From Caenorhabditis remanei (lineage: Eukaryota; Nematoda; Chromadorea; Rhabditida; Rhabditidae): a DNA stretch of 64,000 nucleotides. This document shows positions 1 through 64,000 of this stretch, in pieces. The stretch spans positions 20,334,587-20,398,586 of the forward strand of contig NC_071333.1 in NCBI RefSeq assembly GCF_010183535.1. Reading direction: 5' to 3'. The translations under genes were made by a program, and so were the position numbers. Each line of letters starts with the position of its first letter. Position 1 is the first letter of the stretch. Under the pieces are notes generated by a model. That model saw only the letters and a list, made by a program, of their open reading frames with translations. It searched no databases and was not told the origin of the DNA.

Positions 1-3000
1 CTGCTCCGCCTTTCAACACAAAACGGTGTACTGTAGGAAAGGAGAAAGTCTAATTTATGAGGTAAGAAAAGGTGTGACGCTGAATTCTTGAAGTTTTAAA
101 TGCACTTTTCTGATTATTTCTGATTTCCGGCGTTTTGTAGTTTGAAACTATTTTTGAGATCAGAAAGTTGTGACTTGATTTTAAAATCAATTTTGATTAT
201 AGCAAATCTATAACCTGGACGTTTTAAATCAAAAATTAATCAGAACTAGAATTTTTGAAGAAGGATCACACCGAATATAATAATAAACCGAGTATACCTT
301 AAATAATAATGCCAAAGTGTATTAATCAAACCAATGAAAATTTCACCTAACTGAAACAGGTGTCATCAGCCTAAGCCTTAATTTAAGACAGTATTAACCC
401 TACTAACTGGAGGATTACTGACTTCTACCATAACAACAACTCGACCTTCTTGCCGTAAAAGACCATAAAATAAATGGTTCCTGAGCTGTCTTGTTTGCGA
501 CCGACCATACTCCTTTTCCCAATAGACGGAGAAACGTAGGCGGGGCCTAGTTACTGTACTTGTGACACTCTAGGGGAATATGAAGTGTGGTTGTGTCTGT
601 GAGGTGATGACCCGATGAGAATTGAGGTTTTGAAATGTGAACTAGAACTGTCAGTGGGGATTAAGATGAGAATAAAGGTGTGAGACGTGTTCAAGAAAGT
701 TTGAAAATGTCTCAAAAATCATTTTATGGAATCTTTATGGTTTATGAAAAAACTCTGTTTCAAACGACTAAATATTCAAAATTCACTTTACAAACACCTT
801 TTATCCGCATGATTTCCAGTCAGGAACTGTTTGAACCTGTGAAAATTTCTTTCCAATAAGAATTTTCTTTTTTTTTCCATTTCTTCTTCTCGCCTAAACC
901 GTTTATTCTCATAGCCCAGCAAGGTGCCATAATTTTGTTCGTGTCTGTATCAAAACAGGCCTCGTTTTTGTAGAAAACCCTTTTTTTGTAGAAAAAAAAA
1001 GAAAATATACATTTTTGTATATCTTTTTTTTTGCGGTAAACATTTTCTAAAAAAAATTACCGGATGGAAATAAATATGTTATAAAAAATTAGAATTCGCT
1101 CTGCCGGCAGAAATATGAATAACCTCAAATCCTCACTACCAAATACAAACAATTCAAATTCAATCCGTTTCAAATTACTCAACTAAACATACGTGACGAT
1201 AATCGAGATGAGTTGCCATAAAAAATCCTCCTCCCTCCTCCATCCCCTCATTATCGGAGTTACACAATTTAGGTAAACGAGAAGGGAGGGGGAGAAGAAA
1301 CAGTTGTAAAACCAGGGCGGCTAGGAGATTAGGCTATATAAATTAATTGACCCACCGAGTAATTGACAGATGAAAAAATAGTTTGTGTTGGTCAGTGGTT
1401 ACATTTGAAATTAGGAAACACTTAAATCTAGGAAAAGTGCAAAGCAGAAATTTAAACGAATGAAATAAAAACCACGCTCATAATAGCACAATTTCCATTT
1501 CCTAGGTCCCATAATTTGTTGTGCTCCTTATCACATGAAATCTTATCATAACATTGTTGAACCTGTCACCGGTTACGCAAAAGATGATATAAGTTATGGC
1601 CTTTGGGGAAATGTAACAGTATTTACACATTGTTATAGTCATAACTGTGGGTAGTTGACCCCGGTAATGAGCACACTGTCTTATCAATAACAGGAAGAGA
1701 ATGTGAGTGGTCCTAATTGTAAGATGGGGGAGAGCTTGGAGACAGAGAGATACAAAATTTTGCATACTTGCACAATATCTGCCCGGAGTCAAGCATCGTG
1801 TACAATTTTTTCACAGAATTTTCCGAAAATTTTTGAAATTTGTATCAAAAGTAGTCGAAAACAGACAAAATTTTCAAATTTTTATTCCAACCTGGCAAGT
1901 TGCGAATCTGAAATTTTGTAGTTTTCAGAATTTTCTGAATTCAATTCTGTCCTTCTGAAAACCAAAATGTAAATTGCAACTATTTATCTTCAAATTCAGT
2001 TTTCTATAGCTGAGTCGTTAATCCAGGAAGGTCAGGAGGGTCATCAGAAAATGCGAGTGCCGATAATTGAGGGGTTATGCGGTCTTACCGGAAAACCTAG
2101 GGGAGAGTGGCCAGGAGGGGAACGTATAAAATAGTTCTCACGCTTCATTTTTGCAGGTTTCTTTTCTAAAAACTAAAGTTGGTGACATTTGAAGATGTAG
2201 TAATGATTTTTAAAAAGGTATATTGCAAAAATCCACCGTGAGAATATATTTTTTTGAATTAGAAACTTCCAGATGTATAAATAGAAGCAAAATTTTGAAA
2301 TAGTTTGAGTTCAATTCTGATATCTTTTTCTGTGTGGACTCAAGCATACGCCTTCTTCCCTCTCTACTACATTTTCATTGCACAATGACACCTTTTCCAA
2401 TCAAAATTCTCTTTACAAATCCAATTTTATCACATTCTCCCTTCCCTTCTTATTTTCTACCTTTTCACAAATTCCCTATCTATTTATCTTCATTCCTTCT
2501 TCTTCCTCTCGACCAAATTACGTCGTTTCAATTTGACGGAAACTCGTAGTGAGCACGAGAGGCCGTTTTGGAATTGAGGGCTCATGAGATCGAATCTCGA
2601 GAAATTGAATGTAATATGACCTCACTCTAACACGTTTTGAACTTTGAAAGGTGTGTGTGAGTGTGACCAATGGAATAGAAGAGACAAGTGCACTTTGGGT
2701 GTTAAAGACAATGTGGAAAAGACATGTGGTTTGAGAAATGGTGGGATTGACACTGGAAAAGGGGACACGACTTGGATTGAGGTTCGGAGTTTCAGAAACA
2801 GCAAAATTAGACACAAAACGATGGCTAAAAAAGGGGTAAAAGCATACTGATTTGAAAATAAGAAAAAATTGTTTATTTATTATTTATTTTACACCTTATA
2901 AATCCAATATCATGATGTATATCTAGGTTCTGATTGAATTTTGAAGAATACCCAGAAATTAGACATTTTCAGAAAAAATTCAAAAAATTTATATTTCGTT

Positions 3001-6000
3001 CACAATTTAGACAAGTTTAGAATAATCCAGTTATGTTTTATTCAGACTTCAATTATTTCAATATTGAAAAAAATACGATTTTAAAAGAAATGTATTATCC
3101 TGCAACATCAATACTGGTAAATTTAGTTTGTCATTTTTCATTTTTTCTTATTTTCTCAAAATTCAAATTTCAGTTTTTGATGACAATCCATATACTTCAT
3201 ACCAGAATTCCGAAAAACTAGTATTTTGCAGAAAAGTCATTTCCGGTGTACTATCTCACATTCCCCCACTATTTCATTCTCCTCAGCAAAACTTTTCCAC
3301 TTTGCTCTTCCTCTCTTCCAACACACATTCATTTCATTTCGATTTCCATTTTGTTCAACTGCCAATCAGTTGACAGAGTCGTAAATTATCGATAACTGTG
3401 CTAATTCCCGGCTTAGTTCACTTTTGTTTGTCTAACGAAACATGGAAAAGTGAATGGTGTGCATGGCGCCTGTGTGATGATGGCTGGTTTACACAATGAT
3501 AATTGTCAGATAGAACTGGACGGAGTATGGAGGAGCAAAACTACTTAAATTTTGATTACATGTAGAAGGAAGTGTTTTTAAAAAGGGAACATTGGTATTA
3601 TGAGAAAAAAATCATCCTTTAGAATGCATATCAATAAAGTTTTTTTCTGAGTAATGTCTTAATGTTATATTTGCTAATCATGTTTAACTTGACCCAACAT
3701 TCAATTAACCATTGTATTCTAATAATAAGCCAGCTGCCTGGTGTATTAGCCTGTCTGCCCAGGTAATGAAGTAATGGACGAGTAGCCAGAATGAGGGAAC
3801 ATCGAAATTAGGAATATAGGGGATAATGAGGAAACAAGGAGATTAAGAATCTGATGGAGGAGTCAAATTTCATGGAAAAATGGCTATTCTCCTCGAGTCA
3901 GAAGTTGTTGTAGAAAATTGTTAAGTTGGGAGTTTTGGTTCTACTCCAGGAGCGTAATTGGTGCATAAAATAAAAAACCGCAGACTTGCAACAAGCCTGG
4001 CCAATTTGAGAACTTTTACCGGCCCACCCCGGACCGGTCGGCGCAAGTCACAGTACAAAAATTCATATTTATAAAAAATATGAATTTTTGTACTAAACAA
4101 ATAACGACTTGACAACTCCAATGGCTCGAAAGCCATTGCATTTAAAAAAAAACTCTCACGGGATGTATTGCCCTCTTGTACCCTAAAATTGAGTTCACAA
4201 ATGTTGAATGTCTGACCCACATTTTATATTCTGTTTTGAAAAACAACTGCTTCACACAAAATCGCTGACGCCTTATACCCTTAACACCTTAATTACCGAA
4301 CCTCCCAGACAAGTCTTTCACAAACTCCTTAATTAGCTCTACCCATTGATAACACACACATAATCCTCTATAAATCGATCGTAAAATGTTTTGTTTATTC
4401 AAAAATGAAAAGGAGGAGCACTCACACACAACCCACGCCACCCAATCAACTCACCGTTAGTCAGCACATTTTTAGTGGCATCGATGGAATCCATCAGGGA
4501 TGAAATGAGTGGTAATAAATGTGGATAAGCAATGATTATAGGTTGGTTGAGCTTGTCTTGTTCCAAAAATGTGTGAAATGTGATTAATTAAGCAAAAATT
4601 GTTGCTTTCGTTTTAGTGACAAAGGTGAGTTTTTGGGAGTATTGCGTTGCGCCTCGCACGATTTACTGCGTCTCTGTCGATGTTGTGGTCTTTTCACCCG
4701 CTCAGAAGGTATTCTTATCAGTAGTCAAGCCCAGAAATGACGATAAATCATTATCACACCCACCGTCTGTTAGAGTGTACTCATGACACTTGTCATTAAA
4801 GAATTATTGTTTGAAAATGTATGAGTTATTAGCGGGGAAAGTTTTGTTCTTGATAATGAACAAAAAATAGTGTAAAATAGTATTAAATATAAAAATAAAA
4901 CAGTTGAAACACAAAAAAGCGATTTTCACATAATTGAACTTTTTCAAAACCATCCTTTTTCAGAACTGCTGTTTTCTAGGTCCGAAATTCTATATTCCGA
5001 AAATGTTCAGCATTATTAAAGTTTCATTTTGTTATAATAGGTAACAATTTAAAATTTAGCGGTTTTGAAATAGTAGAATGCTCACAACCAAATATAAATG
5101 TCAACTTACATGGATGCCAACCATGGTTACTGTAGTTGAGTGGAAGCAACACAAATGACACGGGTACCAATCTCAGAAACTCTGAAAGCAACAAAAAATT
5201 AAGAAAATGAAGAAACAAAACACAAAAAGTATAAAAATTTGTAGTGATGACTTGCAGCCGGAGCAACGGAGAAAGGGTGAAGAAAATTCAAAGTAATCGA
5301 CCGGAAAGGGGAACGGAAGGCGCACATTAGAGAAGGGGGAAAGGACTCTCATTTAGAAGAAGACACCGGTTCAATCAAAGATTGGAGAACAAGGTGCAAT
5401 TAACAATCAGCTGATAGTGTTTCAAATTTGACGGATGTGCCATGACATCTCGAGGAGGAGCAAAGTGTGTCATTTCCTGCCGGATATTCAAATCGAGATT
5501 CAATTATTTATTTTGAAAAGAAATTTTGAACTAGAAATGTGATGGAGTACTGCAGAATTGGGAAGGCAGGAAAAAATATGACTTTGCTATATACTCTGTT
5601 TGCAGAAAGCTAGAATATTTAAAAATTCTTCAAATCGTTAGAATTTAAATTATTTAACCTTTCTATATGCAATTAACTAACCAATTTTGGTTTATCCAGA
5701 TGAGAATGTTTAACTTTGAGAGAGAAAACCGGAAGTCCATTTTTGTAGTTGACAACTTTTTTCTACGGGCACTCTCTAGAGTTACAGTAATTTCAGATGG
5801 ACTGTTCAAAAATGGCACTACTTTAGTTCAAAACGGACCGAATTGATATTGAAGTAAATTATTTTGTCGATATACAAAATGCTAGAGAAAATTCATACGA
5901 AATAGTTGTCAACTTCAAAAAAAGAGCTCAATTTTTAATATGTCTTATTTATTAAAAATTTATATAGAAATTAGTGATACTTACAATTCCAAAGCTGAAC

Positions 6001-7150
6001 ATTTGCAACGGAAAAGGCCTATATTGTATATTTCACGGCACGGCAGTGAACATATCAGAAAAAAAGATACAAAACTTTATAATTGGATGCAGAATAAACC
6101 ATTCCAGAGTACATTTGGAATTTCAATTTCAATTTTTCTGTTTCTCTTATACCGTGAACCCTGTATTAAAGGCGCTCCTAGCGGTGCCTTTTTGCACTAC
6201 ATTTCGGTTCCCAAAGGTATAATCAAAAAGCTGCTAACTGACAAAATATAGCTCAATGTTTGTAGAATATATCTTCAGGAGGAAACATGTCATGTCTTTA
6301 AAAGACATTTATCTCGAACATGGCAAATATAGCCATGTTCTCCGTTTTTCAGAACGAAAAAATTCAAATTAATGGAACAGACAAAGAGTGTTTATTAAAA
6401 ATTAGTATAAAATCGCCAAATTCAAGCTGTGAAGTAGAAATTCAAATCATCAATGTCCAATTCTTCTTCTCCTTCTTCCATTATTCTGGTTTCGGTCGAT
6501 ACCTGCCCGTTCTGCTCTCACTCTCTATGAATAGGCTTGTTAGTATTTCCAAACGAATGAAATGCTCTCTGATTGTTTTGTTCAGAATTGAAAGACGATG
6601 GTAGGTTCAGCCTTCAAAACGTGGTCACAAATGTCCTGGAATTTGTTTGATATAAATGTATCAATGAGATGTTTCGTGTTAAATGACTGTAAATTCGTCA
6701 GAGAGCGTCTTCACTCACTAAAAATCGAAACTTACAGAAATGCATTTTTTCCAATTAATATACATAGTTTGCAAATGCTGACACACTCGAATTGGAACAA
6801 ACCATGACATACAGCTGTTAAAGTTTCACATCTTGAACTGGAGCTGAAACAGTACAATTATTGAATCGTGATTCTAATGGTAGTTGTTTGCTTATTAAAT
6901 TATGTAAGGAAAAATGCAGAAAAATAATGTTTTTCACTCAAAATCTATGAAACTGAGCTGAATTCCATCAAAATCGCCTGAATACGAGACCAAATGTATC
7001 ATTTTCAGCCATTTTCAGCTATTTTTAGCAAGTTTCCCGTCACTCTAGGCGGTTTCCAGGCATTAACACACATTACACGCTCCACACGCATTACACGCTC
7101 CGCCGTTCGCATCCCAATGACAGTCACTAGAGATGCGACTGACTTGTTTA
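1..7150. other. Long stretch without a complete gene
   Basis: AT-rich DNA with no convincing multi-exon gene on either strand. Two minus-strand stretches resemble first exons: 2089-2148 (20 codons from an ATG, then a GTAAGA donor) and 4455-4494 (13 codons plus one base from an ATG, then a GTGAGT donor). A third, 5110-5181 on the minus strand, has a TTTCAG acceptor, a GTAAGT donor and one open frame of 23 codons. Their phases do not join into one gene. The stretch may be promoter and intron of a minus-strand gene lying left of the window. A diverged half of the palindromic repeat seen elsewhere in the window lies at about 5720-5935. Confidence 0.4.
4052..4094. repeat. Perfect 19-bp hairpin
   Basis: Nineteen bases starting AGTACAAAAATTC are followed by a 5-base loop and the exact reverse complement. 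A second small hairpin, CAATGGCT/AGCCATTG with loop CGAA, lies about 25 bp downstream. It could be a miniature foldback element or a chance AT-rich palindrome. No flanking duplication is clear. Confidence 0.7.
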
Positions 7151-7159
7151 CAGATGAAA

Positions 7160-7430
7160 CAGTGGAATCCTAAAAAATGAAGATTTTGGAGCTAAAATTC
7201 GAGAATATTTTGACCTAAAATGAAGATTTTGGACCAAAAAAATGTTGATTTATGACGAAAATTGTTTTTCTGAAAATAGTGACTGAAAATTATCATTTTT
7301 GACTGAAAATCGTCACATTTGGACTGAAAATAAAGATTTTTGTCTGAAAATTATTATTTTTTGTCTGAAGATCTTTATTTTCATTTTTTAAACCATTTTT
7401 TTGACTTTTTTGACTGCTAATACATGTTTG
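7160..7430. repeat. Imperfect tandem repeat, unit about 30 bp
   Basis: About eight diverged units with the core TTTTGACTGAAAAT or TTTTGTCTGAAAAT alternate with AAAGATTTTTG-like spacers. It is non-coding in all frames and marks the left edge of the repeat-rich DNA upstream of SMC-like gene A. Confidence 0.6.
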
Positions 7431-7524
7431 TATAATTGTAATAAACATTCAAAATATAAACCTGTAAAGGAAACAATCTCAATCAGTTAAAGAAGTAAAC
7501 CATTAGTCTTCTGACTCTTTTTTT

Positions 7525-8065
7525 CAAATTCTTCGACGTCATTTTACCCCGAATCATCATCGTCTCGAGTTCTTGCCGTCGTTCAGATCAATCCTCGCCC
7601 ATTCGCACACATTGACGTCTGCGTCTCTGCAAAAATACCGTGTGGACACGAGCGGCAGATTCAAACTAATGAACATTTTCGCACATGTTTTTTCACTAGC
7701 TTTCACCATTTTTACTTATTTTCCCTTAGTTTTTCTGTATTCTTTTTTCTTTTAATATGCTTCTCCATTTCCTCTGACTCTCTTTCAATGTAATTCACTC
7801 AATTTCCCCGTAGAAAACTCAAGAAAAGTCCATGAGCAAGATGGTAAACTTCCCTGGCCCAAAATATAGTTAAAATCTGGTAGTTTTTAACGGCGCAAAA
7901 GCACGGCTACATTTTTCCCCATAATAAAAGAACTATAATTAGATGAGACAAATTGATGTTCCATATAAAAAGAGAAATCTCCTCGCTCAATGCGAAATAG
8001 ATGGTTCTCGAGTCAACAGCGGCGAGAGAGGACAGCAAACCGAGAGTGCGCAGACAGTGTCTCGA
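7525..8065 (+). repeat. Dispersed direct repeat R1, copy 1
   Basis: About 540 bp aligns in the same orientation with 35298-35818. Shared landmarks are GAATCATCATC, GACGTCTGCGTCTCTGC (GATGTCTGCGTCTCTGC in copy 2), a run around TTTTTCACTAG, and TCGCTCAATGCG near the end. No transposase and no clean terminal repeats are visible. One copy lies 2.1 kb upstream of SMC-like gene A and the other about 1 kb upstream of gene C, so the repeat may be flanking DNA from the gene duplication rather than a mobile element. Confidence 0.75.
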
Positions 8066-8069
8066 CATG

Positions 8070-8690
8070 GGATGCCTAGGTCATTGTCCTAGGTCTTGTC
8101 AGGGGTGAGAAAAGATGACTGAGCCTCACAAATCGATTGAATAAGGTGAAACCAAACTACCTGTCTAGATAGAACCTCTGGGGATATCTCCAATCACAAA
8201 AAGTTTTCACGTCACCATCTTCCTAAGTTTTTGTTTCGAGAGATTAATATTTAAGCTTAGTTAGAAGAGCACTGTTTATGATAAAAAGTAAAGATTTCTA
8301 GTCACTCTATGATTGTATCATCTTGTAATTACCCAGAATTCCCCTCTCCATTCCATCTCTCATCCTGTTTTAAAATTCCGCAACCAGATATTCATAATAA
8401 AATCTTCCGCGTTGTCTTCTAAATAGTTATCGAGCCCAATTATTGATTGTAGTGATTTTCATTGACGGAGCGTATCGTAAGTTACGCGACGCGGTTGCTC
8501 ACCGCCAGATGACGCAGCGATACATGTTTAGTCTCGACAAGGGATGCCTTCTCCTGGGTATTCTCCTCGTCCACGATCTGTGTAAGTGGCGAGGAATGGT
8601 GATTGAGCGTCACATATTGATTGAATACGATGCAATCAGTCTACCTATCTGAGCTTTCTGATCCTCTGGCAATATCTCCCTTTACGAAAA
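8070..8690 (+). repeat. Dispersed repeat R2, one partial and one fuller copy
   Basis: 8441-8690 aligns with 34823-35025; shared motifs are ATTGATTG, GGAGCG, ATCGTAAG, the sequence around TCTCACCGTCAG or GCTCACCGCCAG, and GATTGAATA or ATTTGAATAA. 8070-8215 is a diverged partial copy of its second half. The order is R1-R2 here but R2-R1 near gene C, which suggests rearranged tandem duplication. No open reading frame is conserved between copies. Confidence 0.6.
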
Positions 8691-8699
8691 AGTCACCTT

Positions 8700-10170
8700 C
8701 ACTTTATACTTTTTTTTTCATCTTCCTAGATATGTGCTACAAAGAACATCTCCCTGCGTTTCACATCTTCTTAGACCTAACAGATAGTAACCTACGTACA
8801 GTGTCAGATCAACTTGTACAGACTAGGAAAGTTTTTCTTATTTTTTGTTTGGTTACTCCTGAGACGCGTCACTGTTTCAAAATAGAATAGTAGAAAGAAA
8901 AAAACCAACTTTTCTGATCTTTAACACTTCCAGCATCACTTTTTCTGTTTTCTCTATACCTCTTTTTTTCACATCATAACCGTTACAATATTCTGCCACA
9001 AAATGAGTACACATTGATTTTTGGCTCAATACGCTCAATGCATGGTCAGACGCTCAATACATGGTCAGAATTTTACAACCTGACATTATTGAGCGTTAAC
9101 ACTACACATACAACTTTCCGTTTGTCCTCTTGTCCTGCTACCATGACTACGGTCGTTACTGACTACCACACTGTCTCAAAAGAACCAATACAGTATTCCC
9201 ATATATGGCAGTATTTTGACTATTGCGACATTCCCTACTTTACTTTTCTCAGCGATTTCCATTACATTTCGAAATCTATTGCGTTTTTCTTAGTTTCCAA
9301 CCAGAACTGGATCATTCTATCTGTTCCTGATCAAAAACTTCTAAATTAAAAAGCTATTTTTGAAGCCTGTTCCCTTACTGTTCCGATTTTCTTCTAAAAC
9401 GGAATAGGTCCATCACCTTCCAAGTTGTAGCTATTCCTCGTAATTTCACATCGAAATCGTTTCAAAACTGGAATATCTCCTGTCACGAAATAATTTTCTT
9501 TTCATACTTCTCATCTTCCCGCTTTTCTCACCTTTTTTTGCTAGACCTGGTAGGTAGTGACCGACTTTCAGTCACTCACGACTAGTGCAAGATCCCCTCT
9601 CTGTCGTTTATCCAAAACTTTTGTAGTCTCTCTGAAGTCACACTTCTTAACCACAACCCACAATCCCGCATTTTTGGCTCACTGCCGTCACTACGATCCT
9701 TCTGGGTACCGTCCTGCTCCTCACCAACCATTATTTTTATTTGCTCGTTGTTGCATCACATTTCCACTTGGAATTTCCCGGTTTTTGCTATATTTCCTCA
9801 TTTCACCTTGAAATCCTATCGAAACTTCTCCCTTACAAAATTTGGTTTTTTGAATTCTACTACGGTCAATACATGGTCAGGAATTTAAAACTTGACCTTA
9901 CTGAGCATGGACACTCCGTATGAAACTGCGCTCAGCTACCATAACTACCGTCGTTCCTGACTACCACTCTTTTCCTCTCTCACTCTTTCTTTTTCCTAAC
10001 ATTTCTAGCATCATTTTTCCAGTTTTTGCTTCACCAATTTCGAAACTGTTTCTCATTGAAATAGGTTTGAAATTCCATGACAGAGTAGATACTTTGCAAA
10101 TGCCGTATAGGTTTTTGGTTTTTCACTTTGTTCATAGCTTCACAGCCTATTCACATTTGTTTCATTTGTT
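8700..10170. other. Upstream region of SMC-like gene A, with a direct repeat
   Basis: No supported exon. About 9040-9170 and 9860-9980 are diverged direct copies about 815 bp apart, sharing TCAATACATGGTCAG, ACTACGGTCGTTACTGACTA (ACTACCGTCGTTCCTGACTA in copy 2) and nearby bases. The pyrimidine-rich plus strand gives several long but composition-driven open frames, which I do not call genes. Confidence 0.5.
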
Positions 10171-10183
10171 TCAGGAAGCTACT

Positions 10184-11405
10184 ATGACTGTCTCTGATAT
10201 CTTTATCTGCTCTGTCTATGTCGAGGGCGTAGACAAGATTAACTGCCGTCGATTTTACTTCGACAAAGGAGTGAACGCTGTGATTGGACCCAATGGCTGT
10301 GGCAAATCTATTCTTCTAGAGGCGATGAGATTTTGCTTGAGTGACACGGAGGTTAGTATAGATCAAATGGAACAGAAAACATGGATTCGGGTATTTTGAT
10401 CAATCATATCCAATTCTTTTGCAGAAATCGTCTATTATATCTGACAAACTTACTGTAGAAGTGTCATTTAAGCTGTCAGAGGATTCTCTCAAAAGCTTCC
10501 GAAGAGTTGTTGATAAGGAAGACTACTTTGTCCAACCATTCCAAATTGATGAAAAAGAAGTTACAAAGGGAGAATACTACCAGGAGTTGGCTGTTCTCAA
10601 CATCTATTCTGTGGAAATTCCATATATGATTCCAAACGCGTCGTGGGGCGAACTGACAACTGTTTCAAAAACAAAACTAGCTCGTTTGATTGAAAACATA
10701 CACCCTGATGGAGCTGACAGCAGAAACGAGTACAAGCAAAAGAAGAATGCACTGGAAGAATTTGAGAGTAAGAAAAAGCCGACGAATGGAGTCAAAAAAC
10801 CTAGCAAGAATTCTCCGCAATACAAAAAGTTGCTGGAGGACTTCGAAAAAGTGAGTTCTTGCCCTATATCAATTAATTATATAACTTTTAATCAATTTCA
10901 GATTGAATCCGAACGTCAAGAATTCTTCATCGAATCACTCACCTCTATTTCCGCTACCCTCAACAAATATTATCAACTGGTCTATGGGAATGATAATAAG
11001 AAGTCGGTATCGCTGAAACCAATCGACCCATTTCATGCCTATCTTGGCGTTGAATTCAAGGTTGACCATGGGTACGGAGATTTGGAATCTAGGGGACTGT
11101 CCGGAGGAGAAAGCAAGTTGATTTCAATTGCTTTTTATCTAGCTGCACAAGCAGCCGCAAAGACTCCATTTGTCATCCTAGATGACTTCGACTTGTCACT
11201 TTTTGAGAAAACATGCGAAAAGGTAAGAATTAATTAAACTTGTGATAATTTTCTTTTTAAACTTACTTTTTTGCAGGTCGCTCCGGCTCTCGAGGAAGTC
11301 GCTGCCTCTACTGGTCTCCAAATGTGTGTCGTGTGCAAGTATGACAAAATGAAAGCTGGAATTGCCAAAAAGACTGATATGTCCCCACAATTCCTTTTTT
11401 GTTGA
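10184..11405 (+). CDS. SMC-like gene A: hingeless SMC head-domain protein (SMCL-1-like)
   Basis: Exons 10184-10351, 10425-10850, 10902-11222 and 11277-11405 give 347 aa; all junctions are phase 0. The ATG lies 10 bases after a TTTGTTTCAG acceptor, consistent with trans-splicing, so longer upstream in-frame starts are rejected. Residues 1-56 form an SMC N-terminal strand region with Walker A GPNGCGKS (35-42). A lysine-rich linker near 160-198 replaces the whole coiled coil and hinge. The C-terminal lobe has a DPF motif (about 240-242, typical of SMC4 heads), the ABC signature LSGGE (264-268) and Walker B ending FVILDDFD, with D292 followed by D293 where SMC ATPases have the catalytic Glu. Residues 124-126 are MIP where a Q-loop glutamine is expected. 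Known family: C. elegans SMCL-1 binds condensin SMC subunits and lacks hinge, coil and hydrolysis residues. Inferred role: nuclear condensin regulator that binds ATP but hydrolyses it poorly. Confidence 0.88.
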
Positions 11406-11456
11406 TACACTTCTGTTTTTGATTCACTTCACGTAACGATGTTTCGATTTTGAAAA

Positions 11457-11462
11457 AATAAA
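11457..11462 (+). terminator. Poly(A) signal of SMC-like gene A
   Basis: AATAAA lies 52 bases after the stop codon, followed by a T-rich stretch. It is a reasonable 3' end for gene A. Confidence 0.7.
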
Positions 11463-11582
11463 TTTCTTTCTTTTTTATTTCATTCTCCAAGTCAGTTATT
11501 CAAGAGTTTCAGGTTAAAAAAATGGACGGTAAAGAACTAATAAGTTTGACATTAAAACTAAACAGAAAATCGAGAAAGAACA

Positions 11583-12039
11583 TACAGTACCGCTCATTAG
11601 GATATGAACTCTGACCGTTTTCAGTTGAAATCGTCCAACTTCGAGAGAGTGTCATGGTAATTCTGATTGTCACACCTAGTAGCATTTTAGTGGATCTTAC
11701 AGATGAAGAGTACAACTACATTTTTGTAGTTGACAACGTTTTTGTACTGCCCCTCCCTAGTAAGTTACATCTCGACAAAATTAGTTCTCCCTCAAATTGA
11801 CCAATTTCAGTGCAAAATATTGCGATTTATGAGCTGTCGTCTTAAAATAACCATAATCTCTTAGGGGAGCGCCGGTACAAAAAAGTTGTCAACTACAAAA
11901 ATGTAGTTCTACTTTTTATCTGTAAGATCCACTAAAACGCTACTAGGTGTGACCATCAGAATTACCACGACACACTCTCAAAATTGGACAATTTCTACTG
12001 AAAACGACCAAAGTTCATATCCTATTGAGCGGTACTGTA
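11583..12039. mobile_element. Palindromic MITE-like element, family P, best copy
   Basis: 457 bp with a perfect 14-base terminal inverted repeat, TACAGTACCGCTCA at the left and TGAGCGGTACTGTA at the right. The inner halves are also inverted copies of each other (GTAGTTGACAAC on one side, GTTGTCAACTAC on the other). There is no coding capacity. Related copies occur near 25725-26108, 52540-52910 and 56502-56950, with diverged ones near 5720, 23095, 30400, 33590 and 40560. This fits a non-autonomous foldback DNA transposon family; no transposase is in the window. Confidence 0.8.
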
Positions 12040-12099
12040 GGTCAATTGGAAAATTTGGTTGGAGGAATACCACAGTAATTCAAAGAAGAAAAATATGAA

Positions 12100-15000
12100 T
12101 AGTTTTTTATTTAATCAACACTTTAACAAAACAAAGTGAAGAAAGTTGCATTAAAACCCATTTTTCATTGTTAAAACGATGAGTAAGTTGAAAATTGCGG
12201 CTGAAACAAGCAGACAACGCAATCGCGCTCCGCTGAAAAAGCCTTTTCTCGCTTTTTTTTGAATCGAGAAGGCTCGTTCAGACACGTTTTGACGAATTAG
12301 CACCAATTTCATGTGTTGAGTCTTGAAGGTTTTTTCTCATCTTTCATTTTGTTTTTGTTGCTCATATATGAGCTCATAAGAAAAACCATCTGTCGTTTTC
12401 GTTCACTCCCTCCGTCTCTTCCTCCTTTCTCCGTCTTCGTTATGCATCTCTTCTTGTATAACCTTTTTTGACCACCCACGAAGAAAACGAGAGACATTTT
12501 GTCTCTCCGTCTCTCTGTGCCTCCCGACTATTTCTTTCTGAATAGTGCTCTTTCAGGGTGAAATTTTTTCTTTCAAACTTGTTCCTGGTAGCAAATTGTT
12601 CCTGGAAAATGTTCATCCTTAACTACGATTTTAAAATAAACGGAATAACACAAAAAATGGACGTATCGAATAAAAAAAATGAAGAGTCTATCAAAATTTG
12701 GTCATTTTGTCTCGTCAAGAAGGGCAAATGACCAAGGAGTTGTATAGAAAAATTAATTTTTCATTGAATGACACTGAAAACATCCAATATAACGAAAAAT
12801 CGTATCTTTGTACTTGCTTCTCACTTTTTAATGTTTCTTTAGTCATCGCAGTAGTCACCATTTCTCGTTGTTCGAGTGAAACGTACTTTTTTCTGTAAAT
12901 CTTTCATTTTCTGGCCCGTAAATCGAAAATTGTCTTAACTTCAAAGGGAATAGAAAAAATTATTTTAAATAATCATTATTTCAAAGTAATAGTGAAAAAA
13001 ATTACGACGTTATCCTTCTCCAAACAGCAGAAGTCTGGCGTACGTTCGGCGCGTTTCTTCAGTATTTCAACTCAATTGACAGCTGTAACTCGCTAATTAG
13101 CAAAATAAACAAAAAGTTGTCAACTAGGAAAATTAAGACAAAGAAATTTCACACAGTTTATCTGTTGACAACTTTTTCGTCCTAATTTACACAACCGAGA
13201 TAAATTGCTTTATACTCGAAAAATGCTACACACTAGCGTACCTTTGGCGCGTTCTGAAGGACGTGTGTATGCTAGACCTGGTTTTGACCGACTTGCAGTT
13301 TTAGAGCGTTTCGTATGTTTCAAGGTGTCTAAGTAAAATGCAGCGCTTTGTTCCAAAAACGTGTTGGTGTAGACACTCTGTGAAAGTTTAACACCAATTC
13401 ATGTAAGGTTTTTTTTCTCCCTATACCAGCTTTCCTCTCTATGAAAAGAAATGATGACACATAAATCACCTTTTTATATTTTTGTTTCTCATTAGAAAAA
13501 TCTTCTGCCCTTTTTGTTCACTTCCTCAGCCTCTTCTTCTTTTCTCTGTCTCAGTAGTCAGGTACCCATCCCTTCTCGTATAACCATTCTTGACCACCTC
13601 TCCTTGCCTTGCCACCCACGAAGAAAACGAGAGACATAGCTTTTGTGTTTGCAATGAAGAGAGGGAGAAAAGTCTGGTCTCTGCGTCTCTCCGTGCTTCC
13701 CGACTATTTCTTCCGTTTTGAAGACCGCTCGGGTGGCCTGTCCATTCATTGAAAAGATCAAATAAAAACGAGAGACGCCGGACGGCAAGACATTTGGTGT
13801 TCGCACATCAGTTCTGCAGAAAGCGACACTTTTCTGACTGTTTTCCGGGATAGTGCAGAAAGTTTGCGATTTTAACTTATTTTATTGAGAATTCATGTCA
13901 CGCGTGTTTGTTATCCGTGTATCAAACTTCTCCAATTCTTGTTTTGATAGGGAAACCATAGTTGCCTTCAAAAAATGAACCTTTTTTCCATTTTTTTCTT
14001 CGAAAATGTGACCATTTTTGACTATTTTTCAGAATTTCTTCTAATTCTGAATGATAGTCGAAAATTTGATTTTTTCGCGAAAAAATTTGAAAAAATTTGA
14101 AAATTTGACTTTCACGCCAATTTGCCCGGGCCGGGCCCTGATTTTGCTGACAAGGCCCGGGCCTTGACAACTATGAGAAAAACTGATTTTCGAAACAATA
14201 CCACACTTTTCTCATAGAAAAACGTTAGCTGATTTTACTTTCTTTTTCTTATTAGTAGCTACGCGGGTCACGCCTTGAATGGGAACAAAAAACCTTGCTT
14301 TTCTGTCACAAATCAATGAACTGAAACGTCAGCATTTTTCAATCGTGTGCTTTTCAGTCGTGATAAAAGCTGTATTGTTTCTTGCTGACCCCCCGCTCCA
14401 CGCAATCATTTCTTTCCTTTTTCTGCTTTTCTCTGACGCTCTTCTATTTCTAGCGGTATTTCTCTCACCTCTACCATTGTCATGTATCATCAATTTCGTT
14501 ATCGGACATTTGCCTTTTTTCTGGCAGTTGGTCGCTTGGTTTTCTTTCTTTTCTCTCTTTTCATTTTGTCATTTTGTTTTTTTTTGCACTCTTGATCGTT
14601 TACGAACAGATTTGCGAAAACATTTCTTTTTTCTAGAAGTTATGAGTCTTAGAAAATTTCAAATGCAAATAAGGTTCCCTCTTCTCGTATAGGTCGAGTT
14701 CGGTTACCCATTGTACCCCTATAAAAGGTTTTAGTCTTTTTTTCATTGCGTTAGAATTACTGTACGTACAGCAGTCTCAGTTCAAAAAACTGCGTAGTTC
14801 TGGTTTTGAAATGCGACCGTTGAGAACCAGAAAATATGTGTTTAAGCCATTATTTTATGAAATGTATGATTTTCCGGTCAAAAACCACTGTTTTTAGCGC
14901 TCACTTGTATTGATTGACTGTTAAAACGTATTTACCTGTATTTTTGATATTTTGAAACAGGTTTTTACCAACAGAATCGACTCATAAGGACCGTTCTCAA

Positions 15001-15660
15001 ACAATTTTTGTTGAAAATCGACTTATTTTGCGGACTTGTTACGAAGCCTGTTTTTGCTCATTTTTTAAACTTACAAAACTTTGTTGTAGAACAACATCAA
15101 TTCTTCCTCTTAATAGTTAACAACTTTTATATAACCCCGCCCACTTTTGAGATATGCGTCCACGAAAATGGGTAGCTTGAAGAGGAATGCGCACCACCTC
15201 CCCGTTTCTCTCGCGCGCGCTTGCCTTCAGTTTGCTGCTTTTCAAAGCACATATCTAGAAAGTGGGCGGAGCTATCAAAAAGTTGCTAATTATGAAAATC
15301 AAGATGTAGGCATGTCATATGCAACCACATAATTTTTGAGCCGCTCCAACAATTTTTGGTTTTGTGACGGGCTCTCAAAGTCAGCCGTGTTTTCATCTGA
15401 AAAAGTCATTGTTTCCAAAGACGCACCTTTTAAAAGTGATCTGACTGATCTGAAAGCCTGGTCAGTTTTTTGTTAAATTTTAATTAATTGATCATAGATA
15501 TGACCTATAATGAATACTACGGTATCTATGCTCGAATAATTTCTTGGTTCACATTTGTGACACCCAAAGAGGCGTTTTCCAGTTTCTTTCAATTGTTGTA
15601 AGTATTATGTTATCTCTCTTGTTCTATGCTCAATACCGTTTCTGTTTCTGTTTTTTTTTC
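12100..15660. other. Intergenic region between SMC-like genes A and B
   Basis: No supported gene. About 12300-12545 and 13385-13710 are diverged direct copies (shared CGAAGAAAACGAGAGACAT and CCCGACTATTTCTT). About 13010-13270 and 15080-15310 contain inverted arms resembling the tandem units at 18.6-19.0 kb. 13990-14110 is an inverted diverged copy of 35940-36030, and 14100-14160 holds GC-rich GGCCCGGGCC palindromes. The plus strand is strongly pyrimidine-rich near 14350-14600. An imperfect hairpin around GCCCACTTTTGAGATATG (15140) pairs with bases near 15250. Confidence 0.5.
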
Positions 15661-15691
15661 AGTTCATCACGTTAGCAATCTTTTTTCCAGA

Positions 15692-17198
15692 ATGTCTGTG
15701 CAATGCATTGTTCAAGTTTCCGTGTTGGGAGTGAGACACGTTCTCGACCAAACGTTGGAATTCGAGAATGGTCTCAACGCCATCGAGGGATACAACGGAT
15801 CCGGAAAAACGACTCTGCTCAAAGCAATCAAGTATTGTCTCAACTACATCCCCGTTAGTCCTTTAATGTCTTTTTTTTCAAACACCTGTTTTTTGCAGGA
15901 CGACTCACTTGTCCGGAGAGACAGCTCTGTGGCGGTGAAGTTCCGCCTTACAAACGGACTGTATCGGACGTACCGGAAATTAACCGGTGACGCGGAAGAC
16001 GAAGAACTGAAGCCGTACTCCATAAATGGCAACAAAGTGTCCGATACGGAGTATGTCGTCGACCTGAACAATGTGGGAATCAATAACCACACTGTTCATT
16101 TCATGATTCCAGAATTCGACTGGAAAGAAATGGCCAGAAAGGATAACTGGCAATTGGCGCTTCTCATTGAAAATTTGTCGCCAGAACTCGAGGATATCAA
16201 ATATGACTTTGAAGAGGTGCAAGAAAAACTCCGAAGAAGAAGTGGAAAAGAAAAGGATGAGGAGTTCGACCGCTTGCAACGTCAATTGGAGGAAGTAAGT
16301 ATTTTTGACCGTTTGGGAGAAAAAAGACAGTTTTTGAGGCTGTCTGTTGCAAAAGTTTTGAAGAAAAAATACTTTTGGCTTGGCCCTGCTTGTAGCCCGG
16401 TTCGGCCCAATCCGATCGGTCTGTTTTGAATCACATTTTAAAGGTTTTTCTAAAAATATCCGGGCTTTTTTTTATTTCCCGAATTTTGTTGCAAAAACAG
16501 GTGCCCTCAATGAAGGCCAAAATTTTGGTGTCCCTGATTGACTCACAAAGGAAACTTTGTATGGACTATACAGAATTATAGTCAATACTGTATATCTGTC
16601 CGGGTCCAGCCGTTTCGAGAATAACAATTGTGATATTTGTCATTACCGAATGCAAAAAATCCAAGAAACCTTCTAATCACTGAAAAAATTAAAAAAATAT
16701 TTATTTTAGGTGAAAACCAGACGAAGAACTACGTTCCTGGAATCTTTCGATGCCTTAGCCACACAAGTCGACCGCTACTACAAAATGGTCACCGGAGATC
16801 AGAACGTCAAGGCTGAGCTCAAAATAGTAAACCCCGCCGAGCCCTATGAGGAAGTGGAGTTCCTCATTTCCTCCAAACATGGGACAATCGACACCCTGGC
16901 GCTCTCATTTGGAGAAATCAGTTTTGTCTCAACCGCCCTGATGTTCGCTTTCCAACACGCCCTTCAAACACCGTTTGTCATTTTGGATCGATTTGATGTG
17001 TCGTTCTCCGGAACATCTTGTATAAAGGTAGGAAATCCAAACAAACAAATTCATGTTATACAATTAATCTGTTTTCAGGTGTCTCGTGGACTCGTGGAAA
17101 TAATGGAGGCGACCGGACTACAGATCAGTGTAATTTGTCACAAAGACATGATGGGTGAAGTCGTTGTGAACGTCATCCACCTGAAAGGAAAAGAGTAG
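15692..17198 (+). CDS. SMC-like gene B: hingeless SMC head-domain protein (SMCL-1-like, most degenerate)
   Basis: Exons 15692-15853, 15899-16294, 16710-17027 and 17079-17198 give 331 aa. Junctions match those of genes A and C in position and phase 0. The ATG is one base after a TTTTTTCCAG acceptor. Walker A is GYNGSGKT (33-40). The ABC signature is degenerate, LSFGE (251-255) instead of LSGGE. Walker B ends FVILDRFD, with D279 followed by R280 in place of the catalytic Glu. The Q-loop region reads MIPEFDW (123-129), lacking Gln. A short charged linker (about 150-192) replaces the coiled coil and hinge. The first intron is only 45 nt and in frame; the second is 415 nt, far longer than in A or C. 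Arg at the catalytic position and the altered signature predict no hydrolysis and weakened head engagement. A pseudogene is unlikely because all four exons stay open. Confidence 0.85.
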
Positions 17199-17340
17199 CT
17201 ATGTTATCTTAAGTTTTATTATATTATACATTCAATTTTTTGGGTTCTCTTACAGCTTGTCATTGGTAAATCAGAAACATGTTCACAATTCCATTTCTCT
17301 TGCTATTTTTTGTAACTATTAACTACTTTTGATACAGTAT

Positions 17341-17346
17341 AATAAA
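17341..17346 (+). terminator. Poly(A) signal of SMC-like gene B
   Basis: AATAAA lies 142 bases after the gene B stop and only 37 bases before the next candidate start codon. Confidence 0.6.
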
Positions 17347-17382
17347 ATATGAAATGTTTAACACTGTTATTGGTTTTGTCTC

Positions 17383-17898
17383 ATGTTTTCCGAGTATTCT
17401 GAAAAATCAGAACCAAGAAACAGCGGAAGTGAAGTAAAAGGTATCAACTATGCAAAACGACAACAAATTATTGATGGCAACGATGACATATTCTCAGAAA
17501 ATAAAAGTTGTAAGTTTTTAACAGTTTTCATCCAAAAAAATTGAACAGAATGAAAAGAGGGTGTAACTGAATTAATGAAACATGTCATATTTATTTCTAT
17601 ACATTTTCATGGTTGACGTTTTGTTATGAGATCCACGTACTTCTGTAACACTTTGCGGGAAACTTTTGATTTTCAAGCTGTTCTTATCATTAATTTCTAT
17701 CTATGATCAACTATTGATAATTATTTTCCCCCAGAAACCAAAAACAATCACTTGGAAACCGAAAAATCCAACAAAATTCAGAATTTCCCCCAAAATGTTA
17801 CGGAAGCACTTTATTCGGAGATGTTGAGTGACGTCATTAGCCAATTTGACGGTTCCGAAATATTTTATACAGTGATCCATAAGAAAATCTGTTCATAA
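17383..17898 (+). CDS. Candidate two-exon small gene, unknown
   Basis: Exon 1 runs from ATG 17383, is charged and Ser/Asn-rich, and stays open for 42 codons. Exon 2, 17735-17898, follows a TTTTCCCCCAG acceptor and is open for 53 codons to a TAA, with a coding-like stretch ending in a cysteine and serine. The two exons share phase 1. The strong donor GTAAGTTTTT at 17510 would create a TAA stop exactly across the junction. The weaker donor GTTGTA at 17507 keeps the frame and gives 95 aa. It is therefore either a small gene using a poor donor or a newly broken one. There is no recognised domain. It starts close after gene B's poly(A) signal, so downstream transcription in an operon is possible, but no SL2-type acceptor stands out. 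Confidence 0.35.
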
Positions 17899-17899
17899 A

Positions 17900-18600
17900 T
17901 GTATCAACTTGCTGAAAAAACTTTTTGTCCTCTATGTTAGTGTTCATCTTCTTCTTCAATACCATCTCCCTATTTTTCCTCCAGAACAACACCCCTTCTT
18001 CTGCGACGCAAGAAAAACCCCTACACTGCTCTCCCTTCTCTTCAACCAACAAAACGGCACGTACACCGCTTTTTTTCGCTCCAAAGAGGAACGCAAAGGG
18101 CAGATTAATATTACTGGGACACCAAGTAGAAGAAGGGGAGAAGAGACTTAGCAAGCGAAAGATGGAGAAAATAGTGAAGGGGGCTGCGGAGACGCAGAGT
18201 GTCAAGAAAAACCTTGTGGACGCTTTTTCGAATGGCCCTGCACACACACACCCGCGCGCTCTCGTGCATTGATGGTGTGCCTGTTTTGAGGGACACTGTT
18301 GGAAGAACGAGAAAAGTAGTTCAACTAAAACATGGAAAATCGAAAAATGGGAATTTGTGTTGTTTTTGAACTGGAAAAAAGAAGAAGACAAAGAACATTG
18401 AAAATCTGAAAAGTGAAAAAAGAATTTGTTTAAACAAAAATAATTTCAAGCTCACATTCAGAATACAAAAAATACTATGCTTTTGGAGAAAATGACTTCG
18501 ATGAAGAGCTAAACAATTTTTTCTAATTGATAGTTTTGAACATTTGAATTAAAGTTTTGTCAGTCACAAAACTTTACTTAGAAATGGGAATCTCAAAAGA
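17900..18600. other. Intergenic stretch, no supported gene
   Basis: Both strands have open frames of 80-184 codons here, but they are short-period, composition-driven and lack splice or start context. Nothing recognisable is seen. Confidence 0.5.
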
Positions 18601-19040
18601 AGGTACATTTTTCTGTTCACAACTTTCTTGTCATTCTCCAAACAGCCGAGAAACACTGCCCTAAAGAAATCAAAGGAAAGACGCTCTGGCGTTCCATAGG
18701 TGCGTTTTTCTTCCGTTTCTCACTGCCATAGCTCGCTAGCTGGTATACCAGTCGAAAAATTGTTAATTATAAAAATGAAGATCTTATGACAGGGCACATT
18801 TTATCTGTAGGCAACTTTTTGGTCCTTCTTCAAACAGCCGAGATGCACTGCCCTAACCTCAACAAATGAGAGACACTCTGGCGTACCACTGGCGTGTTTT
18901 TTGTCCGTTTCTTACAGCCATAGCTTGTTAGCTGGTACACCAATCAAGAAAGTGTCAACTATAAAAATGTAGATCTCTAAATACTTCTTATTTTACTTAT
19001 TGACAATTTTCTTGTTCTTCTTCAAACATCTGAGATAGTC
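18600..19040 (+). repeat. Tandem repeat, unit about 190 bp
   Basis: Two and a fraction units start near 18603, 18795 and 18990. Each carries CCAAACAGCCGAGA or CAAACAGCCGAGA, an internal GGCGT...GCGT segment, GCCATAGCT and a closing AACTATAAAAATG(T/A)AGATC. Diverged relatives occur at 13010-13270 and 15080-15310. It is non-coding. Confidence 0.65.
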
Positions 19041-19180
19041 ATTCAGGCAAAATGAGTTCACACATACTATATCCGCTTATATAACCTATTCTCTGTAAGA
19101 GTCGAACATGGTCACAGTAGGTAGGGGCGTACGGCCTGTATTGATGTTACAGATTAAAAATTGCATGTGCATATACATTA

Positions 19181-20540
19181 GGCCATCAGTGACCCATACC
19201 ATAATTTTTGGGCCCCGGCTCCGGGCTACGGTAGTACGGTAGGTGCTCAAAGGTCAAAAAATTTATTTTTTTGTTTTTCATTTTTAAAAGCTGATTTTTT
19301 TCCAACAAAATATGCACAATTAGTATATACTTTTCCCAAATTATCAGACTTGAACAACTTTTTTTCACCGAGTTCACACCAAAATACCCAAAATTTTGAG
19401 ACATTTTGACAGAAAATCGAAATTTTCGATCCTTATTCAAAAAAACCCCACGACAAAATTTTTGTTTTTCAAATAAAAATTCCAAATTCTTTGATTTAAA
19501 AATATATTCGTTCAAAACAACCTCTGAGCAGAAACCCAAAAGTGCGTCTGACTGAATGACAAAAAAATTTTTTAGACGAAAATCAAAAATTCTTTATTGA
19601 TATCGTAAGATCGTGTTATACTGAACATTTTTTATACTGACACTTTTTTACCAAACTAAGTCCATCTATGAGAAAATCATGTTCAAGATGAAAACAACGC
19701 AAAATTCCATTTTACACCACTCATCTAAAATAAAAATTTTTTCAAGTTTTTTTTTAGTTTTAAAATTTTTTTTAATTAAGTGTTTGTAACAATGTGTTAA
19801 ACACGATAAAGATGAGTTTTACATGAGTTCCTGTCTCACTGTAACATGTGATGAAATTTCCACGTATCCCTATACGTTCGAGTTTTCTACTGAAACAACA
19901 TATTGACGAAATCAAGCAAACAAATTTATTTTATTGCTGGTTACAGAACATAAATCAAAAAATAAGAAAATTAAGGAAAATAACTTTCCTTTTGATGCGC
20001 AGTGCGAAACGAGAAATTTTGCGTTGGTTTCATCTTGAACATGATTTTCTCATAGATGGACTTAGTTTGGTAAAAAAGTGTCAGTACAAAAAATGTTCAG
20101 TATAACACGATCTTACGATATCAATAAAGAATTTTTGATTTTCGTCTAAAAAATTTTTTTGTCATTCAGTCAGACGCACTTTTGGGTTTCTGCTCAGAGG
20201 TTGTTTTGAACGAATATATTTTTAAATCAAAGAATTTGCAATTCTTATTTGAAAAACAAAAGTTTTGTCGTGGGGTTTTTTTGAATAAGGATCGAAAATT
20301 TTGATTTTCTGTCAAAATGTCTCAAAATTTTGGGTATTTTGGTGTCAACTCGGTGAAAAAAAGTTGTTCAAGTCTGATAATTTGGGAAAAGTATATACTA
20401 ATTGTGCATATTTTGTTGGAAAAAAATCAGCTTTTAAAAATGAAAAACAAAAAAATAAATTTTTTGACCTTTGAGCACCTACCGTACTACCGTAGCCCGG
20501 AGCCGGGGCCCAAAAATTATGGTATGAGTCACTGATGGCC
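19181..20540. mobile_element. 1.36 kb foldback element with about 545-bp arms
   Basis: The left arm, 19181 to about 19726, is nearly the exact reverse complement of the right arm, about 19994-20540, around a roughly 270-bp AT-rich centre. The ends read GGCCATCAGTGAC and GTCACTGATGGCC. GC-rich GGGCCCCGGCTCCGGGC sits near each tip. The same 70-codon open frame appears in both arms but looks composition-driven, and there is no transposase. Both flanks contain TATACATT, a possible imperfect target duplication. It is a non-autonomous foldback transposon or a recent inverted duplication; the very high arm identity implies a young age or gene conversion. Confidence 0.85.
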
Positions 20541-20677
20541 TGGTATACATTTTAATACAAAAATAAATCCCTAGTACCCACGTTGCTCGAGTCTTACAGA
20601 GAATAGGATATATGGATAGTTAAGTAGGACGTCGATCAAAAAACTAAAAATTCTAATCACAAATTCCTTATTATAGT

Positions 20678-20783
20678 TTCACTTTGCTCTAATTAGTTTT
20701 TTCAAAACAGTTTTTCTTTTCATCCTTTCCTTTAGAAAGAGAAAAAGGTGAGAAAACTAATTAGCTATGTTGCAAAGTGAAAA
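20678..20783. promoter_or_regulatory. Imperfect palindrome with TAATTA sites upstream of gene H
   Basis: CACTTTGCTCTAATTAG at the left mirrors CTAATTAGCTATGTTGCAAAGTG at the right with small gaps. TAATTA is a typical homeodomain core, so this may be a regulatory site for the secreted-protein gene; it could equally be a small transposon remnant. Confidence 0.4.
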
Positions 20784-20797
20784 GGATTTGAGGTCAC

Positions 20798-20804
20798 TAT
20801 AAAA
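20798..20804 (+). promoter_or_regulatory. TATA box of gene H
   Basis: TATAAAA lies 40 bases before the ATG at 20838. A TTCACTCGCAG acceptor or initiator-like sequence ends one base before the ATG. The spacing fits a short 5' leader. Confidence 0.6.
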
Positions 20805-20837
20805 GGGAGGAAAACCATTTGTCAGTTCACTCGCAGT

Positions 20838-22150
20838 ATGACAATTGTTACTCTGTTACTTTTGTTATTAATACCTATTACTTGGGAATGTGCACCTACC
20901 GTACATGTGTCTAACCCTATTGTGTCTTCTACCTATTCTCCGGATTCGTCACCAGATCCGCCGACAACTACGACCCAGACGGCTTCAACAACCCCAGCTC
21001 CCAACACAACAACGATTTGGAGTACGAGTACTGCCTTGAGTACAACAGTCTTCGATAGTACAACAACATTCGAAATCACAAGTACTGCTGCGAATACAAC
21101 CACGACACTACCTACCACAACAACCACATTAATCACGACTACAGTAAGACGTGAGTTTTTTGAGGTTTGAATTATGTTTTGTTGGAATTCGAATCTTTTA
21201 TACTCTTGGAGGAATACTTTTGGAAACATTCCGACTAGAGAATAATCTCGGGTTGAAATGGAGTTACATGTCGAGATATATATCATTAGAACGGAAATCT
21301 TGCGGTGATTTCGTATTTTTTTCTGTTTTTCTTTCTGAACGATCTCATGGAAGAAGTTATTTGCGTTTTTGAGCTTCACCAGTTCAAGACTCACAAACTT
21401 AATGTTTTTCTTATTTTTTCAATGTTTTTGTGTTGTACGTGTATTTCTAACTATGTGAACTTTTAAAAAAAGTTAAAATAATAAAAGAATACAGATTTCA
21501 ATGCATAATCTTTGTTCTAGTGGTATCTCGACCTGTAACTCTATTTGGACCGGGATCCTTTTCTAGTGAGCGCAATGAGCTGTTTTACAAAAGAACTATC
21601 AATAATAAGCAGTAATAAAAATGTAAAAATATTTATTTAAAAGAATGTATCAAATCGAAATAGTTCAGTTCTGAAGGTGACAGCACTTTTATTTTCAGCT
21701 TGTTGTTCATGGCCGTTCGCAGGTCGCGGTATCAATACAATCAGTCTTACGATGAACCAATGGGATAACTGTACTCAAAGTCTATTCTACACCTGTCGTC
21801 TCGGAAATGTGACTGGTACCGTTACTGCAATTGGTATTTCGACCAATATAAATATAAATCTTGATGCAATCAATATGCCAATGTTGAACATTGGACAGGT
21901 GGTAAGATTTATAACTTTTTTATTTCAACAACGTTCAAATCGAGAAATACTAGTATTATATTTTAAAACATTTTCAACTATTTCTTTACAGAGGTTCATT
22001 ACCAACGATACATTAACTACGATAAATACAACTCTTATCTGTGATACTTCATCACGTTTGTGGGCTGTCAACTCGCTTCAGTTTGGAGAACAATTTAGTA
22101 CATTTGCATGTGCTTATATGTACAGTAACGGAACATGGTCCTGGCAATAA
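20838..22150 (+). CDS. Secreted Thr-rich six-cysteine protein (gene H)
   Basis: Exons 20838-21150, 21699-21901 and 21992-22150 give 224 aa. The first junction uses GTGAGT with phase 1, the only choice that keeps the cysteine exon in frame; the second is phase 0. Residues 1 to about 18 are a clear signal peptide (a run of leucines, then a cleavage-like WECAP). About 30-104 is Thr/Ser/Pro-rich, mucin-like and probably O-glycosylated. The C-terminal half carries six cysteines (CC, WDNC, FYTC, LIC, FAC) with several N-x-T sites. This layout resembles the nematode C6/DUF281-type secreted proteins, but I cannot confirm the family. A cuticle, gut-lumen or pharyngeal location is inference. Confidence 0.8.
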
Positions 22151-22167
22151 TTGTTTGTTAATTTTTT

Positions 22168-22173
22168 AATAAA
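22168..22173 (+). terminator. Poly(A) signal of gene H
   Basis: AATAAA lies 17 bases after the stop codon in a T-rich context. Confidence 0.7.
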
Positions 22174-22179
22174 GTTTGA

Positions 22180-22828
22180 ATACAATTAGTTTGAATAAAA
22201 ATTAATGAATCCGCAGGGCATACTTTAAAGGCATACATCCAAAGAGGTTCAATTAACAAAGAAACACAACACATAAAATAATAAGTCATCAATGGCTATA
22301 AAACTTATCGATGTGGCTTCAAAGAATTTCATAACTTGAAATTATGCACGTCGTTCTTTTCCTTGCCTACTCGACCTTTTTCTCTCAATCCGATGGATAT
22401 GTTTTTATTATACACAGCTTTTAGAATTATTAGTACAACAAAATATCAATTTTTGAAATATTCAAATGGTAATTACTCTTAATAATAATGTACTCTTAGT
22501 TAATACACAAAAAAGATTGGTTGAATCTCTTTCTCTTATTATTTTCTCCAAATTTTAGTTTTCTAAGTTCATTTTACACAAGTATAAAATCGGTTTTATG
22601 GTGACGTCTTCTACACTGATTTTTGGTTTTCCTACTATTCACAAACTCAAAAATTACTCACAATACAACGTTACTTTTTGCCCAACAAAACTGGGATGAT
22701 TGAAAATATATGCTTATAAAGTTAAAAAATAAATGATAGTGACCACCAAAGCCTAAATAAATTTGCTCCTAGTTAAAAAAAAATCCAGAACCCATCAACG
22801 TTCCTTTTTAAAAGAAAAAAAAAGATTA
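22180..22828. other. Intergenic, nothing recognised
   Basis: AT-rich sequence between gene H and the first tRNA gene. There is no open frame of note and no repeat beyond short A and T runs. Confidence 0.5.
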
Positions 22829-22900
22829 TGCGTTCGGGGGGAATCGAACCCCCGTCGAATGCTTGGAAGGCATCCATGCTGACCATTACACCACGAACGC
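22829..22900 (-). tRNA. tRNA-Gly(UCC), copy 1
   Basis: 72 nt. Acceptor stem GCGTTCG/CGAACGC with discriminator A, T arm GGGGG-TTCGATT-CCCCC, and anticodon loop CTTCCAA giving anticodon UCC. No intron. The DNA on its upstream side (22901 to about 23400) is homologous to that of copy 3 (33386 to about 33760) in the same orientation, so gene and flank were duplicated together. Confidence 0.97.
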
Positions 22901-25700
22901 TCAACGAGAGAGCGACGGGTAAATGTGTTGATATGAACAATTAGCGCGCCAAAGAGAAGTGAGAGGGAGAAAACAATCAGTGCGGTGGAAGGATGACTCA
23001 TCAATAAATGATAAGAAAAGATGATACAATGCAGTCTATTGAAAGTATGCCGTGGTACTAGCGACTTTTCAAAATATTCCAATGTTTCAGGGTATGAAGA
23101 TCAAACCTACCGCTTCATTTTTGTAGTTGATGACTTTTTCCATTAACCATTTCCTAGGAACGTATAAGCCAACGAAATGAACGCTTTTGAAATTGCCCAT
23201 TTAAGAAACAACTTATCCAGGTTAATCAGCTCCAACTAGTGAAATAATACGAAATTATGAAAAATAGAAACAATGCTATGTTACCGTTGAGTACTCAATA
23301 GTTTCAAAATGTCAGACACATAATGATGAAATCTAGACCTTCAGTTTTGTAGTTGACTATGTTCGTGTATAGTAGTTTACTGCAGAGTTAGAGTCTATTA
23401 ATTCATACATTTTCCAAACTACTAACCTGTTCTAGAGAAAATGGTTTTAGAAGAATTGACTTATGTAGTTTATTTTGAAGAAAATTCTTATTTTTGTCAC
23501 TTTCACCAATGAAGGTCAGATTTCGCTTTACAAAACCACACTCCCAGTTTTTTATAGAACAATTGGTGATACCGAGACACGCACATAGAATATTTTTTTA
23601 GTCTTTAGTTTTTCCTCCTCATTCATTTCACATTCAATACATTGTTTTTTTGGGAATCCCAGTTACCCGTTTTTCATGAGATAGGCAACTCATTTGTTAT
23701 ATTTTCTTAGCCGAGCTTTCTGAACCTTTATTCTCATTTCGAAGTTGTGGCTATGAAAATAAGAGACATACTAGACAGAAAAACTCAGGTTTTCTATATC
23801 AGTCACTTTCTTAAATTTCGTCTTCAAATTAGCCACAGTGTGAGTCCTACAAATAAACGCTTGCAGCACCAATTTGTTACTCCAACAAACTTAATCCCGA
23901 GACTTACCAGTCTGGGCTCCGGGTAAATAATCTCTGATTATTGCATAACGATCAAAAAGTTTTGATTGAATCTTTCATTTTCCAAAATGTCTTTTCCAGC
24001 CGACTCATATTCTTGTTTTTGATTCTCTGAGCTCTTTTCCAACGACTACACAGTCGGTTTCACGGTTACGCCCCTTCACATCTATCTTTTTCTGTTTCGG
24101 TTTTCCTATGTGTCAGTTTTCAGAAATGTAAGAAGGACTCACTACAAATTTCCCATTTTTCAATTTTTGTTCCTTCTCCTACCACACATCTGCTCTTCCC
24201 TTTTCACCTCATTCATTTCTTCTTCGAAGGGACACCACTTTTTGGGAAATTTGGTTTCCCATCTCTATGAACTCATTCATTTGCTTCTCTCATATTTTGA
24301 GCTTTCTTGTTTCTGCTCAATCAAATTTGTGGTTTTGAAAATATTAGTCATAGTCGGGCTCTAGCCTTCTCACTACCACTACTGTCATTTCTTATTATTA
24401 TTTGAACTCGAAATACAAAGAAAAGAAAAGGAGATTCACAATTAAATCCGGTTTCCTTTTAGTTTTCGGGTGCTGTGTTTTTATGGGTTCGGTTTTCACA
24501 CCCACATAATTGGTTATATTGCTTGCTCGGTTCTTTTTTATATATTTTTTCAATGCGCTTATTACGTTCGATTTTTGCATTTTCGGTTACATAAGCTGTT
24601 TCTAGTCCTCAGAGTTTTTGCAGGTTGTTCAAGTCGTCGGTACCTGCACAGTACCGAAACTCTACGGTCCTGTTTTCCAAAAACGAGGGTCACGAGATTT
24701 TTTGAGAATCAATATCAATAATAGAATTCGGAAACTTATTTTAGACACAAAACTATAATTTGGTTCAAATCGCATCCGTATTGACCTGAATTCCAGCATA
24801 GCTTATGCTATAAAGTTTAGATTTTGAGTTAAATTATGAAAACTGAAGAATCACGTTTCTCTCCTTTTTCGGTCGTCTATAGTAATTCTGAATGTCAGTA
24901 ATATACAAACATCACTTGAGAATTTTGGCTTTTTAGCATTTTGGTCATGACTTTTCACTATTCTGTAAACAAGCTATCTCATGACTCTCCGCTTTCTCCG
25001 CCCACACAATAATGGCACTCATTAATCCGTTTCTCGACCTTCTCGAGATTATGCTTTCACTATACAAATTTTGTAGATTTGACGCTTTGAAATTGAGTCG
25101 TTTTTTTTGGCTCAATATCTTCTGTTTTCCGAAAAAAGTTCTTATTTTTAGAGATTTTTAACTGTTCGTAACGAAACCGTCATCTCCTTATTCGTATTTC
25201 CTAGTTTCTGTAATTCTCTGCAAAATTTGGACTTTCTGGACTTCTTTAGAATAATATCCCAATCTGTTTCCTTGTTGCTCCTTTTGCATCTATCTTCATA
25301 CCAGTTTCCGTTGTATTACACGTTAGTTTTTTGAAATTAAGAAGTGACTCACAACAAATTTCCCATTTTTCACTTTTTTGCTCGATAGCGTTTTGTCCAT
25401 CTGCTCATCCCCTCTTCACCTCATTCATTACATCTTCAGAACTACATCCACATCACTTTTTGCGCAATCCAGTTGGCCAATTTCGTGAAATGGGGAACTC
25501 ATTCATTTTGTTTTCTCTTCTTTTTGAGAACCCTCTTTTTTGGTAAAACGAATTCTCAGTTTTGAAAACATAAGTCCTTGTAAGAAAACCAAGAATTAAG
25601 ACTAAACCTTAACAAGGTTTTTAAAACTGGATACATTAAAATTTTGATCTTCTTACTGCCATTTTGACTTTCTATTTTTACGTATCTTGAAGATACTAAA
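22901..25700. other. Repeat-rich intergenic region
   Basis: 22901-23400 is the duplicated tRNA flank and includes a diverged family P palindrome. About 24110-24360 and 25330-25560 are diverged direct copies (shared CAAATTTCCCATTTTTCA, CATCTGCTC and CACCTCATTCATT). The stretch around 24470 (TTTTATGGGTTC and CACATAATTGGTT) recurs near 31235. No supported gene. Confidence 0.5.
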
Positions 25701-25724
25701 AATTTTAGTGAATATACTAAAAAA

Positions 25725-26108
25725 ATTTTTGGTTGAAATATCTAACTTTGAGAGGGTGTTTTGTATTGCTGATTGTCCCACAAAGTGAATTATGCATAAC
25801 CCATACAGAACAAAGGTAGAGCTTCACTTTTGTAGTTGACAACTTTTTGTACGGACACATTCTAGAGAGTTATGGTCATTTTAAGAGGATAGCTGAAAAT
25901 TCCCTCTATTTTGCACTGAAATCGGACAATTCCAGGGAGAAATTACTTTTTCGATATGTCACTACAAAAATAAAGCTCTACTTTTGTTTTGTGTAATTTA
26001 TACATGACTTACATTGTGGGACAATCAGTGATAACGTAACACCCTCTCAAAGTTGGTCATTTTTAACCAAAAATGGCCAAATTGGATATCTTACTGCACG
26101 GTACTCTA
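25725..26108. mobile_element. Family P palindromic element, copy upstream of gene D
   Basis: Inverted halves carry TTTGTAGTTGACAACTTTTTG, ACCCTCTCAAAGTTGG and AACTTTGAGAGGGTGTT. It is the same family as 11583-12039 but more diverged. It ends about 145 bp before the gene D start, so it occupies the promoter region. Confidence 0.65.
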
Positions 26109-26252
26109 GTTCTTGATAGGTTTACATTATATCTATGTTTCTCGCGTTTTCTGTTGTTATAGTGAATCGGAGATATCAAAATAAAAGTCCACATGTTTTT
26201 CCTTTTTTTTTAACTGTGAGACTTTTACAGTAAAAAAAGTTTCAATTTTAGG

Positions 26253-27176
26253 ATGTCTTTCTTCAATGGGTTACCAACTGGTCTCTCTGCCACCGGGTAA
26301 GACCGTAAGTTAAAAACTTATAAGCAACGTGTCTTATTTTTCAGCGCTAGACGCAGACTCTCTAGCATCGATAACTTGGAAAGTGAAGATACTTCATCAT
26401 CTTCCTCTCCAAGCTCGAATCTTCTCGAAAGACTCTTGTTGCCATTAGAGAGAATGCGAATCGGATTTCCAGAAGTAGCACCACGCTACATGGAGTCTGA
26501 TTTCATCTCAACGACTCCATACTCAATTGGTGATATGCACCTCGATGATCCTCACTACTCATACAACACCCGTCGTCTTCGTTCACTTGAAAGACCATCT
26601 GCCCCACGTCGTGGCTTGAGCCACAGCGGTAGCGTCCAGGCACCACCTCTCTATTCCAATAGTTTCGATTTGGCATCGAGAGTGGTCAGTGTTATGCAAT
26701 ACCTGTCAATGATGAAACTAATCGTGTCTTCTCTGGAATCATCCGCTTTTGACGCTATTTTGGAGAAAATTGAAGAGAAAATGGATTTCACTCCATCACA
26801 CAAGGTATCATTACGAACCACACAGCAGTTAATAACATCTACACTTATTTCAGAAATGCCTCGACACCACTGTTGTCAAATCACTCAAATCCATTCTGGA
26901 AATGTCGACTCGCCAATCGAAAATTGCTCTCTATAATCCAGGATCCATAACTGCGAAAGATTTCAAGATCGCACTTCGCACGATGTCGTTCATGCTCCAA
27001 TCTCAGAAAATGAACGAGTTTCGCGCTGAACTTCAAGAAGAAATCAACGCAGACTGTGGTCGCCATGTTAGTACTATTTGACTGAATGTGAAATTGTGAT
27101 ATCAAATTTTCAGAAGATCAGCTTCAGTAAGCTAATCATCGCGTTCAACTTCGCTATCGAATTGGTTATCCCTTAG
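26253..27176 (+). CDS. Unknown family 1 protein, copy D
   Basis: Exons 26253-26296, 26345-26804, 26854-27066 and 27114-27176 give 259 aa. The ATG is one base after a CAATTTTAG acceptor. The first junction is phase 2 and the others phase 0, exactly as in paralog E (31898-32748). Residues about 15-40 are Ser-rich. A shared block around FPEVAPRYMESDF then Y-S-(V)-I-G-D lies near residues 55-80. The C-terminal third is helical, with conserved KIALRTMSFML and FRAELQEEI. There is no signal peptide, membrane segment or recognised domain. The protein is probably soluble; its function is unknown. Transcription may be affected by the adjacent family P palindrome. Confidence 0.8.
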
Positions 27177-27179
27177 ATA

Positions 27180-28025
27180 ACCTGGACTCCTGCAACTTCT
27201 CTAAAATGTTTTTATTGGGTACGCTTAATCTGCTCTTATAGCTTTTCTTACACATTCGTTCTCTAAAAATATACTTTTTTGCATATTCTATACTACTCAA
27301 ACTTCTCTAATTGTAATAACTTATTCTTTATGTTATTCTACCCATTCCGCTTCTCGTCGCTCAAAATTTTCATTTCCGCAATAGTTTTTTGTGTGTGTTT
27401 ACTTCTGCCGTTAGTTTCCATCCTTCATCTCCATGCTTCCTCTAATTTCACTCTCACCAAACACTACTTCTCAGACAATCCGTATTTCTGAATAAAAATC
27501 ATGTTGATCCGGATATGTCTTGGCTAAAAAGCAAATCTATAAGCAAAAATCATGTCGCCTAGCACGAGGCTTTCGTGAATGTGGCCAAATCGGAATTCCA
27601 TGCAAAAAAGCGTAAAAAGTTTGGAAGCTCATAACGTGGCTCACAGAGCCATTCAGCCTGTTTGGACTGCAGAATTAGACTTCCCGTTGTCAAAAGTACC
27701 TATAACCAAATTTATAAATTGTTCGAAACCCGCGTCTCCAAAGACTTCGCTTTTGTACTCGGCACTATAAAGACTCAATGTGCAAAAATCAGGCTTGGGA
27801 AAGCTTTGAACCGTACATACTACAACAATAATAAAAATAGGAATTTATTGCTAGCAGAAGGTAAGACGATAACAGTATTGTTTTCATAGATAAAAAGTTT
27901 GAATTTCGTTGAAATTCTACAAAGAATCACGAAGAATAAATGGTTACCGAAAAAGAAGATCCATCATAAGAAAGTATAAATTTTTGCGTTGAAAAAATAA
28001 CCATAGACGTGTTTCCCTGGGAAGA
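27180..28025. other. Intergenic between convergent genes D and F
   Basis: AATAAA at 27491-27496 may end gene D. About 27540-27850 has short broken open frames that may be repeat or retroelement debris; I do not recognise them. No gene is supported. Confidence 0.4.
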
Positions 28026-28032
28026 AATGACA

Positions 28033-28497
28033 TTAGCAATAGGAAGATTGTGTTTCGTTGCTGGCTGTCTCCTTAACAACTTTCCATGCTTCCTCCGGGG
28101 ACTCTCCTTGAATAACTCGAATCACAACCATCTCCAGCATCTTGCAAACTTGCTCTCCATACTTGAATCTTTTCAAGTTTTCCTGTAATTAAAAGAAATT
28201 CAAAAATTGTGGTCTTCAAGTGAATACAAATAATATGGAAAAAAATTTACCGTAGTGGCAGGAAAATGCGCACATTCCACCATTGTTTGGAAAAAGCAAA
28301 TGAGATCTGTGAGAAGCGCCATATGCTCCGGGACTTGAGCTCTCTGAAAGACAAATATTTAATCAAATAACAGGGAAATAAGCACAAACCTTGTTGGTCA
28401 TGAGACTCTTGAGGCATCTGATTTTTCCTTTAACATCTTTCACAAATTGAATGGACTTAAGAGGTTTTGGAGGTGGATTTATTGGAACAGCAAACAT
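28033..28497 (-). CDS. Unknown family 2 protein, copy F
   Basis: Minus-strand exons 28390-28497, 28251-28343 and 28033-28182 give 116 aa; both junctions are phase 0. Exon lengths (108, 93 and 150 nt with stop) match paralog G (108, 93 and 153 nt). The start MFAVP...PPPKPL is followed by a conserved KIRCLKSLMTNK, a hydrophobic helical middle (DLICFFQTM) and a C-terminal helix containing EEAWKVVKE. There is no signal peptide and no known domain. The start is supported by the same AAAAATG context in both copies. Its position, inverted relative to gene D while G is co-oriented with gene E, implies a segmental duplication followed by inversion. Confidence 0.78.
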
Positions 28498-28879
28498 TTT
28501 TGAAGAGGAGTAATCGATAAACGTTACTTTGAGAGGAATGTGAACAGTAACTGACTGTGTATGAGTACGCGACGCGCAGTCTTCCCAAAACCATCTGTCC
28601 CACATGACATGGAATGCACAATCAATAAATGAACCTACAAACAAATATGAAAACTTAAGTACTGTACAGTCAGATCATAAATGTAAGCGTTTTTTTCAGA
28701 TGACAAATGTTCATAGTCCCTTTGCTGTTCGACTTTTTCGGAGTACGCTTCTATCAAAAATAGAAAGCCAAGTTTCTAATCACGTGCAGTCAGAAGCTAG
28801 ACATGATGTCTGAAATCGTCCCACTGAGTAATCATTTTGAATTTCAGTAATTAAATTTACTTTAGTCATCACTTGTCGC

Positions 28880-29740
28880 TCAAGACTGTATCCCGTCGAT
28901 CAAAAAGTGGAGCCGTACCGTGAAAGTGAACTTCTTTGCAAAATTCGCTTCTTTGCTCAAAACGAAACGATGATCCGTAGATTGCATGAAAAATTCGAAG
29001 AAAATCCGTTTACGGCAATGCCTACCATGCAGACGCACCAGAATGAAAATCGTAATCGAAGCCAGAATCCAACTGGAAGTTATAAGTCTTCAAATCCTGC
29101 CAATGCTTTTAAATCGTGTGAGTTCTGTGTTGACAATAGGAGACGTCATCCTGTCAAAGTTTGCCAGACATACCCGACGAGTGATCGGGGTCGAATTCTG
29201 CTTCCGCTGTCTTTTCTCTGGACACGCTTCAAGAAACTACCGACCAACTTGCAAGGACAGTAACCAGATATGTGCGGAACTAAAAATTTTGAAACTCGGA
29301 AATATTAAGATTCTTTTCGGATATTCCGGAAATTTAGTTTTTCAAGTTTTTCGATGTCGAAACCTATAAATATGCAGTAAAAACTAAAAACTCTGTAAAT
29401 TTTGACACAAGTAAGGCGTTCTCGTATTTTTTTGATTCCGCACTAATTTTTTTTATCGTCACGAACATATTGGAAGTTTCGGAAATTTCGGAATATTCGA
29501 TTTCCGTTCCGCACCCCTGACTGTAACGGAGGACATCTGTAATCGCAGTCAACTAACTGAAGCAAACCGGTCCGGAAGCAACTTCCGAAATGGCCTCGGA
29601 GGACCATCTGGAGCTCCTTCGTCTTCTTCTGGTCAGCAGTCGTTTGGCTCTCCTTCCGGATATCACCAATGTCAACGCAGTCATGTCACTGGCAACAATA
29701 ACAGAGGTCCCACCCATGTGCTAATAAAACTGTGGCCGGA
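28880..29740 (+). pseudogene. BEL/Pao-like retrotransposon gag remnant
   Basis: Two reading frames together show Cys/His zinc-knuckle pieces: C-x2-C followed by H and C near 29120-29170, and C-x2-C-x4-H near 29200-29230. The third knuckle (CNGGH) reappears only after 29520. A Ser/Gly/Gln-rich tail follows to about 29740. Frameshifts, stop codons and an internal insertion break it. Arrangement of knuckles is typical of nematode BEL/Pao gag proteins. No reverse transcriptase, integrase or long terminal repeats were found, so this is an isolated dead fragment. Confidence 0.55.
29282..29519. mobile_element. Insertion inside the gag remnant
   Basis: About 238 bp of AT-rich DNA interrupts the cysteine/histidine region: coding-like sequence ends at TGTGCGGA and resumes at GTAACGGAGGACAT. 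ACT flanks both sides and may be a target duplication. Short GGAAATTT and AATATTCCG motifs occur in inverted orientation inside. Its identity is unknown. Confidence 0.35.
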
Positions 29741-29749
29741 GTTTGAAAC

Positions 29750-30535
29750 TCTGATGTAGAGGCTAGATAAAAGGTATATGCAAACGTCCAGTTGTTAGCC
29801 CTAGATTCTTCTTCCTGTTTCTTTTTTTCCAGGAAATATTTTGCGCGATAAACAAGTACGGTGTGGTACAAAGAACATCTGTGCATAGAGTGAGGAAATG
29901 GTAGTAGGTTATGACATCATATCATGGAAAAGAATGCGAGCGAGTGAAATGATACAGCTGGTCGCCTCCCCCTTCCAACACACATATATTCAAAAGCCGT
30001 CAATTTTGTTATATGCGAGACCCGAATCATTCCTTTTTTCATTACTTTCACGTTTTCATCTTTCCTCTTTTTCTTCTACCGATTTTATATTATTTTTATT
30101 AATTTGTCGTGGCCCCAGGCAGTGCCATGGTTTTTGTAAAAGACTGCGAGATCAGAAAAGAAAGAGCCGATATTTTGTCTTCTCCTTCTAATTCTCTCTT
30201 TTTACCTCTTTTTGACCCATCATCGCTTTTTTCCCACACTTTCTCTACTTTGACAGTCCCCAGGCCCCACTTCTTCTTGTCTTAAATATTTAGTCCTGAA
30301 CAAACCGCTCATAGAAATAAACCGCCGACTTTTTTATTCTACATCAAAAGTGCTTTCAGTTTATTGGTTTGTAAAAACCTAGGGAATGCTCATCCGAGAA
30401 TGTTGTATACTACAAAAATGAAGCTCTCGGTTTGATACTTACACACTGAGAAACCTTTTCCCGCTATTATCTCATGAGTCATGCTTGGACCGCACATATT
30501 GTTTTCTCCGTCTTACTTCTCTTGGCTATTTTTGT
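29750..30535. other. Intergenic, nothing recognised
   Basis: No supported gene. A diverged family P half-element begins near 30400 (ACTACAAAAATGAAGCTC). Confidence 0.45.
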
Positions 30536-30539
30536 CTAG

Positions 30540-30990
30540 TTCCTAAATCCCACAAAGAGCTCCACTTTTGTAGTTGACTGTATTTTGATACGAGTCCTTG
30601 TTTAAAAGTTTAAGCTAGTTCAAATACATTTACTTTGGCTGCTCATAAGTTCCTAAAAAATCATAACTGAGAAATTTCATTAACTACAAAAATGAAGCGC
30701 TAGATTTAAACTTTACACCCTGAAAAATTAAAAATTTTAGAACAATCGCTCTTATCATGGCACGCGTTCAAATTTTTTCATTGTCTCCCCTCTTCTTTGA
30801 TGAGTCATCCGTCCTCTGCACACAATGATTTCTCCCTCTGCCCTCTCTACAGCCGTATTGTTGGTTCATATTAACACATTCACCCGCCCGTCTTTCGTTG
30901 AGCGTTCGTGGTGTAATGGTCAGCATGGATGCCTTCCAAGCATTCGACGGGGGTTCGATTCCCCCCGAACGCATAATCTTTTTTCTTTTT
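30540..30990. repeat. Left arm of inverted repeat around gene E
   Basis: About 450 bp is inverted and homologous to 33300-33760. It includes tRNA-Gly copy 2, a GATGAGTCATCC segment, the block around AGAACAATCGCTCTTATCATG, and a diverged family P palindrome. The two arms bracket gene E. Confidence 0.8.
30902..30973 (+). tRNA. tRNA-Gly(UCC), copy 2
   Basis: 72 nt, identical to copies 1 and 3. Acceptor stem GCGTTCG/CGAACGC, loop CTTCCAA with anticodon TCC at 30935-30937, and an intact T arm. It is followed by TAATCTTTTTTC, a pol III terminator-like T run. Confidence 0.97.
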
Positions 30991-30999
30991 TGAATTTTG

Positions 31000-31890
31000 T
31001 CTTGAAAAGTATTGAAACTATAATATCATCCTTTTTCAATGTTGAAACTGGAAATTGATATTAAGGATATGTTAGAAAACTAATCTTTTAGACTTTCGAT
31101 TGGAGTAAAATCAATAGGTCCTCCGCGACATGTTTGGCCTTTTATATCATCTTTCTTATTTTTCGAATCAAACAAAAATTGGTTTCCTAAAAATAAAGAG
31201 CATTTCATTTCCCATAAATGTTAGAGTACTGTGATTTTATGGGTTCCTTCTTCACGCCTACATAATTGGTTCTGCTTTCCGTCTCTTGTCACATTACGTT
31301 TTACTTTTTATGTGATGTGTGTTTTTTTTAATTTTCTATATTGGATTACTTGTTTTGGAGGGCTAGTCTTTTTGGAGTGCTTACATATTTGTTTTTCTTG
31401 AAACTTAAGTCATTTTGGCCGAATTTGATCGTAGGTAAGTAGGCAAACGGTCGAGAAGTATCACTCAGGTCTTCTAAGTATGTGTTTCTACATTTTCGTA
31501 AGCTTGACTGCTTTAAAATATTGCGGTATCGTGGTTAAGAATGTTATAAATTGTAGATTCAAGTTGATAGCTGTATATATTCAGTCTATGTCCTTCTCAA
31601 ACTGAGATACATACCTTTATTTTGTATCATGACAAAATTTTTACCAATGTTGCAGTCCCATGCCATAAACTGTTCAGCTTTTTTATTTCCGACCAACAAT
31701 CACCTCCGATTTCCTCCGAGTACTGTTTTTTTCTGTTTTTTCCCATATCAAATTTTTATTGAGCCCTCCCTTCGCCTCACCATATTCGAAGAACCAAATG
31801 CCTCTCGTTAGCCTTCCTCGCTCTTTCTATTTTCTTTATTTTCTCTACATTATTAATTTTTAACGTTGATTTTTCCAGGTTTTCATTTCT
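31000..31890. other. Upstream region of gene E
   Basis: No supported gene. 31226-31290 resembles 24470-24530. A TTTTTCCAG acceptor at 31878 precedes the gene E start by 19 bases and may be its trans-splice site. Confidence 0.45.
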
Positions 31891-31897
31891 CTGTCGA

Positions 31898-32748
31898 ATG
31901 TCAAGTGGTGTCGTTACCATTGGGTGAGTTCAGAAGACTTGATAGGTAGTTTATATCAATTTTTCCAGAGCTAAGCGGAGCATCGGAAATTCTCTATCAC
32001 CATCGAGTCCAAAACGCTTGAACTTGATCGAAATGATGCAAGTCAACATTCCCGAGGTTGCTCAGCCATACAGAGATTCCAATTTCATTCTCACGCCCCC
32101 ATACTCTGTCATTGGTGATCTCCATTTCTCAATTGATGTTCCTCGACTCCCGGATCGCGTTCCAGCACCACCACCAATACCAGCTGCCGATATAGCTTTC
32201 AATGGAGTCCACTATGCACCACCTCCACCACCCATTTTCAATCAGCCAAACATGATTCCCACCAAAAAATATCTGGAAATGATGAAGTTGCTGATCATTT
32301 CGTTGGGATCACCAACATTCACTGGTGTTTTGGCGAGAATTGAAGGGAATTTGCAAGTTGTTCCGGCATGCTTGGTAGGAGATATAATCTCACACTATAT
32401 TCTATAAATTTCATTTTTTCAGATGTGTCAAGAATGGAAGATCACGGATTCATTGAAATGCATCCTCTACATGATCCGCAATCAATCATATCTCCCACCA
32501 TTTCCTGTCCAAGGCTCACTGACAGCGAAGAACATCAAAATCGCACTCCACGCTTTGTCATTCATGCTGGAGTCACCGGACATGAACAAGTTCCGAGCTG
32601 ACCTTCAAAAAGAAATTGATGTCGATATTGGTCTCCACGTAAGTACTAATAAGGGGAATTGTGAAAGTCTCATATCATTTTTCAGAAGATCAACCCCAAA
32701 AAACTCAACGCTGCGTTCCACTACGCCATCGAATCGATTGTCATTTGA
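31898..32748 (+). CDS. Unknown family 1 protein, copy E
   Basis: Exons 31898-31923, 31969-32374, 32423-32638 and 32686-32748 give 236 aa. Junction phases (2, 0, 0) match paralog D. Shared blocks are IPEVAQPYRDSNF, Y-S-V-I-G-D near residues 45-60, KYLEMMKLLI, and IKIALHALSFMLES followed by FRADLQKEI. A proline-rich stretch (about 75-100, including APPPPP) replaces D's Ser/Arg-rich part and could bind SH3 or WW domains. There is no signal peptide or membrane segment. It lies inside an inverted repeat whose arms carry tRNA-Gly genes. Function unknown. Confidence 0.8.
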
Positions 32749-32904
32749 ATTTTTGGCCATTTTCGCTTGGGTTATCCTGCATACCTATAATTTCTCTAAA
32801 TTTTCTGCACTTTACTTTCTTCTTATTTTGCAAAATTCTTATGTTCGCTTCATCCCCTAATTTTTGCTTGGTGACTTCTTGGTAATAGCTTTTCTCTTGA
32901 TATT

Positions 32905-32910
32905 AATAAA
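32905..32910 (+). terminator. Poly(A) signal of gene E
   Basis: AATAAA lies 156 bases after the stop codon, in an AT-rich context. Confidence 0.55.
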
Positions 32911-33299
32911 ATACTATTTATCGAAATGCAAACATGTTTATGATGACTGGCAAGAAATCTAACAGAATTGCTCGAGATACCTGGAGATAACTGGAAAAAA
33001 GCCAAGGAATTAGCCCCGAATTTTTATTACAACTGAGCCCCATCGCAAAAAATGTATCGCCTAGAGACGCAAAGTTTTTTTTGCGGCAACGCAGATGTTC
33101 ATAGTTTTGGCCTATTCTCGCTATTTTCTATAATTGCTTTGGTAAATTCCTATGAAAGGCGAGAATAGGTCGAAAACGGAGAAAATCTGTCTCGGCGCGA
33201 AAAAACTCTGTGTCTCTCGCCAATACTTGCTCGTTTGCGGTGTGGTGCAGTTGTAAGACGGGGTGGGCTGCTGATAATGTTTAAAAAATTGTTTAAAAA

Positions 33300-33760
33300 A
33301 AGAAAATAGATTATGCGTTCGGGGGGAATCGAACCCCCGTCGAATGCTTGGAAGGCATCCATGCTGACCATTACACCACGAACGCTCAATAAGAGGGCAA
33401 CGGGTAAATGTGTAGATATGAACAACTAGTGCGGCAGTGGAGAGCGGAGAGATAAAAATCATTGCGTGCGGTGGAGGGATGACTCATCAGAGAAGAGGGG
33501 ACACAATTAAAATTTTTGAACGCGTGTCATGATAAGAGCGATTGTTCTAAAATCTCTAATTTTTCAGGGTGTAAAATTCAAATCTAGTGCTTCATTTTTG
33601 TAGTTAATGATTTTGTCCAGTAATCGATTCCTAGGAACTTATAAGCCGACAAAGTGAACGCGTTCGAACCAGCTGCAACTCTTTAACAAGGGGTCGTATC
33701 AAAATACTGTCAACCACAAAGATGAAGCTCTTCGTGAGATCTACGAACTCTACAAAAATG
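33300..33760. repeat. Right arm of inverted repeat around gene E
   Basis: Inverted copy of 30540-30990, also homologous in direct orientation to 22829 to about 23400. It contains tRNA-Gly copy 3. Three copies of the same flank show that the tRNA was duplicated together with several hundred bases of neighbouring DNA. Confidence 0.8.
33314..33385 (-). tRNA. tRNA-Gly(UCC), copy 3
   Basis: 72 nt on the minus strand, identical to the other two copies, with anticodon UCC and an intact acceptor stem and T arm. A T run follows on the tRNA strand after a few bases. Confidence 0.97.
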
Positions 33761-34067
33761 ATCACCATGATTCAATTAGTCACTTTGCAGCGCAGAGTCC
33801 ATATTAGTTGTCACACGTTTTCATTTAACTTTTAGATTTTTTCTCTCAAAAGAAAAAAAACAGTTCCATGTTTGACCAGCATTATTTTATAGGGAGCGCC
33901 TATAGAGTAATGTTCAGAAGGTAAAAACAAACATGTTGATTTATTGATTTTTCACGTTATTCGAGACAGATGGTCATGGGAAGGCTTGCACGTCTTCTAT
34001 GCATACACATTCTGTTGTTTTCCCCATTCAGTTTTATTTTGTTAACATCTATCGCCAGTTCTCAAAA

Positions 34068-34531
34068 ATGTTTGCCATCCCAAAAAACCCAACTCCAAAA
34101 CCTCTTCTGACTAAACAAACCGTGAAGGAGATTGAGGGTAAAATGAGATGCCTTCGAAGCTTGATGACCAACAAGGTATGCACTTTGTATGTTTTCCATT
34201 TTCCTATTCAATTTTCCCATTACAGAGAGCACAACCTCCAGCGCATATGAATCATCTTATCGATTTGATGTGCTTCTTTCAAGCGATGCTTCAGTGCAAG
34301 AACATGCCAGCAACTGATGTAAGTTTTTTTCAAAAAGTTTCAATCTTCATTCAAGTACCATAATTGTACGTATTTCAGGAAAATAAAGAGAAATTCAAGC
34401 ATGGGCAGAAAGCGTGCGATAGGATGATTGAGGTGGCGATCCGAGTGGTCCCTGGAGGCGAGACACTCGAGGAAGCATGGAAAGCGGTCAACGAGGCGGC
34501 CAAGGAATTTAAATCTATTAATAAAATATAA
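34068..34531 (+). CDS. Unknown family 2 protein, copy G
   Basis: Exons 34068-34175, 34226-34318 and 34379-34531 give 117 aa; both junctions are phase 0. It is a paralog of F at 28033-28497: MFAIPKNPTPKPL, KMRCLRSLMTNK, RAQPPAHM, DLMCFFQAML and a C-terminal EEAWKAVNEAAKEF helix all align. No targeting signal or known domain. It is rich in Lys, Met and Leu and predicted helical. The AATAAA at the stop (ATTAATAAAATATAA) may serve as the poly(A) signal, or one may lie farther downstream. Neighbour E repeats the D/F pairing, so families 1 and 2 were duplicated as a block and may act together. Confidence 0.8.
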
Positions 34532-34539
34532 CGGTCCAC

Positions 34540-36040
34540 ACATTGCAATCATCACAAATAATTCATATTTATATATGTTAATCAAACGTGCCATATTATT
34601 GATTCGATTGTTTTTCATTGGCAGTGATCAGATTTTTTGTGATCTTTATGTTCTTGTCATCCTTCTATGCCAATAAATATGGTTTTTATTCATACAGTTG
34701 CTCAAAGTTATGACCATTAGTTCTGTACAAGATGTGCTTATCGGCTCCAATGGCACGGCAGCGATGGAACCCGTTATTGGGTTTGATGAGGGACATTTCC
34801 TCAATATGATCATCATGCGAGTCTATTGATTGCAGTGGTTTTCATCAGCGGAGCGAATCGTAAGAAACGCATAGCTGTTTCTCACCGTCAGCTGAGGCAG
34901 CCGAGGGATGCGTTCTCCTCGGCACTCTCATTGTCCTACGTTTGTGTCAGGGATGAGAGATAGTGTCTGAGTCTCATATATTATTTGAATAAGGTGTAAC
35001 CAGAATAGGGATAGCCTCTGGGAATACCATAATAAAGAGGCCCCTAGCAAGGTTTATTTAACACGGTATATCTTTTTTCTCAGAACAGATATCGAAAAGT
35101 TGCCAACAGACAAAATATAGCTGAACTCATTTGAAATATTTGTTCAGTAGGAAAACATTTGAAAGCTCTCAAGGCAGTGAAGATATTGTGCACCAAACTC
35201 TTGCTACTCTATGCAACTCTATTAGAGGGTTTACGGTAACTCTATTCCCCAAAGACGTTTTCTCGAGTAAACCTCAATCTTTCTAATCACTTTTTTTTCA
35301 GATTCTTCAACATAATTTTCCCCCGAATCATCATCATCGCAAGGTCTCGCCGCCGTCCAGGTCAATCTTTGCCCCTTCGCACTCAGGTGATGTCTGCGTC
35401 TCTGCTTTTTCACCGTGTGGACACGCGCGGCAAATTCAAACAAATGAACATTTTTGCATATGTTTTTTCACTAGTTTTCACCGCTTTTCCTTCTTTTTTC
35501 TTAGTTTTTCTGTATTCTTTTTCTTTTAATATGTTCCTCTATTCCCTCTGGTCCTCTTTTGATGTGATTCACCAATTTTCTCCTTGGGAAACTTAAGAAA
35601 ATTCCTGGCTCTGGCCTAAAATAAAATCAAAATCCTGTCGTTTTTGATGGCGCCAAAACACGGCAACCTTTTTCCACTAATAAAAGAACTACAATTATTT
35701 AAGAAAAATCGATGTTACATATAAAAAAAGTAATCATCTCGCTCAATGCGCAATCGATAGGCCTCGAGTCGACAGCGGCGAGAGAGCACAGCAAACCAAG
35801 AGCGTGCAAACAGTGACGTGTCAATTGAGCGTTGCGTTGACATAACATTGAAGGGAAAAGGAGATAAAACAAATAAAACTGAAAGGGAATTGATCTGAAA
35901 AAGATAATTATAGCCAAAGTAGAAATTTCAGGTTTTTTCGAATTTTTAGGAAACTTAGGAATTTTTTTGCGAAAAATTTAAACTTTCGACTATTATTCAG
36001 AATGAGAAGAAATTCAATGAAACGTTTAGCCCAAAATTTT
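34540..36040. other. Repeat-bearing intergenic region upstream of SMC-like gene C
   Basis: No supported gene. 34823-35025 is a copy of R2 (8441-8690). 35298-35818 is a copy of R1 (7525-8065). About 35940-36030 is an inverted diverged copy of 13990-14110 (shared TAATAGTCGAAA-type core and GCGAAAAATTT). Confidence 0.6.
35298..35818 (+). repeat. Dispersed direct repeat R1, copy 2
   Basis: Aligns with 7525-8065 over most of its length; both copies end near a TCGAGTC, CAGCGGCGAGAGAG stretch. It lies about 1 kb upstream of SMC-like gene C. Confidence 0.75.
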
Positions 36041-36046
36041 GCAAAA

Positions 36047-36600
36047 ACTAGTCCCCGTTTTTAAAATGTCAGTTTATGACAATTCCAGCATTTTAGGGTC
36101 TAAAAACAACAAAAAACACCGAATGTGGTCCGTGGCCAAGTTTTGGAAGTTGGAACACGTGGCCCATAAATCCCAATTATGTAAAAACTAGTCACCGTTC
36201 TCAGAATGTCAGTTTTTGACATTTCCAGCGTTTTTAGAGTCAAAAAACCACAAAAGCATCGACAATGGTCCGTGGCCGAGTTTTTCAACATGTGGCCTAG
36301 AAATCCAAATGATGTAAAAACTAGTCCCCGAGCTAAGAATGTTTTTTTTGACGTTTCCAGCGTTTTTAGAGTCTAAAAACAACAAAAACACCAAAAATTG
36401 CCCGTGGCCGAGTTTTTGAACACGTGGCCTAGTAATCCAAATTATGCAAAAACTAGTCCCCAATCTCAGAAAGTCTGTTTTTGTCATTTCCAACGTTATT
36501 AGAGTCTAAAAACAACGAACAACACCAAAAGCGGTTCCTGGCCGAGTTTTTCATCACATGGTCTTGAAATCCAAATCATGCAAAAACTAGTCCCCGACGT
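36047..36600 (+). repeat. Tandem repeat, four units of about 134 bp
   Basis: ACTAGTCCCCG-like unit starts lie at 36047, 36187, 36320, 36452 and 36586 (spacings 140, 133, 132 and 134). Each unit contains a CATTTCCAGC-like stretch, TTAGAGTC, AAACAAC, CGTGGCCGAGTTTTT and a CATGTGGCCTA or CACGTGGCCTA segment. It ends about 180 bp before the gene C start and may be a satellite or a promoter-proximal repeat array. It is non-coding. Confidence 0.85.
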
Positions 36601-36781
36601 CCAAAACTGCTTCAGGGCTACTGTATGTTTCAACACTTTAATTTTCATTTTCCACATTTTCCATAGTTGTTTCTCTACAAACTTTCCCTTTTTACTCTAA
36701 CTAACTTCTCATATTCATTTCCCTGCCAACAGCCTCCAAACTGTTTCTTGTCTTCTAATTAATTGTTTTCAGAGCTACAAA

Positions 36782-38037
36782 ATGTTGTCCTTGTTGTCTG
36801 TGAAGGTAGAAGGTGATCCATATCTCAAAGACCAGACAGTCTCATTCAATGAGGGATTCAATACCATCTCCGGAGTCAATGGATCGGGAAAAACCCTTCT
36901 GGTCCACGCAATCCGCTTCGGATTAAACGGGAAATCGGATGTAAGTAATTTTCATTGAAATCGGGAGACTAAAATTGGGAAGTTACTTAGTATTCTGTAA
37001 TAGATATACATTTTATAGTTGGACTCTGATATCAAGTTTGAATTCTCTATTTCAGGATTCTTTCTACACTTTCTCTGGAAGGGTCACACTTCGCTTTCAT
37101 CTTCCCAATCGATCAGAAGTGGAATACTCCAAAGCTGCCGGACGGATGACTCGTTATTGGATTGATGGAAAAGAAGTTTCATCCGAGCAATACGCGGAAG
37201 GCCTGGAAGAAATCGGAATCACACCGATTATGATTGGAGTGATGGTACCTGGCGTTGGATGGGGAAAGATGGGCACCTCGACCGACAAAGAACTTTCGAT
37301 GTTCATTGAAAAAACTATGCAAAATGGACAAAAAATGAAAGGAGAGTGTGATATTTTGAAGAAGAAGATAAGAATATCGATGGGAGCCGCCGCTCCAAAA
37401 GGAATTCAAAAACCGTCGAAAACCACTAATGAATTGCAAAAGGAGCTCGCCGCGGTTAGTTATAACTTTTGTTCTGAAACAAAAAACTTTGAAACCGAAA
37501 TCGAAACCGAGAAATGCATTCATAATACTATTTTCAGGCCAAGAAGAGAAGAAGTAACGCTCTCAACAGACGTATCAATACCATGTCGTCAAATGTTGAT
37601 GAACTCTATAAGATGCTCAACGGCAATGCAAACCAAATGGCGGCTTCATTCCGACCGGAAAATCCAGAGGAGCCATATGCTGGAGTCGAAATGGTACTGG
37701 ATCAAGGATATGGGATAATGGAACCGTCGAATCTTTCGGGAGGAGAGATGAAGATTGCCAGCATCGCAATCAATCTTGCTGCCGTTCGGGTGCTCCAATG
37801 CCCGTTCGTCATTTATGATAACTTCGATGAAAACTTCTCGAGGGAATCATGTAACTCGGTAGGTGCAAATAATTTATTTTTCATTTTCATTTTTAATTAA
37901 GTTTCTTTCAGGTCGGGATGGCATTCCGTGAACTTGTCGAAAGTGGAAATCTTCAAATCATTGCGGTTTGCAAGCAGGATGCCATGAGGAACCAAACGCC
38001 GCACACATTTGAGATGACTCTTCCAGAGGACGACTGA
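36782..38037 (+). CDS. SMC-like gene C: hingeless SMC head-domain protein (SMCL-1-like)
   Basis: Exons 36782-36940, 37056-37454, 37538-37858 and 37912-38037 give 334 aa; all junctions are phase 0 and homologous to those of A and B. The ATG lies 9 bases after a TTGTTTTCAG acceptor. Walker A is GVNGSGKT (31-38). The Q-loop region reads MVPGVGW (116-122), without Gln. The ABC signature LSGGE is intact (252-256). Walker B ends FVIYDNFD, with D280 followed by N281 in place of the catalytic Glu. A Lys-rich linker (about 150-192) stands where the coiled coil and hinge would be. An E-to-Q change at this site traps SMC heads engaged with ATP, and N here may do the same. Inferred role: condensin-binding regulator like SMCL-1. 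Repeats R1, R2 and the 134-bp array lie just upstream. Confidence 0.87.
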
Positions 38038-38507
38038 TTCGTTTTTGCTTCCAGATCAGTTCGCTTAATTGTCATTCTCCACATCAATTCGAAACGCCAT
38101 TTTCTTCTTTTTTCTTCTCTTCAATTAAGTTGTTTCAAGTCTCAAGTCTCAGAATATTTCTCCCTTCCGGTTTTTTAACCCAAATCATCCACTCAAAATC
38201 TTTCACTTTTCCCGAAATCGGCCCGAAGCTTCTGTCGATTTCTGTCGCTTGCACTTTCATGCATAGTCATCTTTGTTTCTCTCCAACTTGCACTTTATAT
38301 ACTCAACATTGACATTTTCTAACTCTTTGTAAGCTTAGTTTTGGTGTTTTGAGCTTTTCCGGGTTTAATGTCACAAGCCAATAACACCTGACTTTATCCC
38401 ATAAGGATTAATCAAGGAAATTTAATTGTTGTTGAAGTACCCGAGCTTGTTTTCGCTTCTCGACTAATTGATTACAATAATGAATCAGTTGGAGCTCAGA
38501 AGTTATG

Positions 38508-38523
38508 TTTATTCAGTAATAAA
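38508..38523. terminator. Abutting poly(A) signals on both strands
   Basis: TTTATT (38508-38513, AATAAA on the minus strand) and AATAAA (38518-38523, plus strand) lie four bases apart, between convergent genes C (+) and I (-). They could serve both genes, with overlapping 3' ends. Confidence 0.45.
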
Positions 38524-38754
38524 TGATTACATATGATTGATAATAGATTGAATACAAAATGAACGTAAAAAAGTCGAGAAAATTAGTTTTGTTTTTTAAG
38601 ATTGAGAATGACAAAACGGGTTTTCAATAAGATTAATAGTTGGGTCTGGTGATACCAGACTATTTGGTGTCACTTGGAGATTTGAGCCGTTTTTCCTGAC
38701 TGGAGTAATATAAATAAGACTTAAAGACGGGAGGAAAAGAGGGAAGGGATCCAA

Positions 38755-39308
38755 TCAGCCGTTTTGAGGGAAGTGACGAATATGTGCTGTTGGAGAAACG
38801 TGATTCGCATCAGTAAGACCTTTGTATGAATCAGGAGTGATCTCCAAGATTAATGTAATCATCATACCAACCAAAGCCAAGATCATGAAACAGGCGACAC
38901 CACTGGAAAGAAATAAATATTTCTTGAAAATATAAGTATGGAAATGAACTGACATGAATATGGTTATGAAGGTGTTCTGAAGTGTGTCCAATCCATCATT
39001 TTCTTGTGCAGCATTCTCGATTGTTGGAAAAATGTTATCTTCGTTTTGTTGACGGTTGTCTTGTCCAGTTGCTTGATGTTCCAACCTCTGTAAGTCCAAA
39101 AAATTCGAATTTGATAATTGCTACTAACTCTGCAAACCTGGAGTCCGATTACGCCCATTTCAATAATTGTGTCTCCAACTGGATTCGCTGGGCGGTTCTG
39201 TAATTTTTGAATTTGAATCAGAAAAGGAAAGCTGAATTAGTTTCAAATTAGACTCACCGGCAGTGTAATCACGTTGATTTCAGAATCATCTGTATCATAA
39301 CATGCCAT
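38755..39308 (-). CDS. Small single-pass membrane protein (gene I)
   Basis: Minus-strand exons 39258-39308, 39138-39197, 38954-39087 and 38755-38902 give 130 aa. Junctions are phase 0, 0 and 2; the last one splices through the middle of a continuous hydrophobic helix, which supports the model. The N-terminal 75 residues are polar and acidic, rich in Gln, Asn, Asp and Glu. One membrane segment covers about 78-103 (FITIFIGVACFMILALVG and onward), followed by a short polar tail. There is no signal peptide, so a type II or III orientation is possible. Family unknown. It is divergent from gene I2 across about 855 bp and convergent with SMC-like gene C. Confidence 0.75.
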
Positions 39309-39309
39309 C

Positions 39310-40160
39310 TTGTTTCGAGTGAGGAAATTGAAAGAAAGAAAAAGTGAAAAATTAACCCAAAACGAGAATAATGCTCAATGAGAGCTTCTAATGAGCGAGA
39401 GAGACGAGAGAGCTCTCACTCTCTCACCTGATTTTGCTGATTACTTTCATCCAAGCATTCCTCAGGGAATGTGTGAGGATTTGATGATTTTGTTGAAGTG
39501 ATGTAAGATTTTTCCTCAAAATCAAGCTATAAACGCAAAAAAACCATAAACATCACTGAAAGCCTTTCCGTATCAAAAAAACATGACGTCACGAGAAATG
39601 ACTTCTTGTTGCAAAAATCTTATTATGCAAAACCTGAATATATGCTTGGAATCAACGTATTCCTAACTTTCCACTAGTGTGGGCCACCTTCTATGACTCC
39701 ATAACCATTTCTAGTAAGCCGCAGTCCCGACTAAAATGCAAAAAACGTGAAAAATGGTCACAAAGTCATTTTATTTCATACACCGCACGTAAATTATTTG
39801 CCAGTTTCTCCAAATAACGTCGGTTACATAGAACTCATTGAGATTTACAGTTTCCAATTTTTCCAACGCAAAACGTTTAGTTTGAAGCAATTTTCCCGCC
39901 GGTCCCATGGCGAAATGTCTATTTCATTTGAATCACAACAAACGTCAAGCCAGATCCACCCTATATGTAATTTCCAAAAGGGATTATTTGGTGGAGCTGT
40001 TCGCTTGTCAAAATTGGACACGCTTTTCTTTTCTTTTCTATTTTTTCACAAGCACACCGAAAGAAACCTCAGAATTGAAAAACGCCTACAAGACCACGTG
40101 TAGTGCCATTTTCTACCATTCTTTATCATACTTTGTTATATTTTTCTTTCAATTTGCTGA
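39310..40160. other. Divergent intergenic region between genes I and I2
   Basis: Holds a GAGAGAGACGAGAGAGCTCTC stretch near 39400 (GAGA-type, common in nematode promoters), suggesting a shared bidirectional promoter. Open frames at 39747-40103 and 39907-40233 lack support. Confidence 0.45.
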
Positions 40161-40162
40161 AA

Positions 40163-40408
40163 ATGGATTCCATTATAAATGCGGAAGATATTCAAGACAC
40201 ATGCTCAAATGTTGTAGTCAATCTATCCACTGACGGCAGAGCTATCAGCTCGATTTTCAATAATCCTTCTCCATATCCTGTGCGAGAAGGTATCAAATTG
40301 ACAGTGAGTTCGGTGTGTCTGATGACTATTGCCTCGGTGATTTTTGTTTGGGCAGCTTATCAAGGATACATGGTGCGGTGTGATTGGATGGCTAAAAGAA
40401 AAACATAA
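40163..40408 (+). CDS. Small single-pass membrane protein (gene I2)
   Basis: A single exon of 81 aa from an AAAATGG start context. Residues 1-42 are polar with a PSPYPVREG turn. One hydrophobic membrane segment covers about 46-68 (LTVSSVCLMTIASVIFVWAA), followed by a basic tail (RCDWMAKRKT), so the C-terminus probably faces the cytoplasm. AATAAA lies at 40460-40465. It resembles neighbour I in layout (polar N-terminus, one helix, short tail) but not clearly in sequence. Function unknown. A longer in-frame start at 40103 uses a non-ATG codon and is not favoured. Confidence 0.6.
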   Translation: MDSIINAEDIQDTCSNVVVNLSTDGRAISSIFNNPSPYPVREGIKLTVSSVCLMTIASVIFVWAAYQGYMVRCDWMAKRKT

Positions 40409-40411
40409 ATT

Positions 40412-43060
40412 CATTTATATCTGTGTTTTTCTAATATTTTAAAACTTTTAATTGTCTCGAATAAAACTCAATCTTAAAATCACTTTTCATTTGATAAAGT
40501 ATATTCCAGTAACTTCTCTAATACCAGTAAAATGACAACAAGGGTAAGCAAAATGAACTTTTCCACTGCTTTGTGCAGTACCGGTTAAAAGGTTATCAAC
40601 ATCGGCGGTTTTCAGTGAAAAATGGCCAACTTTGATTGAGTATTTCAGTGGCACTTCATTGTCCGACAAATATTACATTTTATAGGTTGGACCGAACAAA
40701 AATAGCACATAACTTTTGTAGTTATCCATTTTCAAAGTTTTAGAGCTTTGCATTTTGATTACCTGTAACTTTCAAGATAGTGTCTCTACAAAAAAATATC
40801 AACTACAAAACTGGTGTCCTGATCTGTATAGTCCATGCACAATGTTCTTAGCGGATCAATCAGGAATGTCGAGGTATTCTTTCAAAGTTGCTCGCTTGTA
40901 TTATGTTCCAGGTATTTTCATAAATTGATACACCTTTAAGTTTAGCATCGCAGACCCTCCAAGACTTGTTTTTGGTATAACAAATGACGTTGATCATTGG
41001 AGACACTTTGAAGATGACGCAGCGCTCACGAAGACGTGTCCAATTACAAAAGCGAAAAAAAAAAAAAAAAAAGAGAAACGGGTTTTGAGAACTGGCATGA
41101 AATTATAGGTTTGCTATAATTGGCGAGTGAGCACCAATGTTCTCCAATTTCTTTGTCAGAAAACCTCTGAATGAAAAAAGGGGAAGAAGAAGTTAGGAAT
41201 ACTCTTTCTTTACTGTGCAATTTATTGAAACGTGCTTTGCATTTATTTTATAGAAAATTCAGAACATCAAAAATCTGTACACGAAGTCCAGAAAAACACA
41301 GATCAATCTATCAGTAAACAGGACAATTACATCAGCATAACGATGACAAGATAACAAATGATTATAGGCGAAGATAACAAGAAAATGATATAAGGGAGCT
41401 CTGGATGGTAGAATTTGTCAGATTTGAACGTAATTGAAGTAAAATAACGTTATGCAAATACGTAAAGGAGCGAAAGTTTTGTATTTTTTTTTACAAGTGA
41501 TAAAGAGAGGATTGAAAAATGCTTCAATTGGAACAATTTAGTGTTTTGACCTCAAACCTAGATACGTATTTTATAAGTTCGAATCAGACACTAGGTTAGG
41601 TCTCATCAGTAGCGTCCTTCTGTCTCTAGTACATAAAACTAGCAAAGAGATTTACTGAATTGAGACTAGAATTCCAAAGTCTTATCAAGTTCTAACAAAT
41701 ATATAGCACAAAAGTTCGGATACTGTACATAGCTCATGTAGCGTTCGATCCTTGATTTTCATACATCCATGCTCTGAAATTGCTCTCGACACTCTTTTAG
41801 CAAATCCACAACATTCCAGCAGTTTTATGTACCACTCCTTCTGCTTTCTGTCTGCCTCGAACACTCTTCTTCTCGCTCGACCACTGATTGTCCTCTGGTT
41901 TTGTCTCAACATTCCAAGTCGCGATTATTAAGTATTTCATCATCCAACAGTTTCCTTTTTGACGTCCTACGGTAGTTATGACAGATTGTTTTCCATGCGA
42001 AATGAGCGAGTAATGAGATAGTTTATATTGACTTTCCAAGAGCCATTTTATCAGCCAAAATTCCATTCAAATTCTTCACATGGCGTCTCCATCTAATCGG
42101 GTCCAATCATCTGATATTCTCGACGTATTCCGCAAATCAAGAACGGCACCTGTGTCTTAACTTGAGCCGTATCCACAAGGTACGAGGCGCTCGCAGTGAT
42201 GATTCTGATGAAAGATGATTGTTCAAAAAAATCATTTATTGAAAAAACAGAAACATAGTAACAAATTACCAGAATTAAAACATTACAGATCATGAAAATA
42301 TAAAGACAGGGAGGAGCCGTAATACAAGAACGAGGAGTCGGGGAGTACAAAAACTGGAACAGGGAAATTGGCGAGAATCAATCATGAGGCGAGAAAGGAA
42401 TTCTGGGAAAAAAAGAGAATCTGGGGGAGGCGGGGGAACAGAATCCAGGAAAGGAAAGGAAGTAGATCTTTAGTTGGAAAAAGATTTTGGGATTAAAACA
42501 GAGGAATCTTGGGTGGGAAACAGGAAAAACTGTTCGGATAGGAAACACTCAATTTGGATAATATTGAAGAAGAGTAGAGAGTCTGGGCAAAAAAATGTGA
42601 ATTTTGAGAACAGAAAAGAGGAATTCAGAATAGCAAGCTGGAAAATCTGATTTTAAAAAAGGTGAAGAATAACAGGATTGCAGGGATGAGAACGGAAAAT
42701 TGGATGATGGAGATGAAGAAAGGATTTCAGAGAGAAAAAAAAAAGAGAATTTGGGGAAGAAACGGTGAATTTTGAGAACAGAAAAGAGGAATTTAGGTGA
42801 GCAAACTAAGAGCTCTGATAAAAAAGAGGACTGAAGAGGAAAGAGGATAGCAGGAATGAAAACGGAAAATCGGAAAATGAAGATGAAAAAGGAGTTTTGG
42901 AGAAGACGAGGAATCAGGAGAAGGATTCAATGGGAATCCGGGACTCAGAGTGAGCAAAAAATTGAAATTTGGAGAAAAAGGAAAGAGAGTCCAAGTTAGA
43001 ACAGGAGGATTGAGAGGAGGAAGTGAAAATTGGAGTGAAAAACCAGTGAAAAATCTCGAA
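40412..43060. other. Intergenic region with palindrome, hairpin and purine-rich DNA
   Basis: No supported gene. About 40560-40830 is a diverged family P palindrome. An 18-base A run lies near 41046-41063. A hairpin-like motif at 41586-41625 recurs at 46638-46678. From about 42350 to 43060 the plus strand is almost entirely purine (GGAAAAAG and GAAGAG patterns). Confidence 0.5.
41586..41625. repeat. Conserved hairpin-like motif, copy 1
   Basis: AGACACTAGG and CCTTCTGTCT flank GTTAGGTCTCATCAGTAGCG. The 3' side and loop are almost identical to 46638-46678. This copy's left stem has mismatches. Confidence 0.55.
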
Positions 43061-43068
43061 ATTCTCAC

Positions 43069-44119
43069 TCAATACCAGTACGACGGTCCTGGCTCCCGGT
43101 CAGTCGGTAGGGATCTGCTTCTTTTCTCCGGCGGCTGGTACTCTTCCTCATCTTCATCTTCCTCGTCTTCTTCTTCCTTATCTTCCTCTTCCTCATCTTC
43201 CTCTGTCTCATCTTCTTCTTCCTTATCTTCCTCTTCCTCGTCTTCCTCTTCCTCATCTTCCTCATCTTCCTCATCTTCCTCATCTTCTTCATCTTCTTCA
43301 TCTTCTTCATCTTCCACATCTTCTTCTTCCACATCTTCCTCTTCCCCATCTTTCTCCTCCTCCTTTTCCTTCTCATCAATCAACGGCAAACCTTTGGCTT
43401 TTCTCTCCCTCATCTTTTTCAGCTTTTCGTCGAATATCGATCGGAGACGTTCGGTCTCTTCCTTAGTCCTCGGTTGCATGACCATTATAGTCTGCTTCTC
43501 ATTTACATGCGGGTCTCTCATGTAAGGGAGCACATAGTCTGTGGAGTGCTGGTAAACCTTCTGGTGGCGGAAGGCATACCTCATGTGCTCCTCTCTTGAA
43601 GCGTCTGGACCCGGTTCTTCAACCTCCGGTGGAACGTAGTCTGTAAAAAGGATAAGTTATTCTTTGTAATAAATATTTTGCTCCGACTTATTGTCGAAAT
43701 AAAAAAAGTGATACCCGGTGTTTGCGGACTCAATGCTAATTTTTAATAATTTTGCATTGAGTCCGCAAACACCCGGGTATCACTTTTTTTATTTCGACAA
43801 TACCCTTTGGTGGCCCCGGGTAACAGACAAGTGCTGCATGAAAATAGTCGTCGATCTTTCGTTCTTCCTCAGTCTTATCCTTCTGCATCATCCTTCTTTC
43901 CAGTTCTTTTTGTCTTCGTTGTTTTAGTTCTTCTGCCCTCCTTTTTTCTTCTTCTTCGTGCCTTTTGTCTTCTTCTTCCTGCCTTCTTTCTTCTTCCTCC
44001 CTTCTTTTTACTTCTTCTTCATCATAATAATTTGAATCCTCTTCGTATTCCAGAGTCAGGGCACCAACCTTCCGTGTCACCGTCATTGTCAGGGCACCAG
44101 TCTCCCGTGTCTCCGTCAT
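43069..44119 (-). CDS. Acidic low-complexity protein (gene J)
   Basis: Minus-strand exons 43804-44119 and 43069-43640 give 295 aa; the junction is phase 1. The ATG lies 11 bases after a CTTCCAG acceptor. Residues about 30-85 are an Arg/Glu/Lys-rich single helix or coiled coil. Next come a folded-looking part (IDDYFHAALVCYPGPPK) and a non-repetitive middle (about 105-175). A run of more than 80 Glu/Asp residues, broken only by Lys and a Thr, then leads to a short basic-aromatic end. Such polyacidic tails occur in nuclear and chromatin proteins that contact histones; that role is inference. The donor GTATTG is weak, and the intron (43641-43803) contains a perfect foldback MITE. The antisense Ser-rich frame is a mirror of the acidic run. 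Confidence 0.6.
43689..43802. mobile_element. 114-bp MITE inside the gene J intron
   Basis: Arms 43689-43736 and 43754-43802 are reverse complements except for one base, around a 17-nt loop. The tips are TTGTCGAAATAAAAAAAGTG and its complement, flanked by TA on both sides. That is the expected target duplication of a Tc1/mariner-type element. It fills most of the intron and abuts its 5' splice site. Confidence 0.88.
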
Positions 44120-46330
44120 TGTGCAAGAACTGGAAGAGTATTCGAATCTGGAAGAAGATGAGATGAGCGAGATGAAGAGAATCTGGGAAAGTAAAAAAGA
44201 GAACAATGCGAGTTGGAAAAAGAGAATTCAGAAGGACCAGGTGAGAAAATGAATGTTTGGAAAAGAAAATGTGAATCCGGAGAAAATATCCAGGTGAGAA
44301 GGAAGAACATTTTCAGTAAGAAACAGGTGTAGAAAACTGATCATTTAAAAAAGGATTGAGTTTTTCAATCATTAAGACGTGTTCTTATTTACTATGAACC
44401 ATTTGAAAATTGTATTAATTAGATAAGATAATTTAGATAACCACAAAAAAAACCTGGCCACATTCGAGTATAGGAGAGATATAACCGTAAAGCAATGAAA
44501 AGCAAGAAGAGAGAAAGAGAGACAGAGGAAGAGCCGTAAATCAGAAAAACTAGTGGGCAATTCAGAGAAACGCAGACAGGAGTGACGCGTCGATAGAGGT
44601 GACGGTGGAAACAATATGGAATAGAAAAGATGGACGTGACGTTGTTCAAGAAGTAAAGTTCAATAAAATCATTATGTGACAGTCAGATTATGAGGAAAAC
44701 GAAGAATGTGATGAAGAATAAAAAGAATCTTTGGAAAAAGAAAAATCCTGGGAAGTGGAAGGAAATTTGAGAGGAAAATTATTGAAAAAAGAAGCGATCC
44801 TCCATTTCCAATCAATTTCAGCAACAAATAAAACCGCGTTCTACATAAAACCATTTAAAAAATCCATGTTAATTCAAATCCGTCTTTTTCGCGCCAAGGA
44901 GAACTTGCGGGCAAACGACACTCCGGCGTTCTCTTTCTCTATTCTCTCTTTTTTCATTCATACGGAGGGCACACTCTAGGCACCCTCTTCGGCAGCTCTT
45001 CGGCAGGCTGCACACACATCCTCTTCTTCTCCCTATTCATCACAATATGGAATAGAGAAGAATACCTGGGGGACATTGTTCAAGAAGTTCAATAAAGTCT
45101 TTATGTGGCATTAAGATTGTGAGGAAAAGTTGGAGAATATGGGAAGAAAAGGGGAAATATGGAGAAGTAAAATGTTTGGGAAGAAAATGTAATATGAGAC
45201 AAAAAAGAGATCTGATTGTGAGAAAGAAAAAGGAGAAAATCACCTTAAAAGAAGAAACCCGGGTAAGAAAATAAAACATTTAGTGAATAAAAAATTAAGG
45301 AGTAGAAAAATTAATCTCAGGAACTAATAAGACAATCTTATCTGGGAAAGAAAGAAATTTTTAAGTCTTCATTGTTTTTTTTAGTTGTTTTTCTTATGAT
45401 CGAAAAAGTAAATAAAGAAAAACTTCGAGGAAGGGAAACAGAAGAAATAGAGTCAGGGGAAAGGAATTATGAGAAAAAATAAGTAAAATTTGGAGTTATA
45501 AAAGGCTTTCCTGATAAGAGAATGGGAATCTGGGTAAGAAATTATCGAAAAAGGTAAAATTCGGAAAAGAAGAAAAGATTTAGGCAAAGAAAAAAGCAAA
45601 TTTTTCCACAAAAAAAATCACTTTTCAACTTCAAATTTTCCAACTTTCTCTAATAATGATTCTATCTATGTACTCTGAACTATTTGAAAATTGTATCATT
45701 AGGTAATTTGGGTCAGGATGAAAAAAATTAGGTGACATTCGAATATGAGAGAGAGATAGATAGAGAAAGAGCCATAAATCAGCGAAAATAGTGGGCGATT
45801 CGGAAAAACGCAGACAGGAGGGACACTTCGATAGAGGTGACGGCAATGAAAGTATATGAATAGAAAAGAATGACGTTGTTCAAGAAGTCGTAAAGTTCAA
45901 TAAAATCATTATATGACAGTCAGATTCTGGGGAAAACGAAGAATGTGATGAAGAATAAAAATAATCTTTGGAAAAAGAAAAATCCTGAGAAGAGGTAGGA
46001 AATTTGAAGAGAAAATTATTAAAAAAAGAAGTGATCCACCAATTCCAATCAATTTTAGCCATAAATAAAACCGCATTCTACATGAAACTATTCAATAAAT
46101 CCATGTTAATTCAAATCCGTCTTTTTCGCGCCAAGGAAAACTTGCGGACAAACGACACTCCGGTGTTCTCTTTCTCTACTCTCTCTTTTTTTCATTCATA
46201 CGGAGGGTACACTCTAGGCACCCTCTTCGGCAGCGCACACATCACCTTCTTCTCCCTATTTCTACATTCATCACTTGTCAATGTCAAATTCAATCATCGC
46301 TGCCCGGCTACATAGAAGACACTTATTTAA
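44120..46330. other. Purine-rich region with a 600-bp direct duplication
   Basis: 44391-44995 and 45671-46233 are direct copies: shared GAAAATTGTAT, GGCGATTCGGAAAAACGCAGA-type bases, TTCAAGAAGT, AATAAAATCATTAT, CGCGCCAAGGA, and a final GGCACCCTCTTCGGCAG. The plus strand is strongly purine-biased through much of the region. No open frame is conserved between copies, so I call it non-coding. Confidence 0.65.
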
Positions 46331-46637
46331 ACATGTGCTCTTCTGACTACGCTGTGAAACTGAATGTTGGTGGTGCTATTTGGTGGAACTATTTTATCTA
46401 GGCAAAAATAGTGGTATTTGTGCTGGTTTAATAACCAGTAATTACAAAAAAAGATGAACCACAGACGTGGTAACATGTCAAAAAACAACAAATACGAAGC
46501 AAAATTATAATTTCTATTACATTTATTAAAAAGAGATAAGAACCAAAAATATAATTCAAATCGCATGCTTAGAACAGTTTTTGTGTTTCGACCATAACGC
46601 TAGACACAGACATGAAGTTCAATGACTAAATTTACTC

Positions 46638-46678
46638 AGACAGAAGGTTAGGTCGTCATCAGTAGCGTCCTTCTGTCT
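46638..46678. repeat. Conserved hairpin, copy 2
   Basis: Perfect 10-bp stem AGACAGAAGG/CCTTCTGTCT with loop TTAGGTCGTCATCAGTAGCGT. The loop and 3' arm are almost identical to 41586-41625, 5 kb away, while surrounding sequence differs. Confidence 0.6.
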
Positions 46679-46885
46679 TTGGATTTTGAAATTTAGAAAA
46701 AAAATCTGATGAACGAGACGTTTGTCAAGTTAAATTCTAAATCCAAACATCTTATCAAGTTTTTAACATAACAAAGACGGAGTTAGAAACCCAACGTGTA
46801 CAAGAATGCGAAAGAAATGGATACAGTGGGAAAACGGACTCTTGAGAAGTTTCGAGAAACAACATCAACGGATCAGGACGGACTC

Positions 46886-47379
46886 CTATTGTGCAGAAGA
46901 CGTTATCACGGACACTGCGTAGAATACCATACTCAGGCAGGTTGCTCCGTTCACAAACCAAGATATTGTTTCATATCCTCCATGTCTTATCACAAAAAAC
47001 ACTGAGCAGTCGTGCCGCAATGACCAACGATTGTCTTTCCCAAATTTCAAAACGCATTGATCATTTCGTATCGTATTTTGGTTACTGAAACTAAATAAAG
47101 TAAAGGAAAGTTTTAAAAATACCTGTTTGTGATTTTTTCTTGTGAACATGAGGTCCCGAACAAAATGTGACACTCTGGCCCACTGCTTTGCGTTGAAAGA
47201 TCAATTGTGTTTATGACTTTCGCTAAGCTTTTTCAAGCATCTTTTTCTTCAGATATCCTGCGCATATTCTATATATCAACATCTGTCAGTCAAGCCTTCA
47301 CAGCGTGTCGCACCATATCGAGCGACTTTCGATCCCAAAGTTCCATCCAATTTGATACCTCCATGTTGATGTTTGGCTT
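46886..47379 (-). pseudogene. Decayed gene, unknown family
   Basis: Two exon-like blocks on the minus strand. 47123-47379 has a TTTCAG acceptor and a CAG|GTATTT donor. 46886-47094 has a TAGTTTCAG acceptor and is open for 65 codons to TAG. The first block begins with coding-looking sequence (MEVSNWMELWDRKSLDM) but has three in-frame stops afterwards. The second contains a plausible folded stretch with several Cys, Trp and Tyr. There is no recognised domain. It may be a pseudogene or a mis-joined gene. Confidence 0.35.
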
Positions 47380-47829
47380 CTGAAATTAAATACATTAAAT
47401 TAAGTGACATTTCAGAAATTTTATTCAATTTTTTGAGAAAAGAACCGAAGGTTCTCAGATTTGTTTACAAATTTTTTGTATTGCGCACCAGAAATATTGT
47501 AAAACTTCGTTTATCACATACCTGATACATTTTATTTGTAATGGGCGAGAACATCATGAGATCTCATTCTCAATATCACTTTGTGGCAAGAACAAGATGG
47601 AATCCAATTGGAAGTGTTGATTGCATTGATTCATGAGAGTAGAGAAGTTGAAGAAGTGTTGAAATTCGAAACCAGGTTGAAAGTCGCAAAACTTTATTGA
47701 TCAAGAGCCGTAGAAAGTTTCCAAGACAGTAGGCCACAGTAAAGGAGCGGAACATCATATTGTCTGGAAATGTCAATTGTTCGTACAGCTTGATTTCATT
47801 CCGTATGTATTTTGTATTCTGAATTCAAA

Positions 47830-48460
47830 CGGTACGCGATATCCATGTAATAGGTGGGTTAGTTGAGGTGATAGTGGACACACAGCGCCGTTTCACTCAT
47901 TTCTAGATACGGGATTGGTCATAGGTGATTATAGACGTTGTGCTCATAGGTTTGGCATGGGCATCGTTATTTCGTCTTAGTCCTTCTGCGTCTTCATGCC
48001 TTGAGTTCTTTTGAGTCCAATCCTATTCATATCCTCTCGACCAAGTTAAGAATCCAAGTGAAGAGGGTGTTCGCCTGAAAATTCAAAGTGTTCTTCAGCT
48101 GGGCACCATTGCTGTTCAACTTTTATTAAACATACGCGTTTTTTGTACAAACTTCTGGAAAATATAGCTTGACTTTGAGTCGAAACATCAAATATTTGGG
48201 AAATCACAAGCTCAAAACCTCTATTTTTGACCACATCAGTCGATTTTTTCAAACTAAAATCTAGTTTTTATTCAATTTTGGTACCAGCTGATACTTTTCA
48301 AATTTTGTGTATAACAAATTACTGATAGGATCATGAAACTTTGAGAAAATATACTTACAAATAACATTCCCTTGCCATTTGTTCCAAACTGCTTGGTTTA
48401 TCGGATCAGTAGGCTTTCTCTGATTGCTTGTCCGGGTTCTTTGAGTTGCTCAGTCATAAA
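47830..48460 (-). pseudogene. Decayed coiled-coil gene family, copy 1
   Basis: A first exon, 48457-48359 (ATG, 19 open codons, then a stop, GTAAGT donor), and a second exon starting at 48075 after TTTTCAG match copies at 50.6-51.0 kb. The second exon carries the GAAGACGCAGAAGGACTA core shared by all copies. Stop codons break each frame. Its downstream DNA (47836-47960) also aligns with 50431-50570. Confidence 0.4.
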
Positions 48461-49219
48461 CCTCAATCAACAACAAAAAAACATCCAAAAGAGTTATTAG
48501 ATTCAGGTGTGGCAGAGACGAGACGAGGAGATGTAACAGCGGCTGCGTCGCGGTATGTCACTCTCCACAAATTGAGAGAAGGCGAACACAAGCATTAAGA
48601 TACTCGAAGAGGTGTTCCAGATGGAAATTGACTTAAAGATGATATCCACCAAATCCCTATTGCAGTCGCACCATAGAAAATGTTACATTAAACATTCTGA
48701 GCTCTAATCTCGAGGTACATGACGATGTCATGGAAGTCAATGGTTCTTCTCCTGGTGGTTGTTTACAAGGCGATTCGATTGAAGGGAAAGACGATGTGGG
48801 AGTTCCAAGCCAGTAAGGCAGTTGAAAGGAATTGGGAGGTCATGACGTGTGGCCCATTGCAGTGACTCGTCGCCACTTTCCTTAGTGGAATGTCGCTATC
48901 ACTGTTCCTCAGTCGTCTTTCAGTTGTTCTGTTGTGTCATGATGCCACGGGTTCCTTTCTGAATAGAAACCATGACGACTTCCGATGTTACACCTTGTGT
49001 TTTTCTGTCATTCGACTGGCCTTCATGCTTTCCTGTCTCTCGACTCTCTAATCTGTCTGAAGAAAGCTTTTTCCCCTTTCCAGGTAGACTATTTTAGGTT
49101 TTTGGCTTTGTTTCGTCTCTTCCGACATTTGTCTTCGCTGCCACGTCTGTATTTGACTTCTTCTTTTTTCGACAGGTTCAAATTTCGGCTCTTTATGATT
49201 TAACGGGGGTTTTAAGAAT

Positions 49220-50064
49220 TCAATTCACCTCAATTCCTTCTTGAGTAGTTAATTTTGAAGTTAGTTGGAGAGTTGGGATGCTGATTAGGAGACAACATCG
49301 ATTTCGAAAAGTTATTGATGCCATTCTTCCGGTTTTCCCGAAAAATCGATATTTACAATCAACCTTCGAGGTTGCATCCTCGTTCCTGACGTTCGGCTTG
49401 CTATTGGTTGTCAATTGGATTGATTTCAGTCGTATGGGGGACTTCTTTTGGTCCTTTCGTACTTCTTCGCTGGTATGTGAACCTTTTTCAGTCTCTGCCA
49501 CGAATTTGATGTCGATGTTGGTGACGTCGTTGCAAATCCGACGTTTTTAGCCTTCTTGTAGAAAATTCATTGTGAATATTGCAACTTTGTCCGCTTTTGC
49601 ATTTATTTTCAACTGGCTTTGACACGATTACATCGATACTTCAACGAAATTGTTGTGTTTCAGCCAGATATCCGCTTTACTTCCATGATTCTCGCAGATT
49701 CGACTTTATTTCGTTGATCAGCCGATTTCGCATAGATTTCTTTGAGGCTTTGCACATTTCTTTGGCCTTTCCGGCAAATAAACAGCTGGAATTGCTTCCG
49801 GTTGCATCATCGAACTTCTTTTTTTCGTCCTTCGTGTCCTCCGACAACTCGATCGATAATTCGGAGCCGCTGGTTCTTTTTCAGAAAAACAGTATTGAAA
49901 CTCCTTTTTGGAGCTTTTCACAGATCCATTTTCCGGTCGATTTCACCATTCGCTTGTCTTAGTCCTTCCGCGTCTTCTTGCCTCAATTTGGACATCCTAG
50001 TCATATCCTTCCGACCATAATACGCTCAAGTTGAGAATCCGAGTCCAGTGGAATCCGATTTTGC
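49220..50064 (-). pseudogene. Decayed coiled-coil gene family, copy 2 (longest)
   Basis: The exon-like block starts at 50064 after a TTTTCAG acceptor. Successive frames read a charged, helix-forming protein: an N-terminal EDAEGLRQANGEIDRKM segment, then after a stop and shift an acidic SEDTKDEKKKF segment, a Cys/Lys-rich part and NRLINEIKSNLRESWK before a stop. A further 92-codon basic frame spans 49501-49220. At least two frame breaks make this a pseudogene. Family unknown. Confidence 0.45.
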
Positions 50065-50429
50065 CTGAAAATTTAAAAATATTCATCAGCTGGACACCAT
50101 CGTTATCCAACTTCTATTGAAAACTGCTGATTTTTCAATGGAATTTTAAAAAAACCGAGTTTTGTTCAACATTTAACAAAAATCTAGCTTGAAAGCTTTT
50201 TTGACAATATTGTTCGCTCTTGTCAATAAAAAAGCGTCGGCGTTTCATTTCAAGTACCTTCTACAGCTTGAAAAGAATATGGAGGAGCTTGGAAGAATAA
50301 TATTCTCACTCACCAGTTTTTACTATATTTCTCCAACACTGAACCATCTGACAATTCTTCTCCCAAACGTACCATGTTGAGTGTCGCAATTCTCGGTGAC
50401 ATTTTGGGAGCATTTTGTCTCCTAAATAA

Positions 50430-51200
50430 CGGCACGTAATATCCAAGTAATCGCTGGGTTGGTTGAGGTGAAAGTCAGCCGTTCCACTTATTTTTCATTG
50501 AACACGGGATAGGATTGAACATCTATTATAGACATCAAACTGATAGGTTTAGCGCGGGCGTCGTTAATTTGTTCATTGTAGTCCTTCCGCGTCTTCCTGC
50601 CTTGAGTTGGACATTCTAGGCGTAACTCCCGACCGAGTCCAGTGAAATCCGATTTCGCCTGAAAAAATTAAGTAATTCTTAGCAGGCTACCGTACTTATT
50701 TAATTTTTATTGAAAACTGCTCGTGTTTTTCAATGGAATTTTAACAAGAAACAGTTTTTCGTTCAAAATTTAGGAGATATCTTGCTTTAAAGCTTTTTTT
50801 ACAAAACTGGTCGCTCTTGTCGATTAAAAAGTGACAAGGTTTCTTTTCCAGCAACTGCTTGTGGTTTCTAGACTTTGAATATAACATTCGACTAATAAAG
50901 CATTCAAATATTTTGAAAAAAACACTTACTGAACGTTTTCCTTTGTTGTTGTTTATAAAAATAGAAAATATTGAGTTGACAGGCTTCGTTGCGACGTGTC
51001 CGATTCCTTTCTACTGCTTACTCGTCATTCTGTAAAAAAATCTCAATAAGTTACTGAATAATCACTTCAAACTGTAAATTAGATGAATTTTTTCATTAGG
51101 TGGGCAAAAGACTATTAACATGAGGAGGGAGACAGACGACGAGCGTGTGCGTGCAACAGCGGCAGCGACGCGGTCGTTGTTTTGTTCACTCCCGGCAGGA
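50430..51200 (-). pseudogene. Decayed coiled-coil gene family, copy 3
   Basis: The second-exon block starts at 50658 after TTTTTTCAG with the same GAAGACGCGGAAGGACTA core, then a stop after a few codons. The upstream exon near 51037-50935 has an ATGAC start with a stop after five codons and a GTAAGTG donor. The flanks align with copy 1 in the same orientation, including a shared GCAACAGCGGC- or GTAACAGCGGC-type segment at 51.15 and 48.53 kb. Confidence 0.4.
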
Positions 51201-51239
51201 AGAGAAAAAGAGGGAGGGGTGCATTGGTGTATTCACGTT

Positions 51240-52500
51240 GTGGAGGGAGTTTCCGTCATTTGAAACGTTCGAAGATATATGTACAGAGATTTGAAAAGCC
51301 TGACAATTGAAACATACAAATCAATATATTATCAAAATATACTTTATTGAATACATAATTACGATTGAAGAATAAACTTGGGGATTTTTAAAACAAATAA
51401 AGACACATAATTGAGGAAAAAAGTTAGATATGAAAGAAAATAATTGAAAACCAGCATTAAGGAAATTGCTCAAGCAAAACAGTTACTGCGGAGGTGAGTA
51501 ATACCAATGAAAACGAATATTTTGAAAAGCTGGAAAAAAACCATTAAAAAAACTATTAGTTTTTTTTTCCCGCTTCAAATTCTCAATAAGTTTTGAGAAA
51601 TGTTCCCTCTCCAATTGCACAACAGAAAGACTTAAAGAACAACTCTCCCCCGGAAAAGGGGTTCCCCTTTTTCTCCAGACATTAAAAAGAGTCCCCACTC
51701 TTTGCAAACGAGAAATAGACATGTGGTGAGAAACTGCTCTTGGGACAAGCGAGAGAGAGTGACTGGCGAATCTTTTTGCAAAAAAAAAGAGGAGACATGG
51801 AGCAGTGTAATGAATGAGGGTTCTTTAAAAAGAAAAGGAGTGATCTGCAAAGTTATTCAAACTGGCTCGCGTATTGCCAACATCTGGGAAGTCAAATAAA
51901 TTGAAAAGAAATGTTACGTGGACCAGAAAATAAAAAAGATTATACTACAAGAGAATGGAACTAAAAACACATTCATGCAAGCTGTATTTTTTAAATAGGT
52001 AAGAGAAAAAGAAGACACATATTTGCATGCATGTGATGAGGGAACACTAAGAAAACGTTTTTTTTGCTTTCTTATTATTAGAACAGTAGAAAAGGCAACA
52101 CATGTTTGAAAATCAACTAAAAATCTTATTTCGAGAGTCAATGGTCCCTGAACACCCGATTTTTAAAAATAAACCCCTTCGGTATTTTTTCTCCAGACAT
52201 TTGCTCTCTGTTTTTTGAATTACGGCTTTGGTCCCTGCCCGAATGCCCCAGACACTTGTTCGCTCTACCAGATGTTTCTGCTCAGCACATTTGTTCTTTG
52301 TCTAAAGAAGTGCTCTCTTTCGTTTATTCTGCCACTTTTATTTTTTGCAGCGTTCGTGGATAAAATTTTTGATGCGCTTAGGAAGGGGAAAATTTGTAGT
52401 GCATTTCTCTTGTTTCTACTTTTCTGTTTAATTCTTGTTGTATTTTAATATAACCATTTCTCATGCCAGAATTATGATTTTTAGTAATATATACAGTATA
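51240..52500. other. Intergenic, nothing recognised
   Basis: Several open frames of 65-79 codons on both strands overlap without splice support. No repeat beyond short runs was noticed. Confidence 0.45.
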
Positions 52501-52539
52501 TAATACGCTGTTTGATTTTACTATTTCGTACAGTACTTG

Positions 52540-52910
52540 TCCAACTTTGAGAGTGTGTCATGGTAATTCGGATTGCCATATCAATCAGGTTTTTATTGTA
52601 TCCTACAGATCAGAAGTAGAGCTCCACTTTTGTAGTTGACAACTTCATTGTATTGGCACTTCCTAATAAGTTACATATCGACAAAGTGATTTCTTCCTCA
52701 AATCGACCAATTTCAGTGCAAAATAGTGCGATTTTTGAGCTGTCGTCATTAAATGACCTCTAGGGAGTGCCAGTACGAAAATGTTGTCAACTACAAAAAT
52801 GGAGTTCTACTTGTTATCCGCATGATTAATCAAAGACCTGATAGGGGTGACAATAAGTTGTATCATGACACACTCTTGGACAATTTCAACTAAGAACGGC
52901 CGAAGTAGAT
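52540..52910. mobile_element. Family P palindromic element, copy upstream of gene K
   Basis: Inverted halves with TTTTGTAGTTGACAAC and GTTGTCAACTACAAAAATGG, GAGAGTGTGTCATG and CATGACACACTCTT. It is the same family as 11583-12039. It ends about 110 bp before the gene K start codon, as the copy at 25725 does for gene D. Confidence 0.7.
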
Positions 52911-53020
52911 ACCTTTTTAACCAGAAATGTAATTCCATTTCTCTAGTTGTAAGCCTATCAGGTCTTCGGTTTCCAATCACCAAATACATTAACATAAGTT
53001 AATTAAAAACTAATTTCAGC

Positions 53021-54055
53021 ATGTTACGGCAATTTTTCATCGTTTTCTTTCTACTCGCAACCACACTGAACTCTCTAAACAGTGAGAGTAAAACTGGCCA
53101 AAATACTGGAAGTGTTTTGGAAAGTGTACCCGAAGTACAAATGGAAGGCTTCCTGCAAATCAAGTTTTTACAACAACGCGAATTGATATTGAAACAAATC
53201 GAATATAAAACTAACTACACCCAGATTCTTTTTCGAATTCATGACGATGCGTACAATAGAACCGGAGAAATGATAGAACCTGAGCATAATGAAACCAAAA
53301 CGGATGCTCTCAGAGATACTGTTCTTAAACTGGAAAATGAACAATTTTCAAAGATAAAAGAAAAGGTAGCAATTAACCTTGAAGAGCTGAAGAACCTTAA
53401 GAAAAAACTTCGGGACCTCAGAAGAAACTTTATATTGCTGGATTTGCTTGCTAAATTAGTGAGGGAACTAGCAAATGCACCACTTCCCACACGACCTGCT
53501 TTCAAAACTAAAAAACCGCAAGAAAATGATGATGTGGTATGTTCGAAACTGGATTTACTACATTAAAACTGAACAAATCAGAAAAGAAGTTTCAGGAATA
53601 CAGTTCCATTGACCAACTCACCTACGATGAAGTATATGGGGTCTACACGGATTGGATGTGGGAGGAGAAAACTGTTAGTGAAGTGAGTATTGCAGATTTA
53701 TAACATTTTAGTTGTTACATCTTGTTTCAGAATCCGGATAATAAAGTGGAAAGGTTTATTGTCAAAAATGCAAGTCATATCGTTTCATATTTTTGGAATA
53801 AATATCCTGCTAGTCGAAAAGGTAGTTCTGAAACTTTGCAAACATCAATTTGTTATGTTTTTCCCAGATTTCGAGGTTCTAGTCAAGGTCATACAGGAAG
53901 AGTATGATGACGATAATCTTAAAATGGATTCAAAGTGAGCCTTTATTGCATTCAAATTGTTTACACTGGAAACCAAAGCGATATTTTTCAGATATACAGC
54001 TTTGTCGACTCCTCATTCTGCAAATCTCGCATCTATAACTGATACATCAAAATAA
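53021..54055 (+). CDS. Secreted or lumenal helical protein (gene K)
   Basis: Exons 53021-53536, 53596-53682, 53731-53821, 53868-53934 and 53992-54055 give 274 aa; junction phases are 0, 0, 1 and 2, all with good donors and acceptors. The ATG is one base after a TAATTTCAG acceptor. Residues 1 to about 20 are a signal peptide (hydrophobic FFIVFFLLATTL). The mature protein has N-glycosylation sites (NYT, NRT and NET) and a long Leu/Lys/Glu coiled-coil-like helix at about 95-155. An aromatic, acidic domain follows (about 173-235, with DWMWEEK and YFWNKYP). There are almost no cysteines. No known family; the function is unknown. Confidence 0.8.
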
Positions 54056-54056
54056 A
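54051..54056 (+). terminator. Poly(A) signal overlapping gene K stop
   Basis: AATAAA overlaps the TAA stop codon. The hexamer is usable only if cleavage occurs shortly downstream; another signal was not found nearby. Confidence 0.35.
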
Positions 54057-54059
54057 TAC

Positions 54060-55075
54060 ATGCTTTATACTATTCATGAACACATTTTGGGGTCTAATAC
54101 AGTATTGACCAAAAAAATTTTTCTCTAAAGACTTGGGCTTGAAACTACCTGCTTGAGTTGTACAACCACTGAGAGCACAGCTTTCTTTTGGAAGATGACA
54201 ACTTTTGAAAATAATTTTTCTCCAGTTTAGGTAGTTTCACTCTTTTAGCAGCATCAATGTTGTGACACTTGCTTAAAATTTCTAATTGTCCACTGAAAAA
54301 ACTGTAAGTTATGCAATTTCGTTCCCCAAGTTTCTACTTTTAGTCAGATTTTTTCTTAATTGATTCATATGGTACCGTAAAACGTGTAATAGCCCTCACA
54401 TCCTTTAGCAAAAATTTAGAGCATCATATCTCGGTTGTCTTCAAAGATCTAGCAATTTTTTAATTGAACAATTATTTCAGGAATATTGAAGTATATTTTG
54501 TCCGTTCGCAGCATTTTGATATTTTCTTTGGGAACCGAGATAAACTGCTGTGAACAAGCAATGCTAGCCTTGCCTCTTTTATTTGTTTTGCGGTGATTAC
54601 GTTTCGGAATTCGTTTTTAGCAGCTTCTTTTATATTAGCTTGCCTATTTTGTCCTTTCTTCTAAACCACTATTCATGTTTTACTATTAGATAGCAGTGTT
54701 TTTTTTAATCGAATTTTTGATTGTTTTTTATAATCATAAGATAAAAAACGTCCCGTTGATATTTTCCGTTAATAACAAAGGACAAAATATAAACGTTTTC
54801 CCAATTTTCTAAGTCCCCACTAAATCTTGATCTAACTATAGAATTCTATAAATTTCTGATTATTTCATATTTAATTCTTCAGATATCTCTTATAAAATCA
54901 ACGGCGTTCGTTGTTTCCGTTCAATACATAAAACCTGTCATGTTTCTATCCTAGCCAGAATCTTCCAGTGTTTTGAGAAGTTTCCCTCTTTCTCTTGTGT
55001 CATTGACCTGCCAAACTCTCGCGGTTTTTGGTTAACCGACAAAAGTGAAAATATTTCTCTCTCCCTCTCCGAGAA
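54060..55075. other. Intergenic, nothing recognised
   Basis: AT-rich with no open frame of 60 codons or more on either strand and no obvious repeat. Confidence 0.5.
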
Positions 55076-55079
55076 TTTT

Positions 55080-55850
55080 GTTCTCGTTCTTGAGACGCAT
55101 CCCCACTGCCCTTTTCTTCTTCAGAAATGAGAAAAAAATTGAGAGATAGAAAATCAGCCGCTCCTTGGTGCCAGTTTGTTCCCTCTTCTTCCCTTCTCCA
55201 TTTGACTTGAAAGAGGGGAAGAAAAATTACTACGTATTACTGAGAAGAGAATGAATCCAATGAAAAAGAAGACTTTTTAATAAAAATGAAGGGTGAATTA
55301 CAGACAATTCACTTCACAATCATCAGAAAACTCAACTATACAACTATTTTGCCCAGGAGTTTTATGCAAGGCGTGATTTTTCCGCCAGTCGTGTTTTATC
55401 AGTGAACAAACGGACGCTAGTTATCAATTTCTGAACTTTACAATCCAAAAATTTCTCTAGCCATCTACTCCTCTTCGCTGATTGCTTCTGACCGACGTGA
55501 AGACTGCTATCACACTTTATTTTTTAATGTAGGCTGCTTAGAATTGCTTCGTATAATAGTTTGTGTGAGTTTTTCATTTTTCATAACGAATACAAATAGA
55601 TACTATTTTCAGAATCATGACACCATATGTGGATGTCTAAAATAGATTAGCTGGCATTTTTTAGAACTACTTTATATAATCATGTGAGTTTTTTACCAGT
55701 TTATCAAAGTGTATAGAATTTAATTTCAGGAGACTTCTTACTGAATAGATGGTCGACAATATTGTATATATTTGATTTTGTTTGAATTCTAATAGTTTTT
55801 CGGGTGTTTATGTGTATCTGGTGTTCTTTGTAAGTTTCTTAATTTAAACC
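55080..55850 (+). repeat. Exon-like dispersed repeat X, copy 1
   Basis: Aligns in direct orientation with 63270 to the window end. Shared sequence includes AGAAATGAGAAA, GGCGTGATTTTTCCG, CGCTGATTGCTTCTGACCGAC and GACTTCTTACTGAATAGATGG. It carries repeated TTTTCAG/GTGAGTT-type splice signals around short segments with no open frame, as a non-coding transcript or pseudogene would. Confidence 0.65.
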
Positions 55851-56450
55851 AAAATGGTGCTCAAATTTTTCATTTTCAGGTTTCTTCCAAATAAGGCTCA
55901 GAATATTTGTAGTGTTCTGGCCAGCACAGTCTTTTTGTCATATTGAAGGAAACTCGTTCGTGGGATACTGGATCACTCCGAAAAATCGGTGAGTGGATTT
56001 TGTATTTGTTTTCTCAACTCTATGTTTTCAGAACGTCCTATCGCTTTCCCTTATTACTTTTTGGTATTTCAATATGATTTGGAAAAAAAAAGAGTATGTG
56101 AGTTCCTCAATTCTTGAGAAAAATTGAAATTGCTACATGAAGTTATTTTGCAGGTTTGAATTCTACTGTTTCACTACTTCTTCACCTTTCAAAAAACGTG
56201 TTGAAAAAATTAGTGAGTTTTTTTTTCTTTCGAGAAGTACTGAAACTTGATATAATTTTTGAATCTAATTTGTGTGTCAATTTTTGATCCCATGTAATTA
56301 GATTCACATAATTATAGACCAGCCTTTACAAGCAACTAGAACCTTAAAAGATTTCTTTCAGAGTTTGTTTTTCTTCAAGAACGAAAAAGTCCAAGGAATC
56401 ATTGGACGGAAAAAAAACAGTGGTGACAATTGGAATTAGATATTGGAATT
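55850..56450 (+). other. Series of splice-site-like segments without an open frame
   Basis: Several acceptor/donor pairs (for example TTTTCAG at 55880 and GTGAGTGG at 55989) enclose segments with stop codons in all joined frames. It may continue the repeat X transcript. No protein can be supported. Confidence 0.35.
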
Positions 56451-56501
56451 TGATTCCAAGCTCAATGTGAGTATTTTTTTAATATGTGTCATCCAAGTAT
56501 G

Positions 56502-56950
56502 TACAGGACCGTGCAAAAAGATACGAACTTTGACCGTTTTCAGTTTAATTTTTCTAACTTTGAAAGTGTGCCATGGCAATTTCCCCACCTATGTTTTTTA
56601 TGAATCGCGCCGATCAAAAGTAGTGCTCCATTTTTCTAGTTTACAACTTTGTTGTACGGACACTTCTTAGAAAGTTATAGAAATTTGAAGTGAACAGCTC
56701 AAAACTGCACTATTTTGCACTGAAATCGGCCGATTTGAGAGAGAAACTACTTTTTCGATATGTAGCTTGCTAGGGAGTGCCCGTACAATGAAGTCGGCAA
56801 CTACAACAATGGAGTTCTACTTTTAATCTGAATGATCCATTAAAAACCTACTAGGTCTGACAATCTGAATTACCGTAACACTCTCTCAAAGTTGAAAATT
56901 TTCAACTACAAACAAGTGTCGCATTCTTTATGGCCAGTAATGTATATCCC
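56502..56950. mobile_element. Family P palindromic element, copy near 56.7 kb
   Basis: Begins TACAGGACCGTGCAAAAAG and has inverted inner halves (AACTTTGAAAGTGTGCCATGG versus ACACTCTCTCAAAGTTG). It is a diverged member of the family best seen at 11583-12039. Confidence 0.65.
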
Positions 56951-57560
56951 GTCCCACTCCCCAAAATTGGTTTTGACCATTCAATATTCCAGGCGGACAA
57001 TATCAAATGACTACGAGAACAACGGATACCAAAAATTGTTTTAATTTTCTAGCTTTATTTTATAGCTGTTATTGACATGGAATTGAATTTTGTTTTTTCA
57101 CTCTTCTCAACCGGTAGTTTTTGTTGTTATCTCGAAATAATGATTGATCTCTAAACCTAATTTCTAAAATAAATTATTTTCTGGAAATGTTTTCTCTTGC
57201 CCTTTCATCTTCAAGTATTCAGAATATACATACTAACGAAAAAAATGAATACATTTTCAAGTAAGACAATTCAGCATGCTCAACCAACGAAGAGAATACA
57301 TATTCTATTTCTGTTCCTCTAGTTTATGTTAGTTCTAACATTAATCATAATAATAACTTATTTACGTCCGCGAGGGTTCGTGATAGGGAAAAATGAGTTC
57401 AATTTAGCCGTGTTTCAAATACTTGTATTCATAGCACAAATGCAACTTTTTCTTTTTCTTTTTTCTTGGAACGAACGTTTTTTCGTGGGAGATAGGAGAT
57501 GAATTAGCATGCTTGTAGGTCTTAGATTCGATATCCAGTGTTTCCAAAGTCACGATTTTG

Positions 57561-57839
57561 CTACCTAAGTAAGGTCATAACGAAGACTCGGAATGTTATC
57601 CACGTTTGGCGTCTGATTTTCATGACCTTCATCCTCTGAGTTTTCCGGAGCTTCTTGAGTTTTTCCAGCTTCCTCTTCCTTTGAAGTATGGCGTAAGCCT
57701 TCTTTTCATCCCATTCTTGGTTTTGCTTACTCAAATTCTTTTTGATTCGTTTTCTTCTTTTCTTTGCCCAATTCTTCAACCCTTGCTCTATTTTTACGGC
57801 ATATTCGTTCATCAGCGTATGCCAACTGCAGTTCTCCAT
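57561..57839 (-). CDS. Hypothetical basic helical protein, possibly a fragment
   Basis: A single 92-codon open frame. The C-terminal two thirds are very Lys/Arg-rich and helical (KKRRKRIKKN; LEKLKKLRKTQRMKVMKI), with codon choice typical of coding DNA. The N-terminal part begins MENCSWHTLMNEYAV. There is no signal peptide or domain. A stop codon lies upstream in frame and no splice partner was found. It may be a nuclear or nucleolar small protein, or a leftover exon of a broken gene. Confidence 0.3.
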   Translation of the reverse strand: MENCSWHTLMNEYAVKIEQGLKNWAKKRRKRIKKNLSKQNQEWDEKKAYAILQRKRKLEKLKKLRKTQRMKVMKIRRQTWITFRVFVMTLLR

Positions 57840-58799
57840 TACGATGTCGATTGTCCGTTTGATTCCTTACGTCTTCCTAACAAGTGATGTCCGCCCGACC
57901 TCCCATGAATGAAAAAAAACGGTGATTATCCTCGTATAATGTTTTGCTTGTAACATGTATTGACCACATTTTCAAAAAGGTAAAAATGTGTAAAATGTGT
58001 TACAGTTTTTTCAGATGTCTTACAGTATAGATGTTGCTATAAATCGATAATTATTCGACTTTTTATACCGCCATGAAAACTGTATCTCGTGAAAGCATTG
58101 GGTTAAAGTCCAAGATATGTGGAGCTCTCGCAAGTGTCGGGTGAATTACAGCTGGCTACTTGTTTTTCCAAGATGATACTGTTTGGACGGTGAGTTTTCG
58201 ATAGTAGATTCCAGATACTTCAAAATTATATTTTCAGAGAACAGCCGCTACTTTGTCTTTTGTTAGATTTCTTTGGGTCACACGATCTCTTACTCATTTT
58301 CGAGGCACTCGCTGTTTTATCCACATTCTTGTCTTTATCTTTTGCAAATGATAATCTTCTAAATACTCCTAAATCCTCAATCAACGTTTACTGAGACTAC
58401 TTATTCCAATATTGTTCCTTGTCACAATAAATATACATTTGGGATCACCGTTGTCACAGCTTTCCAATGATATAAGTCACGTTTCATAACTCCAACCTAA
58501 CTCCATGACCTTTCCCAGTCAGACTTTTGAATTATATTTCTCAACTAGCCGAATGCTCCCAATTCTCTATTTTTTTTCAGAGCGGCTATGAATACTAATG
58601 TGTTTCACCTATTTGTTTCGAAAATCAACTGTCATCAAAAAATCTGAATTTAATTATTCAAAACTATAACTTTATTGATAATAATTCCTAAAAAATTATT
58701 CATTTTCTTCTGGTGGATCTCGACGAAGACGGTTGCTCCTCCTTACAAGAGACCATGGGTACCATCCTCTTGGGCCAACTGAGTGCGTTTGGAAACTTT

Positions 58800-59561
58800 T
58801 CATGGCGCAAATCTATCGTACCAGTACATGATTGGCTGCATGATAGTGTGCAGTGTGACAGGCATACAACATGTGAAGTGATAAAATCGAATGCATAAGT
58901 CATCTGAATCCTTCATAGTCTTCACATTCCAGAGCCGACTGAGCATGTTGACGAGTTCCCGATCATTCTTCAATACCGGCGCGTTGATGTCGATCACTTT
59001 ATAGTCTTCAGTCAATAAGTGTACCAACTTGACTGGAATACTCCCTTCATATTTTGCCTTGGTCACCACGATGTCCATATTGGAGGGGAGGAGGACAGAT
59101 TTGCAGTCCGATCTCCATGATTGGTGGACTCCCGTCTTCGTTGATCTTCTTCATCCTCTTCAAACAAGTTTGGCCTTCAAATCTTCATTCTCTATTCTGA
59201 AAATTATACTTGTATGCACTTGCCATGATCTTGATAAGATTGATGAATAGTTACAAAAAACGTAACATTCTAAAAACAAAACTCACTTTTTACCTCCTTC
59301 CTTTCTTCGGTCCCCGAATACCACTCTGATGAAGTTGTGATCGCTTTCTACGTTCTGAAAATTTCACGTAATTATGACTTGTCTAGGAGTAATTATATTT
59401 GAAAATAATTTCTTTATAGAATTTTGAATCAAATTAGAAGTTTGACTGGAAACAGATCATACTAAAGCTGTGTTATGTTATATCTGAATGTACGAAAACG
59501 AACCTACCCCTTTCAAATTTTTTCTTTTAACATTTGATACCACATCTTCCCAAAATTCCAT
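58800..59561 (-). pseudogene. Decayed gene L (multi-exon)
   Basis: Minus-strand exons 59508-59561 (coding part of a 73-nt exon, 59508-59580), 59287-59354 and 59196 leftward join in frame to a 52-codon product starting MEFWEDVVSNVKRK and ending ENEDLKAKLV. The last exon continues with coding-like sequence in a second frame (an acidic then Ser/Pro-rich stretch) and then in the original frame as a 93-codon open reading frame (59078-58800, starting MDIVVTKAKYEG). Two frame shifts therefore separate three coding-like parts. It is either a pseudogene or the real product is only the short N-terminal part. Family unknown. Confidence 0.45.
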
Positions 59562-59691
59562 ATGAACCCGCGACACCAACCTGAACAGTTAAACCTTTGA
59601 AAATTCGTATTCGAAAATGGAAAACTTACAAAAAACACCCGAAAAACAACCCGAAGCCAATTAGAATTCAAATAAAATCAATTATATACAT

Positions 59692-60000
59692 GTTGTTGTC
59701 GACCATCTATTCAGTAAGAAGTCTTCTGAAAAATAAAGTTTAAAAATGGTCAAAAATTGTGGAAATCTAAACTCACCACTCTCCAACAGCTACATTACTA
59801 AACTGAGAAGCCTTCTCCTTTCTGCTGCTGAGAGAAGGGAGGGGGGCATACAAAGAGACGCAAAGAGAGAAAGAAATCCCATCGTGCTGGCTTCGTGTTT
59901 TGACCTTTGATAGTTGTATCCTTTCTCTATGTGTAGAAGATTACGGAAATCCCGAATGGAATCGAAGTCACTCCAGAATTGGCAAACATGCATCAAAATT
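59692..60000. repeat. Inverted repeat arm, left (partner 62092-62395)
   Basis: About 305 bp inverted relative to 62092-62395. Each arm holds a related open frame of about 66-68 codons (start ATGCATGTTTGCC or ATGTGTACCG context, sharing FWSDFD and a SLVM end), a GTGAGTTTAGATTTCC donor and the CTTCTTACTGAATAGATGG segment of repeat X. Gene L lies just left of this arm and a broken copy of it just right of the other arm. Confidence 0.75.
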
Positions 60001-62090
60001 TTGGAAAACTGAATTAGTAATGAAGCTTTCTGTAACGATCAATAATAGATTACGCATTTCCAAATAATTGTTATCGCCGAGTGCCATCAATTTGCAATAA
60101 ATGTCACAATCTGTTTTTTGTTTGGTAAAAATACCAATATTCAGAGCTCACATGTCTTCCTGTTTTCAAGTTTCTTTCATTATCTTTTGAGAGCATTAAA
60201 AAACAAATAAATAACAATTAAAACCGTTTTCCTTGAAACCTTTTCGTTTTTACAGAAACACTAGATTTGGGAGGTGCCAAAAATTTATGACGCGAACCGC
60301 AAATACACAACTCCCCTCCTGCCTGATAAAGTTTTATATCTGCAAAGTCTCACTTCAGACCCCTTTCCTTCTTTTCAAGTATACGCTTTGCTTTTCCATC
60401 TGCCGTAAACATGTTGAAACCGTTTTCCATGTCTTGATAAACCGCGTGCTCCACTTCATTTTACATGCTCCCATACTCTGCTAATTAGATTTTGGCTTCT
60501 CTCTTCGATTTCACACCTGCCTGATTTTCTCAAGCACCATGCTCACATGCATGTCGAGTTGACCACATGGCTGTCACTTACTTAATCCGTTGTTTTCTCA
60601 AGAAAACGTGAAAAGAAATGAGAATTATACATAGGTGCTCAGCTGCTTCCCTTTCTATCCCTTTTCTTCTCGGATTTGCGAAAGGACACGGCTCCAATTT
60701 ATGGAGGAACACATAGAGATTATAACACCATTCTAATCGTGAGAGATGAATATAAAAAACGAGAGTGAGAAATACAAAAATGAAAAGAATTTGAGACTGT
60801 TAAGCCTGAAAGATATGAAACCTGAAGATTTCTAAAAAAAAAAAGGTTGTCGAAGCTGTCGAACCGAGTATTCATCCTTCACATGTAAAATTTCTAGCTA
60901 TTCTGCAATCCCATTTCAGTAACTGGTTACTGCTTTACAATTAGACAAATCAGTCCAGAATATCAGTTTTCAGAAACCTATTTTCTACTTGTCTGCAACT
61001 TGTTTTGTAAATCACTCGAAAGCTGTCATTTCCTTCAGTCCTCATCTTTCCCCTTTTCACTAATTTCCGTTCATATCAATGCATTTCCTTCTTTTAAACT
61101 CTATGACGCACATGGATACACATTGAACGAATTCAGGTCCAGCATTTCATTTCCTGCAGTATCCTACTTTTCTTTGGTTCTCATGCTTTCCTGTTACGTT
61201 GACTACAGCTTCCCTTCTAAATATTTATTCAGTGGGATTCTGAAAAAAAGGGATCAAAAACTGAAAAAAATCAGTTGCCCTGCAAATAATTTGTGCGTTT
61301 TACAGCTGAAGATATCACATAATGACGGGCAAGCAGTAGGCTTACATACAAGATCAGCGCGATGAGAAAACTAACCTCTGAAAAAACTTGGAAATGAATG
61401 AAACCAGACAATACATTATTTTACGCACAAGATGAGACATCATTTGAAATTGTTACTAGAAGAATAACTAAGCATCTTTGCAGAAATATCAATGAAATAC
61501 GTTCTACATTTACTATCAACTTCACCGACCCCTCTCAGTCCATCTAATTATAAATCCCGACGGTTGTTCAAACAAACAGTGTTCCTTTTTAGGTTCATAC
61601 ACTGCAAACGTTTTCAATTTTCGGTGAGAAGGTTCGCCTTTGGTTTAGGTACACATCACACTGGAACGTATAATTATAAGATCAGTTATTTCCGGTGGTA
61701 TAACACCTTTCTCTTAAGAGTCATGTTTTCTGCACCGTGACGTTGGTTACTAACATTTTCTTGTTTATCCAGATTGCTTCATCAGAAAAAAAAACAAAGC
61801 TGGGAGAAATTGTGGGATCCAGGTGTTGATAATCATCATTGAGAGACGGATTTGCAAAAGGATTATGGAAGATTATTATATGAAGCTCTAAAAAGGGCAT
61901 AACAAAAAACGAAACCAGGAAAACAAGTCGGTTTGTGCTGGGTGAACGAACACTGGTACCTTTGCAAAAAAAAGATTGTGAAATTTAATGTAAATTTATA
62001 GACACCCGAGAAAAAACAAATATTTGGAAATATAGAAGTTATGTTTTATGGTTTCTGAATGTTTCATTATTAAAAATTCTGTTTACTGAT
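60000..62090. other. Spacer between inverted arms, no supported gene
   Basis: AT-rich with open frames of 60-121 codons (for example 61000-61365) lacking splice or composition support. No transposase motif was recognised. Confidence 0.45.
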
Positions 62091-62091
62091 A

Positions 62092-62395
62092 TATAGGTGC
62101 ATGTGTACCGATTCTGGAGTGACTTTGATTGTATTCGGGATTCCCGTAATCCTCCAAAAATACAAAAAGAATACAATTATGAAAGAAGAAAATACGAAGC
62201 CAGCACGACAGGATTTCCTTTTTCTTTGCGTCTCTTTGTATGCCCGCCCCTCTCTGAGCAGCAGAAAAAAGAATGCCTTCTCAGTTTAGTGATGTAGCTG
62301 TTGGAGAATGGTGAGTTTAGATTTCCACAATTTTTAACCTTTATTAATCTTTTTTTCAGAAGACTTCTTACTGAATAGATGGTCGACAACAACAT
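62092..62395. repeat. Inverted repeat arm, right
   Basis: Partner of 59692-60000. The included frame at 62097-62297 stays open for 66 codons despite many substitutions from its partner, and ends at the same place before a GTGAGTTTAG donor. Confidence 0.75.
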
Positions 62396-62504
62396 GTATA
62401 TAATTGATTTTATTTGAATTCTAATTTGCTTCGGGTTGTTTTTCGGGTGTTTTTTGTAAGTTTTTCATTTTCGTGTACGTGTTTTCAATAGTTTGAATTT
62501 TCAG

Positions 62505-62950
62505 ATTGGTGTCATGGGTTTGTTTGTGGTTTTGGAGAGATGTGGTTCCAAATGTTAGAAGGAGAGAAGAGAGAATGGTGAGTTCATTTCTAGACATTCA
62601 GGCATGACAGCTTTAGTAAAATTCACTGTTTCATGTCAAACTTCTAGTTTGTTTTAAAAATTCTATACAAAAATCAAATTTAAGTTGAATAACTCCTTGA
62701 CAAGTCATATTCAGTGAAATTTTTCAGAACGATGAAAGGAAGTAGATGACAATGATAAAGACACTGAAGTAGAAAGAGGGTAAAAAGTGAGTTTTATTTT
62801 TAAAATGTTACGTTTTTTGTAAATACTCACCAATCTTATGTGCATACAAATATAATTTTTTTATTGTTTCAGTAATGTTCGACGCATGTCTGGAAAACAG
62901 CGATGTGCTGCCCCCTCAACGTTTGAAACTTAATTTAATATTTTAAAGTT
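62505..62950 (+). pseudogene. Broken copy of gene L exons
   Basis: 62505-62577 is a 73-nt exon equal in length and frame to the gene L exon 59508-59580. The next exon, 62728-62786, corresponds to 59287-59354 but is shorter and has an in-frame TAG after five codons. The following GTGAGTTTT donor and intron sequence also align. It is a clear degenerate paralog in inverted orientation. Confidence 0.55.
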
Positions 62951-63269
62951 TATTTTTTTTTCTGATCGCACCATAACATTATTTGATAATGAATGAATAA
63001 AGTATCTAATCCCCGCTCGTGATTTGACGTAATGTTAGTAAATTATCAAAATAGTTGGTTCAACTAAATTTACATATACTAAATAAAACAAAATTGAAAC
63101 ATTTCCAATCTCCAAAGTTTTCAGACATCTCAAAGACTTTAGCGTCAAATAATTGCTAGAAATGGTTAAATTTTTGTTATATTATTAATCTAATTTATTA
63201 ACAAAATTTTTTATATAATGTCACTGGTGTTTTCCGATTGAGTAAACGTGTTCTATCGGCGAAGATCAT

Positions 63270-64000
63270 TTTCTTCTATTGTCCGTCTTTTTCTCTTCTT
63301 CAGAAATGAGAAATAATTGAGAGATAGAAAGTCTTCTTAGTGCCTCTTCGGTTTTCTCTTCTTCTTTTCTTCACTCGGGTTGATATTATTGCGTCGCGCA
63401 GAAAAGATAGTATAAATGATGATGGAATTTTCTGATAACAATGCGGGTAAAATACAAACAAATCTCTTTAAAATTAAAAAAGAATGAAACTATAAAATCG
63501 TTTTCAAAAGAAAATCACGTAATGTAAGGGTGATGTGTTTTCAGACTATTTTTGCTTGGAGTTTCATGCATGGCGTGATTTTTCCGTCATTCCTCAGTCG
63601 ACTAGTGAACACCCGGGCGCTAGTTATTAATTGATGTCTGCATCTCTCCGCTGATTGCTTCTGACCGACTTAATGACCCCAACCACATTTTATTCTTGCG
63701 ATGTTGTCTGCTGAGAATTGTTTCGTAGCTTTTGTAAGTTTTTCACCTTTTTTATACTGAATACAAATAGAAACTGTTTTCATAATCATGACACCATGTG
63801 TGGAGGTCTAAAGATAGATTAGTTGGCTTTTTTTTTAGAATTACTTTATATAATTATGTAAGTTTTCAACCGCTTTTTCATGATGTATTGAATTTATTTT
63901 CAGGAGACTTCTTACTGAATAGATGGTCGACAACAACATGTATATACTTGATTTTATTTGAATTCTAATGGTTTTTCGAGTGTTTCTTTGTATCTGGTGT
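63270..64000 (+). repeat. Exon-like dispersed repeat X, copy 2 (cut by window end)
   Basis: Direct copy of 55080-55850, running off the right edge. It shares the GGCGTGATTTTTCCG, GATTGCTTCTGACCGAC and ACTTCTTACTGAATAGATGG landmarks and the TTTTCAG acceptor at 63896-63902. Confidence 0.65.

Follow-up and report, generated by a model that had tools for sequence, protein, structure and literature searches.

Three short genes within 28 kb of the Caenorhabditis remanei genome resemble SMC proteins, and the locus raises two questions: what kind of protein do they encode, and which SMC gene gave rise to them? The window analysed was C. remanei C6:20334587-20398586, i.e. 64,000 nucleotides of a 130.5-Mb assembly, in which contig C6 (21.5 Mb) is presumably the X chromosome. 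All features described below are given by their position in this window and lie on the + strand.

Gene models and family size

Gene A (10184..11405) encodes 347 aa in exons 10184-10351, 10425-10850, 10902-11222 and 11277-11405, and corresponds to the published record CRE_07629, which is of equal length and has 345 of 347 residues alike (99%). Gene C (36782..38037; exons 36782-36940, 37056-37454, 37538-37858 and 37912-38037) encodes 334 aa, 310 of which are alike in CRE_07623, a record that is also equal in length. No mention of CRE_07629 or CRE_07623, with or without the underscore, was found in the literature searched. Gene B (15692..17198; exons 15692-15853, 15899-16294, 16710-17027 and 17079-17198) encodes 331 aa, and no record of it was found in protein-database searches with the whole of A, the A1 profile or residues 200-335 of CRE_07629. 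Both outer coordinates of the cluster were exact, the ATG of A being located at 10184 and the stop codon of C ending at 38037.

The first-pass annotation had described three local, head-only SMC genes of 331-347 aa, each with four exons and homologous phase-0 junctions, and this description was borne out. All three genes have four exons, and every junction is GT/AG and in phase 0. The chance of stop-free frames of this length was 1.6e-10 for A, 8.3e-9 for B and 1.9e-9 for C. An acceptor-like site (TTTCAG or TTCCAG; TTTCAG in A) is present directly 5' of each ATG, as would be expected of trans-splice sites. The signal AATAAA lies downstream of the stop codon in A (51 nt) and B (142 nt), and a search of the 400 nt past the stop of C for seven poly(A)-signal variants found none.

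The three proteins passed the Pfam SMC_N cut-off (40 bits) with matches spanning both the N- and the C-lobe (A 88, B 70 and C 75 bits). The intron separating the two lobes (51 nt in A, 415 nt in B and 83 nt in C) is too short for hinge exons to fit, and a search of the whole assembly with SMC_hinge gave, among the best candidates, seven listed matches at E <= 10, none of them on contig C6. Genes A, B and C thus encode an SMC head without a hinge. The accompanying claim that there is no room for a coiled coil was correct with regard to a long coil, but a short stub is present, since the structure predicted for the record of A (CRE_07629) has helices at 152-171 and 187-226. This model was built from 55 rows, consisting of two C. 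remanei records and 53 of the 101 other matches of the A1 profile (best E 4e-8 beyond the C. remanei records; the named ones were nearly all RecN). An earlier model from two sequences was poor (pLDDT 51.2) and was discarded.

Genome searches with A, B and C as queries gave at least 12, at least 14 and at least 12 matches, respectively, nine of each within the window; this census is a lower bound, only the best candidates having been scored in the assembly searches. Matches outside the window were weak, and the recurring ones were the SMC-1 gene on C1 and the DPY-27-like gene on C3. A, B and C are the sole copies of the family among the matches listed in the 130-Mb assembly, and they form one clade (support 100/100), in agreement with a local three-gene family. 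Pairwise identity among them is 30-33%, and the differences by codon position are 0.64-0.68 at third and 0.39-0.41 at second positions, suggesting that the genes are old and constrained rather than fresh copies or pseudogenes.

Weak matches that did not fall in SMC genes were also obtained, three at E 0.19-1.5 and one at E 0.086. A Pfam match at C2:7.15 Mb read like an ABC transporter. In PMC12629237 a third, low-coverage SMC-4 homologue of C. remanei (CRE15073) is listed, and a further partial SMC gene may be present in another C. remanei assembly.

Nucleotide-binding motifs and likeness to SMCL-1

The Walker A pattern is intact in A (GPNGCGKS, 10286..10309), B (GYNGSGKT, 15788..15811) and C (GVNGSGKT, 36872..36895). 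In the alignment, none of the three genes has the Q-loop Gln (FQG/YQG in SMC1); another residue stands in its place, within a common MIP/MVP...W motif (YMIPNASW at 10623..10646 in A, FMIPEFDW at 16100..16123 in B and VMVPGVGW at 37239..37262 in C), the W of which is common to A, B and C, as is a DxFD motif. Moreover, the alignment to SMC1 has a gap of 17 columns past the Walker A helix in the three genes, and we take the stretch removed to be the R-loop. The LSGGE of the signature motif is kept in A (LSGGES, 11097..11114) and C (LSGGEM, 37733..37750), and is degenerate in B, which reads LSFGE (LSFGEI, 16902..16919). In the Walker B and D-loop segment, the D-loop Asp is lost in every case, and the catalytic Glu is replaced by Asp in A (FVILDDFDLSLFE, 11169..11207), by Arg in B (FVILDRFDVSFSG, 16974..17012) and by Asn in C (FVIYDNFDENFSR, 37805..37843). 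Judging from these residues, the proteins may bind ATP through the intact Walker A, and hydrolysis is not expected.

According to Chao et al. (2017, PMC5373644), ten SMCL-1-like proteins, besides SMCL-1 (C44C10.4) of C. elegans, are spread over five further species of Caenorhabditis, one of which is C. remanei. Such proteins were recognised there by SMC homology, short length, lack of a hinge, a Walker A, the pattern GG-x20-hhhhD-notE, an imperfect signature motif and lack of a predicted coiled coil. SMC homology, short length without a hinge and a Walker A were found in all three genes of the current study. A and C also match the GG-x20-hhhhD-notE pattern, and from their sequences are probably among the ten proteins reported. 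B reads FG-x20-FVILDR, in which the Glu is lost and GG is changed to FG, and is tied to the SMCL-1-like kind only via its clade with A and C. The comparison with SMCL-1 made in the first-pass annotation is supported, the published pattern being matched by A and C and not by B.

Genes A, B and C resemble SMCL-1 in encoding a head only, in having no hinge, in the retained Walker A and in the loss of the catalytic Glu; in SMCL-1 (PMC5373644) as in A, this Glu is changed to Asp. Unlike SMCL-1, the C. remanei genes occur as three copies, one of them with FG for GG, and their ancestry points to SMC1. SMCHD1, which Chao et al. name as a truncated relative of SMC proteins that has a role in chromatin, resembles the hinge, whereas A, B and C resemble the head. 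Nothing labelled SMCL-1 was returned by the protein-database searches (A whole, A1 profile and CRE_07629 residues 200-335), which is not evidence in either direction because the search needs shared five-residue words.

By clone name, smcl-1 (C44C10.4) is a neighbour of hnd-1 (C44C10.8), a gene on the X according to PMC1175957. A search of the assembly for bHLH gave 53 matches, all at least 3 Mb away from the window, and hnd-1 was not confidently identified among the six bHLH matches, of seven on C6, that were translated.

The parent SMC gene

The first-pass annotation had proposed SMC4 and DPY-27 for comparison, and the results pointed elsewhere. By comparison with solved structures, the C. 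remanei SMC genes were identified as SMC-1 on C1, SMC-2 on C2, SMC-4 at C3:8.62 Mb and SMC-3 at C3:9.45 Mb, together with a further gene of the SMC4 type at C3:13.52 Mb, here named DPY-27-like; the comparison set was without C. remanei SMC5/6 and Rad50. A profile of A, B and C matched SMC1 heads in the PDB at 107 bits (E 7e-30), ahead of prokaryotic Smc (72 bits), SMC3 (52 bits) and SMC4 (51 bits). With single queries, A and C each had human SMC1A as the top head outside the family, and B had yeast SMC1; the next ranks for A were mixed (yeast SMC1 38.8, DPY-27 38.7, SMC4 35.8 and C. remanei SMC-1 34.0 bits). In the class HMMs, SMC1 had the top score for all three genes, with SMC4/DPY-27 lower in each case. 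The control query SMC-2 scored 113 with SMC1 and 119 with SMC4, and SMC-3 scored 103 and 88, indicating that an SMC1 lead of the size seen for A, B and C is not general. SMC1 was also the best structure match of the CRE_07629 model, a ranking that is supportive only, given the 55-row input.

In the tree, A, B and C grouped with SMC1 (99/98), the three SMC1 rows not forming one group inside, and shared with SMC4/DPY-27 the same side of the branch that splits off SMC2 and SMC3 (100/99). When the three genes were held elsewhere in AU tests, DPY-27 (p 0.0135), SMC2 (p 0.0162) and SMC3 (p 0.0143) were rejected, and SMC4 was not (p 0.075). Trees with one gene at a time gave the SMC1 grouping with starred support for B (96/97) and C (97/98), and with 85/97 for A. 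Held with SMC4, the single genes gave p 0.27 (A), 0.12 (B) and 0.035 (C), and for A alone no alternative placement was rejected (DPY-27 p 0.095). The tree is supportive rather than conclusive, since branches are long throughout.

The introns gave a further signal. In smc-1, phase-0 introns are located before VKTDRYRRF, the start of the penultimate exon, and after NIGK. Intron 2 of A (10851..10901), B (16295..16709) and C (37455..37537) shares column and phase with the first of these, and exon 3 of B opens with VKTRRRTTF. Intron 3 of A (11223..11276), B (17028..17078) and C (37859..37911) shares column and phase with the second (NIGK|VASYI). Neither intron coincides with the mapped head introns of SMC-2, SMC-3, SMC-4 or the DPY-27-like gene, which were placed by reading open frames; the SMC-2 intron before DFGKIF (column 270) and the SMC-3 intron before SIEELL (column 244) are also at other positions. 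The way in which the lobes of smc-1 were joined has no effect on the junction columns: when smc-1 and the family profile are each aligned to human SMC1A, the same residues face each other. Intron 1 adjoins the 17-column deletion and is ambiguous as a signal of parentage: it lies at the column of a phase-0 intron of DPY-27 in A and B and one column further in C, ten columns off that of smc-1. The penultimate exon of smc-1 is 324 nt long, and exon 3 of the family is 321 nt (A), 318 nt (B) and 321 nt (C). Exon 2 of smc-1 is 582 nt long and in phase 0/0. With these sizes and phases, a gene made of the first two and the last two exons of smc-1 would have four exons and no hinge and would be in frame.

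From these comparisons, the parent of A, B and C looks like cohesin SMC-1 and not DPY-27. SMC1/HIM-1 is the best match in sequence, tree and structure and has two intron positions and phases in common with the three genes, which differ from it in being without the hinge and long coil, the catalytic Glu, the Q-loop Gln, the D-loop Asp and the R-loop stretch. This probable parentage is the new part of the present results, the kind of protein itself being already known; a derivation of smcl-1 from smc-1 was not found in the accessible parts of the SMCL-1 literature (PMC5373644, PMC12629237 and PMC8917352).

Proposed origin and action

We consider it probable that the three genes form a local family of pseudo-ATPases made up of the SMC head only, which derive from smc-1 and restrain SMC complexes as dummy heads. 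Such a role has been suggested for SMCL-1, for which Chao et al. proposed action as a poison head or by sequestration (PMC5373644). An ancestral copy of smc-1 would have kept its first two and last two exons; the loss of the exons in between would strip the coils and the hinge in frame. The hingeless gene would then have been copied locally, the copies drifting apart to an identity of about 30%. Each product would fold into a single SMC head bearing a short stub of coil, may hold ATP at Walker A, presumably without hydrolysing it, and would dock as a dummy on the head of a partner SMC, thereby blocking the ATPase/loading cycle or sequestering free SMC. Heads of the SMC1/SMC4 class pair with heads of the SMC2/SMC3 class, and the direct partners would therefore be expected among the latter. 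The first candidates would be MIX-1 or SMC-3, of which condensin (MIX-1) is favoured by analogy with the SMCL-1 data.

A narrower proposal, that the SMC1-derived heads pair with SMC-3 and restrain cohesin, is unlikely. SMC3 is the natural head partner of SMC1, and the SMC1 ancestry indicated by head scores, class HMMs, tree and introns agrees with such cohesin decoys. However, most of the C-terminal part of SMC-1 that starts at YNKADSLIGIFP, which we take to be the location of the kleisin site, is either absent from A, B and C or cannot be aligned, so that this site is doubtful in them. In addition, the sole cohesin recovered with SMCL-1, in the accessible part of the published data, was HIM-1, with an NSAF of 0.02.

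An SMCL-1 expansion derived from condensin (SMC-4/DPY-27), in which every copy would have its own condensin SMC partner, as the first-pass annotation had tentatively suggested, appears quite unlikely. SMC1 outscored SMC4 for all three genes, DPY-27 was rejected for the set of A, B and C, the C-lobe of the DPY-27-like gene is a single exon, and the mapped C-lobe introns of SMC-4 do not coincide with those of the family. The SMCL-1 motif pattern of A and C would nevertheless fit such an origin, as would the survival of SMC4 parentage in the AU test and the agreement of intron 1 with DPY-27 in column and phase in A and B.

It is improbable that the genes are fast-decaying paralogues with no role in SMC regulation, as might be supposed from the degraded signature motif of B and from the differences to the published records (24 of 334 residues in C, 2 of 347 in A). 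All three frames are intact with GT/AG splice sites, the pattern by codon position indicates constraint, and the MIP/MVP...W and DxFD motifs are common to the three. An artefact, i.e. exons of full-length SMC genes with a hinge or of unrelated ABC ATPases, both raised in the first-pass annotation as possible refutations, is scarcely credible given the short introns between the lobes, the lack of a hinge match on C6 among those listed, the equal protein length in the published records of A and C, and the ranking of SMC matches ahead of transporters.

The proposed origin of dummy heads from smc-1 also allows a broader, more tentative suggestion. SMCL-type regulators, perhaps including SMCL-1, may have arisen from smc-1 by loss of the coil and hinge exons, in which case a pseudo-head from one complex would police another, and the three copies in C. 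remanei would differ in their dead catalytic residue and perhaps in their SMC target. In PMC5373644, SMCL-1 is tied to the SMC-4 duplication and to the emergence of condensin I-DC. If true, an smc-1 origin would alter this account and would predict partners of the SMC2/SMC3 class. Genes A, B and C would then provide three natural dead-head variants with which the stalling of SMC ATPases by a dummy head could be studied.

Paralogous pairs and tRNA genes near the B-C interval

Two spliced paralogous genes (26250-27180 and 31898-32750; repeat family D11) lie between genes B and C, two of the hingeless, head-only SMC genes. Another paralogous pair, associated with the inverted repeat I6, has its copies in opposite orientation, at 28380-28503 on the minus strand and 34062-34185 on the plus strand. 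Taken together, the I6 and D11 pairs suggest a block that was duplicated and in part inverted. Pfam searches gave no match for the D11 genes, for the plus-strand I6 copy, or for a short gene at 20839-22150, whose product has a signal-like start, a stretch rich in threonine and a domain containing cysteines. Longer repeated blocks enclose three tRNA-Gly(TCC) genes (22829-22900, 30902-30973 and 33314-33385), which do not all point the same way.

Repeats and a fold-back element

The stretch at 7990-8700, about 2 kb upstream of gene A, shares 60-70 nt (84-85% identity) with 35756-35815, about 1 kb upstream of gene C, and positions 399-665 of the stretch as queried are 81% identical to C6:19714245-19714502, on the contig carrying the window. 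These matches mark the stretch as a low-copy repeat. Immediately upstream of C, units of about 132 nt are repeated in tandem (36010-36610). A fold-back element at 19152-20569, whose 555-nt arms are 96% complementary and spaced by 308 nt, appears to be an inverted-repeat transposable element of recent origin.

Genes A and C, and an SMC-4 homologue

Compared with the published C. remanei records, gene A of this assembly (10184-11405) differs at just 2 of 347 residues, whereas gene C (36782-38037) differs at 24 of 334, pointing either to quicker evolution of C than of A, or to its location on a divergent haplotype. In another C. remanei assembly, outside the window, CRE15073 is listed as an SMC-4 homologue below the 50% coverage threshold (PMC12629237, Table 2); going by that entry, it could be a further partial SMC gene.
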